NCBI RefSeq assembly: GCF_003144195.1
Contig: NW_020290001.1
Span: 1 to 64,000, forward strand
Direction: 5' to 3'
Source: Ceraceosorus guamensis
Taxonomy: Eukaryota; Basidiomycota; Exobasidiomycetes; Ceraceosorales; Ceraceosoraceae
Length of the DNA: 64,000 bases
Part shown: positions 1-64,000 of the stretch, piece by piece
Layout: each line of letters opens with the position of its first letter
Position numbering within the stretch: the first letter of the stretch is position 1
Position numbers and translations under genes: made by a program
Notes under the pieces: generated by a model
What the model was told of the DNA's origin: nothing
The model's database searches: none
Seen by the model: only the letters and a program-made list of their open reading frames with translations

Positions 1-964
1 GGGGTTTGTTTCGGTGCCATCTAGGGCGTGAAGAGGCGACGGAGATGGAGGCGGGAGGTGGGGGTCGTCGCATTCGTGCAGTGAAGTGAGCGTACGATGA
101 GTCGAAGGTGCGATTCGGGCAAGCGAGATGGCGCTTGCAAGGTAACCATCAATGCGCGGCTCAAAGCTGTCAAGCCGCCTCGCAAAAGACGAGACGACTT
201 TTGCTCGTCATGTAGGCGCAATGCCGGGCTCATCATCCAAAGGGGGCGTGTCTTGATGCCCGGACGGAGCACGAGCACGTTTCCCGAAAATTAAAGGGCT
301 TTGTTGAAAAGCTGTGCACGTCTGTGGCAGAGATGCATCCCTTGCAGTCACGAGTACGAATCGCACAGCAAGGCTCCAATCGATCATTCTCTTCTGCAAC
401 ACTTCAAGGGCCCTCTCCCCGACAATTTTCTGCACAATATACGAAACGGCAGGGTTTGCTGGGCGCCTACGGCGGCGCAAGTTTTGGAGCCCCACCAGTC
501 TTGCGAGTGCGCTTTTCTGGATGCGAGTGGCCATCACACCCGTCACATGACGTGCGCGCAAGTGCCACTCGTGCCCTGGCCAAGCACGATGCTCGTAGGC
601 TTTTCGAAGCCGCTGACGCGCCACATCAACATCATCATTCGCCCACACCCTGCTTGTCTCATCTCGTCTGCTGCTCGTCCACGCTGTCGGACAGCCTGCT
701 TCTCGTTGCATCGCCTCGAGTTTGCTCGTATCGATAATCGCATCCAACTTTAGTGTCTGAAAATGTGTGTATACTTGGATCTCGCCCTGCTCCACCCTGC
801 TAAGGAAAGAAAAGAAGAAGGTCTCGACTTGACGACTTTTCAAGGATGGACAAGGGGAAATGAAGCTTGCAAAGCGGAGAAACCAGAATCCGAATGCCGC
901 CTCCCCCTTCTCTTTCTCTTTCTCTCCGTGTCTCCAGCCATCCCCTTTCTACCACGAGAGTGTC
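1..964. other. Gene-poor flank downstream of the PP2A scaffold gene
   Basis: No gene is recognised here. The longest reading frame is 211 codons on the minus strand (208-843). It is rich in Arg, Ala and Ser, overlaps equally long plus-strand frames, and has no family signature, so I do not call it a gene. The part next to the PP2A stop codon (about 895-960) is pyrimidine-rich on the plus strand. A mitochondrial or otherwise divergent small gene cannot be excluded. Confidence 0.4.
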
Positions 965-3136
965 CTAAGCAGCAGTCTTTGAGTTCTCAATGGCCTGCAG
1001 ACCCTTCTGAGCAAAGAACCTCACATCCGCATCCGAGTCCTCCTTGAGCTTCTCCAAGCCAGGCACGATCCTGCTCGACACTGCTGATCTCCCTCCATCC
1101 GTCTGAGACAAGACGCTGGCCAGCACTTCGAAGGCTTTGGCCACGTTGAAACGGATGTTGGGGATCGGATCCTCCACCATGGGAACCACAGCGTCCAGGA
1201 TCGTATCGTTGATGGCTTCAGCATTGAGCGAAGGTGCCATCGTCTGCCAATCCAAGGGTAAAGACCATCAACAATAGCACATTTCACTCGTTTTTCGCCC
1301 GCTGCTACTCACAGTGATAGCAAAGATTGTCGTCATCCTGTAAAGGTAGTTTGGGTGCACACCCATCTGCAGAACCTTGGGAATGATCGTCTGTCTAGCC
1401 CACTCGACCCCAAACACGTCCGTGAGCTTCTTCAAGTTGACAGTGGCCGCTTCTCTGATGCTGAAGACCGTGTCTCCGAGCCAAGACATGCACAGATTGG
1501 CCAGCTGCTCGTCAAAGAAGCTGACGCCCAATTGGTTTGCGAGGAGAGGAATGTACTCGATGATCGCCTGTCTGACCCGCCATTGCTTGTCCTCTGCCAG
1601 CTCGACGATGGCGGGTAATAAGGATTGAGAAAGCAGCTCAATGCCAATGACTGTGGGCATACCAAATGCGACTGCGTCAGCAAGCGTCTTTCTTCTATAA
1701 TTGCATCTAGCAATTGAAGTGCTACTCACCCTCGTTGACTTGCTCCAGCTTGGAGATGATGTTGAGCCGAACATCCGGGAAATCATCTTTCAGAAGAGAC
1801 AGGAAGAGAGGCAGCAGATGCTCAATAGTAGCATCCTTGCCAAGCAAAGGCGCCAGACCAGAGATCTGCGTAGCAAGCGCAGCTCTGACGTGTTGGCTTT
1901 GGTCTGTTGAGAGCTCTCTAACGCAGGGCAGCAATCTGGCGAGGATGATGTCCGTGTCTACCAGCTTGGCAAAGCCTGGTACCTGCCCCGATCCTGCTGT
2001 CCGCACCTCTGCTTCATTGTCTTTGAGCAGCGCGACAAAGGCCTGCACCAATTCGTCTCGCACCACATCCTGTCCAACTGCCGTCGCAAGCTGTAGAGGG
2101 GGGCCGGCCGGACACGAAGCACAAGTCAGACAGCGGCTTCAACTGGAGGGCGATGTCAATGCCAAACGCACCTTGACAAAGTGATCCGCTACCATGTAGC
2201 GTACGCGCCAGCTCTTGTCACCAACGGCTGCCCGGATGCTGGGCAGCAGGTAGCTCTTTGTCTCTTCGTGGGACACGATTTCAGCAATAGCGATGAGGTC
2301 TTGCACAGTGAGCAGTCTGACGCTGTCTTGATCATCCGAGGAGAGCTTGCGATAGAGGGGTATAATGTCCGTGACAACTTGCTCCTTTGACAGGCATTTT
2401 GCGAAAGGCTGTTGGGAAGGACAGCGCAAGCACGCGTTCAGGGCTCGGCGCAAGTGCCATCTGGAGCGACGACATCCGCCTCTTACTCACTCCGAGATCC
2501 CTCGCAGCAGCTCTGCGAACCATGGGCGTATCATCGTTGCAGAGCGCTGCAAACATTTTCCTCAAATCCTCTTGCGTGCTGGCCACATCTCCGCCCACTT
2601 TGGGGTACACGGCCGCAAAGAGGCTCGTGGCGCTCGTGCGGCTCGTGAACCAATCACCTCCGCTCAGACGCCTCAGAAGGGGAAGGTAGTGCTCGTCAAT
2701 TTGAGCCGGTGTGAGGAGGGCAGCCAGCTTCGTGATGCTTTCGGAAGCCTAAGATGTGCAGCACTACAAATGTCAGTCCACAGATCAGGTCTCCTGACTC
2801 TGAATCCTTTCACCCACGCACCTTCTCGCGAACGACGGTCTCCTCCACCGCGGCCAGGTTCTCCAGGGGCCCAAGAAGCAAGTGCGCGTAAGGTGGTCCT
2901 CCCAGATGCTCGGCAAAGCTTGGCCCAAGCTCCTCCGCGAGGGCGAGCAGGACCTCATCCTCGTCATCCAGGCTGTCTTGCAAGAAGGGCACCAGCTCAT
3001 CTCGAGCACGCTGAGGACCGAGAGCCAAGGCTATGGTGGAGATCCGATGAATTGCATTGAGACGCAACGTCACATCATCGCTCTTTAGCTCATCTATCAA
3101 GATGGCGATGGGGTAAAGGGACTCGTCTGACTCCAT
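965..3136 (-). CDS. TPD3: Protein phosphatase 2A scaffold subunit A (PR65, HEAT repeats)
   Basis: Structural A subunit of PP2A: an all-helical HEAT-repeat arch that holds the catalytic C subunit and a regulatory B subunit, in cytoplasm and nucleus. Six exons (2822-3136, 2491-2748, 2172-2408, 1730-2090, 1313-1650, 965-1243) join in frame to 595 codons, the usual length for the family (about 590). Visible hallmarks run colinearly with human and yeast PR65: [19 protein letters not shown] at the N-terminus, [14 protein letters not shown]-like [50 protein letters not shown], and [12 protein letters not shown] near the end. The start at 3136 was chosen because the DESLYP motif follows directly; an upstream in-frame ATG would add an unlikely 38 residues. 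All introns are short, with GT-AG ends. Identification is firm; single splice sites may be off. Confidence 0.95.
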
Positions 3137-4739
3137 CGTGTAATGTTGAAAAGCACTTTTCAGAGTCGAATCGATAGGTCGAGAAATCGTCTCTCTCAGT
3201 GCTGGAGTGTGAGCAGGTGCTCGAAGCTCTTTCCAGCTTGTATGCGTCAAATAGATACTGTATCAGCTCCTTGATGGACCTTGCTGTTGAAGAAGGCGGA
3301 TGGGGAGTAGGTCTGTCTCGTAGTTGAGGGATGGGGTGATCTACCTGAGACGGAGCGCTGGCAGAAGCAGCACAGTAGCATACGCTTTGATCTCTGCAAG
3401 GAACTTCTCGATGGACTGTTGTGAATATCGAGGAAGCTTCTACGAGTAGATGGAGGTGGTCGAGTGAACACGCTGTGAGCAGATCGAGCTTCAAGCCGAA
3501 TCTCGAACGCTCCATCACTGTGACTTAAACCCGTGACTCCATGGCCATGGCGCGTGACTGCATGGGCGATGTTTGGATGGATGGCCTCTGCGCTGCCCGG
3601 CTGGGTGCCCGCTTGCCTGCCAACCTGCCAACCTACACGGCGCTTCTCCTTGCGTTGCTTGACGCGCGCGCGTCAACAATATGCGCAAATCATGCGGCAC
3701 GTCCGCGCTCGATGGCTCAGCAGGTTGGAGTCAGCAGCCATCTATAATAAGCTGCAGCAGAGAGCCAGCAGCAGTGCCATCCATGCACGCCACGCGGGCT
3801 GTGCCCCCGCCATCATGTTGCGCGCCTGCGACGTCTTGCAGCAGCTGGGTTTTCCATGGGTATACACGTATACCTACCATCAATCGCCCGCGTGCCGCCT
3901 CGCCGCGCGTTGCGGCTGTATTCATGATTGCTTGCGCGTGTAGGTGCTTCAATCAATAATGAATAAGCGCTTTACACATATACTCTCACTCATCAGTCAC
4001 GAATGACGCAATTATCTGCCAACATCAGAGTCAATCAAGAATAAGTCCCAATTGTCAATGTGGTTGGCACTACTGCAACTTGGTCGACCTCACGAGGTCT
4101 GAGCACACCTCGTTGGCCACTGAGATTGAAAGGCTTAGCGGGCCGGAGAGCCTGATGAGTCGATGATCAAGACGCCGCCAGAGTTCGACTCAAAACTCGA
4201 CGCAAGACTCTTGACTCTTGACTTCGAGGGGTGCTGGCAGTCCAGATCACGTGATGGTATCAGCACGTGACTGGAATCCATGGTCCCACCAGTTGCGCAT
4301 CCGCGCGTGAGTCCACCGCACCTTGGCGTCATCATGGCGGAAGCCTCGGGCTTTCGAGCGTGGGGTCAGGTTAGGCAAGGATGGCCGGCCAGTGATGAAG
4401 TCGTGAGTGTGAGTCGCGAGTCGCGGCAGCCGGTTCTCGGACACGCTCTCACCGGCGTGTGGGACATTCGATCGATCGATGGTTGCGCTTGCACGGCTGC
4501 GCAGACGCGGGTATTCACATTCTGATTCAGTAGTCAGAGTCAGAGTGTAGTAGTGACTGGAAGGGGATGAGGAGGGTGGGAAGTGCTCGGATCGTCACGC
4601 TGATGAGTGAGTAGGCGAGGGGCGCTTGACTTGCTTCATCTCCCTCATACCATCGCTGAGCGGAACCGGCCTGCATTGCACACAGCCATCCCTTTCTCTT
4701 CGCCCTTCACCCTTCACCAACAGCGCACGTTGATCGACC
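3137..4739. other. Intergenic spacer, divergent promoters of TPD3 and the DUF2470 gene
   Basis: 1.6 kb between two divergent genes. No supportable reading frame. It contains several copies of short GTGACTC/GAGTCAC-type words (about 3525-3540, 4190-4210, 4400-4425) that recur in other spacers of this window, and a pyrimidine-rich stretch just before the ATG at 4740 that probably belongs to the 5' leader. Confidence 0.5.
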
Positions 4740-5656
4740 ATGTCGGACATCCAAGCACGGTCCAGCCGGATCCTCTCCCACCTCAACAAGGATCACAAGG
4801 ATTCCTTGCGAGCCATCGTCGCCAAAGCCGAAGGATCGGTCATCTTGCCCTACGACGTCAAGGCCACATCCATCGATGCCAAGGGTTTCACAGCAGAGTA
4901 TTACATTCATCAATCGCTCGGCAGCAAGCCTCGTCGTCAAGTCGTAAAGGTGGACTTTCCCAAGCCTTTGGAAAAGGCGGATGAAGCGAGACACGTCTTT
5001 GTCAAGCTCAGTGATGAGGCATCTGGGCTCTGGGTGAGTGAATGGCGAGCTGACCATCGGTGGGAAAAGCCCCTGAATTTAGTCAAGCTGAGTCGAGGTG
5101 CATGCAGGCTGATTGTGGACCAAGCCTTTGACTACGCGCACACAGTACCCAGTCCGATTCTCGGCTCATCCTCTGCTACCGGGAGCTGTACTGATCGCAG
5201 GTCTGCTCTACCTAGCATCAAAAGCCTACGACATTCCCGCCGCTCAGATCACCTTTTTGCCCATCCTGCAAAAGTATCCAGACGCTCCAGAAATCGCAGA
5301 AAAGATCTTCAAGACTCTAGCTGGCGTGCACACCGTCGAAGCGGTGCTCATGCTACTGTACGTGCTCAGAAAGGGCGGCAGTCTTGCCGTCGCTGTGAGT
5401 TGTCGCGGCAGGCGTTGCTTTCAGAATTTGCATTGACGTTGTAGCTCACCATTCTGCTCGCGCGAACGATTTGCAGATCAAGTGGGCCGTTCAACAACTC
5501 TTCGTCGGCTTCCCCAACTTCTTCGGATTCAAGAGTGAGTTTGAACATCTCGTCAAAGGAATTCAAGTACCGCAGAGATGTGCTCACTGACCCGCACCAC
5601 ACCTAGAAATCAACCCTACTGGTCCGAAGGACAAGAACCCTGCGAAGCTCTTGTAA
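4740..5656 (+). CDS. DUF2470-domain integral membrane protein
   Basis: Four exons (4740-5033, 5146-5394, 5477-5534, 5607-5656) give 216 residues. Residues about 5-95 form a DUF2470 domain, the fold also found at the ends of haem-oxygenase-like and pyridoxamine-oxidase-like proteins; the HLNKDHKDSL motif and a following (D/G)xKGFTAEYY segment are diagnostic. The second half has two hydrophobic segments (around HPLLPGAVLIAGLLYLAS and HTVEAVLMLLYVL), consistent with a small two-pass or three-pass membrane protein; similar DUF2470 plus short membrane-domain proteins exist in fungi. The protein ends NPAKLL. The spliced frame closes exactly (phases 0, 0, 1). Function is unknown: the domain can bind haem or flavin in some relatives, but nothing here proves that. 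Confidence 0.85.
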
Positions 5657-5816
5657 TGTCGCATCTCGCATCCCGGGTGGTTGTCTGCTCCTCTAGCAAT
5701 GCATGCCTGCGCAGCTGTGGTGTACAATGTGAGGATACAAATACACGTTCGGAAAGAGCGGTCGAACAGAGATTACAAATGAGCGCACTCTTCTGAGCGC
5801 CCGGTTCAGCGCTGGT

Positions 5817-8800
5817 CTAGAAGCCGGCAAGCCAGCGCTTGTATGCGCGGAGCTTGTTCTCGCTAGCAGGAAGGGATGGAGCTCCGCTTTTCAACATGGA
5901 CGCGGTAGTAGCATAGGCGGCTAGAGCAGGCTCCACGCTCTGCAAGAGCTCCTCGTCGGAGGCGTGATATCCGAGCGCGTTGGGCGCGTGCCCATTTGCT
6001 GCTTCACTGCACGTCCTGATGCTCGAGAAGCGCGCGACGGCTTCAGTATCGCCGTTGGCCAATTGCGCTTGGGCCACATAGATTTCTGCGTCTTCGTCTG
6101 CGATGCGAGTCGAAGGACTGGCAGCAAGATCACAAAGCTCGCGATACTGCTCTAGCCAATTCGCGTACTCGTTCGCCTCGTCTGCCGGTACCTCGGGCGC
6201 GATCAGAGCCGAAACGAGGGTTCGAAGTGCCGTAGCTGATGGTGTGGCGCCAAGGACGGCCTGAGATTGTGGATCTCCCCAGATTGGCCAAGCATCTTTC
6301 TCCGAGATCGTAAGAGCTTCCTTGAACTCGCTCGTCGAGGCGTGCTCCCACACAGTGCCACCAGCTCCTCGAGCACCTGATCGTCGCCCTTTCATTCTCG
6401 AGGCCTTTTGAGAGGTGCTGGAGCTCGCATGGTCACCTCTATTCAGACTCATCCATCGTCTCACCCCACCCATGAGGGCCCGCGGCTGCGAATCTGCTGC
6501 TATCCCAGACGTCGAGAGCTGACTTGCGCGGTCGGTCCGCGCAGGCGAAGCAGGAACAGTGGTGCCTGAACCGATGCGAGCAGTGAACGGGCTGATCAAC
6601 GTGAAAGAGGAATCGTTTTCCATCAAAGGAATAGCAGACCGAAGAGCAGACTGAGTGTCCGCGAGCGAACCAAGGCTGACGCTCCTATTGCTCGTCGAGT
6701 TTGTGGAGCTCTTTCGTCCGTGTCCCGACGCACCCTGAGCAAACCTGGAAGCCTGAACGTACGCTGCCGTCGAAGGGATGTTTGGACCTGATACGAGGCT
6801 TTGATTCACTGCAGTCATCTTGAATGCGTAGTGCCGAAGGAGATCGGTGAAAAGGCTGGGTCTATAGTACTCTGCCCAGAAGCCAAGGTCCGAAGTGGCC
6901 ACCTCAGCAAGCCGTCTTTCGTACTGTGCGAGTGACGCTCTTGGTCTGAGGTTCTGAGGAGTGTACCATTGCTGGTACGATCGTCTCGGAGTGCGCCGAG
7001 ATAATAATTGAGGTGTCGACGAAGCGGCCTTAGCAACCCTGCTGGTCTCCTCGTGCTCAGGTTCAACGCCCAAGAAAAGGTTGATTGCAGCTTGCTTATC
7101 CGCGTCAGCAAAAGAGTTGGCATAGTATCGTTTGAGTCCCTCGAGCATATCTCGCGAGTGTGAAGTCCACTGATTAAGTTTTCGATACGTCTCCATGGTG
7201 TTGACCAGGTGACTGCCTCCATATTGAAGGGCGATTGTGTCACCCAAGTCGTGATACATCTCCGTCAGCATGTCCACTGCATCGCTGTCGAAAGGTAGAC
7301 TTGGGTGGTCCAGTAAGCCAAGTGCATGGAGCTGGTGACCGAGCGCCGCTTTGCCAATGACGAACTGCGCTGCATTCGTGCGATCGAGACAGTCGACGCA
7401 ATTCACTCTCGCTACTCCATGCTGCAGCAACAGACTTTCTCTCCTGGGTCCGGCAGAGTCGAGCCCTCTTCCTGCTCCAACTTCAAAAGCATAAGGCTCC
7501 GGTCCAGAGTGGAAGAATCTTGTGCTTTCAACAGTGTCCTCCGCGATGTCCTCGAGCACTCCAATGACATCTTGATCCTGGCTCTTGCTTGCGCGGCTCA
7601 TGTCCCACGCAATGTACTTGATCTGCTTATCATCTGGCAAGAATTGGTTCAGGTACGAGACACATTCGCTGAAAGCTTGCAGCAGCTTCATCTCTCGCGG
7701 CTGCTTCTCCTTGGACTTGATTAGGTTGAGCACGATGAGCGGATACCCGTACCGGCGCAGCATGTCGTCAAAATGCAGCGCCGCAGAGCTGAAATATGGG
7801 TCAACGACCGAGATCTCGATTGGAGGTCTAGGAGACATGTTCGTCGAATCTTGCGTCCAATAGATGGGAATGCTACCTCGATGCATGACGTACGAGGTGA
7901 ATCTCGGATTCGCGCCCCATGTCCCCTTGCTGTGATTGGCATCCGAGGCTTTGGGAGCGTAGAATGGCGTAGAGAGGCCTTCCGCGACAATTTGCTCGGT
8001 CTCGACATCATTTGCAACGTGTCCATGCTCGTCGGTACCCCTCTTGAGGAATCTGGCTCCAGCAAAGTGCCTTGACCTGCGGGCAAGAAGTGTGATGTGT
8101 ATGGTACGATTGATGACGCCCAACTTGGCCTGTTCGACAAAGCCATACACCAACGGCAAGACCCATTCGGCCGCTGCCGCATCAGCATCCTCCTCGGCGC
8201 GCGGTATTTGCGCACTCGGTCCCGCACTGCGAGATGGGAGGTGAATGGACCTTCCAAAAGCGGGCAAAAGCAAATGATGATTCCAGACGAACTTTTCATT
8301 GTGACCCCACGCAGTCGTCAAAGGGAGTCCGCGTTCGCCCAGCTCCGCCTTGACGTCTCTGATCCCCGTCAAGTTATCCTGCAAAGTCTTCGTCAGATCG
8401 TAGGTGTACGAAAAGTAAAAGTTCTTGGTGAGGTCGACTTGCTTGAAAGTGTGGATCAGGCGGGCTTCTTCCGCTTCCTTCGCCTTGGACCTCCCAGGCA
8501 GATTAGCAAGAACACTTGCATGGCAGACGGAAATCATCTTATAGTCGTCTACATGATAGACGTAATGACCCCCAATGAGCGCCACCACGGACCGAGCCGA
8601 GATGAGCACCATGTGGTAACCCATCGTGAAGCGTATGAAACCCACAATCCCATAGAACCTTCCCACCTCCTTCAGACCGCCAGAAGAGCGGTTGCCCTCA
8701 TTGATCATATCCAACAATTCCGTCACTTGCTGCCGCGAGTACACGACTCGGTCAGACGTGATGTTGAGCTCCCATCTTTGATCAGGAGGAGGAGCAGAGA

Positions 8801-9603
8801 GACCGGGGTTCTGCGACTGATCTTGCTGCACCTGAGGTTGAGAAGAGCTGCTTGGCAGCCCGCTGCCTCCTTCTTTGGAGGCTGACGCAGGGTCGCCAGA
8901 TGCAGCGCTTCGCTCACTACTTTTCGAAGAGGGAGCCGTCCGATCGATCTTGAGTATGCGAAAGCGTGTCTGAGAAGTATTGAACGCGACCAGGTAGAAT
9001 CGCTGCCATACATTACCCAGGCACATACGGGAGGCCGTCGATGTGAGCAAAGCCTTCTGCATGCCAACAATTTGGGGTAAAGTACAGACTTTCACTCACA
9101 GTTCTGGTCTCCCACAAGGTGAAGCGTTTGAGCTCTCCCATTCGGCCAGTCTCGTGCTGAGACTGAGCAGCTAGTCCAGCACTCAATTTCTTGTTCTGCT
9201 CTGCTCGACTCTGAGGCACGGCGGGAGAAGTTGCAGCTCTCTTGACCGCAGGCGGAGATTCGTTCGGTCTTGCACTGGTGGGTATTCCAAGCCCTATGAG
9301 AGCATAAGCAGCGCCCGTATCAGATGGCAGCTCAGACTCTCGCAGTTTGGGAGTCGATGCGGGCTCAGTGGGTGAGGCTGGTGCTGACACCATTGTGGGT
9401 GCTCTTTCCGAGATGGCCTTTACCTGTTCGACCTTGAGATCAGGATGAGACATTGGACCCTGCATCCCGCCTGGCAGGTCAGGCTGACTAGCACTTCGAG
9501 TAGCGTCTCGCCCGGTGGAGGCATCCCGCTCTGTGCCACTGTACTGAACGTTCCCCACCTGTGCCTTGCCGCCGTGGGCGCTTACTGCTTCAACTTCAGT
9601 CAT
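5817..9603 (-). CDS. FIG4: Polyphosphoinositide 5-phosphatase Fig4 (Sac domain)
   Basis: Fig4 removes the 5-phosphate of PI(3,5)P2 on the vacuole or late endosome and works in a complex with the kinase Fab1 and scaffold Vac14. Two exons (9100-9603 and 5817-9002) give 1229 residues, longer than the usual 880-910 because of low-complexity N- and C-terminal extensions. The intron was placed so that WETRT joins RFYLVAFNTSQTRFRILKIDRT, which matches the conserved start of the Sac domain. Further hallmarks: FYFSYTYDLTKTLQ, FVWNHHLL, LLARRSRHFAGARFLKRG, DVETEQIV, and the catalytic CX5R loop RVNCVDCLDRTN with Cys near residue 703. ALQYGGSHLVNTMETYRK and YYANSFADADKQAAINLFLG follow as in human and yeast Fig4, which separates it from Sac1. 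It is divergent from MAD1 across 600 bp. Confidence 0.95.
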
Positions 9604-10203
9604 AGCGGACTTATCAGCATGATTTTGCCTAGCAGAGCGAAATTGTGAGAAGTGCTGATCACAAGCGTGTGACGTCGTCGCACGGCTTCACATTCAGCTG
9701 GTCGTGTGCGTTTTGAGTGCTCCTCAGTTGCCGGATGAGCGGGCGCTGAGCTCCGATCGACCAGTCAAGGCTCGTCTGCGACCGACCTTACTCTACCTCA
9801 CTTTTCAAAGTGCTTATTAGCGAAGGTAATTAGTTGTGTTGGTTCATATGAGGTCATGAAGATGATGAACGCAAGGTTGGAACAGAATGGTCGTCCATCC
9901 ATTCGTGACTCGTGACTCAAGACTCACGACTGACATGGATGAGGCTCGTGCATGTACAAGCGCGCATGATATCGCCCCTCGCCCGCACCGCCTCGACTGC
10001 TCGACGCGTCTCCCAGCCGGTCTCAGCAAAGCAACACCATCCAGCATCGCCGGCCCTTGTATCGAGCTGCGCTTGCTCCACTCATCTTTTCCTTTCAAGT
10101 TTCGAAGCTTACACGGCTGTCTCGTCACCACATTCGCATCTTCTTTTGTCCACATCTCAAGCGGCGTCTCTGACATTCGAATCACTCAGTGTGATCCTTC
10201 GAT
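9604..10203. promoter_or_regulatory. Shared upstream region of FIG4 and MAD1
   Basis: 600 bp between two divergently transcribed genes, so both promoters must lie here. No clear TATA box. A run of GTGACTC/GACTCAC words at about 9903-9935 belongs to the dispersed spacer word family of this window. Confidence 0.45.
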
Positions 10204-13156
10204 ATGGACCTGCGCCCACCAAGTCGAGAAGGTCTGGCCCGAGGAGCTACCCGATCCGCAAGTCGAGCCGCGCCTTCTTCCACCCTGCCACGGCCGTCCA
10301 GCGCAAGTAGGGGCTCCACCGCTGCAGGCAATGCTGGTGCTACTTCTCGCTTCGGTTTCTCTGGTGCAGGTGGTACTCTACCACCCAGCGGCGCGGGCAA
10401 AGTGACCAGATCGGGAGGGCTTTCTTCCAAGAGGGACGCGGAGAGCGCTGGATTGGAAGATGCAGCTGGTGAGTGCATCAGGGCATCCTCCACTGAGACT
10501 GCTTCAGAGACATAACAGATCCTTCGTGCGATGCTGTGAATAGGTCCGAGTCGAAGACCGGCGGCTGCTCGCACCTCGGTGCTCAGATCTTCAGTGTCCG
10601 CATCCAACAATCCTTTGAGCGCCTCCACTGGTCCTTCCTCGAGCATACCTCCCTCCCCTGCCAAGATTCTCGAGTCAGAAATGGTCAAAACGGAGCTGGA
10701 AAGGCAGAGGCTGCTGCACGACCAGTCTTACGAGAAGCTTGAAGCGCTCTTTGTAGAGAAAGATCTGGAGGTGCAAAAGCTTCAGAGGGAAAAGGTGGAG
10801 ATCTTCAGGAATTGGGAGGATCAGGTGGAGGAGCATAAAGGCAAAGAGAGTGCCTGGAAAGAGACCAAGGTGAGCTGCCTCGGTATGAACCCTTCCGATA
10901 CGCGCGCCGACACCTTGTACTGTCTGGCAGGCGAGATTGGAGCAGGAAGTCTCGGCGTCGAGAAAGAGCGGGACGGCCGCGTCGAATGACCTCGCGCTGC
11001 TGCAGACGAGACACGATAGCCTTGCGCAGCAATCAAGGACAGAGGTGTCCCAGCTGAAGCAGAGACTCATCGCGGCTGATGGGGAGAATGCAGAGGCGAA
11101 AGAGCTCTGGAAACTGGAAAGAGCGGAGAGGGAACGGCTTACGCAAGAGTGGCAGAAGGAAAAGGAAGCGTTGGTCGGTGGAAAGGTCGCGGAAGCAACG
11201 AATCGAGAAGAGGATCGAAAATTGGCCGATGAGCTGCACAAACAAGTCAGTCATGTCAGACAGCTGGAGTCCACTAATTTGCACTTGGAAAATGAAAACA
11301 AGAGGTTCAGGAGCAATCAAGCTTCCATCGAGGTGCTGCGTGAGGAGAAGCGTGCGCTGGAAGGACGTCTTGCTAGATTGCAAGACACCGACAAACGCCT
11401 CGCCGAAGCGGAAGTGCGAGTGATGCAGCTCGAAGATGAGAAGGAGAATTGGTAAGTGCAAAGCCTTCAATCACGCGCTCATTGTGCTGACAGAGATGAG
11501 TCGCCTTCAACTTTCAGGTCGAAAGAGCTCAAAGAAGGTTCTGTCGAAGCATACACGAAGGCATACATGCTAGCGAGCGATGCGACGCCCAGCTCGAGTT
11601 TGCCCACGATCGATGCCCCGCCATCCCTCACACCTGATAACATCGCAGGCTTTATCGCGACGCTCCGAGGCTCATGCGAAGGCTTCAAGCAGAGACTCGT
11701 TCATGTCCTGTCGAAATTTGAAGCGGCTCAAATCACTTCCCTGGAAGCTCAGAAAGAGGCGGAAAGCTTGAGAGGGGACTTTGAGAAACTCAGGGAAGAA
11801 AAGGATGCTCTTAGCTTGGCCAAGCTGCGCGCCGAAAAGATGGAGCAGAGCGCTCAAGAGGAAGTGAAGCGTCACAAGGCTATCTTTGTGAGTGTAGCTC
11901 AGCAAATGATCTTTGCCGGCTACGTAATTCATCGACGAAATTCATCGCCTCTCTCTACTTCGATCTGCAGGACACGTATGAGATGGAAGCTGCCAATCAC
12001 TCGGCTACGTACGACCGTGGCAACGCTGAGCTCGTGTCGGAGCTCGAGGCGGCTGTGCAAAGACTTCAGACGGAATGCAGCGAGCTCAGTGCTGAGCTTG
12101 AAGCGGCTAGAGCACAGGTTCTTGCCGCATCCAGTCGAGCTGTTCCCGAAGACAGCAAAGAGCGCGAGTTGGCTCAAGCGCAACTGCAGCAACTGCGCCA
12201 AGGTGAGTCCCTTTCCGGCTTTCCGGCGCGCGGTGAGCGTCGTCAACTCATACAAACGACAACCATGGGAACAATGCAGAATTGGAGCAGGGACAAGTGG
12301 CACACAGTCAGCTTGAGAAGGAGTGCGAACGCCTGGGCAAGGAGAACGATGATATTTGGAGACGTTACATGGGAGGAGAACATGCCAAGACGCTTCGAGT
12401 GCTCGAGATGCCAGCTAATCCAGCTGCTCAGAAGATGGACTTGAGTCGCAAACGGATCGAAGCGCTGCAGAGCGAGAATGAGAAGCTGCTGGGCCGCGTG
12501 GCGGAGCTAGAGCGGCTTGAAGGAAACGGTGCGCAGCAGGGCGATGCTGCTTCTGTTACGGCAGCTGAGACGATGACGATCGTCAAGGAGCTCAAGTCAT
12601 CTATCGAGGCCAAGGATAAGGCTCTACTTCGATTGCGCCAGGTCTGTATCACAACCAGCATGCTATCGCAGCTTCGTGAAGCGCTCAAAGACTGACAATC
12701 ACCTTGTGCGCGCACTCGCAGACCTTCAGTGCCAAAGCGCGAGAGTATCGACAAGTTTTCGAAGCGCTCTTCGGGTACAAGTGCAAATGGGAGATGGACG
12801 GCCGGGTCAAGTTGACTTCCAGCTTTGCAAGGTCTAAGCACGGAACGACTTTGATCTTTAGATCGGAGGCCAATAATGTTGGCGAGATGAAGGTGACGGG
12901 CGAAGCGCTGAGAGGCATGGCCGATGTGGATAGCTTGAGGAGGTATTGGCTGGAGGGGCAGTATAACAGCGTGCCGTGCTTCTTGGCAGCGCTCAACATT
13001 TCGTGAGTATGCGGTGACACTTGCGCGATGCATAACTATTCGGGCTTACTGGATGGTATGGCTTGCGGCAGACTTTTCGAAAACACCACGCGCGCACAAC
13101 TTGGCGGATGGGCGCCTGCTGATCCGGCAGAAGCTCAAGAGGAGGAGGATTCATGA
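10204..13156 (+). CDS. MAD1: Spindle assembly checkpoint protein Mad1
   Basis: Coiled-coil protein of the nuclear pore and unattached kinetochores that recruits Mad2. Eight exons (10204-10468, 10544-10869, 10931-11451, 11518-11887, 11971-12202, 12280-12641, 12722-13002, 13072-13156) give 813 residues. A Ser/Ala-rich head (1-130) is followed by long coiled coil (about 140-690). The Mad2-interaction motif is visible as RVLEMPANP at residues 611-619, matching human KVLHMSLNP. The C-terminal globular domain starts after RLRQTFSAKAREYRQ and carries VKLTS and a SVPCFLAALNIS strand. The last exon was accepted because reading past the TGA at 13004 through a GTGAGT intron gives SLFENTT, parallel to the ELFSRQT end of human Mad1. 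The Bub1-binding RLK motif is RLR here (689-691). Confidence 0.92.
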
Positions 13157-14478
13157 GCGGAAGACTAGTCGCACAATTAACAAGAGTGAAATCACATGTC
13201 GGGTTCAAGAATGACTTGCCCGCTCTAGCCTTCAGTGTCTGACATGAAGCGTGAAACCAGGTCTCGCCATGCACAGCAGCTGCATGTGGCCAGCACGGAG
13301 GTCGATGCTGCATCTATCTCGATCTTGAAATGCGACTCGACGTCTATAGAGGTGCCATGCTAGGCCGCCAACATATCTATCAGAAGCTCCTCGAGAGTCG
13401 CCGCGGCCGGGACTTATACACAGAGGTCAATCTGCAAGAGCAGCTGCGCTCGGCATGCGCTGCCATGTGTATCACTTCTCTCAAAGCCATGTGAGTCGTG
13501 TCTCACCCTGGCCGAGTTTGCATCGAATGCGCCCTCAATCGATCACGCATGCTGCTGGATGGCAATTGCCATGGCGGCAGCCATGCAATGTCACAATTCT
13601 GCGCGTTGGTGAAGGGTGTCTTTCACGAAACGAATGAATCAAGGACCATGCAACGACCACCGCGCGTCTCGACCGCCATTTGATTTGTCTGCAAATTTAA
13701 AGAGTGGTATAGGTCAGTGACTATGACCAATCATGCTGCACGCACTCAATTAAGACTCGAGACTGACTATAATACATGCTGCTGCTGCGTGCTCTGCCTG
13801 GAAGAGGTTGATTTGTCGCCAAAAGACAAATTTGGGCACACTCGAGACTCACTCAAGACTGTATAGATGACTCCATGCTGTTGCTGCTGCTATGCTCTGC
13901 CTGCTGATGACGACGCGCGCCTAGCAGAGGTCAATCTGTCGCCAGCGCAGGGGACCCGCGAGCAGCGGCTGCCGTCTTTTACGACACATATCTATATATA
14001 TACTTGGGTACACGCATCTTATATGAAGCACAACCAGGAGAGGTCCACGGCCAAAGACAACAAGTCCTACAGACCACCACGCACGACGGTGGCTTGCACA
14101 GCAGATCACACGGCGAATGCAACAGTCACAGTCAAGGTCCGGAGTGGCATAACTTTTGATGCTGTTGGCGGCATTTCTTTTCAGCATTGACGATTGCACG
14201 TACGCTCCCCATCCAAATCCGGAGAGCTTTGCCGGCTCCAGTCGACTGGTGCGCCAGATTGAGTAATTCAGCTGTTCGTCTTCACCCACCTCAGTAGGAC
14301 GTCCACACGCGGTTGAGCACTACGGCTGCCTCTGAAATCAGTGAGGTTGCGGCTCGACCCTTGCCTCCCAATCCCAACGGACCAATTAAGCAGGCCGGCC
14401 GTGCACTCAGCACCGCTAAACGTCGGCTTGGCACAGCGATCATTTGCTGACATTCATGATTCGGTCCCGATCGCGATC
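13157..14478. other. Intergenic spacer with an imperfect local duplication
   Basis: 1.3 kb without a supportable gene. Two segments (about 13741-13822 and 13855-13945) share CATGCTG(C/T)TGCTGC, GCTCTGCCTG and an AGAGGT(T/C)(G/A)AT(T/C)TGTCGCC tail, so they look like a diverged local duplication. GACTC/GAGTC words lie at 13745-13765 and 13840-13862. The 3' end is the upstream region of the first DUF7918-like gene. Confidence 0.4.
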
Positions 14479-15649
14479 ATGAAGCACAATGAGCACGAAG
14501 TCCAGGTGGTGGTCGATGGGACGCCCTTAGAAGAGTTCAACGTGGACGAAAAGTTCGATACTGTCACCAATACTTGGACGTACACTGGCGAAATTGCGTA
14601 CACACACGATAAGAACTTTCAGTTCCAGATGCTTTATACTGCTCAAAAGCAAGGCCATGGCGTGAAGTACGACGCGTATGTCGACGGTCAGGCGGCGTGT
14701 GACCTGATCGTTATAGGGAAGCTCGATGAGGTCACCACAGAGTGCATCGAAGGATTTGAGCAGCCTGGCTCCGTGCGACCTTTCCGTTGGACTCGTCTCG
14801 GGCTAAGACAGAGTGAGGATGTGGCACTGCATTCCGTTAGAGTAACACGATTCACACTCAGCTCAATACCGATTGTCTGCCCCTACCCAAACTTAGACGC
14901 CCCAGTCTCTTCAGATTCAGAGCCTCCGTCGGATGTAGGCACGCTGTCAATGCTGCTAAAACCTCGGCGCAATTGCGTCTACACAGGCAACCCCTTCACC
15001 GCGTATTCGGACAAGCCATTCAACCCTGCTGCACGCAGTCCCTCCTCAACAGCCATCAAATTTGCTATTGTGACTTGCGATGACCCTATAGCCTCGCGTT
15101 TCATCACAATCGATAGCCGGCCTGATCGCACACGGCCTCGTGTGGTGATGCGATGGACATACATGTTGAGGGATTTGATTGTGGAGAAGCGCCGACAGGG
15201 CGTGCAAGAATCCGCTGGACGCGAGGGGAAAGCGCCGACCGCCGCGGGAGTAGGTGGCTTAAGCATTGCGAGCCGATCCAGAGTGCTCTCAAGTGCTGAC
15301 ACCCACATTTGACCATGCGCCTGCTTATTGCCGAGCGGCCTAGCAGAAACGCAAGCGGGACATCAATGACGTAAGTGTGCGGTCCAGTATCGACATTCGG
15401 TAGGCTATCTTGCAAATCACTTACACTACCCTCTTCGCCCCGTAGGAAACCGAGCGCCTGCAAGCCAGACTTCTACAACTTAAGCAAGAGCTCGAAGAGC
15501 TCGAGCCTTCGGTGTCCCGCGTCAAGCAAGAGAAGAATACTAGGAGCCTCTCTCGAGCCAGCACCTCGAGCATCCGAAGTGTCCCACCCCCAGAGCGTAC
15601 CGGCGAGCTAATGTCAATCGATCTGACTGGAGGCGACGAAGAAGATTGA
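14479..15649 (+). CDS. DUF7918-like protein, paralogue 1 (tandem copy)
   Basis: Three exons (14479-15282, 15347-15370, 15446-15649) give 343 residues. The N-terminal domain (about 1-110) has VVVDGTPLEEFNV, EIAYTHDKNF and PFRWTRLG, the features shared with the other two copies in this window; a second block is PRVVMRWTYMLRDLIVEKRR. A 24-nt exon encodes a basic KRKRDIND patch (likely nuclear signal). The last exon encodes a coiled coil with LKQE (288-291) and VKQE (302-305), then ends MSIDLTGGDEED. I chose the ATG at 14479 because the paralogues start there; an in-frame ATG at 14341 would add 46 unrelated residues. The first donor (AGA|GTGCTC) is weak and is inferred from the paralogues' gene structure. 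Function unknown; the tail suggests SUMO binding (inference). Confidence 0.8.
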
Positions 15650-16707
15650 AACCGGTCTTTGAAGTCGGGGGACTGCTGGATTGTCGGGATCAACACATGA
15701 AGCACTGGGTCGCAAGACGAAGTAGCCCCAAAAAATTCCCGTGACTAGGAATAGGGAGGAAGCAGAACTTGCGAGCTGCCAGTAACGATACTCTGCCACC
15801 GCAACGCAGAGTGCTCAACGATGTCCGGTAACCTCGAATCAAACCTTGCCTTTTCGCCATGTGTCTCGGCGCCCAAAACTTCCACTAGCTCCGAAGCGGC
15901 CTTCGTCGCGCCAAAAGCGGCTCAGATGTCGCCGACCCGCACAGCAAGTAGGTCCCTTTAGTCAAATCCTAATCCATCACAGTCCTGCCCAGGACATGGG
16001 ACTTCAGCACATCGGTGCAACGCAGCACGTTCCGAGCCATCCACGCGCTTGAATCTTAAGCATCTTCCTTGATCAAAGTGTGCTCTTGGTGATTTCGCTA
16101 CTGTGCACCTGTGTCCTCTCCACCTTCTAAGCTTGATTCTGCTGCTGCGTGGTGAGCTCAAGTAGAGAAAGTCGTTGGATCAAGAATGTGTATGCGCCTT
16201 CAATCGATGGTACTCTTGATTCAAGACCGAAGCTGCATGCTGTTCCATACAAAGAAGCAAAATGTGACCACGTGATCGTTTCGCAGGCGCTTTTTTTGGT
16301 GTAGGCGCGCCTCCCCGCACTCACGACTCATGCAAGCAGCTTAAAGAAATCAGAATCGTGAATTAAGCGCGCGCGCATGAACACGACGCGCCGGGACGTG
16401 GGCGTACTCGTGACTGATAAGCTCAAGACTCGTGCATGTTAATTATACATCATGACCCTCACATCCACACACATACATCCATCCCCACAGAGATCCATCC
16501 ACGCACCGAAATCCATCCATCAGCCAAGTGCATCCATCCGCCCTCTTCTGTTTCCTCATTTGAACAGCTTGTACACAAGATCTGGCACTCGGAATTGCTG
16601 GATGAACCCAGCCCTCCCGGGCCTTGAAAGGCTCTGAGTCAAGGAAGCTCGAGTGAAGGAAACTCTGACTCGCGCACGCAGTGCATACCCCATCCTCCGT
16701 CGGCATC
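15650..16707. other. Spacer between the tandem DUF7918-like genes
   Basis: 1.06 kb. It holds a CATCCA-rich low-complexity stretch (about 16456-16532), GACTC/GAGTC-type words (16320-16335, 16408-16435) and a 47-codon frame at 15821-15961 without recognisable features. No gene is called. Confidence 0.45.
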
Positions 16708-17922
16708 ATGAAGTACGGAGAGCATCAAGCGAGTGTGATGGTGGATGGGAAGGCGCTTGAAGAGTTCAATGTGGAGCATACCTACGACAAGAACACAAAT
16801 ACGCACACGTGCACTGCGGAGATCGCTTACACTCACAACGCGAACTTTATCACACATCATACCTATTCTAAGGAAAGCAAGGATCAGACTGTCACATACT
16901 TCTTGTATGTTGATGGCCAGTGTGCGCACAGTCACATTTGCACCCAGGACGCAGGTCAGAGGGAGGGCTATATTAAGGGGTTTCGTACCGCCAGTCATGG
17001 TTACAAGCCGTTCAGGTGGTCTCGCCTGGCACACCGAGCGGGTGAGCAGTACCGACGAGGGCAGCTGTTTGGTGCATCGCTGAGTGATCGGCTGACTCTT
17101 TACGAGGTTTCTCGTTGTGTCTCAGATTTTGAGGACGAAACCTCGACATCGTCACTTCCTCTTCAAGCAGGGACCATCAAGCTCCATATCGAGCCGCGAA
17201 AGAATCTCAGCGAGCGACCGGCGATAATACCCGCTTCCGACGGCCCACTGGATGCGACTGGCCTGCAACCTTCCAAGGGCATGATCAAACCGGCGCTGGT
17301 CGGAGCCGATGCAGAAGTCGCGCAGAAAACTCCGTTACGCTCCTTCGCGAGCGACTACGACCCATCTCGCCCTGTTGTTGTCATGATCTGGAAATACATG
17401 TTGCGTGATCTTATCGTCGATCGATCACAAGGTAGTCGATCCGCAACATTGGGCGCTCCCTCGAGCTCGTCCGCCTCCAATCACTCGGCAGCAAGCAATG
17501 CTCAGGTGCGTCACACGTCAAGTTCCCGAGCCGTCGTGTAGCTCCGTCGTCTTTCGGTTGACCTCGCCCGTCTCGCATGCTGGCATTGTATCAGTCTCCG
17601 GTCAAGCGCAAACGCGAGCTGGATGAGGTGAGCATGGCAGCAAGATTAGGAAAAGGGAGTTTTCGAACCCTACTCACGTCTCTCTTGAATGCTATCCTTT
17701 CTTCAGGAAGCTGAACAGCTTCAAAGCCGCTGGGCAGCCATCAAGCAAGAGCGTTTGCAGCTGCGCGAGACTACTGCTAATGTGAAGCCAGAGGCCGAAC
17801 ACCGCGTGCGATCCAGAGCAGGTAGCAACGCCAGCGTGCAGAGCGTTCCGCCACCAGTCAGAGAGCGCACTGGCCAAAGCATCTCCATCGATCTTACCGA
17901 GCTTGATGACGATGACGAGTGA
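16708..17922 (+). CDS. DUF7918-like protein, paralogue 2 (tandem copy)
   Basis: Three exons (16708-17505, 17595-17627, 17707-17922) give 348 residues with clean GTGCGT, GTGAGC and AG junctions, all phase 0. It aligns by eye with paralogue 1 along its whole length: VMVDGKALEEFNVEH, EIAYTHNANF, KPFRWSRL, IKPALVGAD, then RPVVVMIWKYMLRDLIVD. The short middle exon encodes SPVKRKRELDE, and the last exon a coiled coil with IKQE (289-292) and VKPE (303-306), then SVPPP and the terminal SISIDLTELDDDDE. The 33-nt middle exon and both intron positions are shared with paralogues 1 and 3. Biochemical function is unknown. A basic patch, two SUMO-acceptor-like sites and a SUMO-interacting-like tail point to a nuclear, SUMO-linked role (inference). 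Confidence 0.85.
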
Positions 17923-18425
17923 GAGCACCCGAAGCATTCAGAGGTCTACTCGGCTTACAGTCAATCAGTGAGCTCTTCTTACGACGCTAGCAGAAGCAGC
18001 TTTCATGCTAACGGCTGCATTCTCGTCCTGCCATCAGACCACTTGCATTTTGAAGTTCGACACGACTCAAGCCTTTGCGTCATGGTCTGAAGCAAATTTC
18101 GCCGTCGTCATCAAGAATCACCTCCCAGCAATTCCTGTAATGTCATCAAACATCGCCCAGTCATCTGTCATCAATCACCAACTCAAGACCCCATTTCGGC
18201 CCAGCCACAATTCACATTTTCGCTTCCCATCATCAGTCACCTTTTGTCAACCAGAGTCGTGCCAGTGCGCCGGCAACTTGATTCGCTTTCGAGTCCAGAT
18301 TCTCATTTTCGTAACGTGATCTGCCGGGTACAGCTCGTGACACTTAGAAGGGGACATTCGGGACGCCGAGAGTACCGTACTTGAGGCGGCGATTCGGCGA
18401 GAGCAGGTGACGCGCGGACATGTAC
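17923..18425. other. Convergent spacer between DUF7918-like 2 and FTR1
   Basis: 500 bp between two 3' ends. CATCA-rich on the plus strand (18100-18240). No reading frame or RNA gene seen; it should hold both polyadenylation regions. Confidence 0.45.
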
Positions 18426-19909
18426 TCAGGCAGATACGGATGCGTTGGCGTTGCTGCTTGGTTTGACGCCTCTGACTTTCCGAACCACCTTTGCCAGCCT
18501 TCCCTCCTTCCAAGCGGCATAGCCAAGGTAAGCAGTGATGGCGAGCCAATAGAACACATAAGCCAGTACCGAGCCGATCGTTGCAGTGTTGTTCCAGCCG
18601 ACCAGACTGTTGAGGATACCCCACCCACCAGAAGAAGTCGTGTCTTCAGGGTTGCAGCAGTCCAGATGCCAGACGTAGTCCTTGTAGTAGTATGAACCTG
18701 GACCGCTACCTGATTCGGCTGCTGCGTCACCTACCAGCTTGACGTAGCGGTAGAATTGGAGGTAGTACACTGCTCGGGATGCCATACCTGCTGCGATGAT
18801 GAGGAGGGCGACGGTGGAGAGGATCAAGAAGCTGTGTGCGGGGAAAAGGGTTAGCGTGGTGCGATAGAGCAATAAAGATTGATCCGTGGGCTGACAGACT
18901 CACAACCGGACTTGTTTGCCTACGGAACCAGCGCGGAATACGATGGCGCCTACCAGAAGACCTGCTGCGATACCTACAACAGCAGGCAGCGGGATGCTAG
19001 TGGCCGGCAGACCAAGCGAAACGCCTCCTATGAAGACGACACCTTCAAGGCCCTCTCTTAATGTGGTGACTAGAGGGATGAAGAAGAGAGCCAGGGCGCC
19101 CTTCTTGCCTTGGCGAAGTGGTTGAAGCGCGGACTTGAGCTTGGTAGCAAAGCCCTTGCTGCGATGCTGAGAGTCGTCGACGGATTGTCCGGATACTTGA
19201 GGCAAGGTGGAAATCTCTTGAGGCTGCTCCAAATTCTTTTCGGCCTCACTAGCGGGGGATTTGCCCTCCGATGCCTCCTCGCTGCCAGCTCTTGGGCTCA
19301 AACCGCTACCTTCACCGTGCTTGTCCGCTCTCACATCGGCAAACGCGTTTCTCAGCTTGCGTCTCCACTTTGCTCTGGAACGGTCTGCCCTCAGGATGGC
19401 TAGACTCATGGGAGTGATGAGAAGTACGGCGATGAGGTTGAATATGCCTTCCCACAGCTCTTCGGCTTTGCCATACAGATCGTTGGCTTGAGTGTAGAAG
19501 ACGGCAAGGAAGGCGGCTCCGATGCAGAAAGCGATGAACAGACCGGAGAGGGCGCCGAGGATGACCTGCAGCAGGGAAGGAAATGCGGTGAATGCAACCC
19601 GAGCATCAAGTCAGCTAGTCGGTCGCAGGAGAGGTGTGGGCGGTGAGCACGACTCACGATCCATCTGAGCTTCGTCACGAGCGATTTGCTCTCGTCTTGC
19701 GACCTGCCCGTAGCATTTGCCGCATCGCTCTCTTCTCCATCCGAGCTCTTGTCATTCGCCTTGACCTTGGACTGTACGCGACCAGTGTTGACCAGCGTCT
19801 CCAACAGACCGCTCAGTATGCCGATGACCAGCGCCGCTTCGAGCGATTCTCTAAAAGCGATGAAGAAGATGGCAGGTGCGAAGACCTTGTTGCCGGTTGG
19901 GGACGACAT
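18426..19909 (-). CDS. FTR1: High-affinity iron permease Ftr1
   Basis: Plasma-membrane permease that takes up Fe(III) made by the ferroxidase Fet3. Three exons (19658-19909, 18904-19565, 18426-18831) give 439 residues, close to the 380-420 typical of fungal Ftr1. Both REXXE iron-binding motifs are present: RESLE at 20-24 in the first membrane helix and REGLE at about 254-258. Other membrane segments include FIAFCIGAAFLAVFYT, FNLIAVLLITPMSLAIL, GIAAGLLVGAIVF and FLILSTVALLIIAAGM. A hydrophilic insert of about 90 residues rich in Ser, Glu and Gln separates the two halves. The C-terminal region has the DYVWHLDCCNPE and GWNNTATIGSVLAYVFYWLA segments typical of the family. It sits next to an OPT gene and 5.4 kb from FET3, as expected for a co-regulated iron uptake locus. 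Confidence 0.96.
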
Positions 19910-21195
19910 GTTGCCTCTGCAGACGACGGAAAGTTGGAGTGTTGTTGGCCTAACACACGAGCGGAGATGTCGATGGATGACGAGCGAGTTAAATGGAGGA
20001 AGTTTGTCGCGACTCTTTGAACATTAAGATGCTGCTGGCAAGAGAGTGCAGCGCGCCGGGACTTGAAGAAGCGCCGATGAAGTTAGAAGCGTCCAGGGCA
20101 CAGGTCCGCTGCAAGAGCGCAAATTTCGCTCGTCAGATTTGGGCGGGTTTGCGAGCAACAAATCCAAAGACGCGCGAGGCTCGGGCTTCTTGATTGGCGT
20201 GCGGCCAACGATCGAGCGCAGTCATGCAAGTAAGTGGTGATGAGCCGAAAAGGTGGGAGAAAAAGTCGAGTCGCGTGATTATCAGCGAAATCAAGAGATC
20301 AGATGGTCGGTCGGTCGGTCGAGGCTGAATGCTGTTCAGTCTCGGCGCGCGGTATAGAATGCAGAGGCCTAATCGTGCAGATCAGCAGTAGTAGTCGTGA
20401 GCAGTCGTGAGCAGTCGTGAGCAGCCCATCTCGTCTCCTGCTTTTGTGGCTGATACGAGGATTTGTCAGTGACCAGTGGAGATTGGCGGCGGATCGAAGC
20501 GCTTCTTTTCCCTCCTTCGCCGTTGTGAAGGTCTGGACCGCGGTAGGCAAAGGAGTGAGAGAAAGCTGCGCTCTGCTTAGCGCAGAACACGACCAGATGA
20601 GAATCCGCTGCTGCATGCACACCGATGTACACGGTGCGGCATGCCTTTTGGCCCGTTCAGGCAAGCCGCCGGGCAAGATCGCTGCTGCTGCTGCGCTGCT
20701 GGTCCCTGCCTGCTATAGATGCGTTGCACGTAGCCCCCGACGGGTTCCTGCGGCTCAAAGATGCATGCTAAAGCTTATGTGCAGCGGGACCGTCGGAGTT
20801 GGTTGCCCCCATCAGATAAAGATCCAGCGGGTTGCGGCGGACTCCAGAGCGGCAAACTTTCAATTGTAAACTTGAATAAGAGGTGGCATGGCGCGCACTC
20901 GACCTCTGTAGAAAGCGTTTCACGCACGCACGCGCACAGACATCACAGGTCGGACTGATATGTATCTGCACTGAAAACATGAGTGTGCCCTGCACAGGGC
21001 GAGCAGGGGCACGCATTCTTGGTGACCCAAGCGTTTGCGGGTGCGAAACAAGGGCTACACAAAGGTTATCCATCTATCTTGTTTGCCTAAAGCGGTTGAA
21101 GGTATCGTACTCTTTGCTGGATCGAAGGCGATTTGCAAACAAGTCACGAGGCGCGTGTTCATGATCTCATGGCAAGTTGTCGAGGACGCGAAATG
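19910..21195. promoter_or_regulatory. FTR1 upstream region
   Basis: 1.3 kb between the FTR1 start and the OPT stop. It contains a TGATAA on the minus strand at 20279-20284 and an ATCAGATAA at 20811-20819. It also has (GGTC)4 at about 20305-20321 and a threefold 10-bp repeat GCAGTCGTGA at about 20391-20420. No gene. Confidence 0.5.
20811..20819 (+). promoter_or_regulatory. Candidate iron-GATA-factor site ATCAGATAA
   Basis: The nine bases match exactly the ATC(A/T)GATAA core recognised by fungal iron-responsive GATA repressors (Sre1/Fep1 class; Urbs1 in smuts binds GATAA-type sites). It lies about 0.9 kb upstream of FTR1. A nine-base match by chance in 64 kb is possible, so its function is inferred from the neighbouring genes. 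Confidence 0.45.
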
Positions 21196-23966
21196 TCATC
21201 CCGCGCAAATGCCGGAACAGCCACCTCGGCAGCCCCAGCAGGACCAAGGTTGAGCACCGACCTGTCTAAGCAGAAGCGTAACAATGCTAGCTGCTCCTTC
21301 GCCCAGCACAAAGCCGGCGCTCAGGACGAGCAAGAAGACGGGTGGAAGATCGAAAGGAGAAGGCGCTTTGCCACCCCTTTTCTGCGCTTGTCGACGTTGA
21401 TACCAAATGGATAGCAGACCACCCAGAAGTCGCGCTAGGGTGTAATTTGGCTGTCGGATCAAGTGTGCAACATGGTCAGTCATTGCATCAACGGGCAGAG
21501 CTTGCGCCACTCACTGTGTTCAGACCCAGACCGACCGCGAAGGCTATCCCGTTGGGAAGCCAAGCGACGATGGTCTCCCAGCGAGGCCGAAGCGGGGAGC
21601 GTGGGCGCCCCTGCAGTGCTCGTCTATGTTCGCGCGCGTTTTGCCTTGCACTCACGACCGTCTTGAGGGCACCAGAGGTGGCAAAGACAGCAGCAGTCGC
21701 AATCATGAATTCCTTGCTTCGCGCAGGTAGTTGTTCACCATCATTGATGAGCCTTGCAAAGTTGAGCCACAACCTAGCAGCTGGAGCTGGCATTTCGGGT
21801 CCTGGAATCGCGTACGAGGATTCGTACGCTTTGTATCCTATCGAAGACACGACTAGACCCACTGATCCGCCCACCAATTGTCCGACGAACTGCCCTCGAG
21901 GACTCGCACGAACCAAATGCCCAGTCTTGAAGTCTTGCATCAGCTCGCCAGCATGCATTGCACTACCTTCGGCCAGCGCTCCGCCGACTAGGTTGGCTAG
22001 CACATGGTTTGGCGCGACGAAGGCAAACACCAGCTGGCTGAGCTGCAGATTTAGCGTGGCGTCAGCCGTACTTGGATGCGTGGGAGTTCAACAGTCGAGC
22101 GGACAAGCCAAAATTTGATGCTCACCTTGCCTAGCGCGCCGACGGGGTTCAAATCTACAGTGCCCAGGGAGCGCACTGCCAAAACAGCAAGCACGGCAGC
22201 CACCAGAATTCCCAAGGCCACATGCAGGAAATCCACTCCTTGGCTACCAAAAAGGTAGATCAAGATGGTTACTGCAGAGCCGGCGGACAGCACGAGGCCC
22301 ACTAGTAGCCAAGAAGCTGGGATAAGCCTTGCTGCCGGCTCGTCCTCGTCATCAGATTTACGGCTCTGCGTCAAGTGCGCCGAGCTGCCGATGCCGTTGA
22401 CGCCTCGAGCCCCGCGAGCCTGAGCCCGCACTCTCTGAGGTTCGCTGCCGCGCCAAGTAAAGAGCAAGACTAAGATCCCCACGAAGCTTTCGGAGGTCAT
22501 GATCGCCAATGCTATCCAAAGCAGCCATGCTGGCAGAGGAAGAAAGTCGTGTCAACGCCGGACCTGCGACGTGCACCAGAGCTGGGTACGTACCTCGTGA
22601 TCCGGTGTCAGCGTCCAATGGCTCCCCTTTTGCCCATCCATAGTGATGCGCCAAAGGACTGAGGATGCCCCAGCCCACGATAGCTCCGGCGAACATGGCC
22701 GCTGACGTTGGGAAACCCATGATGACTCCCTGACCGACATAAGAGAGGGATGGTGTGAACCACCAACCCCAGACTTTTGCTAGATCGTGCGCTGGCGATA
22801 GAATGTCAAAGGCAGGTACAGCATACACCACGGGAATAAAATAGGCTAGCAGCTGCAGTGACAGTACGAGAGCGCAGCTTGGCTCAATTCGAGAGCTGCG
22901 GCATTTGCTCGACTCGGCGCACTCACAGTTACCCCAGCAGACAACAAGAATGAGTACCACATTGGTCTCCAGCTCTCCTCGATTTCTTGAGAAGTTTGAG
23001 GCTCTTCGGCCTGAGTAGAAGGAGACGCATCTACTCCCGGCACAGGTGCAGGGTTCGGCGTATCGCTGGTGCCCAAGTCCTCGGGCTCCTCGTGAGAATT
23101 GACCGGCGCGTGCACCTGCCAGAGCAGCGGCCTGTGCTCGCCCGATTCGTCGGCCCGCGCGCTGGGGTCCCCACCTTCTTGCGACGCAACTTCCTCATCT
23201 TGGCGTAGTTTGACATTGTGAATGACACCGATGAGCTGTGCAGTTGCTGTTCCTGAAGGGAATCTGAGCTTTTCCTTCAGAACAAAGGTAACGCGCAGAG
23301 GGGCTGCAAAGAAGACGCCGAAGCTGGGAGAGGGAGGAGGAAGGATGGAGTGGAGATCGACTGAGTGAATGCGTTTGCTGGACGTGCCGAGCTTACTCAC
23401 AATGCCAAGCTGCCGCTCCAAAGCATGAGCTCTGCCAAGGAGAACTTGAATGGCGAAGCTCCGCCGTCTCGCGCAGGGTCCAGCAGGGTGAACGCGGGCA
23501 CAATGCCGATGAGGCCAGCAGCGAGAGGCATAGCTCCCGCGCTCACAGCTGTAGCCTGAAGCACAGCGTTCTCCTGCGGTGAGAAGGGACCGCTATGCAG
23601 TGGGGAGCCTGACGAGCCTATTCGAGAAGCGAGCCAAGTGGGAGGTGCAGGGAATAGTTTGACGAGACCGTAGCCCACCAACGCGGCTTGAAGAGAGGCC
23701 ATGGTGATCCATGATGACTGCAGGCCAAAGTAGAGGTTGGTGAATGCTAGCAAGGACCCTACTGCGATGCCACCCAGTAAAGCCCTCGGCGTTACATCGT
23801 CCGGCACCATCCTGCTGCCATTGTGTTGACCGCCTCTTGCGTTCTGCCCTGCTTGCTGGCGATGTGCTCTGGCTTCATCTCGTGCGGCCCTCCGAGCAGC
23901 GGCAGCCTGCACCCTTCGCGTATTGCTTGGAGACATCCTGAAGTCTCCCAGACGTCTGTCAACCAC
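21196..23966 (-). CDS. OPT-family oligopeptide/metal-chelate transporter
   Basis: Seven exons (23401-23966, 22927-23323, 22594-22852, 22126-22529, 21656-22042, 21515-21610, 21196-21450) join in frame to 787 residues (777 if the second Met at 23936 is used), normal for fungal OPT proteins. Family marks: LAFTNLYFGLQSSWITMASL, FFAAPLRV then KLRFPSGTATAQLIGV, GWWFTPSLSYVGQGVIMGFP, WGILSPLAHHYGWAKG, AMHAGELMQDFKTGHLV, WLPNGIAFAVGLGLNTPNY and GEGAASIV. The DFKTGHL and sGTATA-type signatures suggest the branch that includes YSL-like transporters rather than the classical tetrapeptide transporters, but substrate cannot be read from sequence. Its position between FTR1 and FET3 makes an iron- or copper-related substrate, or glutathione, attractive (inference). 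Confidence 0.88.
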
Positions 23967-25324
23967 CAGTCGTGGTCAATTGAAGGGAAGCGACACGGAT
24001 CGAGTGTTGTTTCCCACCTCGATGGCCATTCTGATTCTACGTACGACCCCTGATGTGAATCAAGAATGTTCACGCTGCATGGGTCAAGATGAGTCGCGCG
24101 CGTCGTGAGTCACGAGTGGAGCGCCGATTTCCCGAGCTCGTCACAGCACGTGACTTCCCAGGCGACACGTGACCGATCCCGACCACTGAACCATCAGCGG
24201 GCTGTCTGTTGGATCCTGCTCCGCGACGCCAAAAAAAATTCCAGACGCGTCGGATCAGATTACGCGCGCGGATAAGCCACAACGCAGCAGCGGCGAGCGT
24301 GTGTGTCGCTCTGCTCTTGTCCATGATTTGATTGCTTCCCTCCTCCCGGCGCTAAATCATCGTCCTAAATCGAGACTGTTCACAAGCCGGACCGACTCGC
24401 TCGATATGCTCTCACATCACCTGATGAGGCTTCATGCATGGACTTGCTCGAATTTCTAGACTTGCGAGATTTCGCTTGCAGCAGCAGCAACGAAGCCGAG
24501 GTTCCTGCATGGGCCCGCCGGTCCGCGACAAGTGGAAACCGGAGGCCATGCGGGCGGCTTCTTACTTGAGTTGGCTTCCGAATTTGTGTGCTGCTCTCGT
24601 TCGCTGCCGCCGCAATCGTAACTCTAGGCCAAGTCGTTACAGTACAGTGACGGCAGGGAGGCGCCCTACGGCAGTATGGAGCAGTGAGAGTACAACAGAA
24701 CTCCTGACTGCTATCGAAGGATATCCTTTGGCATCTCCGCTGCGGGTCATCGTTGCACCATGCTTGCTCTTCTCACGCGACAAGGAGCCCCAAATTTGTA
24801 GGCATTCGAATAGGTCCACCACCATTCTTGATTCATGATTCACACTGCGTGTCGGTGCGCGACTTTGTCTTTTGGTTGCCTCACCGCGGTCCCTCGAATG
24901 GCTTTCTGTCCGCCTAATTTGCGATCCAAACCGCGCTGATCAATCATTGATCAGATCAAACCTCACCGCAGCAACTTTAGCCTTATTGAGCAGAAGCTAG
25001 ACTCCCCATTCACTCCTCTCTCGAGTCGATGCCTGCCGCCTGCAAGCGTGACACTTGGAGAGCCTTCACGCAGCAGAAGCGTTCCTGACGCTTCATCCGG
25101 TGGCTTGCAGCACACTCAAGCTTCGCCCTTCTATATCAGCCGGTCTGGACATCAACCCTCTCCGCTGTAACGACGAGCGTAAATCGCTCAGAGCCAGCGC
25201 TACAAGCACGCAGGAAGATCTAAATTGCACAGACACGCTTGTTCATGCTTCCCACGTACCCGCCTCTTTTCCCATCCTCCCTTCACCACCCCTTCTTGTC
25301 TTGCCAAGCACAGCAACATCAGCA
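23967..25324. promoter_or_regulatory. Shared upstream region of OPT and FET3
   Basis: 1.36 kb between divergent OPT and FET3 genes. A GGATAA on the plus strand at 24270-24275 fits the relaxed GATAA class bound by iron GATA factors; no full ATC(A/T)GATAA was found by eye. A GTGAGTCACGAGTGG segment at about 24106-24120 belongs to the dispersed spacer words. The last 300 bp before the FET3 ATG are pyrimidine-rich on the plus strand, as in a leader. Confidence 0.45.
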
Positions 25325-27626
25325 ATGCGAGCGAGTTCCTCTGCAATCGTTGCGGGCGCAGCTGCGCTCGTCGCAGCTTCCAGCTCCACACTCGCAGCGA
25401 ACGTCGACCACGTGTGGAACGTCGGATGGGTCAACGATGTGAATCCAGATGGCCTGCAGCCGAGAAGGGCCATCGGCGTCAACGGCACTTGGCCTCCTCC
25501 TATCATCGTGAGTGCGAAGCTGTCATTTGCTAGGCGGGTCATCTGACCCTGGAGCGTTGGCACCTGACAGAATGTCAATTCGACGGATGTGCTGCGTGTC
25601 ACTGTCAACAACGCTTTTGACGATGGGACCGGAACGGCCTTACACGTGAGTGCAAGCTGTGCCACCTCGACGTAGGCCAAAGTGCTCACGCGAAGCGTCT
25701 CGTTTTGACGGGCTAGAGTCACGGAATGTTCTTCAACAATGTGAGTGCTCGCATGCAAGCTCAGGCCAGTCAAATGCTCATTGATCTGTCCGACCTCTGC
25801 TCCCCTCTCAGACGGGCTATTGGGATGGCGCTGTAGGCATTACGCAGTGTCCCATTCCTGCAGGCCAAAGCATCACGTACGAGCCGCTCAATTCACCAAG
25901 CGGTAGTGCGGGCCGCAAAGAGCAGTGGGGAACCTTTTGGACGTGAGTCGAGAAGCGCACCGGAGACGCACTCAAGCTCTTTGCACCCCCGCTGACAACC
26001 GTCTTGTGATGCAGTCACGGCCATTACGCCGGGCAGTACGTTGACGGTTTGCGCACACCAGCCATCATTCACAACGCCAACGAGGTGCACGCATACGATG
26101 ACGACTACACAATTATCCTAGCGGACTGGTATCACGACGAGCACGACTACCTGCTCAAAAATGAGTTCATCAACGTCAAGAACCCCACCGGTGCCGAGCC
26201 AGTCCCGAAAGCCGCGCAAGTGTACTTTGCCCACACGAGCAACGCGACCAGCGCAAGCTACTTGGCTGGATTCAACGAGAACGCCACGTTGCCTTTCGTG
26301 CCTGGCAAGACGTATCGCTTGCGACTGATCAACATGTCAGCTCTGTCCATGTATCACTTTTGGATCGAGGGCCACGATATGCGCATCATCGAAGCCGATG
26401 GCGTCGACACAGAGGAGTCGCCTGTGGACGTCATCACCATCAGCGTCGCACAGCGATACTCGATTCTGATCACAGCTCGATCTGACACCTCAAAGAATTG
26501 GCCGATCCATGCCAATCTCGATCCAGACATGTACGATGTTGTGCCAGACGACCTACAGCTCAGTGAGTCAGCGCGCGTTGCTTGCACACTTGCCAATCTC
26601 GCGATAATCGCAATGCTGACGCACGCTGGTGTGCGACACCACTGCAGATGTCACGGCGACACTGTCGTATGCATCGGGGCAAGAGCTGGGCTCTGAACGG
26701 CCCACCTTGGACGAGTACAAGTACTTCGACGATACCGTCCTGGTTCCCTCCGCCGTCGAAGGCATGTCTAAAGCGGATGCATCGCACGACCTGCACGTCA
26801 GCTTCAACACGTACAGCGACGGCAAGCCGTACGCGAGCTTCAACAACATCAGCTTCATCAACCCCAACACTCCCTCTCTGTCCACATTGACATCGATGGG
26901 TTCGTTGTCCGCAGATGCGGCAGTCTACGGACCCAACACGGGAGCGACGATCTTCAATCATATGGACATGGTGCAGGTGACCATTTACAATTGGGATGCA
27001 GGTACACATCCTTTCCATCTCCACGGACACAACTTCCAAGTCGTCCACAAGGCGATCGATGTTACCAGCGATGACCCCGCCCTCAACCCACCTTTCAATG
27101 AGACTCAGGTAAACCCAATGCGCCGCGATACCATCACTATTCACAGCACGGGAAGTGCTACAATTCGGTTCCGTGCGGACAACCCTGGGGCCTGGTTCTT
27201 GCACTGTAAGTTGGACGTAGCGGGTTTCCTCGGCCGATTTGAAGCTGCTATGGCTGACGCCAACGAACCTCGCGATGCCTTTCCGTAGGCCACATCGAGT
27301 GGCACATGAATCAAGGTCTATCCACACTACTTCTGGAAGCGCCTCTTCAGGCGCAACAGACGCTCTCCACCCCGGCGGTGTTCGGACAGCAATGTCAATC
27401 GCAAGGCATCTCGCCCACCGGCAATGCGGCGGGTTTCAACTCCACTACGGACTTTGAAGGACTGCAAGCCGAACCTACTTACCTCGTCACCGGCTGGACT
27501 CCGAAAGCTGTGGGAGCGCTCACTGGTTGCATCATCACTGCGCTGTGTGGAATTGCCGCCGTTGTTGCGTATGGATACACTGAGCAGGAGAGCTCGGATG
27601 AGCAGCAAGAAGAGGAGGACAAGTAG
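25325..27626 (+). CDS. FET3: Multicopper ferroxidase Fet3
   Basis: Cell-surface ferroxidase that oxidises Fe(II) to Fe(III) for import by Ftr1. Seven exons (25325-25507, 25571-25645, 25717-25740, 25812-25942, 26015-26562, 26648-27205, 27289-27626) give 618 residues, near the 620-640 of Fet3 proteins. A signal peptide (about 1-25) is followed by three cupredoxin domains. Copper ligands are visible: LHSHGMF, WTHGH followed by YAGQYVDGLR, HPFHLHGHNF, and HCHIEWHMNQGL containing the type-1 Cys; the Cys-His block is rebuilt across the last intron. A C-terminal membrane helix (TGCIITALCGIAAVVAYGY) and an acidic cytosolic tail separate it from secreted laccases. Exon 3 is only 24 nt. Clustered with FTR1. 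Confidence 0.96.
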
Positions 27627-28159
27627 GCATGGAGTCTCCGGGTGTGTGTCTTTGCGGACCATGTGCCCTTCCGTGTGAGGTAGCGCTCGAGGGTGATGCT
27701 TGAATGGATACGATTTGTCACGCCACATGTTTGAGCGAGCCGTCTTGCACCTTTCAGTAATTTCAATGACGATGTGCAGGACATGATCAAATGGCACGGA
27801 TGCCAACATTGACTCAACACTCATGACTCGAGATGGGCTCTGATTGCTGTCTGGAGTCACAGTGAAGAATGGTGAATCGCGAATGGTCGTCGAGTGACAC
27901 GCATGATACTCATCAAGCTCGTGACTTCTCCCAGCTGCTGGACGATGCGCGCGGGGGCGAGCAAGTGCCCTCCGCGCGCACTGCCACACCGCCGCGCATG
28001 CATGCACTTCTTCGCCCCGCGACATCTGTGATTTTGATGAGTCACTGAGTGCAACGAGAGCATGCACGAGTGAAGCCCTCCAACCTGTCACGCCATCATC
28101 GTGGACCACGCTGCCCCAAAAGACCTCTCACCCCCGATTCTCGAATCTGTCTGGGCTCA
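27627..28159. other. Spacer between FET3 and MRE11
   Basis: 530 bp holding the FET3 3' end and the MRE11 upstream region, both on the plus strand. GACTC/CATGACTCG words lie at about 27810-27835. No reading frame of note. Confidence 0.45.
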
Positions 28160-31100
28160 ATGTCGCAGCGACCTACGCGCAAGACTCGAGCAGCGAAAGC
28201 TGCAGCGACGGACAACGATCGCAGCAGAAGCCAAGTGAGCCCAGGAGAAGAGGAGGATGTAGACGTGCGTCAGGCTTCTGTTGCTCCTAGTGAGCGCAGT
28301 ACCAGGTCGAACAGAAGGACCAGACATTCGACTGTAGATTCCAATAGGTCCAATGCTCCACAAAGTCCCGAGAGGAACTCGAGAGCATCGATAGGCACTG
28401 CGCAAGGCGACGCTCAGGACGTACCTCCGTCCGAACACGGAGGGGCTGGCGAATCCAGCAACTCTCCGAGACGCCGAGAACATAGTGCTTCAGCGCCACG
28501 AGATACAAACAACGCATCTTACATGGAGGGACAAGATGACTTCGGAGCCGGTCTCAGTCCCGGGCATCGCTTGGACAGCGTTAGAACCGCGAGCTCTACC
28601 ACGGAAGGCAGGGAAGAGCCGATGGCGAGCGGAAGCTGGACACAGAACCGGTGAGTCATGTAGCACAGCGATGCGGCGTCGCGACAAGAGCTTGCTCAGC
28701 GAGGTTCCGATGCGAATCATAGCCCTCAACTCATGCCAAGCGGAACTTTCAGTGCCCGAGGTGAGCCTTGCGTAGCTTCTCGTGTCTGGTCTGTCGCAAG
28801 CTAACCTGTCGTCGTCATCCTCAGACGAATCGAGCCACGTCAAGATCATGCTCGCAACGGACAATCAGTGAGTACGTGTATGCTAGTGGATGATCATTGT
28901 GCGTTCTCATCACCCTTTCCGCTATCGCTGCAGTGTTGGGTACCTGGAAAAAGATCCGATTCGCGGTCAAGACTCGCTCAACACCTTCCGCGAGATTCTT
29001 CAGCTGGCTCAGCAGCACGATGTGGGTTCAGAAGGACGCGGCATGCGCATCTAGCTGTCCATGACTCATATCGCGCGCACTGCACATGCTCAGGTCGACT
29101 TCATACTGCTGGGTGGTGACTTGTTCCACGAGAATAAGCCCTCCAGAGCGACGCTACATGGTGTCATGGCCTCTCTACGAGAGTACACTCTAGGGGACAA
29201 GCCAGTGAGCATAGAGTTGCTCAGTGATCCCTTCGACGGCAAGGCAGATGGGTATAGGTATGTGGAAGCGGCGACGTGAGCCTGTTGGCGCCTTGAGAAG
29301 ACGATTGACTGTGCCAAGCTTGCTGTCTTCAGCTTTCCAGCGGTCAATTACGAAGACTCTAACTTGAACGTGGCAATCCCCGTCTTCTCCATACACGGCA
29401 ACCACGACGACCCGCAAGGCGTTGGTGTGGTGCGTAGTGGCGGAGCAGCCCAATACCACTCACGCTGGGAGTACTGACGCTGGCCAATCGCTCGCAGGAG
29501 GGTGCTTTATCCGCATTGGACGTTCTTTCAGTGGCCGGCTTGATCAATTACTTTGGCAAGGTGGAGTTGCCCAGCACTGATGGAACGGCCGGGCGAAGCG
29601 CTGCACAAGCAAACGACCCCCTTATGGAGGACGGAATCCGTATTCGACCAGTACTTTTGCAGAAAGGCGGCACAAGGATTGCACTGTACGGCATGGGCAA
29701 CGTAAAGGATGATAGGATGGGATACGAGCTGCGAGCGAATAGAGTGCGCATGTATCGACCTGCCGAGGAACCTCTGAGCTGGTTCAATATCTTGGCCGTG
29801 CACCAAAATCGGTGAGAGACAGGGGCCGGAAGAAAGCCTCACTTGAGGTTCACAGCTGCTCATTCATCGTCTGCCCAACCCAGCGTGGGCCATGATCCGA
29901 AGGCTTTCGTACCCGAGGGGATGTTCGATAACAGCGTTCATCTTGTCGTTTGGGGTCATGAGCACGAACAGCTCATCACACCTCAGCCTGTAGCTGAGAA
30001 AAGATACTGTGTCACGCAGCCTGGCAGCAGTGTAGCCACCAGTCTGATGCCAGGCGAAGCGGCCGAGAAGTAGGTCATCACACGTCACGGTCGAGTAGCT
30101 TGACCGCCTGCTAATACCTTGCTGTGCCTCACTGTCACAGAAAGGTGGCGATTATACACGTGGAAGAAAGGGATTACTACCTGGAGGAGATACCGCTGAG
30201 GACCGTGCGTCCATTTGTGATGGAAGACATTGATCTCGACGATGAGATCCAAGATGCCAATATCGCAGCGGACGACAAGCCTGCAGTGACCAAGCTGCTA
30301 AAGCAACACGTGAGGTAGCTGCGCCCGTGTTGACAACATTTACCCTTCGCTGATAACTTGGCTTACCTGCAGGTCTATGGACTGATACAACGCGCGCATG
30401 AGGAATGGACTGCCAAGCAGCAACGCTTGGAAGATCCAAGCCACCCTGCTGAGCGCATGCCGCTGCCTCTCGTTCGTCTTCGGGTCACGTACACCAAGCA
30501 CGAGATGGGCAACTTGGTCCGTTTCGGACAGGAGTTCGTCGACAAGTTAGCGAACCCCAAGGACGTGCTTCAATTTACCAAGAAAAAGGCCTCAGGTGCC
30601 AGGAAGAGTGAGTAATCTACCACTGTCCTAATCATCAGGTGCTCATCGTTTCGCCACTGCTCCTGCGGCAGAACGAGATGAGAATGTAACGGAGTACATT
30701 GACCCTCAGGCAGAAGGGATGGTCGCGTCCGAAAAGCTCGAGAAAGTTCACGTTGGCGATCTCGTGAGGGAGTACCTCGAGGCGCAAGAACTCAACATTT
30801 TGAATCCCGTTGGTCTGGAAAGAGCGGTCACCAGTTTCATTGAGAAAGACAAGTGAGTAGCGCGGCAATGTGGTTCGTCTGGCCACGCAGAGATTTACTC
30901 ACGCTGCTGTGGCCGCTGTGCGTACTTGACGAGGTAGCAAGGACGCTATCAAAAGGTGAGGTTCATTCGTTGCACGAGAAAGGGTCAGTATGCTTACGCA
31001 AACGCATTCTCGCACAGCTTCGTTGCAAATATGCTCAAGAGCTCAAACAAGGACCTCGTCTCGATGAATCCGGATGAGCAGCAGCTAGACGTCGAAGTTA

Positions 31101-32007
31101 GTCCAGAGTTGCGGATCGCGTGAATTTGAGCGTGGGACTTACACGTATATAGCGCTTCTAGCTGGGACGACTTCGCGAGGAGAATCTCCGTGCAGGGCAA
31201 GACCATGCAGAGGGCCGCCGCAATGCTGGCACAGGCGGTGTCCAGGAAGAGGATGACGACGACGAAGCAGAACAGACTGTCGTAGTGAGTGTGGCGCACC
31301 AGAAACAGGAAACGAGGGTGCGCATCGGCTCAAGTATCTGCTTTGGCTCACAGCGGGGAGGTAGAGCTGCGCACATCGACAGCGATGACTCAATGCTAAG
31401 TGCAGGCCCATCGGAAGTCCTTTCACGCAGCTCAAGCCCTGCAATGCGAGCTCCAGCAGCCAAGAAAACTACGACTTCTAGAGCGCCGACCAGGACTACC
31501 GTGCGCGCGTCGCCAGCAGTTCGATCGCGCACAAAGAAGGCTGTGTTTAGAGGGGGTGATGATGAGGATGAAGACGATGATGACTTGATCATCGATGAGG
31601 ACAGGTCGGCTCCCGCTCCCAGCTCACGAGCTGCTGCTCTTGCCGCGTGAGTGAATGGGCTGCAAGGCGAAGCGATGTCATGACAGCCACGCTAACGTCG
31701 TCGTGCCATCTTGTCGAGCAGAGCGGGAACAAAGAAGGCACCTGCTAGGAAGACGCCTGCAGCGTCAAAGAAAAGTACAACGTCGTCCAAGACGGGCTCG
31801 AAAGCCCCTCCCCGACAAAGTCAGCTGACATTCAGTCAAGCCGGACCCTCGACAGCCAAGAGGACCCCAGCTCGCGCGAGCACTGCTACAAGAGGACGCT
31901 ACGATGACGATGACGACGAGGAGGACAAAGATGCAGCTTTCATCAATGACAGCGAAGACGATGCTGTTCCTGCTTCAAAGGGCAAACGAGCGTCAACTCG
32001 TCGTTAG
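28160..32007 (+). CDS. MRE11: Double-strand-break repair nuclease Mre11
   Basis: Nuclease of the Mre11-Rad50-Nbs1/Xrs2 complex that senses and trims DNA breaks. Sixteen exons (28160-28650, 28723-28760, 28825-28867, 28934-29021, 29094-29257, 29333-29429, 29498-29811, 29884-30069, 30141-30309, 30373-30607, 30672-30852, 30938-30955, 31018-31096, 31162-31284, 31354-31646, 31722-32007) close in frame to 934 residues. The phosphoesterase motifs are all present: DNHVG (189-193), [17 protein letters not shown], and GHEHEQL. The capping domain follows. The N-terminal extension of about 180 Ser/Arg-rich residues is much longer than in human or yeast Mre11. The C-terminus alternates basic SKK/TPARK and acidic DDDDEE blocks, as expected for its DNA-binding tail. 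For exon 8 a downstream acceptor was chosen because it restores [17 protein letters not shown]. Confidence 0.93.
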
Positions 32008-32428
32008 GAAGATCAGAGCGAGCTCCAGGCCGCGTGCTTGCACATCCCGTCAGCCGCTCTTCGCACGCGTCAGCAGAGCACACGATCTTGCGCTTGGCAC
32101 ATTTGTGCTTCCTCTCACGCATCGATGATGTGGGGTGTGTACTACTAGCGACGTGTGGTACTAGACGTTTTGGAACGGAGCGGGAGCAGAGGGTGATTGA
32201 GGTTTTCGCGAGCGAAGCGCGAAGCGGATAACATGCATGGGTGGATCTAGACTTGGGAAGGCGCAAAAGGGGATGGTGTGTAAGGCTTGGACAGAGGGGC
32301 TGGTGACATTGAACAAGGAGAAGCTGGATCGCGACAGCAAAAGGCAGAAAGGCCAAGGCAAAGGTCGCGTGAGCTTTGCTGCAACAGTCGCTCGCGATTG
32401 CACTCAAAGCGAAGGGATGCGCGTGCGT
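32008..32428. other. Convergent spacer between MRE11 and importin alpha
   Basis: 421 bp between two 3' ends. Purine-rich on the plus strand in its second half (about 32280-32370). No gene seen; it should carry both polyadenylation signals. Confidence 0.45.
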
Positions 32429-34485
32429 TTACTGCATTGAGGTATCGCCGTTGGGTGCAGGGGCCGCAAAGGAGAAGCCGCCGGTAGGAGCAGCAGCGAC
32501 ATTGGACTGGAAGGCAAAGCTTCCTGTCTCATCCACTTGTGCAGGTGCCAAGCCTCCATCCTCATTCTCGTCCTCATCTGGGAAGTACTTGTCCATGATA
32601 AAGACTGCAAGTCATGTAGAGAGCCGCGTGAGCTAGCAGTCATGAAGGACACGCGCCGTAGAAGATACTCACAGCACTTTTTGTAAATCTCCAAATTCTC
32701 GTGGTGTTGAAGATTGTGAATGGTCACCATGCCACCGCACTCTTCAATGTAGAGTGCATACTGGTTGACCGCGCCGGCTCCGTTCGCAGTCTTGTCCTGC
32801 TCTCCGACCTTCAAAATGTTCTCCAAGCCATCCAAGGCAACTTGAATGATCTTGTTGTCGAGACTCTTCAGCAGGTCGCAAAGCGGCCTGATGCACCCTT
32901 GGGAGACCAAGTACCGAATCTGGGCAGGCTCTTGCAAGCCACCAGAGGTAGCGTTCGAGATCGCCCAGCACGCCTCCTTCTTGGTCTTGAAGTCAGCATG
33001 GACAAGGATCTGGATGAGAGGAGGAATAATGTTCGCATCGATGACGGCCTGGATCTGTTGGCTCGAGCCAGCGGTGATGTTGGAGATGGTCCAGCAAGCT
33101 TCCTTCTTGATGCCGTCCTTTGCACTGCTCAAGAGAGACAGCAGAGGAGGCAAAGCGCCGCTAGCAATGATGACCTGTGTCTGCATGTCGTCACCGGTGA
33201 CGATGTTGCCAACGGATCGTAGGGCGGGTGTCTGCACAGCGGTGGAAGAGTGGGTCAACAGATCCACTAGTCTGCGACACAGACCGGACTCGATGACAGC
33301 CTGAATCTTCTCATTCGCGCCGTCCGAGAGGTATGAGATGGCCCAGCATGCATCTATCAAGACTTCGTCGTCTTGAGAGTAGATGAGCTTCGTGAGGATG
33401 GTCAGGGCAGGAGAGACCTGTAGGTGTCCGAAAAGGTGAGAGGTGAAGTGAATGCCTTGCGGACACACGAGGCCTCGCACCATCTACTCACGAGTTGCCA
33501 GTCGGGCTGAGGGCTCTTGCCACGGCAGAAGTTGCTCAAGGTCCAGGTCGCATTGCGAAGCATGCTCATCTTGTGGTTCTCTTGCAGCAAGCTGAGCAAG
33601 GGAGCCATGGCACCCTGCTGCAAGACGTAGTCTCTGCAGCGAGGCGAGTCGCCTGCGATGTTACCAAGGGCCCAGACAGCTTGCTCGCGCACGTCCAAGA
33701 CGGTCGACGCCAACAACTCGATAAAGACGGGAACAGCTCCGTAGTCGATGACGACTTGCGTGTGTTGAGAGGTGCCCGATGCGATGTTTGTCAATGCCCA
33801 CGCCGCTTCGAACTGTGGTAGTGAGGTGAGTTGCTTAGCATGGCGCTCTGGCAATACGAGCATGATGAGAGCAGACTGACCGAAACCAGACTGTGAGGTG
33901 AGCGGAGGAACTCGACGAAGCGCGGCACGACGCCGCATGCGATCACACGTTCGATGGGCGGGTTCTTCTCTTTTGACAGGAGCTTTCTGAACTTCGTCGT
34001 CGAGTCCAGCTGCCTGTCCAGGTCTTCGGACATGACCCCCGCAATCATCTCAGGCAGTTGCTCCTCCAGCTGACGAAGTTGGAAAAGACGAGGGGAAAAC
34101 AATTTGGCGTTAGAGACTCGTGAATCGAAGCCTTTGCGCTTGCTAACACTAGCCAGCGCTCGGGTTAGGGCGACCTTGATATCACAATCGTCTGGCACAA
34201 CTTCTCCAAGCGCTTGCAAGCGCATAAATCCGTGCAGTTGGTACGGCGCAGCCCACTCACCTGTGCATCCGTAGCAGCGCCGACCACATCTTCCTCATCG
34301 GTCTCTCCTCCAGAAAGTGCAGAAGCGAGATTGAGATTTCGGCGCTTAGCCATGGACTCGTCCCTCTTTTGCTTGCGAATCTCGACTTGAGCCTCCTCGC
34401 GACGGCGACGGAGCTCATCGGTCTTGAATTGCGACTTGTTTTTGAACGCCTCTTGGCGGCGAGTCATATCTCTGAGCCCTGACAT
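32429..34485 (-). CDS. SRP1: Importin subunit alpha (karyopherin alpha)
   Basis: Adaptor that binds classical nuclear localisation signals and importin beta. Five exons (34261-34485, 33881-34069, 33492-33812, 32673-33417, 32429-32604) give 551 residues, normal for the family. The N-terminal importin-beta-binding region is rich in RRRREE/RKQKR, followed by an acidic GGETDEED linker. Armadillo repeats carry the invariant [75 protein letters not shown] and [14 protein letters not shown] Trp-Asn ladders. The C-terminus (ENLEIYKKC, then YFPDEDEN) matches the exportin-binding tail. Intron 2 uses a GTCAGT donor, weaker than the rest. Tail-to-tail with MRE11, head-to-head with RIB1. Confidence 0.95.
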
Positions 34486-34798
34486 GATGGCAGAGTGCTC
34501 AGGGGGGACGCTGAATGTGGTGCGCAGCAGGGAGGGGTGGAGATTGCGCCGTATCGATCCTATACCTGCAGATGCGGGCGTGGTGGATGATGGTGGTGAT
34601 AGTGGTGGAGAACTAAAGACCTGACTTTCAAAGGTCGAACCTGCTCACGGCTCTAACTTGTGATTGCCGTGGTGCGTACAGCACGTAACATACGCGCCAG
34701 GATGACGACGAGCACACCCACCGCGCGCCGCCGTCGTGCACCGATTTTTGCCGTTGATGATGCTGCTGCTCATGTGCGCCGTCGCGGCGAGCTTTGTT

Positions 34799-34833
34799 GG
34801 GCGCGCGCGCGCGCGTGTGCGTGTGTGTGTGTG
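34799..34833. repeat. Alternating (GC)n(GT)n dinucleotide run
   Basis: About 35 bp of almost pure alternating purine-pyrimidine sequence, first GC steps and then GT steps. Such runs favour left-handed DNA and are slippage-prone. Lies about 320 bp upstream of the importin alpha start. Confidence 0.85.
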
Positions 34834-34871
34834 TCTTTTGCGTCGCGGCGACAAACATGTCAGCTATAAAG

Positions 34872-34872
34872 A

Positions 34873-34910
<38 letters not shown>
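34872..34910. repeat. (CTG/CAG)n microsatellite
   Basis: About 12-13 uninterrupted CTG units directly after a GCTATAAAGAG segment. Non-coding as far as I can tell; the Cep57-like gene at 59.2 kb carries a similar tract in coding sequence. Confidence 0.85.
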
Positions 34911-35714
34911 ATGCTCGCTGATGCATGTTGCGTGCGCTTCTCGCACACCCACGCTCATCCGCGGGTGCGCGTACACCGCGACGAGTCTTGGAATATGGTG
35001 ATGGTGCGGCGTAAAAGATGGTCACGTGCCTGACGAGGCCTCACATTGAAGATGCTGATACAAAATTCTGATTCGTGCTTTGTTTGCGCATGCCGTCCTT
35101 AGGATCGTAGAGGTGCTCACAACCCGAAATCTCTTCAAGGGTATCGCATCACAACTCACATCACACGGAGGAGTCTGTCATCAGGGCTGTCTGAATCCAT
35201 GAGCGTCGTGAACCAGGCAACGGCGCAAAGCCGCGCCCGCGCCACCTAAACCACGTGGCCTTTCGCGTCTGACTGACGGTGGTGACGCTTTCACCGAACC
35301 GGCTGATCGGCCCATGCATGCGCGCGAGAGCCCCGCTCCTGCGCTGATAGCGTTTGTTTGGCCTTGTTGTAGCTCGAACCCGCTTAGGAAGCGCGTGCTA
35401 AACGAACTCGGCTTTTAGGAGCCGGCACGATGCACAGTGGACGATTACGGTGCAGAAGATGCGATCACCGCGCGAACTATACATCGCCAAGTCCGACATG
35501 AGCGCGGTAGCGGGGTCCATCGTCATCTCCGTTCTGGACCATGCTGCGTGTCCGCGCATCCTGTCCTTACCCACCACTCTCCAGGTCTGTACTACATTTC
35601 ATACAAGTCTCCGCGGGCGATAGGGCGAAGCTGAGGTCCCATTCAGCGCCGCGCTGTCCTGGAAATCGTCTGTGCTATATTTGAGCGCTGAGTATAAAGG
35701 ATAGGATCATCGCC

Positions 35715-38180
35715 ATGACTTTCTACACTGCGCAACCTCAGCACCTTTCCAGCTCGAGGCCAAGCTCAAACCCCGCCTCCTTCCACTCCTCTTCCCCTGC
35801 TACTTCAAGCGATCGCGCTCTGCTCGATATGCTCTCCACGCTTCCCGCCCCCGGTCAAGCTCCCGTGTCTCGCCATCAGCCCGCCTTTGGATCGCCATCT
35901 TTTCAAAATGCTCCCTTGGCGAATGACAAACGTCCACTGGCCACTCTGGCAGCTCTGAGACGTCCGCCAATAGATCCTATCATTCTCGCTGCTTCTCTGA
36001 GCAGCGGACCTCACGTCACCAGGCACCATTTCCACCATTCTTATGGAGCGCCTAGACAGAGTAAACAGATGTCAGTCTCGCAGCGCAAAGAAAGATTGCA
36101 AAATGCGCCATCCTCCGAATTGGCATCAACATCCGACTCCTCGACAGGTCGAAGCAAGCAACGAACAGCTTCGGTCAGCGGGAGCTATGCGAACTGCGAC
36201 CTGAACGACGAAGCGCTCGAGAATTTGGAAGCGGATGCATTGCGAGCTGAGAGCGAGATCGCAGAGCTGGTCAGTAGCACCTCGCTCGTGCCGGCTGTGA
36301 CGGATGAAGAGCAGGCCTACTACGCATCGAGGCAAGCACCTCGAAGCCAACGATTACGATTAGAAGCGGATGCCTCTGCAAAAGCTGCAAAGCAGAGCGC
36401 CACTGCCAATTCACCCTCATTGCAGCCGGCGCGTGGCGATCGGCCTCCAGCTTTAGCAGAGGCTCAGTCCCTTCATGCCCAGAGCTCAAAAGCTCTCACT
36501 GATGATCCGGATGTTCGGCCATCGCCAGCTGCTCCAATGGCGAGCACTTCCCAGCCAAGCAAAGCAGCGGCGCAGCTATCAGAGGCTCTGCACTCTCGCC
36601 AACAGCTCATCTCGTCCGCTCCGTCCACACCTCTCCATTTGGGCAGCCTGCCGTCCGCAGGTCCGCAGCTAGGCATGCCGGTCGGCCAGTCCACCCCGAT
36701 GTCGCTGGCGGGCTTGTCTTCCATCGTCAGACCCCCTCCTCTGCACGTGCGATGCTATGCTCGCACCCGGATCCCAACCCCGCACGGCGAAGCTTTTTGC
36801 CATCTCTACCGCAACAATCACGATGGCAAGGAGCACCTCGCGCTCGTGATTGATCCCGCTCAGAATTCGGAAGAGACGATGGCTCACATTGCTGATGGGC
36901 CGACGGGAGAAGATGCGGCTGCTTCATCTCGACACCTTCGCAGCGCTACGCTCGACGAGATGTGGAGCTCCGAAGAGACGGAGATGGAAAGGATTGTGAG
37001 AGGAGCCTATGTTGGTAGACTGGGTCCTTCTTTTCAGCAGGCTAGTGTGGGTCGGGACGCTAGGCTAGGAAGACGTGCGGACGCGGTAGCTGCCCGCACC
37101 GAAGATGAGACGGCTCCACTCGTGCGCATACACAGCGAATGCTACACGGGCGAGACGATTGGCTCTCAACGTTGCGATTGCGGAGAGCAACTCGACGAAG
37201 CGATTCGACTCATCCATGCTACAGGTACGGCAAATAGACCAGCTCGAGGGGTGATCGTGTATCTGCGCCAAGAAGGCAGAGGTATAGGTCTCCTTGACAA
37301 GCTTATGGCGTACAATTTGCAAGATATGGGCCACGATACTGTATCCGCCAATGTGCTGTTAGGGCACTTGCCCGATGCGAGGAAGTACGACATTGCAGCT
37401 GCCATTCTGCGCGACCTGGGTGTTGAAGATTGCCGGCTGCTGACGAATAATCCAGATAAGATGGAAGCTCTGGAAAGAGAGGGTGTTCGGGTGTCTGAAA
37501 GGGTGGCCATGGTACCTCGTGCTTGGAGACAAGAGATCGGAGCCAAGCATCGGCGTAGAAGAGCAGCTAGGCGCAGAGAACATTCGACGAGAAGCAAGAC
37601 CTTGAAGAAGAAGGCTAGTGCTGTGCCGATGGATTCGAGCGTGCTTTCACAAGCACCGATGGAGAGCAGCAAGGGCTCTCCGCGTGTGAATGCGGACTTT
37701 TCTCATTCGGATTCGAGCAGGGAGAGCGAGTGGGATGAAGAAAGCGACGATGGACTGGAGGAAGAGTACGTGGACCACGTGCTCAGGAGGAGCGGAGCTA
37801 CGATGTTGGGAGCGAGCATCACTCGAGGTCCAGAGTTGGAAAGGTACTTGCGGACAAAGGTGGAGAGGATGGGCCATCTGCTCGACTTGCCATCCAATGG
37901 CGAAGGTGCTTCGACATCCGCTTTTTCCGGTATCCGACACCCCCTGGCTGAAAGCGCTGAACCTCGAGAGGACGAGAACGCAGAGGCGGGAGATGCAGAG
38001 GTCAGAACGGATCCAGAGAGCTTGTTGGATGAAAAGGACCTGCAGCATGCTTTGGCTGCTGCGAGCACACAAGCGGCAGAGCAGACCGCGAGAGCGGATC
38101 AGCGCGGGCACGAACAATCGCACGCAGCACAAGAAGACGATGCGGAGGAGGGAGAGACTGTACTTGTCAAGCGTAACTAG
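35715..38180 (+). CDS. RIB1: GTP cyclohydrolase II with long N- and C-terminal extensions
   Basis: First enzyme of riboflavin synthesis: opens GTP to 2,5-diamino-6-ribosylamino-4-pyrimidinone 5'-phosphate, formate and pyrophosphate. Single exon, 821 residues. The catalytic domain (about 345-605) is typical: [21 protein letters not shown] at its start, the zinc site C476-x10-C-x-C in the stretch [45 protein letters not shown] and [13 protein letters not shown]. Family members are usually 200-400 residues, so about 340 N-terminal Ser/Ala/Gln-rich and 215 C-terminal basic-then-acidic residues are extra. An insert of about 90 residues also lies between the GEAFCHLY strand and the zinc site. Only one Met precedes the low-complexity head, so the start is plausible but a downstream start cannot be excluded. 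Confidence 0.93.
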
Positions 38181-38571
38181 ATCGGAATAGCATTCATTGT
38201 GCCGCTTATCTTGTGCGCAGCTGGGCGCTTTGTCTACGGGAGAGATGCTAGAGTAGAGAAGAGCGAGAAACTTAGGTAGAGCGGTGCGTAGATGGCTCCA
38301 AGCGCGCGGATGCGCGCTTCTTGGCTGGCGCCGACTCGCTCGTCAGGTCCGGGTGGACCTAGCACATACGAATCACTGCTGGCATGCTCAAACGCTCGTG
38401 TATGGCTTTCAAAGTGGACATTGGGATGACCGGCGCGAGTATCTTGGAGTTGTACGACATGATTGCCGCTGATTCAGCGTACTCTTGGTGGATGTGTGAT
38501 TCGTCGTAGCGTGGAGACTGAATTGCGGTTTGCTGAGGGATCATCACTTTGCGAGAGCTTGGACGATCTTC
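38181..38571. other. Convergent spacer between RIB1 and DUF7918-like 3
   Basis: 390 bp between two 3' ends; no gene or repeat seen. Confidence 0.45.
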
Positions 38572-39712
38572 TTAGTCGTCGTCCTTGGTGAGATCGACGT
38601 ACTCCTTTCTAGGACGCTTAGTGGGGTCGCTGGTGGACGCTCCAGCACTTTCGCGCTTGACATGTTCGCGCGATCCTCCCAAGCCCTGGCTTTCTTGTTT
38701 GAGAGCGGCAAGCTGTGCTTGCAGGTTTTGCTTTTCCTGTGGGAGCAGAATATCGAGGTCAGTGTCGCGAAAAGCGTGCAAGCAAATCTTTGCACCCGTC
38801 GCGAAAACCGCGCACATCTTTGCACCTACTCACCTCTTCGATCTGCTCCTGGCGAGACTTTTGCTGCGACACCAACACGCGTGCGCTCAGATGCTGTCCG
38901 AGATCACGCTGCGCACTCATCGTGGTACTCACCTGCGTACGAGGCTCAGTCTCGCTTCCGTTTTCAGTGCGCTCATCGCCGGTGTCAGCAGTCAAGCCGT
39001 CCTGGCCTCGTCTTTCTATGATGAGGTCTTCGAGCAGGTATTGCCACTTCATCATGACTTTTGGGCGCGAAGAGTCCGGCTTGATGTCCACAAAATTCTG
39101 TTGAGCCTTGTGTGGAACGATTTGGTCAGCAGACACGAGCGCTGGCTTGATGGATTTCTCTGCAGGTTTCATGCCGCTGGCGGAAAGGGGTTCTGCATTG
39201 ACGCGAGGGCGCCGTTTGCTAGAGGTGTAGCCTGTGATCGGGCTCAGGATGAGAGCGATGGTGCTAGCATCTGGCGGTAGCTCTTTTGCTTGGCTGGTTT
39301 CGTCGCCGTCTGAGAAGCGAGCCGTAGTGCTGGGTGTCAGTAAAGGGTGGGGGTCCGAGGAATCACCGCCTTACGTACCCTCTCTGCGCGCCATGCGAGC
39401 CCAGCGAAAGAGGCGTACACCTCGAGTAGTGATGAAGCCCTCGTGCTTCAAAGGTTTGTCCTTGGGCATCAGCGCAGGGTCGCGAATCATCGACGCGGCG
39501 AATTGACCATCGACCATTGCAGTGGCCGTGTAGCAGCGATCCGTGTGCTTGTAGTAGTAGTGGATGGCAAAGTTGGCACCGTGCGTGTAAGGTATTTCGC
39601 AAGTAGCGACGAACGTGTTGGTGGCGGGTTGGAAGTTGATCCTCACGTTGGATTCCTTGACAGGTTTGCCATCCACGACGATGACAGCGTAGTGATCCGA
39701 GACTCGCATCAT
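38572..39712 (-). CDS. DUF7918-like protein, paralogue 3 (dispersed copy)
   Basis: Four exons (39379-39712, 38933-39309, 38834-38863, 38572-38736) give 301 residues. The N-terminal domain has VIVVDGKPVKESNVRI, EIPYTHGANFAIHYY and RLFRWARMARRE; then IKPALVSAD and RPKVMMKWQYLLEDLIIERR. A 30-nt exon (QKSRQEQIEE) precedes the final coiled-coil exon, at the same place as the 24- and 33-nt exons of paralogues 1 and 2. One extra intron splits the front part. LKQE (259-262) and VKRE (273-276) occupy the same offsets in the last exon as in the other copies, and the protein ends KEYVDLTKDDD. The Met at 39712 is followed by a second Met at 39709; either could start. Function unknown. Confidence 0.85.
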
Positions 39713-39787
39713 GGCGACGTGAAGGGCGGGGGCGGAACGATGCAGGCACGAGTACGGTCGCGGGGACTGGTGACGGCTGTGGGAAGG

Positions 39788-39870
39788 TGCGCGCTACTGG
39801 GTGAAGGTGTCACCCTGCGCGCTACTCGATGAGGTGTCACTCTGCGCGCTACTCGGTGAAGGTGTCACTC
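39788..39870. repeat. Three-unit tandem repeat, period about 28 bp
   Basis: Three head-to-tail copies of a unit reading TGCGCGCTACTCGGTGAAGG and on to GTGTCAC, with a few substitutions and a small length change in the middle copy. About 75 bp upstream of the DUF7918-like 3 start codon. Confidence 0.85.
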
Positions 39871-39930
39871 TGCGCGAGTGTCAGTAACGGCATGCGTGAC
39901 AGCTAAGGAGCTACCAGCATCGTAGAGTAG

Positions 39931-40115
39931 GAATCGTGAATCTCGCGCAGTGGATGCGAGTGAATCGTGAATCTCGCGCAGTGGATGCGAGTGAATCGTG
40001 AATCTCGCGCAGTGGATGCGAGTGAAATCGTGAATGTCGGGCAGTGGATGCGAGTGAAATCGTGAATGTCGCGCAGTGGATGCGAATTAGATCGTGAACT
40101 CCGGGCAGTGGATGC
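39931..40115. repeat. Six-unit minisatellite, period 31-32 bp
   Basis: Units read GAATCGTGAATCTCGCGCAG then TGGATGCGAGT. The first three are nearly identical; units four to six gain one base and collect substitutions, so the array decays in one direction. The core GAATCGTGAA is also the word found singly in other spacers of this window. Confidence 0.9.
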
Positions 40116-40613
40116 TCGCATAGCATCCATCAAGTCGGATGGGTGGTATTCACAATCGAGCAGAGCCAAAAGGTGCGAGACGCGCGCGCGCAGCAGCAGC
40201 CTCGCTTTCGTCCATCATGTCGCGCGTTGACCGCGGTGCTCATTCGCATTCGTGGTGCGATCGAGGCTCGATCGAGATTTGTGATCCAGCTGTTGGGATC
40301 GAAGCAACAAATGTGATTGTTCAAGTGATGAGCCGAATCTTGTCGTGCACGCGCCCGCGCACGAACGAACGGCGCCAACAATCGTGAATTTGATTAGCAT
40401 CTCTCGTCAAAATGTGAATGAACCACGACGCGCGTGCGTTGCGCGTACGCAGCCCATCACGTGAATCGCGCAGGCGGCACCCACGCGCGACTGAATCCAT
40501 CATCATCCTTTGTCCACGCGCGCTGGCAATCCGAAAAAGAAGGATTCGTTCGAAAACATTTTGCAGGGAAGGGTTCATACACGGCAATGAAATGATAGAA
40601 CTACATAATCCGA

Positions 40614-40727
40614 GGCCGCTTGGCGCAATGGTAGCGCGTCTGACTACGATTTGGTTCTTGGGCTTGTACGAGCATGAGACAGAAAGTCGTCATCAGGAGG
40701 TCGCAGGTTCGACCCCTGCAGTGGTCA
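40614..40727 (+). tRNA. tRNA-Arg (anticodon ACG) with a 42-nt intron
   Basis: Full cloverleaf by hand. Acceptor GGCCGCT (40614-40620) pairs with AGTGGTC (40720-40726), with two G-U pairs. D stem GCGC/GCGC (40623-40626 and 40634-40637). Anticodon stem TCTGA (40639-40643) with TCAGG (40693-40697). Loop CTACGA with anticodon ACG at 40646-40648. The intron is 40650-40691, one base 3' of the anticodon as is standard, and it contains a CGT able to pair with the anticodon. T arm GCAGG-TTCGACC-CCTGC (40703-40719). Discriminator A at 40727. The A box (TGGCGCAATGGT) and B box (GGTTCGACCCC) are intact. No CCA is encoded, as in eukaryotes. Confidence 0.93.
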
Positions 40728-40729
40728 AC

Positions 40730-40735
40730 TTTTTT
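40730..40735 (+). terminator. RNA polymerase III oligo-T terminator of the tRNA gene
   Basis: Six T residues start three bases after the discriminator base, the usual Pol III stop. Confidence 0.85.
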
Positions 40736-40768
40736 GATGTTTTGATGCTCCTTTGGAGGTCCTGAATG

Positions 40769-40846
40769 GATCCTGAATGGATGGGAATATAAGCAAGACT
40801 GTTCAGAGATCCTGAATGGATGGGAATATAAGCAAGATTGTTCAGA
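40769..40846. repeat. Two-unit direct repeat, period 39 bp
   Basis: Two adjacent copies of a 39-bp unit starting GATCCTGAATGGATGGGAAT differ by one base (C/T). The near-identity indicates a recent duplication. Confidence 0.9.
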
Positions 40847-40860
40847 GTTGGTGGAAGAAA

Positions 40861-40950
40861 AGGTTGTGGAATGGATGGAAGAAAGTTCAGAAGTGATCGA
40901 GAGAAAGGTTGCGGAATGGATGGAAGAAAGTGCAGAAGTGATCGAAAGAA
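40861..40950. repeat. Two-unit direct repeat, period 45 bp
   Basis: Two adjacent 45-bp copies starting AGGTTG(T/C)GGAATGGATGGA differ at about three positions. Shares the GAATGGATGG core with the 39-bp repeat just upstream, so both probably grew from one seed. Confidence 0.88.
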
Positions 40951-41628
40951 AGCTTGCGCGCGTCGAGTAGCCGCCCGCGTGATGGCGCAGAAGTGTAACT
41001 AACTATACCGCCGCCGTTGACAGCGTTCTGGCGTGCGCGCGGAGCGTTATCTGCTCGATGCTCCCTCATGACCATCTCTGCGCGAACGCTTGCTGCTTGC
41101 TTGCAGCTACATGCAGCTACATGATAGATAGCTCCTCCTGATGCGGACGTGAGCCGTGCGTGGTCTTTGACTTCTGTTCTTCTCGACCCCCGCAATTCGC
41201 TCACGCTCGCAGATCCTGACGACGTCTCGACCTTGACATTGCGCACCGGAGCCGCACGAAAAGTAAACGTGAAACGCAAACGCGAAAGGCGGACCAGGCA
41301 GCTATAGCTGTACCTACCGGTAGCGCCGAGAGGACCACTCAAGGGCTCGCTCGCACTGGCGCCATCTAGAAGTATTCCGCACACGTCAGGACGTTGGAAA
41401 GCCATTCATTGCAGTCGTAATATCACGTGTATCGATGCGTTGCCGAAATCGCCGAAATGGGTGCGGACAGGAGGAGAGTAGCAGAGACGAAGCATTGCAA
41501 GGTATAAAAAGGTGGCTAGTGATGCGGCGAGGGATGGATGGATCAAAGAGGATGGCAGTAGGGGGGCCAGGTGAAAAATAAGGAAAGAGATGCGAGATGC
41601 GACACCAACATTTGGCCAGCGATCTACG

Positions 41629-44600
41629 CTACGCCACGACACATTTGTCGTCGGTCGGCTTCATGCTGATACGCCGCGGACGACGTCCATCGGCACTCGG
41701 TGCTTCGTGGTCGATGATGGTGCCTTCGCCGCTGTGGCCGCTCATCTTGGAGCCAAAGGAAGCAAGGCGATTCCCGCCGGTAAAGGAGCCCACCCGCTGA
41801 CGAAGTCTTACATCGGCGTCGCCCTCGCCCTGCCGAGAGTTCGACGATACCAAGCTGTTGAGGTGAGGAGTGCTGACCGCTGCAGAGTGAGTCACGCGAT
41901 GACCTCGCGAGGCGCGATGTCCCGCAGAAGGAGCGCCTTGGTGAGAAGAGTAACGCTGGACGGAAGGCCCATTGGCAGCGTTGGAGCCCGCAGAGGGCGT
42001 TTGTACCATGGCTTGCGATCCGCTCGATATGCTGCTAGCTCCGCTCATGCTGCCAAAGTTGACGACCGAAGCAGATCGACCTTTCGCATTGCCGCTCGTT
42101 GCACTCGAAAAGGACCGAGGAACAGATGCTGCGTCACCCTGCACAACAGCAGGGAAAGCTTTAGAGGCAGGCGAGGGCGAACGTGCCTTTCCCAGTCCCA
42201 TGCTGGGGAGCAGTGAGATGCGCCTCTTTCGCGCTTCTGCTGCTGGTGGCGATGCTGCGTTGTTCGAGGCGGGACTAGCATCGCCGCACCCGGTCGCGGA
42301 GGAATTCATCGCAGGCGATGCCAGCGCTTCTGTTGCGCCCTTGCTGTTGCGCTTCATTTTGTTTGCAAAAGGCACGCGGAATGCGGGGCCAAAGGCTGGC
42401 GACTGACCGCCAGTTGCAGTGGAAGGTGCGGGCGAGAGTGTTCGCGGAGCACCAAACGAAGGTGCGGGCGAGATGCCTCGGGCCAAATCTTGCGAATCGC
42501 GTCCAGCAAACATGAGCAGCTGTGCTCGAAGGTTGCAAGCGTGGGGTGCATGACGAGCACAGCTGGCGTGGCAAATGAGACCACACTCTTCGCACAGGAC
42601 TGCGTGCTTCTTGACAGGATCTCGACAGATGCGGCATTGTACAGCTTTGCTGAACGTGCTCTTAACAAATGCGTGCGGCTTGGCGGGCTCGCTCGCTGGC
42701 CAGTCTTGATACGCATTGAGATCGAGCACCGATGGATCTGCAGCTCCTGGCAAGCGAGGTACTCCCAGAGGGCTCGCTGCAGCAATGCTAGGTGAGCGCA
42801 ACATGTCGACGGATCCTTGGCTGCCTCTGCGAATGGCTGCTTCCAAGTCTGCGAGGATCGGAAACTCGACCGAGGTAGCAGGCTGCGCGACTGGGGAGAC
42901 GACGCCAGGGTTGGATGCAGACCAGCCATCCGGCACCGAGTATGCGCGAGTCGCGAGCAGGTCAGGCCTTGACTGAGTAGCAGGAGGCGGTGATGACGTG
43001 GACCTGCCAACTTCTGTCAGCAGCGGCGTTGCGCACAACGAGGCTGTAGGTGCAGGCGCAGCAGGCTCGTTAGCTTCCGAGACGGCGCTGATAGCGGCAT
43101 GCAGACTTTTGATGTCGACTTTGCGGAAATCAGCAGAAATGCGACGCAAGAAAGGTACGCTGTCCTGCGGCCTGAGCTCCTTGTGTCCATTCCAGGTCTG
43201 CTGTAACCAAGTATGGTCGAAAAGCATCTCTGCGCTTGGTCGTTTGGATGGATCCTTGTTGAAGCAGAGCAGCAAGAAATCGCGCAGCGGCGGTGAAATG
43301 TCTGCTGGAAGCGGAGGGCAGTCATCCTCGACGATGCGCCACATGGCAGACATGGCTAGCATATCCCCGTAAGGGGGTTTGCCAGTCAGTAGCTCTATGA
43401 TCGTGCACCCGAGTGACCAAATGTCAGCGGACGTCGAAGCGCCTTTCAATTCGATCACTTCAGGTGCCATCCAATTTGGCGTGCCAATGGCGTCGTTCTT
43501 GACGTTCTTGATCGCTTCCACGGCTTTGAGATTCAAGGAGACGCCAAAGTCGGATAGCTTGACGTTGCCATTTTTGGTGGTCAAGATGTTGGCAGCTTTC
43601 AAGTCGCAATGCACGACCTTCATCTCGTGCAGATAGTTGAGGCCTTCGAGTATCTTGACGACGTAGCTTGCAACCAGCTTTTCCGGAAAGTTGCCAAAAG
43701 CCTTGAGCGTGTGCAGCAGCGACCCGTTCTCAACATACTCCAAGATGATGGAAACGACATCGTCTCCGCGCACGAGGCCTTCGTACTTGACGACGGAAGG
43801 ATGCGCCAAGCTCTTGAGCAGGTCCACCTCGTTCATGAGCTGCATCACCTCGTCTTCGGTCTTGCCGGCGAGCTTGATACGCTTCACAGCCATCATTTGA
43901 CCAGAGTTGAGGTTGAGAGCGCGATAGACAGATCCAAATTGACCCCTGCCTATGCAGTTGCCAAGTTGCTGCAAGTCAAAGTATATGATCAGTCAGCTGT
44001 CAAAGAACCGCATGAAATGCATAGGTTTTTTGCTCACATAAGACACATTAGGCTTGCCAGCTTCGGTGACTACGAGCTTGTGCTTCGCAGCAGGCGCGAC
44101 GGACGCCTCACGGCTCAGTCGCGATCCAATTCCTGGCATCGATAAGGCATCTTCTGTGCTGTAGCTGGCCACCGTGTTGCTGTACATGGAGCCCATTTCG
44201 GAGTCGTAACGGCTCCGGGATGGCTGCGCAGATAGCGGCGCCGCTGTAAGCGTGGGACTTCGATCGCTGATGAGATCCTGCTGACCGAGAGGGACAGCAC
44301 TTCTCGGAACTTGCAGGTCGGAAGAGTACCGCATGTGCCGATAATTTGGCCTTGCACCAAGCTTTGGCGATGTTGGAGCATATCCGCTCTGAGAAGCCGC
44401 AGAAGAGTCGTATCCGGCGATGCCGGTATTCAGCGAGAGATGCCTGCCAACTCTCTTCACGCTCGGCGACTCGTTGGCCGAATGCGCTCGAGGGAATGGC
44501 ACTCTGCTTGGCACGCCGGTGCCGTTTGTAGCAGAGCTCGGCGCTCCTGCGCCATCCGCCAGCTCAAAATTCGGCGAGTCTCGAGACGGATTTAGCGACG

Positions 44601-47202
44601 ATGGTCCTGCAAATGCACGGGCGCTGTGGCGGCGGACTGGCGTCTGGCGAAGTGGACTGCCTGTGGTGGGAAATTTGAATTCATCGAATTCAGAAGATGA
44701 TCTCAGTGGTCGGCCGGGACTACCGTTACCACCAAAGGACAATTCTTGACTGATTCGGCGCTGGGATTCGGCCCGTGCTAGGGGCGAAGAGCCATACGAC
44801 GCGATACTCGTGGCGCCGATTCTGGGACTCGACGGACCCTCGCGAGAGTAGTCGCTAGGCTCTTCCAGGTGATTGATGGTCGAGGCAGCAGTCGAGCCCA
44901 TGACAGGGCCTTGCTGCACCACTGGCGTGCAAAGGACCTCTTCCGATTCTTCCTCCATCACACCCGTCAGACTGATCGCTGACTCGCTGAGCTTGCGGTC
45001 CCTGTATGGCATGCGTGAGTCTTCGTCAGGCCCGCGCATACTGACTGACTCAGCAAATGTGATCGAAGGCCCCTTTGCAGGACGCGATGCCGAGAGAAGT
45101 GATTGAGATCTGTCGCTGGAACGTCGGCGTCGGCCTTGCGCCTGCAACTCCTTCGTCAACGGGACTTTGGTCGCAGATGCAGACACAAGAATGCGCTCAG
45201 CCTCTTCCCGCTGCTGCTGTACGGACAGTGGAGTACCGAGATACGCGCCGTTCCGGATGCCTGAGCTGCGCTTCGAAGGCGAGCCATGAGGCGAGCCATC
45301 GATCGCATGGGGAAATGGCACTGCCGAATTCCTGCCGATGCTGACAGACTCCCTGTCATCCACAGAGCCGTCTGGTGTCAAGGGTGGGGTTACAACATCG
45401 GCCGTCCGACCGGACGAGCTTGACGCACGCATGGCCGCAGACGCGCCAGGCTCATCAACGCGATTGGACGTTGCCTGGCATCTGCGCTGCACTTCGAGGA
45501 TGGTCTCGGCAGCGCGTTGCAAGCCTTCGATCGTTCCGTCCGTGAGGTCCAATGGGTGAAACAGATCCTTCGAGCGAAGGCCGAACACATCTCGTGCTGC
45601 GCGTAGAAATCGTGAAATATTGTCCGACTTGACCCACTCCAGAGGCCTTCGGTCGATGAAGTCGACAGCGCCCGGCCGCAGCATATTTGCAACCAGACAA
45701 AGAACAACTCCATCCGAAATGCTGACGCAAAACTCGCGCATCTCTTGAGTCGAGTCGATCGCGACTCCGTCGGCTTCCGCCTCTTGCTGCCTAGCGTACC
45801 ATGCAAGGCTTGCTATTCTTTCGCGGTCTTCACCCATAGCATCAGTCGAGAGCCGGCCTAGCTCACCAACGAGGAAAGCTCTTGCACCCCGCACCAACTC
45901 CAGAGCTTCCACAGTACTGCTTCGTCGCGTCGAGAGCATCGAGCTTGATTCGGCATCTGTAGAGAGATGAGATGATGGCGAATACTTTCCAAGGATCGGA
46001 AACCCTTCCGAGCTGGTCGACGCAATCACTGGCGAGGGCGCAGGTGACGTAGTGGGACTGTTGATGTCCGTCGATGTCTTCGACGCTGTGCTCCACCTCC
46101 GTGGCCGGTTGAACCAGGTCCGTGGGTGTCGGAAAGATGGCTCTTGAAGGCCTGCGCTAGAGCGTCGCTTCTCCTCACGACGCGATGGAGTGGTTTGAGG
46201 AGAGTTCGCCGCCGTGTTGCTTCTGGAACCAAACTCATCCGGGTGGGGCGAGGCTTGCACCGTGGCCGAGGAGCTACAACTACCATGCAACGAGCTCTGC
46301 GTACCGGCATGTGGCTCCTTCCGCACCGTAGCAGTGCTGTGTTTGCGCTCACGAGGGCTCAATTGACTGTCAACTACTGAGCCAATGCTGGGCAAAGGGC
46401 CATTCAGCATTCTGGCAGCCGTTTGCGGTGGAACACCGTCGAGTGCATCGAGCGGACGTTTGGCGCCTGTGGTGGCTGCAGGCCACGCGAAGCCCTGGAA
46501 CGCGTCGGAGGGCGTCTGAATGACGCGAAGTCCTTCATCTAGAAGTGGATCTGAGGACAGGTGAAGCTCCGGTGTGCTCAAGGACGCCGCAAGCAAGTTC
46601 GAGTAAGGCTGTGAGGCAGAGTCGACGTGCGAAGGATGCTGCGTAGGAGACGAAGGGCGTAAATGGCTACGTGAGGGTCGCACCGGCGTGATGGAATTGT
46701 CCGCAACCCGTCGCCATTGCTCGTGCGAGTCCAGGCTAGAATCGGCGGAATGAGTGTTGGGCTTGCTCGCCGTCGTCTTTTGAACCTTCCGAGTCTCAGC
46801 AAGCCTCGTCGACTGTCGACGGGGCGATCGACCATAGTCTGAAGGCCCTGCCATTTGCTCCTCTGTTCGCGTGCGTGACAGCGACGACCTTCTGGCCGCG
46901 AGAGGTGTGTTGGGTGTGGAGACACGGGAGGTCCGACCTGATTTGAGCGCAACGTCGGGCGACTGAGAGTCTGTCATTGACGGTGGAGCGCACGCTCCCT
47001 TCGCTGGAGTGTATGAATCCAGCTGGAGAGGCTGCATCATTGCAGCAGCAGCAGCGGCCATGACGATAGAGCTTGCAGGCTGATGCCTGCTCCTGCCGCC
47101 AAGGCGTGCAAGTTCTCTTGTTCTCGCAGGGATGCGACGCTGCTTGTCGCAGAGGCCAGCTTCCGAGCGACGGTCCTCGACAGACTGCGACGATGGGGTC
47201 AA
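41629..47202 (-). CDS. SepH/Cdc7-type septation kinase with N-terminal CH region and C1 domain
   Basis: Two exons (44038-47202 and 41629-43968) give 1834 residues. The intron joins KPNVSY to QLGNCIGRGQFGSVYRALNL, the glycine loop of a STE-like Ser/Thr kinase (about 1056-1310) closest by eye to S. pombe Cdc7/Aspergillus SepH of the septation initiation network: LEYVENGSLLHTLKAFGNFP, AANILTTKNGNVKLSDFGVS, GTPNWMAPEVIELKG. The catalytic loop reads HCD, not HRD. Residues about 440-575 look like a calponin-homology domain (REFCVSISDGVVLCLVANML, DNISRFLRAARDVFGL, LFHPLDLTDG). Residues about 1484-1534 are a C1-type zinc finger (H-x12-C-x2-C ... C-x2-C-x4-H-x2-C-x7-C pattern). The rest is Ser-rich. 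The start at 47202 is uncertain; Met48 is an alternative. It probably acts at spindle poles and the division site. Confidence 0.88.
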
Positions 47203-50200
47203 ATTCGCTCAATTCGCTCACTGATTACGAGGAGTCTGAGGCGCGGGTGGATGCGTAGGTCGGCACGCCATGAGGGGAAAGGCCGGACGCGTGCAGGCGG
47301 GCTCCGAGTGCGCGCGATCCAGCAGACGGAGGCAAAGGAGGAGTGTTTTGCTGGAGTGACGAGCAGCTAGACGGACCCGCTGGACAATGTCTGACTCGAG
47401 TAGAATGATGGGATCAAAGGTACCTCGGATGGACAGAAATGGTGCTATTGGGAGTGTGAGTCTGATGAGAGTGTATCGCCAGGGTCGACACAGGCTAGGC
47501 TCACGAATGGCGCCATTGAATGGCGCCTCCCGAGACTCGCTCCTAGCTTTCGTTTGACCTTGTTTGCTTGCAGGGAGAGAGACGCGCTAAAGCCAGATTA
47601 GCTTGAGCCGGGCGCAGGACCACTCGCGACTCACAACTGACACTCGACAATGGCGAGCGGTCAGGACCTCACGGTGACGGGGCCTGCGTGCATGGTGGCA
47701 TGCACACATGCACGCATGCATGGTCGGGCATCGATCGTCGAGCGTCGCGATCGAGCGAGGCCGACTTTGACGGTGCTCGTTGAATGCAGGGTTTGAAATG
47801 AAGGTCATTCAAGATTGCGCGCGAAGTGTAGGAGCCGTGCCGAACCCCTCGGTCGACCGCCCTGGCCCTTCTCGACTCCGCCGCTCTATGCGACGTACTA
47901 CAGTGCCGGTATAGTCTTGACTAGTATCGCGAGCCTCTGGCTGCGCTCCTAGCGCTCACTACCGTGCATATGCACACACACGCTTTATAGTGAACGCTAT
48001 CGTAACAAGTTGTATTCCGCATCTTGTTCGCTAATGCACTGTCCGCGCAGCTATTCGTGTGGGGAGTAACGTCCCTCCCATCGCCCGTGTCTCGTCAACC
48101 TATTTCTTGTCATCATCGTCAATCGACGCCATCGTGGCACGTAGGCAGATTGATAGGTCGGCCGGGGTACACGATGTGTGAGACACGTCTGCAGACCTGC
48201 CTTGTGATTCGTGACACTCGAAGACTGCTCGCAGAGGGCCGAGATGATGCGCACTGACGCTACCATCATGACGGTGGTCATCATTTCGCATATCTCGATA
48301 ATAATCGGTACGGTTTACGTGGACGCCGCGACGCTCGTGCGTCTCATGCCCGATGAGACATACACAAGCGCTACCCCTTGACTTCTGCAATGCATTTACA
48401 TTCACCACTCACATCGTCGCGCTTCCTCCCATCGTGTGTACGTCAAAGCTACACTCGTGATTTTCAAGATTGGCTAAGACTTGCTGAGCTACATCCCAAT
48501 TCTGCATTATGAACGTAAACGACCGCCGTGATGCAGGGCTGCTGTGCTCACCCGAGACTCATCAGCAGCAACCACTTGGAAGGACCCCCTCGCGGTTTTG
48601 CAGAGCATGACTGACACACTCCGCCAGGATCCGCTCTGCGACGGGTAATGTATTCGTGACTCTTCTGCGTGCACATTACCGAGATTGCTTCCGCCTTGTA
48701 CGACTGCCGCTTGCTGCACATGGTCTCTATCCTTAGCGCGACCACTCCTTTAGACTCGTAGCCTGCACAGCGGACTCCGGAAGCAAAATACCGCGTCCCG
48801 CGTCCCCACACATAGCCATAATCCGCCATCGGCTCGATGTAGCGATGGCCAAGGCTTCCGGAGCATAGCATGTCTGTTCACGAAGGCGAGAGAGGGTCGT
48901 CGACCGCCATGGCCGCGATTGACGACTGATGAGTGATGAGATTGACACTCACAAACCTGGTCTTGCCATTCGGAGTCACAACTCACACAACCGATAACGC
49001 GCTGCAGCACGCGCGTTGGATGACGTTAGCGACTTGTCCAGACAAGAGCGAGCGGCAAATCGGCTCCAAAGTCTGCTTGCTAGCAGCCTCAGTCAGAGCA
49101 CCTTGGGAGCGGCCGCCCGTCCTCAAAAGCTTTAAAAATCGCAACGTAGAGGCAATTTAAGCTGAAGCTTTGAAGCCCCGACAGACTGCATACACGCCAA
49201 GAGATACCAGGCGGCGGGCGACTATGGGCAAACGCTCGCCAGGTTTGTCCCGCATGCCTTGCACGCTCGTCCACAACGGATTGCTGAAGGTGAACGAGTC
49301 TCGCTTGTGTCAAAAGTACGTGTTTGAGCCGAGTGAGCACATCAATGATTGGGGATCGCATGGAGCGAGACCCACAGTCGACCTTCAACATCAAGAGGAC
49401 TTGTGACTACCAAAAGCCGACTGGGCGTGTAGATGGGCAAGTGGCTTCGCTTGGCGAGTGCAAGACTGCCAACTGTCTCTCTGTTCCTGTCTCCCTTCTG
49501 TCTGAAGGAACCCTGGGGCAAGCGGAACGAACATGGCAGGGTCTCGGAATGACCGATCATCGGGTTTCTCATGCCGCGTTGAGCCTTGGCGGCCCGCGAA
49601 AGATGGACGGACGAGATGTTGCACGAAGGTCGACATACAGTCCGAGTACTCTTGACTGCTTCTTGAGTGATTGCCAAGGGTCGGATCGTGTGCAAAGTCG
49701 GCTATACTCACGACTGTACCGTACCACAGGCCAGATTGACGGGAAATGAGGCGACGCGGAGCGCAATGCGCCGTAATGATACCGCACTCAAAGTGGAACG
49801 TTCGATGCCTGATGCTGTGACGTCGCTATACCAGTTGTACAGCAGTAGTATGATGGATGGGCGCGCTATTCCGCGGCACGTTGCAGCTGCAATCACGAAT
49901 ATGCTTGCTGCTGCTGCATCAGTCGTGAGTCGCGCGCGCAAGGTTGTCAGCCGCGGCAACAAGCGCACGCACGCACATGACTGCTGTTCATGAATGAATG
50001 ACAGCTCGGGACGCCACCAGTCTGAGTGACGATCGAGAGACGAGTGCCCCCTACCGCCACAAAGCACAAGGGTGCAAGCGTGTGTGTGCTGCAGCGGGTC
50101 ACGTTGCCCAGCTAGCTCTCGCAAGCTTTCCCGTCGGCCGGCCTTCCGCAATCGCAATCCTGTTGCCTATCATCGCGCACAAGACACAGATCGATCCTTC

Positions 50201-53200
50201 GAACCCTTCTCGACGCTGCTGCCATGACGAGAGGACCTAGCGTGCTCCACGCGGTTCCCTGGACCGCCAACGACCGAATCCGCCACTGGGAGCTGTGTAA
50301 TCGAGAGGGACTCACTCCGTCCCGTACATTCTAAACTGGCACCACAAGCATTCAATCATCTCAGCCTCGACTTTGACCTCTGCCCCTTGGTCTTACCAAG
50401 AAAGAGTTACGGAACAAGGTACACTGCCCGAGCCTTTGGAGCGAGGTTGGTGGCGTCCTTGGCTTTCTGGAGAGCCGCACCGGAAAAATCAAAAGAACCC
50501 TGCATGCGAAAGGATGCGAGTGACCCCTAAAGCGGCATGTTTCGCGTAGCACTTGCATTCAAATTCGTGGTGATTCCAGGCAGAGGACAGACAGTCGCCG
50601 TTCCCAAAAGAATGGCTTCTTCGTCATCATGCTTGTATTCGCATCCGCCGAAAGTGACCCTTTGCCTTCGAGCCACAACTTGCACGTTCCCCAATGACCG
50701 ATCGTGATGCGCTTGGCTTCGATGAACTTTCGCGCCTTGTGCGCTCTGAGGCATGAGAAGGAGCTTCGGTACAATCATCAATCTGATCTCTTTGGGATTT
50801 GGGACCCTCATGCGGAATGTCGACAAGAACGGACAAATTCCAATTCAAATCATGGGCCAGTTCAAGCTTCATAGACGCGCATGCCTCTCCTCTCTGTCGA
50901 CCATCTGGTCTTTGAGTCCGCCAGGCCACTTCGCGCTTCTTCTCTGCTGACGAATCGATACACAGAGCAACATCAGCGTGCGTGGTGAGAGGGGCGCGGC
51001 CCTTTCCGCTGCGCGGAAGTCAGAGGAGCATGGTTCTACTCAAATCAGCGGTCCCTTTCGCTATTCATCGCAGAAAGCTCCCTGTAGACTACAGTCAAGA
51101 TGCACAGGCCTCCTTTGGATGGTCTGATGGAAACGTCCGCATCGAAGCAGGGTCTGCTTCATCTGACCCTTGACTGTTCGCAGTCATTGCGATGTGCGTC
51201 GTCACCGACCGGCAAGCGCGGAGCATGCAAGCGTCAGCCATCATTTCTTGCGCTTTGCTCTGCAGCCAAAGGGCGCTAAAGAGGTGCTGCAGCGTCGATC
51301 CCCCTCCCTGTGGCGCACCGTGCGTGCAGCTCCGAGCCAGCATGCAGTCCATGCGACACTCACACTCACAATCACACTCACGCAAAGGGGTCAAAGCGCT
51401 GCGTTGCAGTCCTGTTGGGACAGAGTAGTCCCGCTACACACCCTACATCATCGACCCAGCCCTTCGGCTCGGCTTTGAGCTCGAGCCCATCACCTCGCTT
51501 GCGCGAGTGCACGCAAAGAGTCAGAGAAAAGATGCAGCGTGCATACGGTACATCACGAGGAAGGAACCTCCCATGCACGAATAGTAAATGTGCATGGAAT
51601 CCGTCTTCGCTTAATTGGTTGCTTCGGCAAGCCTGCTTCGGTTCCAGAGATCTGTCTGCACGACGGGGAAGGTCTCGGTCATGCGCACAGGCCCTTGGCG
51701 TGCTTGCCAAGTTGACCGAGTCGTGAGTACAATCTCGACAGCACCGGCCTCTCAAAGATCCGCCGAGCTGACTTGACTTGAGTTCATGATGTGATTCTAT
51801 ATCGGTGTGGTGTCAGGGCCATTTCTCATCCCACCCATGCGCCAGTGTCATTACTGCGTAAATCATCCACGCTAAGAATACTGAGCGGGACTCAACGTTC
51901 GTCACTTCGTCTCGGCTTGAGTGACGCTTCGCGGCGCATCCGCTCGATCGCTTGATGTGGCTCGACCGAGGTCCTACAGATCGAGGGGTTCCCCGGCTTG
52001 CAAGAAGAAGGGGCCGAGCTGCGAGGGGGCCCAGAGCATCAAGTCTGAGCGAGTCAGAGGAGTGGTAGTGTGAGAGTAGCTCGGGCCGCTTTTCAAGGCG
52101 GCAAGTTGTTCCGAATCTCGACCAACTCTCGAGTGCGCATTCGTGATTCAAATTGCTTCTGTCTTACTGATGACGTCATAAAGATGGTTCAAATTTCTAT
52201 CCGGACGCAAGGGCGCCATGATCAGGAGGTCCCCCTCGAGATTCCCTTTACCCTTGTAATCCCGAGTCGACCGCAATAGAATGAAGGTGGGTGCGCCCGA
52301 CTCTTCTGATCATTTAGCATCAGAACGAACGGATCTGCTCGTGTTCGTGATGGACTCGAGGCCCTTCATTAGGGAAAGGGGTCCACTCATACCCAGCGCT
52401 CGTTTGCAAGACGCGTGCGAGGTCCGTGTGCACCTTTGCGCGATCGGATGTAGCCAAGTCTTTACTTGATCGAGCTATGTGCTTCGCAGACTATCACTCA
52501 GACTGGTTGAAAATGACAGCTGCTCTGAAGGTGCCACGTCCGCCCGCATTTGTTATGCAGCTCTCACCCAAGAAGCGCCCGGTGGTACTGTTCCGCAAGA
52601 GGACGTTGCGGCAGGTATTCCCACCCTGACTGTGTCCTGTCCATATAAAGCAAGACACCACGAGAAACGGGAAGCTGGGGACGTTATGGAACCGACCGCT
52701 CTAGCTTTCGGCGCTTTGATCATTCGAATTCGGGACTGATCGCACTTGCGGCAATGAGACCACCCTGTGACTGAATCTTGATCCGTGATTTGAACCAAAG
52801 TGGTCCAATCGCAACCGGCGAAGTAATGCGAGAGCTGGATCCATGCACCACGAAGCGTCGATCTGCCAGCAGCTTCAAGAAGATCTCTCGCGTTGTCTCA
52901 CGTGATCCACACTGGCTATTCGGAAATGCATGCATGATCGGTGCATGCGGGATATCGCGACGCGCACACACGCCTACACACGCACTCACAACTATCGCGG
53001 TGGACGCACTCTAAAGCCCGCTGCTGAGCGCTCAGTCTGGGCGTTGATGGGAGGAGAATCACAAACGAATCAGAATCACACGGAGCATCCTCGTTCGTCG
53101 CGATCTCAGAGGCTGTCGGCTTCAAGTCGATGACCATTCACATTGACTGCAAGCACGCGCACTCACAAGGATCTCGAGCCTCAAGCGTGCAACGAGACCT

Positions 53201-53418
53201 TATCGCAGCGAACAAGCGTTGCTTTTTTCAAATCCAGACCGCACCGCCGAGTCCTGGTTGTGTGGCTCACAAAGGCCCACCCTCGTCTGCAAGCAGATCA
53301 TCTTCGACAAGCCTTGCCGCAATCGATAGCGCAGCAGCTTCAATCGTCAGGCCGACCGCTTCGCTGCGCTCACAGCTTTGGTGCTTCGTCCGGCAGGCAA
53401 GGCACCAAGCGCGTCGTC
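47203..53418. other. 6.2-kb stretch without recognisable genes
   Basis: All reading frames here are short (under about 150 codons), overlap one another on both strands, and carry no family motif I know. There is no intact transposon, RNA gene or long repeat that I can see. Dispersed GTGACTC/GTGATTC words recur (for example 47620-47645, 49920-49935). A minus-strand area at 50527-50930 has two overlapping frames of about 100 codons. I call nothing from them. The start of the stretch is the upstream region of the kinase gene, and the last few hundred bases that of the Gyp7-like gene. Confidence 0.5.
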
Positions 53419-55755
53419 ATGTCGTTCCCAAAAGCATCCTCTTCCGCCTCCACCACCGATGATGACGGATCGGACTACCCCGACGACATCTTTGGCAGCT
53501 CTTCATCCTCTCGTCGCTCCAACACCACAGCGGCGACGAAAAGCTCCACTTCCAGCCATGCATCCACCCGTCCCATCAAGTCTGGATCGAACGCAGCTGA
53601 CGATGACCATCTGGCTACGTGGGCTAAGAATACGCGGTTTGCAGTCTTCTCCCACTTTTCACAAGTGACCAGCGCGGCGCGGAACGGAGCTCATGCGCTG
53701 CTTTCGCACCCTCTGGCCACACGCATTGCGGCAGACTCTCAGCATGGTGGACCTCGGAGTGCGGGCTTGGCCAACACCATCACCTCCTTGGCTCAGCACG
53801 GACCCGTGGGCCCTTTGGGACCAAGTGATCCAGAGTGGCGCCATTCGGAAGCGGTCAAGGCGATTGGAGGAGAGTTCGACTCGGCTAGAGTCTTTTTGGC
53901 GAGGTTTGCTAAGCAAGTGGCTGAGCAGGCAGAGAGAAGCAGACTGGCCGAGCAGGAGGAACAAGCAAGAAGGAATCGCAATGGCGCGGATGGGGATGCG
54001 AATTTCGAACAGAGTGTGCTGGGCGCCTTCGAGATCTTGGACCTTCAGCCTTCGGTCGAAAAGCCCAGAGCAAGGAGGAATGCTTCAACGCCCGTCTCCC
54101 AGGAAGAGTGGGATGCCCTGTTCGACACTGCTGGCACAGGCGCGCCAAGCGTTCCATTCTCAAAGGTCAGAGAACTCGTCTTTCACAAGGGACTTGGTCC
54201 AGCGCCAAGCGGTCGACCTGGGCAACCAGCATCCGAGCTGCGCGTGGGTCTGCGCGCTCAGGTATGGCCCTTGCTCCTGGGTGCCGAAGAGTGGGTCATC
54301 GGAGAGGCGTGCGAGCAGAGGAGTGCCAAGCGACGAGCTAAGGCGAGCCAGTATTGGACTCTGAAACGAGCTTGGGCTGGACCACGCTCCAAGCCTCTCG
54401 AAGGTCTAGATCCTTTCGTCTCCTCGACTGGCAAGGACCCGCTGTACGCGTCGATCAGCGAGCAAGAGTTGGCTGCTCAGGAGAAGGCTTGCAGAGAAGA
54501 TAGAGAAACGCCTTGGATGAAGGAACAGCTGCACAGGATACGTGTCGATTGCGTCCGAACAGACCGAAAGATGCCTCTTTTCTCTGATGTCAAAGTAAAG
54601 GCTGCGGGAGCCGCGGATGGACATGGTAGCGAGGAGATAGGAGGTCGAGACCCTGCAGCACCTCAGATAGTCGCCTCGAAGTCCACGGGCGATGACTCGA
54701 CAGCGCAGCCGAACTCGCACATGCAAGCGCTCGCCGATATTCTGCTTACCTATGTGATCTGGGACAAGAGCGAAGCCAAGAGCAGTGGTGGTGCTCATGA
54801 GCATGTGCTGCCGGAAAATGCCTCGCCTGCTGAAGCAGCTGCCACCATCGCAAAGGGGCTCGCTTCCCATCGCCAAAAGAGTCGAGAAGGCACAAAGGAT
54901 ACCCCTCTAGAGAGCTATGTGCAGGGGATGAGCGACCTCTGTGCGCCTCTGTACGTCGTCTGCAAAGGTGACGAAGCGCAGACCTTTTGGTGCTTTGTGG
55001 GGTTGATGCAGCGTATGGCGAGTCCCGATCCAATGGAGGTATCGCAAGCGAGCGGCATTGGCTGAACTGCGAATCTACCTCTTTCCTTACCGATGGTGCG
55101 ACGACAGCGTTCTAATTTCTATTCTGACCAAAGCGGAATGAGAAGGCAGCTAGGACTATTGCAAAAGCTTATCCAGGTCATGGATCCAGCCGTGTACGCC
55201 CATCTGGAGCGCACCGACTCTCTGCATCTCTTCTTCTGTTTCAGATGGCTGTTGGTCTTGTTCAAGGTGAATGAAGCCGAACCCACCCGAATCTGACGCT
55301 TGCTGCACTAACACCTGGCTCGGCCTCCTGCCTAGCGCGAATTCGACTTTGGCGACATTCTGAAGTTGTGGGAGGCCCTTTGGGCAGCGGAGCTGGACGA
55401 TGCATCGCCTAGTGACAAGGACACCATCGACGAACAGCCAGCATCGCCAAGTCTTTCCAACGACCTGCACCTTTTCGTCGTCCTTGCCATCCTGCAACAG
55501 CATCGAGATCCGCTGCTCACCTATCTGTACAACTTTGACGAGATACTGCTCTACTTTCAGGGTCTCTCTCAGTCTATCGACGTGGAGAGGACCCTCAGAC
55601 AGGCGGAAGTATCAGCCAGAACGCTCAAGGCCTTGATAGATCAGAAGGATAGAGCTAGTCTTGCTGATCGGAGCGGCAGCGCGACGCGGATCGATGCGCC
55701 TGCTGATTCTGCTCTGCCGGATATTGACGAAGACCTCAGGTCGCTCGTAATTTAG
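53419..55755 (+). CDS. GYP7: Gyp7-like TBC-domain Rab GTPase-activating protein
   Basis: GTPase-activating protein for Ypt7/Rab7-class GTPases in vacuolar and endosomal traffic. Three exons (53419-55038, 55108-55266, 55336-55755) give 732 residues. The TBC domain starts around LRVGLRAQVWPLLLG; the Arg finger region is RIRVDCVRTDRKMPLF, followed by ADILLTYVIWD, SYVQGMSDLCAPLYVV, FWCFVGLMQRM, DQSGMRRQLGLLQKLI, LERTDSLHLFFCFRWLLVLFKREF and ILKLWEALWAAEL, all in the order seen in yeast Gyp7 and human TBC1D15. The N-terminal third is Ser/Ala-rich and carries no domain I recognise. Start: the Met at 53419 (MSFPKASS) was preferred over an in-frame Met 92 codons upstream whose extension looks non-coding. 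Intron 1 uses a GTATCG donor, unusual for this window. Confidence 0.92.
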
Positions 55756-56132
55756 CTCGAGACCGTCTCTGCATTCCTCGCGAACCTCTTCGTACTCTCA
55801 GTCTCTCCACTGCACTTTGCAATTTTCGACGGTCTGCATTGTACCATATTCACTCAATCTCATATGGAATCTTGTACAGCTATGACATTCGGGTCAAAGG
55901 CCTCTGCTGGTGAGATCGAGCGTCACGACAGCGAGTGATAGGTGAATGAAGTTGGAGGTGCGCGGGCGGCCATTGCCTGATGCCACGCCTCTACTGCTGG
56001 GCGAAAGGCAGATTTCAGCTAAGCTGAGCCACGGTGGTGTGCAACTCGGAGATGTGGGCATGACAAAGCATACACGTAGCAGGAAAACAAAGATATAAGG
56101 TACGTCGAGGCGAGCGTAAAAGTCAAAATCGC
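55756..56132. other. Convergent spacer between GYP7-like and Cep57-like genes
   Basis: 377 bp between two 3' ends; no gene seen. It should hold both polyadenylation regions. Confidence 0.45.
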
Positions 56133-59100
56133 TCAGGAGCGGACGGGGCGCGTCTTGGAGACCGGATGCGGTGCACCGTCGATGGTAGGAGGAGAGTTGA
56201 CCCTAGGTCTGCTGTCCGTCTGTGTGCGCGACTTTTTGGAGCCTTCTTGACCCTTCGCAACGCCTTCGTTGCGGTTCTCGCGCGAGTCCATGCGGTTCTC
56301 TACCTGCGCTAGAACCTCGTTCTGGTTCTCGTCTGTCCCTGGTAAAAGAGCCTGTAGATGATTGATGCGCTGAGCGCGGAACTCTAGCGTCTCGACCGCT
56401 TCGAGCACGTGCTCGGCCAAGATCTGTCGATTTTTGGAGCTCATGCTGGGCTCGACGAGCTTCAGCTCGTCTGCTAACTCCGCATAGAGCATTCTGGAGT
56501 GGATGAATTCGTCCATGTGTTCCTTGATGAGCCTTTTGAGGACTTTGATCTGCTTGGCGCCCAATTTCGTCCTTGCGCCTCCCGACTCCTCTCCAGCTTC
56601 CAGCAGCGCCGACACCGTCTCTTCATCTGCCAAAGCTCCCGCGTCAGCAACCCGTCGGGCCTTCTCCTTCCGTGCGACTCTCTTGCGCTCCTTCTTGTAC
56701 ATGCTGCCACACACAGTACAGGTGATGGCATTATGATGCATGCCAGGCTGAGCAGCTGAGACCGTGGTGTCCGCATTCGGAGCGGTGTGAGCTGTTTGCT
56801 GACCCATATCAACGGAGATGGTCTCGAAAACCCTTTCTGCCCTCTCGTGTGCGGCCGTGACGTCCGCTTCGTCAAGCTCTACAGGAAGAATCGGCTGCAC
56901 AGCGGCGTCCTCCGTCTCAGACGGCTTCGTGCTGCTTTTGCCCTTTTCTCGGGACGCACGAATTGTTTCGTCGGGATCATCGGCAGGAGCCGTGGCATAC
57001 TTCTGAGACCGTTTGAATTGCTCCTTGAGTGCTGCTTGGCGGTGCGGCTGGGGCTGCATCTGCGAGTGCGCCGCCTGAGCTGGAGTGGCTGGTTTCGCAT
57101 TGGCCGGAGGTGTTGAAGAGCGGGGCACCTCGACGCGCTCATACCTGACATGACGACTGGGCGCGTCATGGTGCAGAGCATCGAAGCCCTTTGCGCCCAA
57201 GTCTCCTTCGACTGCCGATTCGTCCGCGAGGTTCACGACCTGCTCGGTGCGGTCGAGTGAATGCGAGCGCCGAGGTTGTCCAGCTTTGCTTCTGGGCTGC
57301 TCTTCTCGTAATTCTGTCCTGCGTCGAGTCGGACCAGGCGAAGATGCAACATGTGCACCTTCACTGTCAGCCACTTTTCTCAAGATGCGAAGCTCCAACT
57401 CGACTCGGGACAATTGGGTGCGCAAGGCATCCCTATCCAGATCGTCCCGGACAGGGCGTTGGATCGCCTCAGAAGGCGCGCTTCGACGCTGAATGTCCAT
57501 GGGGAGCGCGGCGTTGCCGTACTGATAGCTGAGATAGGCCCTATAAGAGTCCAAATTTGCATCCACGCGGTCCACATTCTCTCGCATCGCTCGAATGGCT
57601 TCGGCTTGTGCGCGATCGACGTCGAAGCCAAGATCTCGCGGTGCAGACTCAGCTTCTGCCGCAGAGCGCCATGCAGGCAGGGGGCCCAGCCCGTTCGATG
57701 GAAGCTTCGGCTCGCTGCCGTGTACTTGGGCCGGGCGAGAAGCGCGACCACGGTGGGTTCTCTGACCTCGCAAGTCAATCTCCTCCGCCTGCATTGTTGC
57801 TTTGACCGCATCCAGCCTCTCTGCGAGCTCGTCGAGCTCTTGTGGCGGAGGGCGAAGCTTTGCGAGTGGGACATGCGTATCTCTGGCTTGTGCAGGACTG
57901 GCCATTGCAGACGTGATGCCAGTCAAGTCAGGCAGTCGCGCCTCGTATGCTCCCTGTCCCACTCTTTGGCCAGAAGGCAGGCGCATCCATGGCGTATCCA
58001 AACCTTGCATACCATGATAAGCATCGCCTTTCCACACGTTACCAGATCCGAGCAACGTCTCTCCTGAGCTTTCGCCTTCCTGACCCGAAGGAGCGCCCGC
58101 TGCATAGCCAGACCCACCGCTGTCGTCTTTGTGTGCCTGCTCGTGGTCATCACCCGCTTGGGGGCGCGGGGCGGCTTGACTGAAAATGTCGTCGGCTTGC
58201 TCTGCACGCACGTCGTCGATCGAGGCTTGTTTGCTGCGATGCACCCTTTTCCTGGTCAATGAGGGAGCAGGCGAGGGCGATGATGGCAAATCTGGTCGTG
58301 ACGTGGATGTTGCTCGATTGATGCGCTGCGCGCGAGCAGCCTGGGTCGCGAGTGAGTGTCCGATGATCGCGGGCACGTCTCAGCACTACAAACATTCCAC
58401 AATATAACAAGACCACCTCTGCTGACTCACAAGTCCTTCTCCATCTTGCTGTGTCAGCGCGTCGCGTCGAGTCTCTGTGCGATTCTGACCGTGCCTGAAA
58501 TTCCGTTGCTCGGCCGCCTTGAGCCTGGCCATCTTTTCCTCTCCGAGCGTGGGTCTGTCGAACTGCTTGACAGTACGGGATTGACCCACCGGCGTAGCTC
58601 TCAGATCCACGTGATTGCCTGTACTTCTGGTCTCTGGGGTTCGCGTCTCTGAAATGTCGTCTTCATCATCTTCATCTTCGCTAGCCGTGTCGAGGGACGA
58701 AGATGAAGCGGCATAAGAAGCGTGCTGTTGTGCTGTTCCAGAAGCGTATGCACCTCGAGCACCGCGGGCGTAGCGCTCTGCAACGGCTGGACTCGGATGT
58801 ATGCTCTCTGGAGGGAACGCCGGCGCTTGTCTGTTGTTGACGTTCCGGCGATGGTCTGGGCGTGTCGAGCTCTCCGGCACACCGCGCGCTACGCCAGGGG
58901 CCCAAGAGTCGTGGTCGATCCAACTGTCTGGCGCTCGGCCTGACGCAGTGTGCTGCGTAGGTCGGCTGTGATGACCTGCTGCGCCCATCTCGGTGCCCTG
59001 CTCTGTACTAAGCGTCTCATCGCCTGCTTGGCGCAGGTGCACTTGACGTCTCAAGTGAGCTCCGTGGAGGAAGCCAGGGGACGGCAAGTTGGGATAATGT

Positions 59101-59189
59101 GCGTCCAAGCCTCCAAGAGACTCGTCGTTCAAGGGAATAGAGGGAGCTGCCCATTGCGCCGCTCCCGCTGCTTGATGATGATGATGATG

Positions 59190-59233
<44 letters not shown>

Positions 59234-59393
59234 CCGCCTTGGACCTCGGCAAGGTGGATGTGATTGCCGGACCTTGACCGACCCCTAGCCCGCGCGTGGA
59301 CTGCGAGTGGCCAAAGTCCAATGTGCCGTACGTGTAGTCTTCCATCGACTCGTCTACTTCTGTCACTCCTCGACCTCGCTCATTGCGCGCCAT
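56133..59393 (-). CDS. Cep57/Ppc89-like centrosome or spindle-pole-body protein
   Basis: Two exons (58431-59393 and 56133-58340) give about 1056 residues. The C-terminal region (about 860-1000) carries the Cep57 microtubule-binding domain: CTVCGSMYKKERKR, then LKRLIKEHMDEFIHSRMLYA, ELADELKLVEPSMSSKNRQI and AVETLEFRAQRINHL. In S. pombe the Ppc89 family organises the spindle pole body and anchors the septation network. Upstream are coiled-coil segments (AEAIRAMRENVDRVDANLD; LRTQLSRVELELRILRKV). The N-terminal 320 residues are low complexity, with a Gln then His run at about 54-75. The splice is ambiguous: donor GTGAGT at 58430 with acceptor after 58341 keeps frame, but other acceptors within 20 nt would also work. 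The coding call is firm, the junction is not. Confidence 0.85.
59173..59232. repeat. Coding (CAG)n(CAT)n tract: polyGln-polyHis
   Basis: About 14 CTG units preceded by about six GAT/ATG-phase units on the plus strand; read on the minus strand inside the Cep57-like gene they give a Gln run followed by a His run. Pure repeats of this kind change length by slippage. Confidence 0.88.
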
Positions 59394-60273
59394 GATGGCG
59401 ATCGCGAGCCAAAGCGCTGGAGTGGTGCGTAGCGACGCGATCGCAAGGCACGCGTCAGCGATGAGATCGACCTCGGCCTGAGTAGTCGGACGCTACGTGT
59501 GGCTTTGGAAACTTTGGGATTTGTCGTACGAGGAATGATAAGCGTGTGAGAGGGTGAAGAAGGGTAGGTCAATTGAGCAACGACGGCGCCTTGACGCCGA
59601 GCAATCGTGTTCGCAATCCAGACTGGTCTTCTTCAACACCACGCACGCAAAACGCGCGCATTCAATCGACCGCTCCTTTCGGCCAACAGCATGAATCACC
59701 AGCAGCCGCTGCTACACCAACACACGCTTATAGCTGCTGCTGCCCATGCACATGCGTGGGGCGCGGTACGTATGGACTCACACGCGCGGTACGAGACAAA
59801 CGCGCGCCAAAGCTTGAACGCGTGTTGCTCTTCGATTTCGCACGCGGCGCGCGCCAAATCACGTGTGATGTCGTCAGGCTGCGCAGCCAGGCAGACCCGC
59901 GCACCGACATGACGTACAGTCTTGAGCACATGCAGGCCCGGTCCGCCTAAACTGCAGAAGCCGGTCGTGGCGAAGCCGCGAAGCTGATTGAGATGTGGAG
60001 TCGGAGCTAGAAGAGTCATTGAGTTCGAGTCAAGAGTCAACTTCGGAGTCGTGAGTGTCGTCAAAATGGTCGGGATTGGAGATTCATGACTGTCTCTTGC
60101 TCTTGACTGTGACTAGCGACTGGCTCGTCAGCTTCCATCAGCGCACGGCTTCGCGTCAATCTCGCCCAAGACCCAACGTCAATCTCATCCGCAAGTTTGC
60201 TCGCACTTATCGCGACAGTCTCTCAGCGTTCTGTTTGCCTTGATCACGACCTCGTCCAGGCACACACGGGAGC
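59394..60273. promoter_or_regulatory. Shared upstream region of the Cep57-like and Pex22-like genes
   Basis: 880 bp between divergent genes. GAGTTCGAGTCAAGAGTC and GGAGTCGTGAGTGTCG (60020-60060) and nearby TTGACTGTGACTAGCGACTG belong to the dispersed spacer words. No gene. Confidence 0.45.
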
Positions 60274-61200
60274 ATGTCGAGAGGGCCACCACAACGCTCG
60301 CGCTCCGTGCGAGCATGGTCAGATCCGCGAGCGTTGGCAAGCGCAGCAGGTGTGGGAGGCGCAGTGATAGGTCTAGCAACTTTAGCTTGGGTAGCTTGGA
60401 GCTGGTCAAATAGTCGCGCCTCTCCTGGCGATCAGGCGGGTGGAGATGGTCGCACTGTTGGAGGTGCCTCTGGCAGTCGGACACGAGACGGACATGGCGC
60501 AAAAGGCATTGTGAGTGCTGCTTTTTCAAACACGTGAATTGGCATGATTCCCCTACTCACCGTCTTTCTGAATTCTGCCAATGGGGTGCAGCCAAGCTCC
60601 AGGCCTACACTGTCCCTCGCGATGCCTCAGACGGACGAGCCAACCTCTGAGTACCTCTTACGCATCAGAGAGCTGCTACTGCCGGTCATTGCACAGGTCT
60701 TCTCGGTGCACCTTTTGCTGCCAGCTGATCATGAAAGCAAGTCGGATGCCGAGATACTTTCGTGCATACAGGCGCTCAGCTCGAAGCTCAAAGATATCGA
60801 CGGCTACGATGAGCGGCGGACGATGCTTCACGAGACAGAGTCGGGCAAGTTGACACTAGCCAGAGCTATCAAGTGCGATGCCCACGTCGAGGTGCTCATG
60901 GATTCAAGCCGCCACGAGGAATGCACCAAAACCGATATGGACGCGTATCACGATGCGATATCCAGATTACGCAAATCGACCAGCTTGCTCGTCTTTCTCG
61001 TCCTTCCTGACCCAGGTCATACCGCGTCACAAGACAATGGAAGGATCGACTCTTTCTTGAGGCCGTACTCGTCAGGAACCAGAATGGCGAGGGGGGACGC
61101 GGAAGTGAGGGTATTGGATTTGAGGCAGACGTCGCCCGCTGAAAGGGCTTGGAGAGAAGGAGCAGAGCGGCTCAGTGCATTGTCGAAGGGATGGAAGTGA
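60274..61200 (+). CDS. PEX22: Pex22-like peroxisome membrane protein (tentative)
   Basis: Two exons (60274-60510 and 60592-61200) give 281 residues. A basic N-terminus precedes one membrane helix (ALASAAGVGGAVIGLATLAW, about 21-45), then a Gly/Ser-rich linker, then a soluble domain with RPTLSLAMPQ, EYLLRIRELLLPVIAQVF, RRTMLHETESGKLTLARAI and an alternating beta/alpha pattern. A single N-terminal anchor plus a Rossmann-like domain with an HETESG-type loop fits Pex22, the peroxisomal anchor of the ubiquitin-conjugating enzyme Pex4. Pex22 is poorly conserved, so this rests on topology, size and loop pattern rather than on a decisive motif. The intron is clean (GTGAGT...GTGCAG). Confidence 0.6.
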
Positions 61201-63192
61201 GCAATGCACATCTGAGCTTGCTCGCAAGTACCGGAACACTTCGAAACCTTTGCCAATGTTGTGTGCCGTTCCTCTTAAGCCAGTGAGTGCGTTCGAGCAA
61301 CACTTGCTTTTACGAAAGTACGCATTGCTGGTACAGCTTGACCATCGTAGACTTGATAGAGTCTTCAGCGCACCATGGTCCACTCAAGAGTCTTGAATGT
61401 GAGCTCGGAGCACAGAGCTGAGACATGTGATATCCACTTTAATCGCGTCGAATGTACTTCCAGCTGCACTCACCAAATCGTGATCCGTCTCTGGCGCAGG
61501 GGCGTCTCTGGCGCAGGGGCTATTGCGATCCACAGACGCGATCTCTACCTCGAAACCGGCGGGAATGTGAAGCGAAAGGGCGACCGTGCAGCCTCACCCG
61601 CCGATTACTGCACCGCGTTTGCACGCTAAAATGTATTTGCCTCCGCAACTTGCGAAGCGTTTTCAGCGTCCGAACAGTGTTTCGCGCCCCGTCCCTGCAT
61701 CATATTTTGCTTCCGGCTCCTCCGTAAGGAGATGACTGGAAGCGAACGCTGCATAAGTGATTACTTGCCCCACGACTGCACCGTGAAGCTTGAGGCGCTG
61801 TGAACTGCCCAGGACGAGAAGAATGGAGCGAGTCGGTTCCGAAACTCATGCAGAGTATCAAGTGAGAGCTGCGAGTGCGAGTGCTCCCTAAACCCTATTC
61901 ACGGATTCTTGATTTACACTCGACTGAAAAATTCACGATCCACGATTGAAGATTTTCAGGGTCGTTTGCAAAGGTACGTATACGCGTATGCAGGAGACCC
62001 ACCATGAGCTGTACCTACAGTAGTCAGTAGAGTATCGTACAGGTGTGTCTGTACTGTAGCAGCAGCTGCTGCTCATGCCGGCGTCTATGCGCGCTTGGTC
62101 GTGTTCATGCTAAATTCGGGTGCATGGATGAGTTGAGTGCGATACGAAGCCAAAGTTAGCGCTTTCATTGCCCGGGCAGTTGAGCAGTCGTCACAGAAAG
62201 CCCACAATTTGCACGCGCCGCCGCACGCCCCGCTGTGATCGGTGAATCGGTGGTACTTTACATGCACCTTTTTCGGTCCCTGCATGTTCATGACGAATTA
62301 AGTCGAGATCGATCCAGCAGCAGAGAACCGTGAACAAGCGCAAGCTGATGCGTTCGCCGTGCTGCCTGCCAAATATCCCCGCGAAGAGGAAGCCCAAAGC
62401 GCTGTGCACGCATGCCATGCCATGCATCTGCATCTCCACACACCAGCAGCACCAACGCAGCTAGCAGAACGACGTGCTGCGCAACAACGTCTTGGATCCG
62501 GACGCACCCCAAGAAAGCCGCTCGCCGCCCATACGTAGGACGGTAATGCGTCTCGCTCGAATCTTTCTACATACTCATCAAGATTTGTCACTGAAGTTCC
62601 AAGTGGAGCCAGAGTACGACACCAGTACGCATTCACGATTCACGATTGCCGCATTCATGATTGTCGCATTTACCTGAGCCGTTATTCGGAAGCGAGTTAT
62701 TGGCTGCAAGGTTCATCCACCGCGCACAGTCGATCCTTGCCTGCTGTCCAGTCGCCTCTGACTCCAGCACTGGCACTGCGTCTTTAATTCACATTCACTA
62801 TTGCCACGACACCGCGCCCATGAAACAGACCTGCAACCTCACGCGATCCGAATTGTGCGCAGACAAGTCATTAGGCTTAAGTCCGCTTTCGATCGTAACT
62901 TTCACTGTTTGAAGATTGGATCGTGATTCTCACCCATCATCGGTCTGACCATTCACCCAAAGTCTTGCGCAGCCGAGCGTTCGATGTTTTCCAACACCAC
63001 CACGCGCTACTGCGGAAGGTCACTTCGTCACTCCACATGACACATCACGTCCACTTCATTCGCATTTGAGCCTTCTGACATACATCAGAGGCAAGCGGTT
63101 GTGCGACGCACGATTGTAGCTCCTCCCGCATCAGTTCACTGCGAGGTCGACCCGGCACCAAGGACTCCGCTGAGCGCCATCACAACATAAGC
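61201..63192. other. 2-kb intergenic stretch
   Basis: No supportable gene. Contains clusters of the TTCACGATTC-type word (about 61900-61955 and 62630-62665) and a GTAGCAGCAGCTGCTGCT palindromic run at about 62056-62075. The last part is the upstream region of the gene beginning at 63193. Confidence 0.5.
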
Positions 63193-64000
63193 ATGTTGGC
63201 TGCGGATGCACCTGCAGAGTCACTGACTGCCCTCACGAACGAATCCGGAACTCAAGACGCAAGACCAGAAGCCCCGCCACTGCAGTCGCTCTTCACCCTA
63301 CCATTCGCACTGCGGCTTCAGCCACTTCCCCACCTCTACTTCACAGCCAAGCAATCAGCGGCAGGTGGGCAAGACAACTCGACATCGGACGCAGACTCCT
63401 CCGCATCGGATCGCTCGGACGCTTCTCGCGACTCTGGTGCTCTCAAGCTCAAAGGCTGTCTCGAGACAGTCCCACCTCACCAGCTCCACGTCGTTTCTTA
63501 CCTCATTGCCAACACCAATGCATTGCAGGCCGTCTGCTCGTGGTCCAAGCTGCTTGCCCTGCTCGCCGACGCAGACGATGATCCGGCCTTTTCAAACTTG
63601 CGCGCATTCTTCGATGCCCGCTTCGACCACGAAGGTCACCTGATCGAGGATGTCCCAAAGTCTCCAAGGAAAGCGCAGTCTAGGCGAAGAAGCTCGGCGG
63701 TCAAGAGCGAGAATCCTCGAAGACCATCATTCGTGGCGCCATCGTCGGTGGGCAGAAGTATGCAACGATCGCGCACAGCAAGCTCATCTGCCTCTGCAGC
63801 ACTAAGCGGTCGAGGCAGAAGTCGCTTCGGCCTACTGGGGCGTGCGCTCTCTAGGGATGACGCGCTGGACTCGGGCGACGAAGGCAGCGCCACGAGCGAT
63901 CTGAGGGCTCCCGAGCTGAAGTGCCCGCCTCGCACTTCTAAGACCCGAGCTGGCGAGGAGCATACAGCCCGCAGCGTCCGGTTTCGAGTGCGCCTGGACC
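63193..64000 (+). CDS. Unidentified protein, N-terminal part (cut by the window end)
   Basis: An open frame of 269 codons starts at the ATG at 63193 and runs off the window without a stop. Composition is coding-like and the frame is free of stops in 808 bases. Visible features: an acidic/Ala-rich start, a hydrophobic-aromatic block (LFTLPFALRLQPLPHLYF), an Asp/Ser-rich stretch, a helical block (HVVSYLIANTNALQAVCSW) and a long Ser/Arg-rich basic segment (SPRKAQSRRRSSAVKSE and beyond). I do not recognise the family. No intron is needed so far, but one may exist beyond the window. Confidence 0.65.
   Translation, partial: MLAADAPAESLTALTNESGTQDARPEAPPLQSLFTLPFALRLQPLPHLYFTAKQSAAGGQDNSTSDADSSASDRSDASRDSGALKLKGCLETVPPHQLHVVSYLIANTNALQAVCSWSKLLALLADADDDPAFSNLRAFFDARFDHEGHLIEDVPKSPRKAQSRRRSSAVKSENPRRPSFVAPSSVGRSMQRSRTASSSASAALSGRGRSRFGLLGRALSRDDALDSGDEGSATSDLRAPELKCPPRTSKTRAGEEHTARSVRFRVRLD

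What the first reader, a model, noticed from the sequence alone, without database searches (positions are those of the whole stretch)
14479..39712. Three DUF7918-like paralogues share two SUMO-acceptor sites at fixed offsets and a C-terminal SUMO-interacting-motif-like tail
In the last exon of all three genes, counting from its first residue, psi-K-x-E sites begin at exactly positions 12 (LKQE, IKQE, LKQE) and 26 (VKQE, VKPE, VKRE), although the residues between differ. Each protein then ends within 10 residues after IDLT, IDLT or VDLT followed by acidic residues, the classic acidic-flanked SUMO-interacting motif. Two of the three also have a KRKR patch just before the coiled coil. Conservation of acceptor sites plus a reader motif in an otherwise fast-changing tail suggests a SUMO-assembled nuclear complex or SUMO-dependent oligomer. 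I know no description of this for the family.
Basis: partly seen in the sequence, partly recalled or inferred. Interest (0 to 1): 0.8.

Follow-up and report, generated by a model that had tools for sequence, protein, structure and literature searches.

The report
Coiled-coil DUF7918 paralogues with SUMO-binding-like tails
Three old gene copies in a eukaryotic, probably fungal, genome end in a short coiled coil and an acidic tail resembling a SUMO-docking peptide; the two supposed SUMO attachment sites sit on the coiled-coil repeat, so at least one is probably just coil.

Summary
All three genes share four exons with the same intron phases. In each last exon psi-K-x-E starts at residues 12 and 26, and each protein ends in IDLT, IDLT or VDLT plus acidic residues. 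Synonymous sites are near or at saturation, so these residues were kept by selection. The main argument needs revision. The 14-residue offset is two heptads: columns -2, 5, 12, 19 and 26 are hydrophobic in 15 of 15 cells, against 2 of 60 outside a and d. Site 1 lies in a confidently predicted helix, and the best PDB matches of the last-exon profile are coiled coils carrying LAALKQE. Site 1 is therefore most simply coil. Site 2 (VKxE) is the only invariant feature of columns 20-30 and remains a plausible acceptor. The tail meets four of five positions of published SIM type b; all three miss the first. Best reading: a coiled-coil oligomer with weak C-terminal SUMO-docking tails. Oligomerisation, nuclear location, SUMO binding and SUMO modification are inferred.

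The parts
14479..15649 (+). Gene G1, four exons (14479-14812, 14897-15282, 15344-15370, 15446-15649), 316 aa
   Evidence: DUF7918 19.9 bits, below the 27 cut-off
16708..17923 (+). Gene G2, four exons (16708-17041, 17126-17505, 17595-17627, 17707-17923), 320 aa; DUF7918
   Evidence: DUF7918 31.4 bits, above cut-off
38572..39712 (-). Gene G3, four exons (39712-39379, 39309-38933, 38863-38834, 38736-38572), 301 aa
   Evidence: 33-35% identical to G1 and G2, no direct Pfam DUF7918 match
15344..15370 (+). G1 micro-exon, 27 nt, phase 0-0: QKRKRDIND, basic patch plus heptad d residue at column -2
17595..17627 (+). G2 micro-exon, 33 nt, phase 0-0: SPVKRKRELDE
38834..38863 (-). G3 micro-exon, 30 nt, phase 0-0: QKSRQEQIEE, no KRKR
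15446..15502 (+). G1 coiled coil within last exon, columns 1-19 (d residues at -2, 5, 12, 19)
17707..17763 (+). G2 coiled coil within last exon, columns 1-19
   Evidence: register only; no model of this copy was made
38680..38736 (-). G3 coiled coil within last exon, columns 1-19
   Evidence: register only; no model of this copy was made
15479..15490 (+). G1 site 1 LKQE (columns 12-15 = heptad d-e-f-g)
17740..17751 (+). G2 site 1 IKQE
38692..38703 (-). G3 site 1 LKQE
15521..15532 (+). G1 site 2 VKQE (columns 26-29)
17782..17793 (+). G2 site 2 VKPE
38650..38661 (-). G3 site 2 VKRE
15617..15646 (+). G1 SIM-like end IDLTGGDEED
17887..17919 (+). G2 SIM-like end IDLTELDDDDE
38575..38598 (-). G3 SIM-like end VDLTKDDD

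Best explanation
These are functional, ancient paralogues made of an N-terminal DUF7918 domain (beta-rich in a poor model), a basic nuclear-import-like patch (G1, G2), a short leucine-zipper-type coiled coil, and a tail of low predicted order ending in a degenerate type-b SUMO-interacting motif. The coil pairs the proteins, possibly with one another, so that two or more weak [IV]DLT-acidic tails act together and dock the DUF7918 domains on SUMO-modified nuclear partners by avidity. Site 1 (LKQE) is a coiled-coil heptad segment. Site 2 (VKxE), just beyond the secure part of the coil, may be a SUMO acceptor that tunes docking or self-association. Shown: open gene structure, selection, heptad register. 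Predicted: helix and low-order tail. Inferred: oligomerisation, nuclear location, SUMO binding, any SUMO modification.
For: Matching gene structure and phases. Saturated or nearly saturated synonymous sites with kept coil, V26-K27-x-E29 and DLT-acidic residues. One heptad register: d columns -2, 5, 12, 19, 26 hydrophobic in 15 of 15 cells, a+d 20 of 27, elsewhere 2 of 60; for columns -2 to 19, 12 of 20000 column shuffles reach the observed best register. AlphaFold2 on the G1 last exon: block pLDDT 93 and 89 for residues 1-10 and 11-20, then 55-65. Profile search of the PDB with the last exon: the best two of 19 listed sequences (E 0.00022 and 0.0062) carry LAALKQE; by their names 17 of the 19 are designed coiled coils (my reading of the names) and 2 are ribosomal protein L29/L35. 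Among 11 columns 20-30 only 26, 27 and 29 are invariant. An end of [VIL]DLT plus acidic residues occurs at these three genes only, among 1374 segments of the window. Precedent: RNF4 RING dimerisation raises its avidity for SUMO chains through SIMs of both monomers, and a PIAS1 peptide with a VIDLT core binds mono-SUMO2 at 16 uM (PMC3901395, passages).
Against: All three tails break the first position of published SIM type b (S, S, Y). Nothing was measured. AlphaFold2 saw three sequences and one chain, so it says helix, not oligomer; its helix runs to residue 37, at low confidence after about 20. The heptad register was chosen after seeing the sequences. The DUF7918 model is poor (mean pLDDT 37.8), so the domain's role is unknown. 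G3 lacks KRKR. The last 29 residues of G2 found no SIM peptide in the PDB (3 weak listings, best E 0.44). No homologue outside the window was examined.
Confidence: 0.5

Rival explanations
1. Both psi-K-x-E sites are only coiled-coil segments. The zipper runs through column 26 and K and E at e and g are ordinary helix-flanking charges; there is no SUMO acceptor. The IDLT end may still be a SIM or another docking peptide.
For: The offset of 14 is exactly two heptads and V26 keeps the d register in 3 of 3. The predicted helix of G1 continues to residue 37. K13 and E15 are not more conserved than other exposed coil columns (P 0.128).
Against: G1 has P21 and G3 has G20-G21 between the sites. The a columns 16 and 23 are not hydrophobic in 4 of 6 cells (residues). 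Block pLDDT falls to 60 after residue 20. In columns 20-30 only V, K and E of the motif are invariant while x varies Q, P, R, as the SUMO consensus would have it.
Confidence: 0.35
2. One reading: two conserved SUMO acceptors plus a SIM, making a SUMO-SIM assembled nuclear complex.
For: Both consensus sites and the tail are kept in 3 of 3 despite saturated synonymous divergence. G1 site 1 has three acidic residues in the next ten. Coil position does not forbid modification: in yeast meiosis SMC coiled coils are strongly modified, mostly at solvent-exposed sites (PMC7924959, passages).
Against: Site 1 is explained by the heptad. No SUMO data. In the ten residues after site 2 there are 0, 1 and 1 acidic residues and no SP, and after site 1 of G2 and G3 one each. 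Only 14.26% of mapped yeast meiotic sites fit the consensus, so the consensus is a weak guide in either direction.
Confidence: 0.12
3. The acidic [IV]DLT end binds something other than SUMO, for example an intramolecular basic patch or another groove-binding adaptor.
For: First SIM position not met in 3 of 3; basic patches lie nearby (KRKR in G1 and G2, KRPRK in G3). Inference otherwise.
Against: DLT plus acidic residues fits type b at four of five positions; I identified no other named motif, but searched no motif library.
Confidence: 0.25
4. The basic patch plus zipper is a degenerate bZIP DNA-binding region.
For: G2 contains N-x7-K-x9-L ending on the d residue L5, the recalled bZIP spacing, followed by d residues every seven.
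Against: The spacing is absent from G1 and G3 (1 of 3); the G2 stretch has a proline inside; no bZIP family among the Pfam matches up to E=1.
Confidence: 0.03

Closest known systems
Pfam PF25534 DUF7918
   Same: G2 passes the curated cut-off (31.4 vs 27 bits); G1 and G3 are its homologues.
   Different: G1 is below cut-off and G3 unmatched. The best match in G2 covers residues 7-144 (profile 3-152 of 228), so the coil and tail lie outside the matched region. No paper in the held library contains the word DUF7918.
RNF4 and PIAS1 (type-b SIM proteins)
   Same: DLT core with acidic flank; in RNF4, dimerisation adds the SIMs of both monomers for avidity (PMC3901395, passages).
   Different: No RING family among the Pfam matches; the residue before I/V is not one of PILVM; SUMO binding untested.
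Sp100 of PML nuclear bodies
   Same: A dimerisation region, a SUMO consensus lysine, a SIM and a nuclear localisation sequence in one protein (PMC7882683, passages).
   Different: No sequence relation was tested or claimed; order of parts differs (here the SIM-like motif is at the extreme end).
Designed coiled coils with LAALKQE heptads (PDB 9tls, 9tlt)
   Same: G3's LAALKQE at site 1 is the heptad printed in both matches.
   Different: Artificial sequences by their names; resemblance is by heptad rules, not descent.

Membership tests
DUF7918 (PF25534) | Whole-protein score at or above the curated cut-off of 27 bits | tested here: met
   Met by G2 only, 1 of 3 (31.4); G1 19.9, G3 no match
SUMO acceptor consensus, site 1 | psi-K-x-E present and conserved beyond its structural context | tested here: not met
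   Sequence present in 3 of 3 but conservation is no higher than other exposed coil columns and x is invariant Q; heptad d-e-f-g
SUMO acceptor consensus, site 2 | psi-K-x-E present and conserved beyond its structural context | tested here: inconclusive
   Only 26, 27 and 29 invariant of 11 columns, but V26 is also in heptad phase
SUMO acceptor consensus | SUMO conjugated to the lysine | not testable with these tools
   needs an assay
SIM type b | (PILVM)-(ILVM)-D-L-T | tested here: not met
   SIDLT, SIDLT, YVDLT: first position fails in 3 of 3, the other four match in 3 of 3
SIM type b | Flanking acidic residues | tested here: met
   4 (G1), 6 (G2) and 3 (G3) acidic residues after DLT
SIM type b | Binds SUMO | not testable with these tools
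   needs an assay
Leucine-zipper-type coiled coil | Hydrophobic residues at heptad d (and mostly a) | tested here: met
   d 12 of 12 and a+d 16 of 21 in columns -2 to 19; helix with block pLDDT 93 and 89 in G1
Leucine-zipper-type coiled coil | Oligomer in solution | not testable with these tools
   needs an assay
bZIP transcription factor | N-x7-R/K-x9-L joining basic region and zipper (recalled definition) | tested here: inconclusive
   Spacing met in G2 only, 1 of 3
bZIP transcription factor | Match to a bZIP family model | tested here: not met
   none among the Pfam matches up to E=1 for 3 proteins

The most novel reading that the evidence does not exclude
DUF7918 proteins are a fungal family of coiled-coil, multivalent SUMO readers whose paralogues hetero-oligomerise, are themselves modified at VKxE, and can lose the basic patch and first heptad by skipping a phase 0-0 micro-exon, giving a splice-controlled switch of nuclear SUMO docking.
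Probability: 0.12. Interest if true: 0.65.

Novelty: new member of a known kind. Interest (0 to 1): 0.36.

Why it matters
No paper in the held library contains the word DUF7918 (zero papers). A conserved coil plus a SUMO-docking-like end would give this family a concrete, cheap-to-test hypothesis. It also shows how a coiled-coil repeat can imitate a pair of spaced SUMO consensus sites.

Tried and rejected
Relatives outside the window: profile and recalled-probe scans of viral contigs and genome contigs gave no relative. These collections are viral and prokaryotic, so this says nothing about fungi. The two full-length recalled probes do match DUF7918 (2 of 2, best E 1.1e-26).

bZIP was considered: G2 meets the recalled spacing, G1 and G3 do not; kept as a minor rival. 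Recent duplication as the cause of the shared motifs was rejected: synonymous differences are saturated over the whole gene in all three pairs. Intron 1 of G1 and of G2 is 84 nt and open in frame; coding read-through was rejected because the two intron translations look unrelated by eye and the spliced G2 protein scores higher for DUF7918. Fold search was not run because the domain model is poor (mean pLDDT 37.8). Weak Pfam matches of the three proteins to other families, many of them coiled-coil families, were all below their cut-offs and taken as coil-like or chance. PDB search with the G2 protein (3 listings, best E 0.89) and with its last 29 residues (3 listings, best E 0.44) found nothing significant. 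Paper searches with fungal SUMO or DUF terms gave nothing usable in their listings. Passages of PMC8986097 (Yen1 SIMs) were seen and not needed.

Full report
What is there. The window holds three divergent paralogues, two in tandem on the + strand and one about 21 kb away on the - strand. I rebuilt the gene models: four exons each, first exon 334 nt in all three as counted from the ATG chosen, introns in phases 1, 0, 0. tblastn of the three proteins against the window gave no match better than E 1 outside the three loci. G2 is a DUF7918 protein by Pfam's cut-off; G1 scores below it and G3 has no match up to E=1. The three are 33-39% identical to each other.

The observation. As described: psi-K-x-E at residues 12 and 26 of the last exon in 3 of 3, and an [IV]DLT-acidic end in 3 of 3. 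G3 has one further strict match outside the tail, at residue 88. Over the whole gene synonymous differences are saturated in all three pairs (pS 0.79-0.80) while nonsynonymous are 0.43-0.48. In the last exon alone pS is 0.72-0.84, saturated in two pairs and dS 2.55 in G1-G3. These are old, constrained genes and the motifs were kept by selection.

Why the fixed offset is less telling than it seemed. The distance between the sites is 14, two heptads. With d at columns -2, 5, 12, 19 and 26, d is hydrophobic in 15 of 15 cells, a+d in 20 of 27, and the remaining positions in 2 of 60. Restricted to columns -2 to 19, d is 12 of 12, and 12 of 20000 column shuffles reach the best register. So L/I12 is a coil-core residue and LKQE is heptad d-e-f-g. 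A profile of the last exon matched sequences carrying LAALKQE best; 17 of the 19 listed bear names of designed coiled coils, as I read them, and 2 are ribosomal protein L29/L35. AlphaFold2 on the G1 last exon gave helix with block pLDDT 93 and 89 over the first 20 residues. Among 13 exposed coil columns five are invariant (1, 6, 13, 14, 15), so keeping both 13 and 15 is unremarkable (P 0.128). Against this, a shuffle that keeps the a and d residues but treats the three sequences as independent puts a psi-K-x-E at one shared coil column in only 3 in 100000 trials; I discount it because the sequences share ancestry. All these tests rest on three related sequences and a register chosen after the fact, and are descriptions rather than strict probabilities.

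Site 2. In columns 20-30 only 26, 27 and 29 are invariant and x varies (Q, P, R); the chance of that spacing among 11 columns is 0.048 before asking that the letters be V, K, E. G1 has a proline and G3 two glycines between the sites, and model confidence drops there, which argues that the coil ends near column 19-20. But V26 is in d phase in all three and the low-confidence helix continues to 37 in G1. The ten residues after site 2 hold 0, 1 and 1 acidic residues and no SP, so none of the extended SUMO motifs that I recall is evident; G1 site 1 is followed by three acidic residues in ten. The question stays open.

The tail. The published SIM type b is (PILVM)-(ILVM)-D-L-T (PMC3395311, passages). 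The tails are SIDLT, SIDLT and YVDLT: four of five positions, with the first missed each time, followed by acidic residues. Of 1374 segments of at least 30 aa in the window only these three genes end in [VIL]DLT plus acidic residues. I call it SIM-like. Weak SIMs can work by avidity when a protein dimerises, as described for RNF4, and PIAS1's VIDLT core is a strong example (PMC3901395, passages). This is the basis of the proposed mechanism and is inference.

Micro-exon. KRKR (G1, G2) and the first heptad d residue (all three) lie in a 27, 33 or 30 nt exon flanked by phase-0 introns, so skipping it would keep the frame and remove them. There is no transcript evidence. In G1 the acceptor reads tagcag, so two neighbouring splice sites are possible. 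In G2 the patch and coil together fit the recalled bZIP spacing N-x7-K-x9-L; G1 and G3 do not, and Pfam reports no bZIP family, so I rate a bZIP reading as unlikely.

What could not be done. Homologues outside this genome were sought in eight scans with no relative; the collections are viral and prokaryotic. The DUF7918 domain model was too poor for fold comparison. Literature: no paper in the held library contains 'DUF7918'. A search for SUMO with basidiomycota and domain-of-unknown-function terms listed two papers whose titles and abstract openings look unrelated; neither was read.

Verdict. Real, constrained features; the 'two SUMO acceptors at fixed offset' argument is weakened because the offset is the heptad repeat. 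What remains is a coiled-coil protein with a SIM-like end and one possible acceptor, an ordinary kind of architecture in an uncharacterised family, cheap to test.

Noticed in passing
window 18900-27285: Frames matching FTR1 iron permease (PF03239), OPT transporter (PF03169) and multicopper oxidase (PF00394, PF07731) lie between the DUF7918 paralogues, resembling a reductive iron-uptake cluster (the cluster reading is recalled knowledge).
   Followed up: partly
window 35685-38180: An open frame of 831 codons matching GTP cyclohydrolase II (PF00925, two stretches, the best at residues 468-607), with long further sequence on both sides of the best stretch.
   Followed up: no
window 14813-14896 and 17042-17125: Intron 1 of G1 and of G2 are both exactly 84 nt and open in frame, so retention would insert 28 residues; that of G3 is 69 nt with an in-frame stop.
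   Followed up: partly
window 15344-15370, 17595-17627, 38834-38863: Symmetric phase 0-0 micro-exon that carries the basic patch (G1, G2) and the first heptad d residue; skipping would keep the frame.
   Followed up: no
window 32404-33480 (-): Armadillo-repeat protein (Pfam Arm and Arm_3), perhaps importin alpha (name recalled).
   Followed up: no
G2, residues upstream of column 5 (window 17497-17721, spliced): N-x7-K-x9-L spacing of the recalled bZIP signature ends on the coil d residue L5 in G2 but not in G1 or G3.
   Followed up: partly
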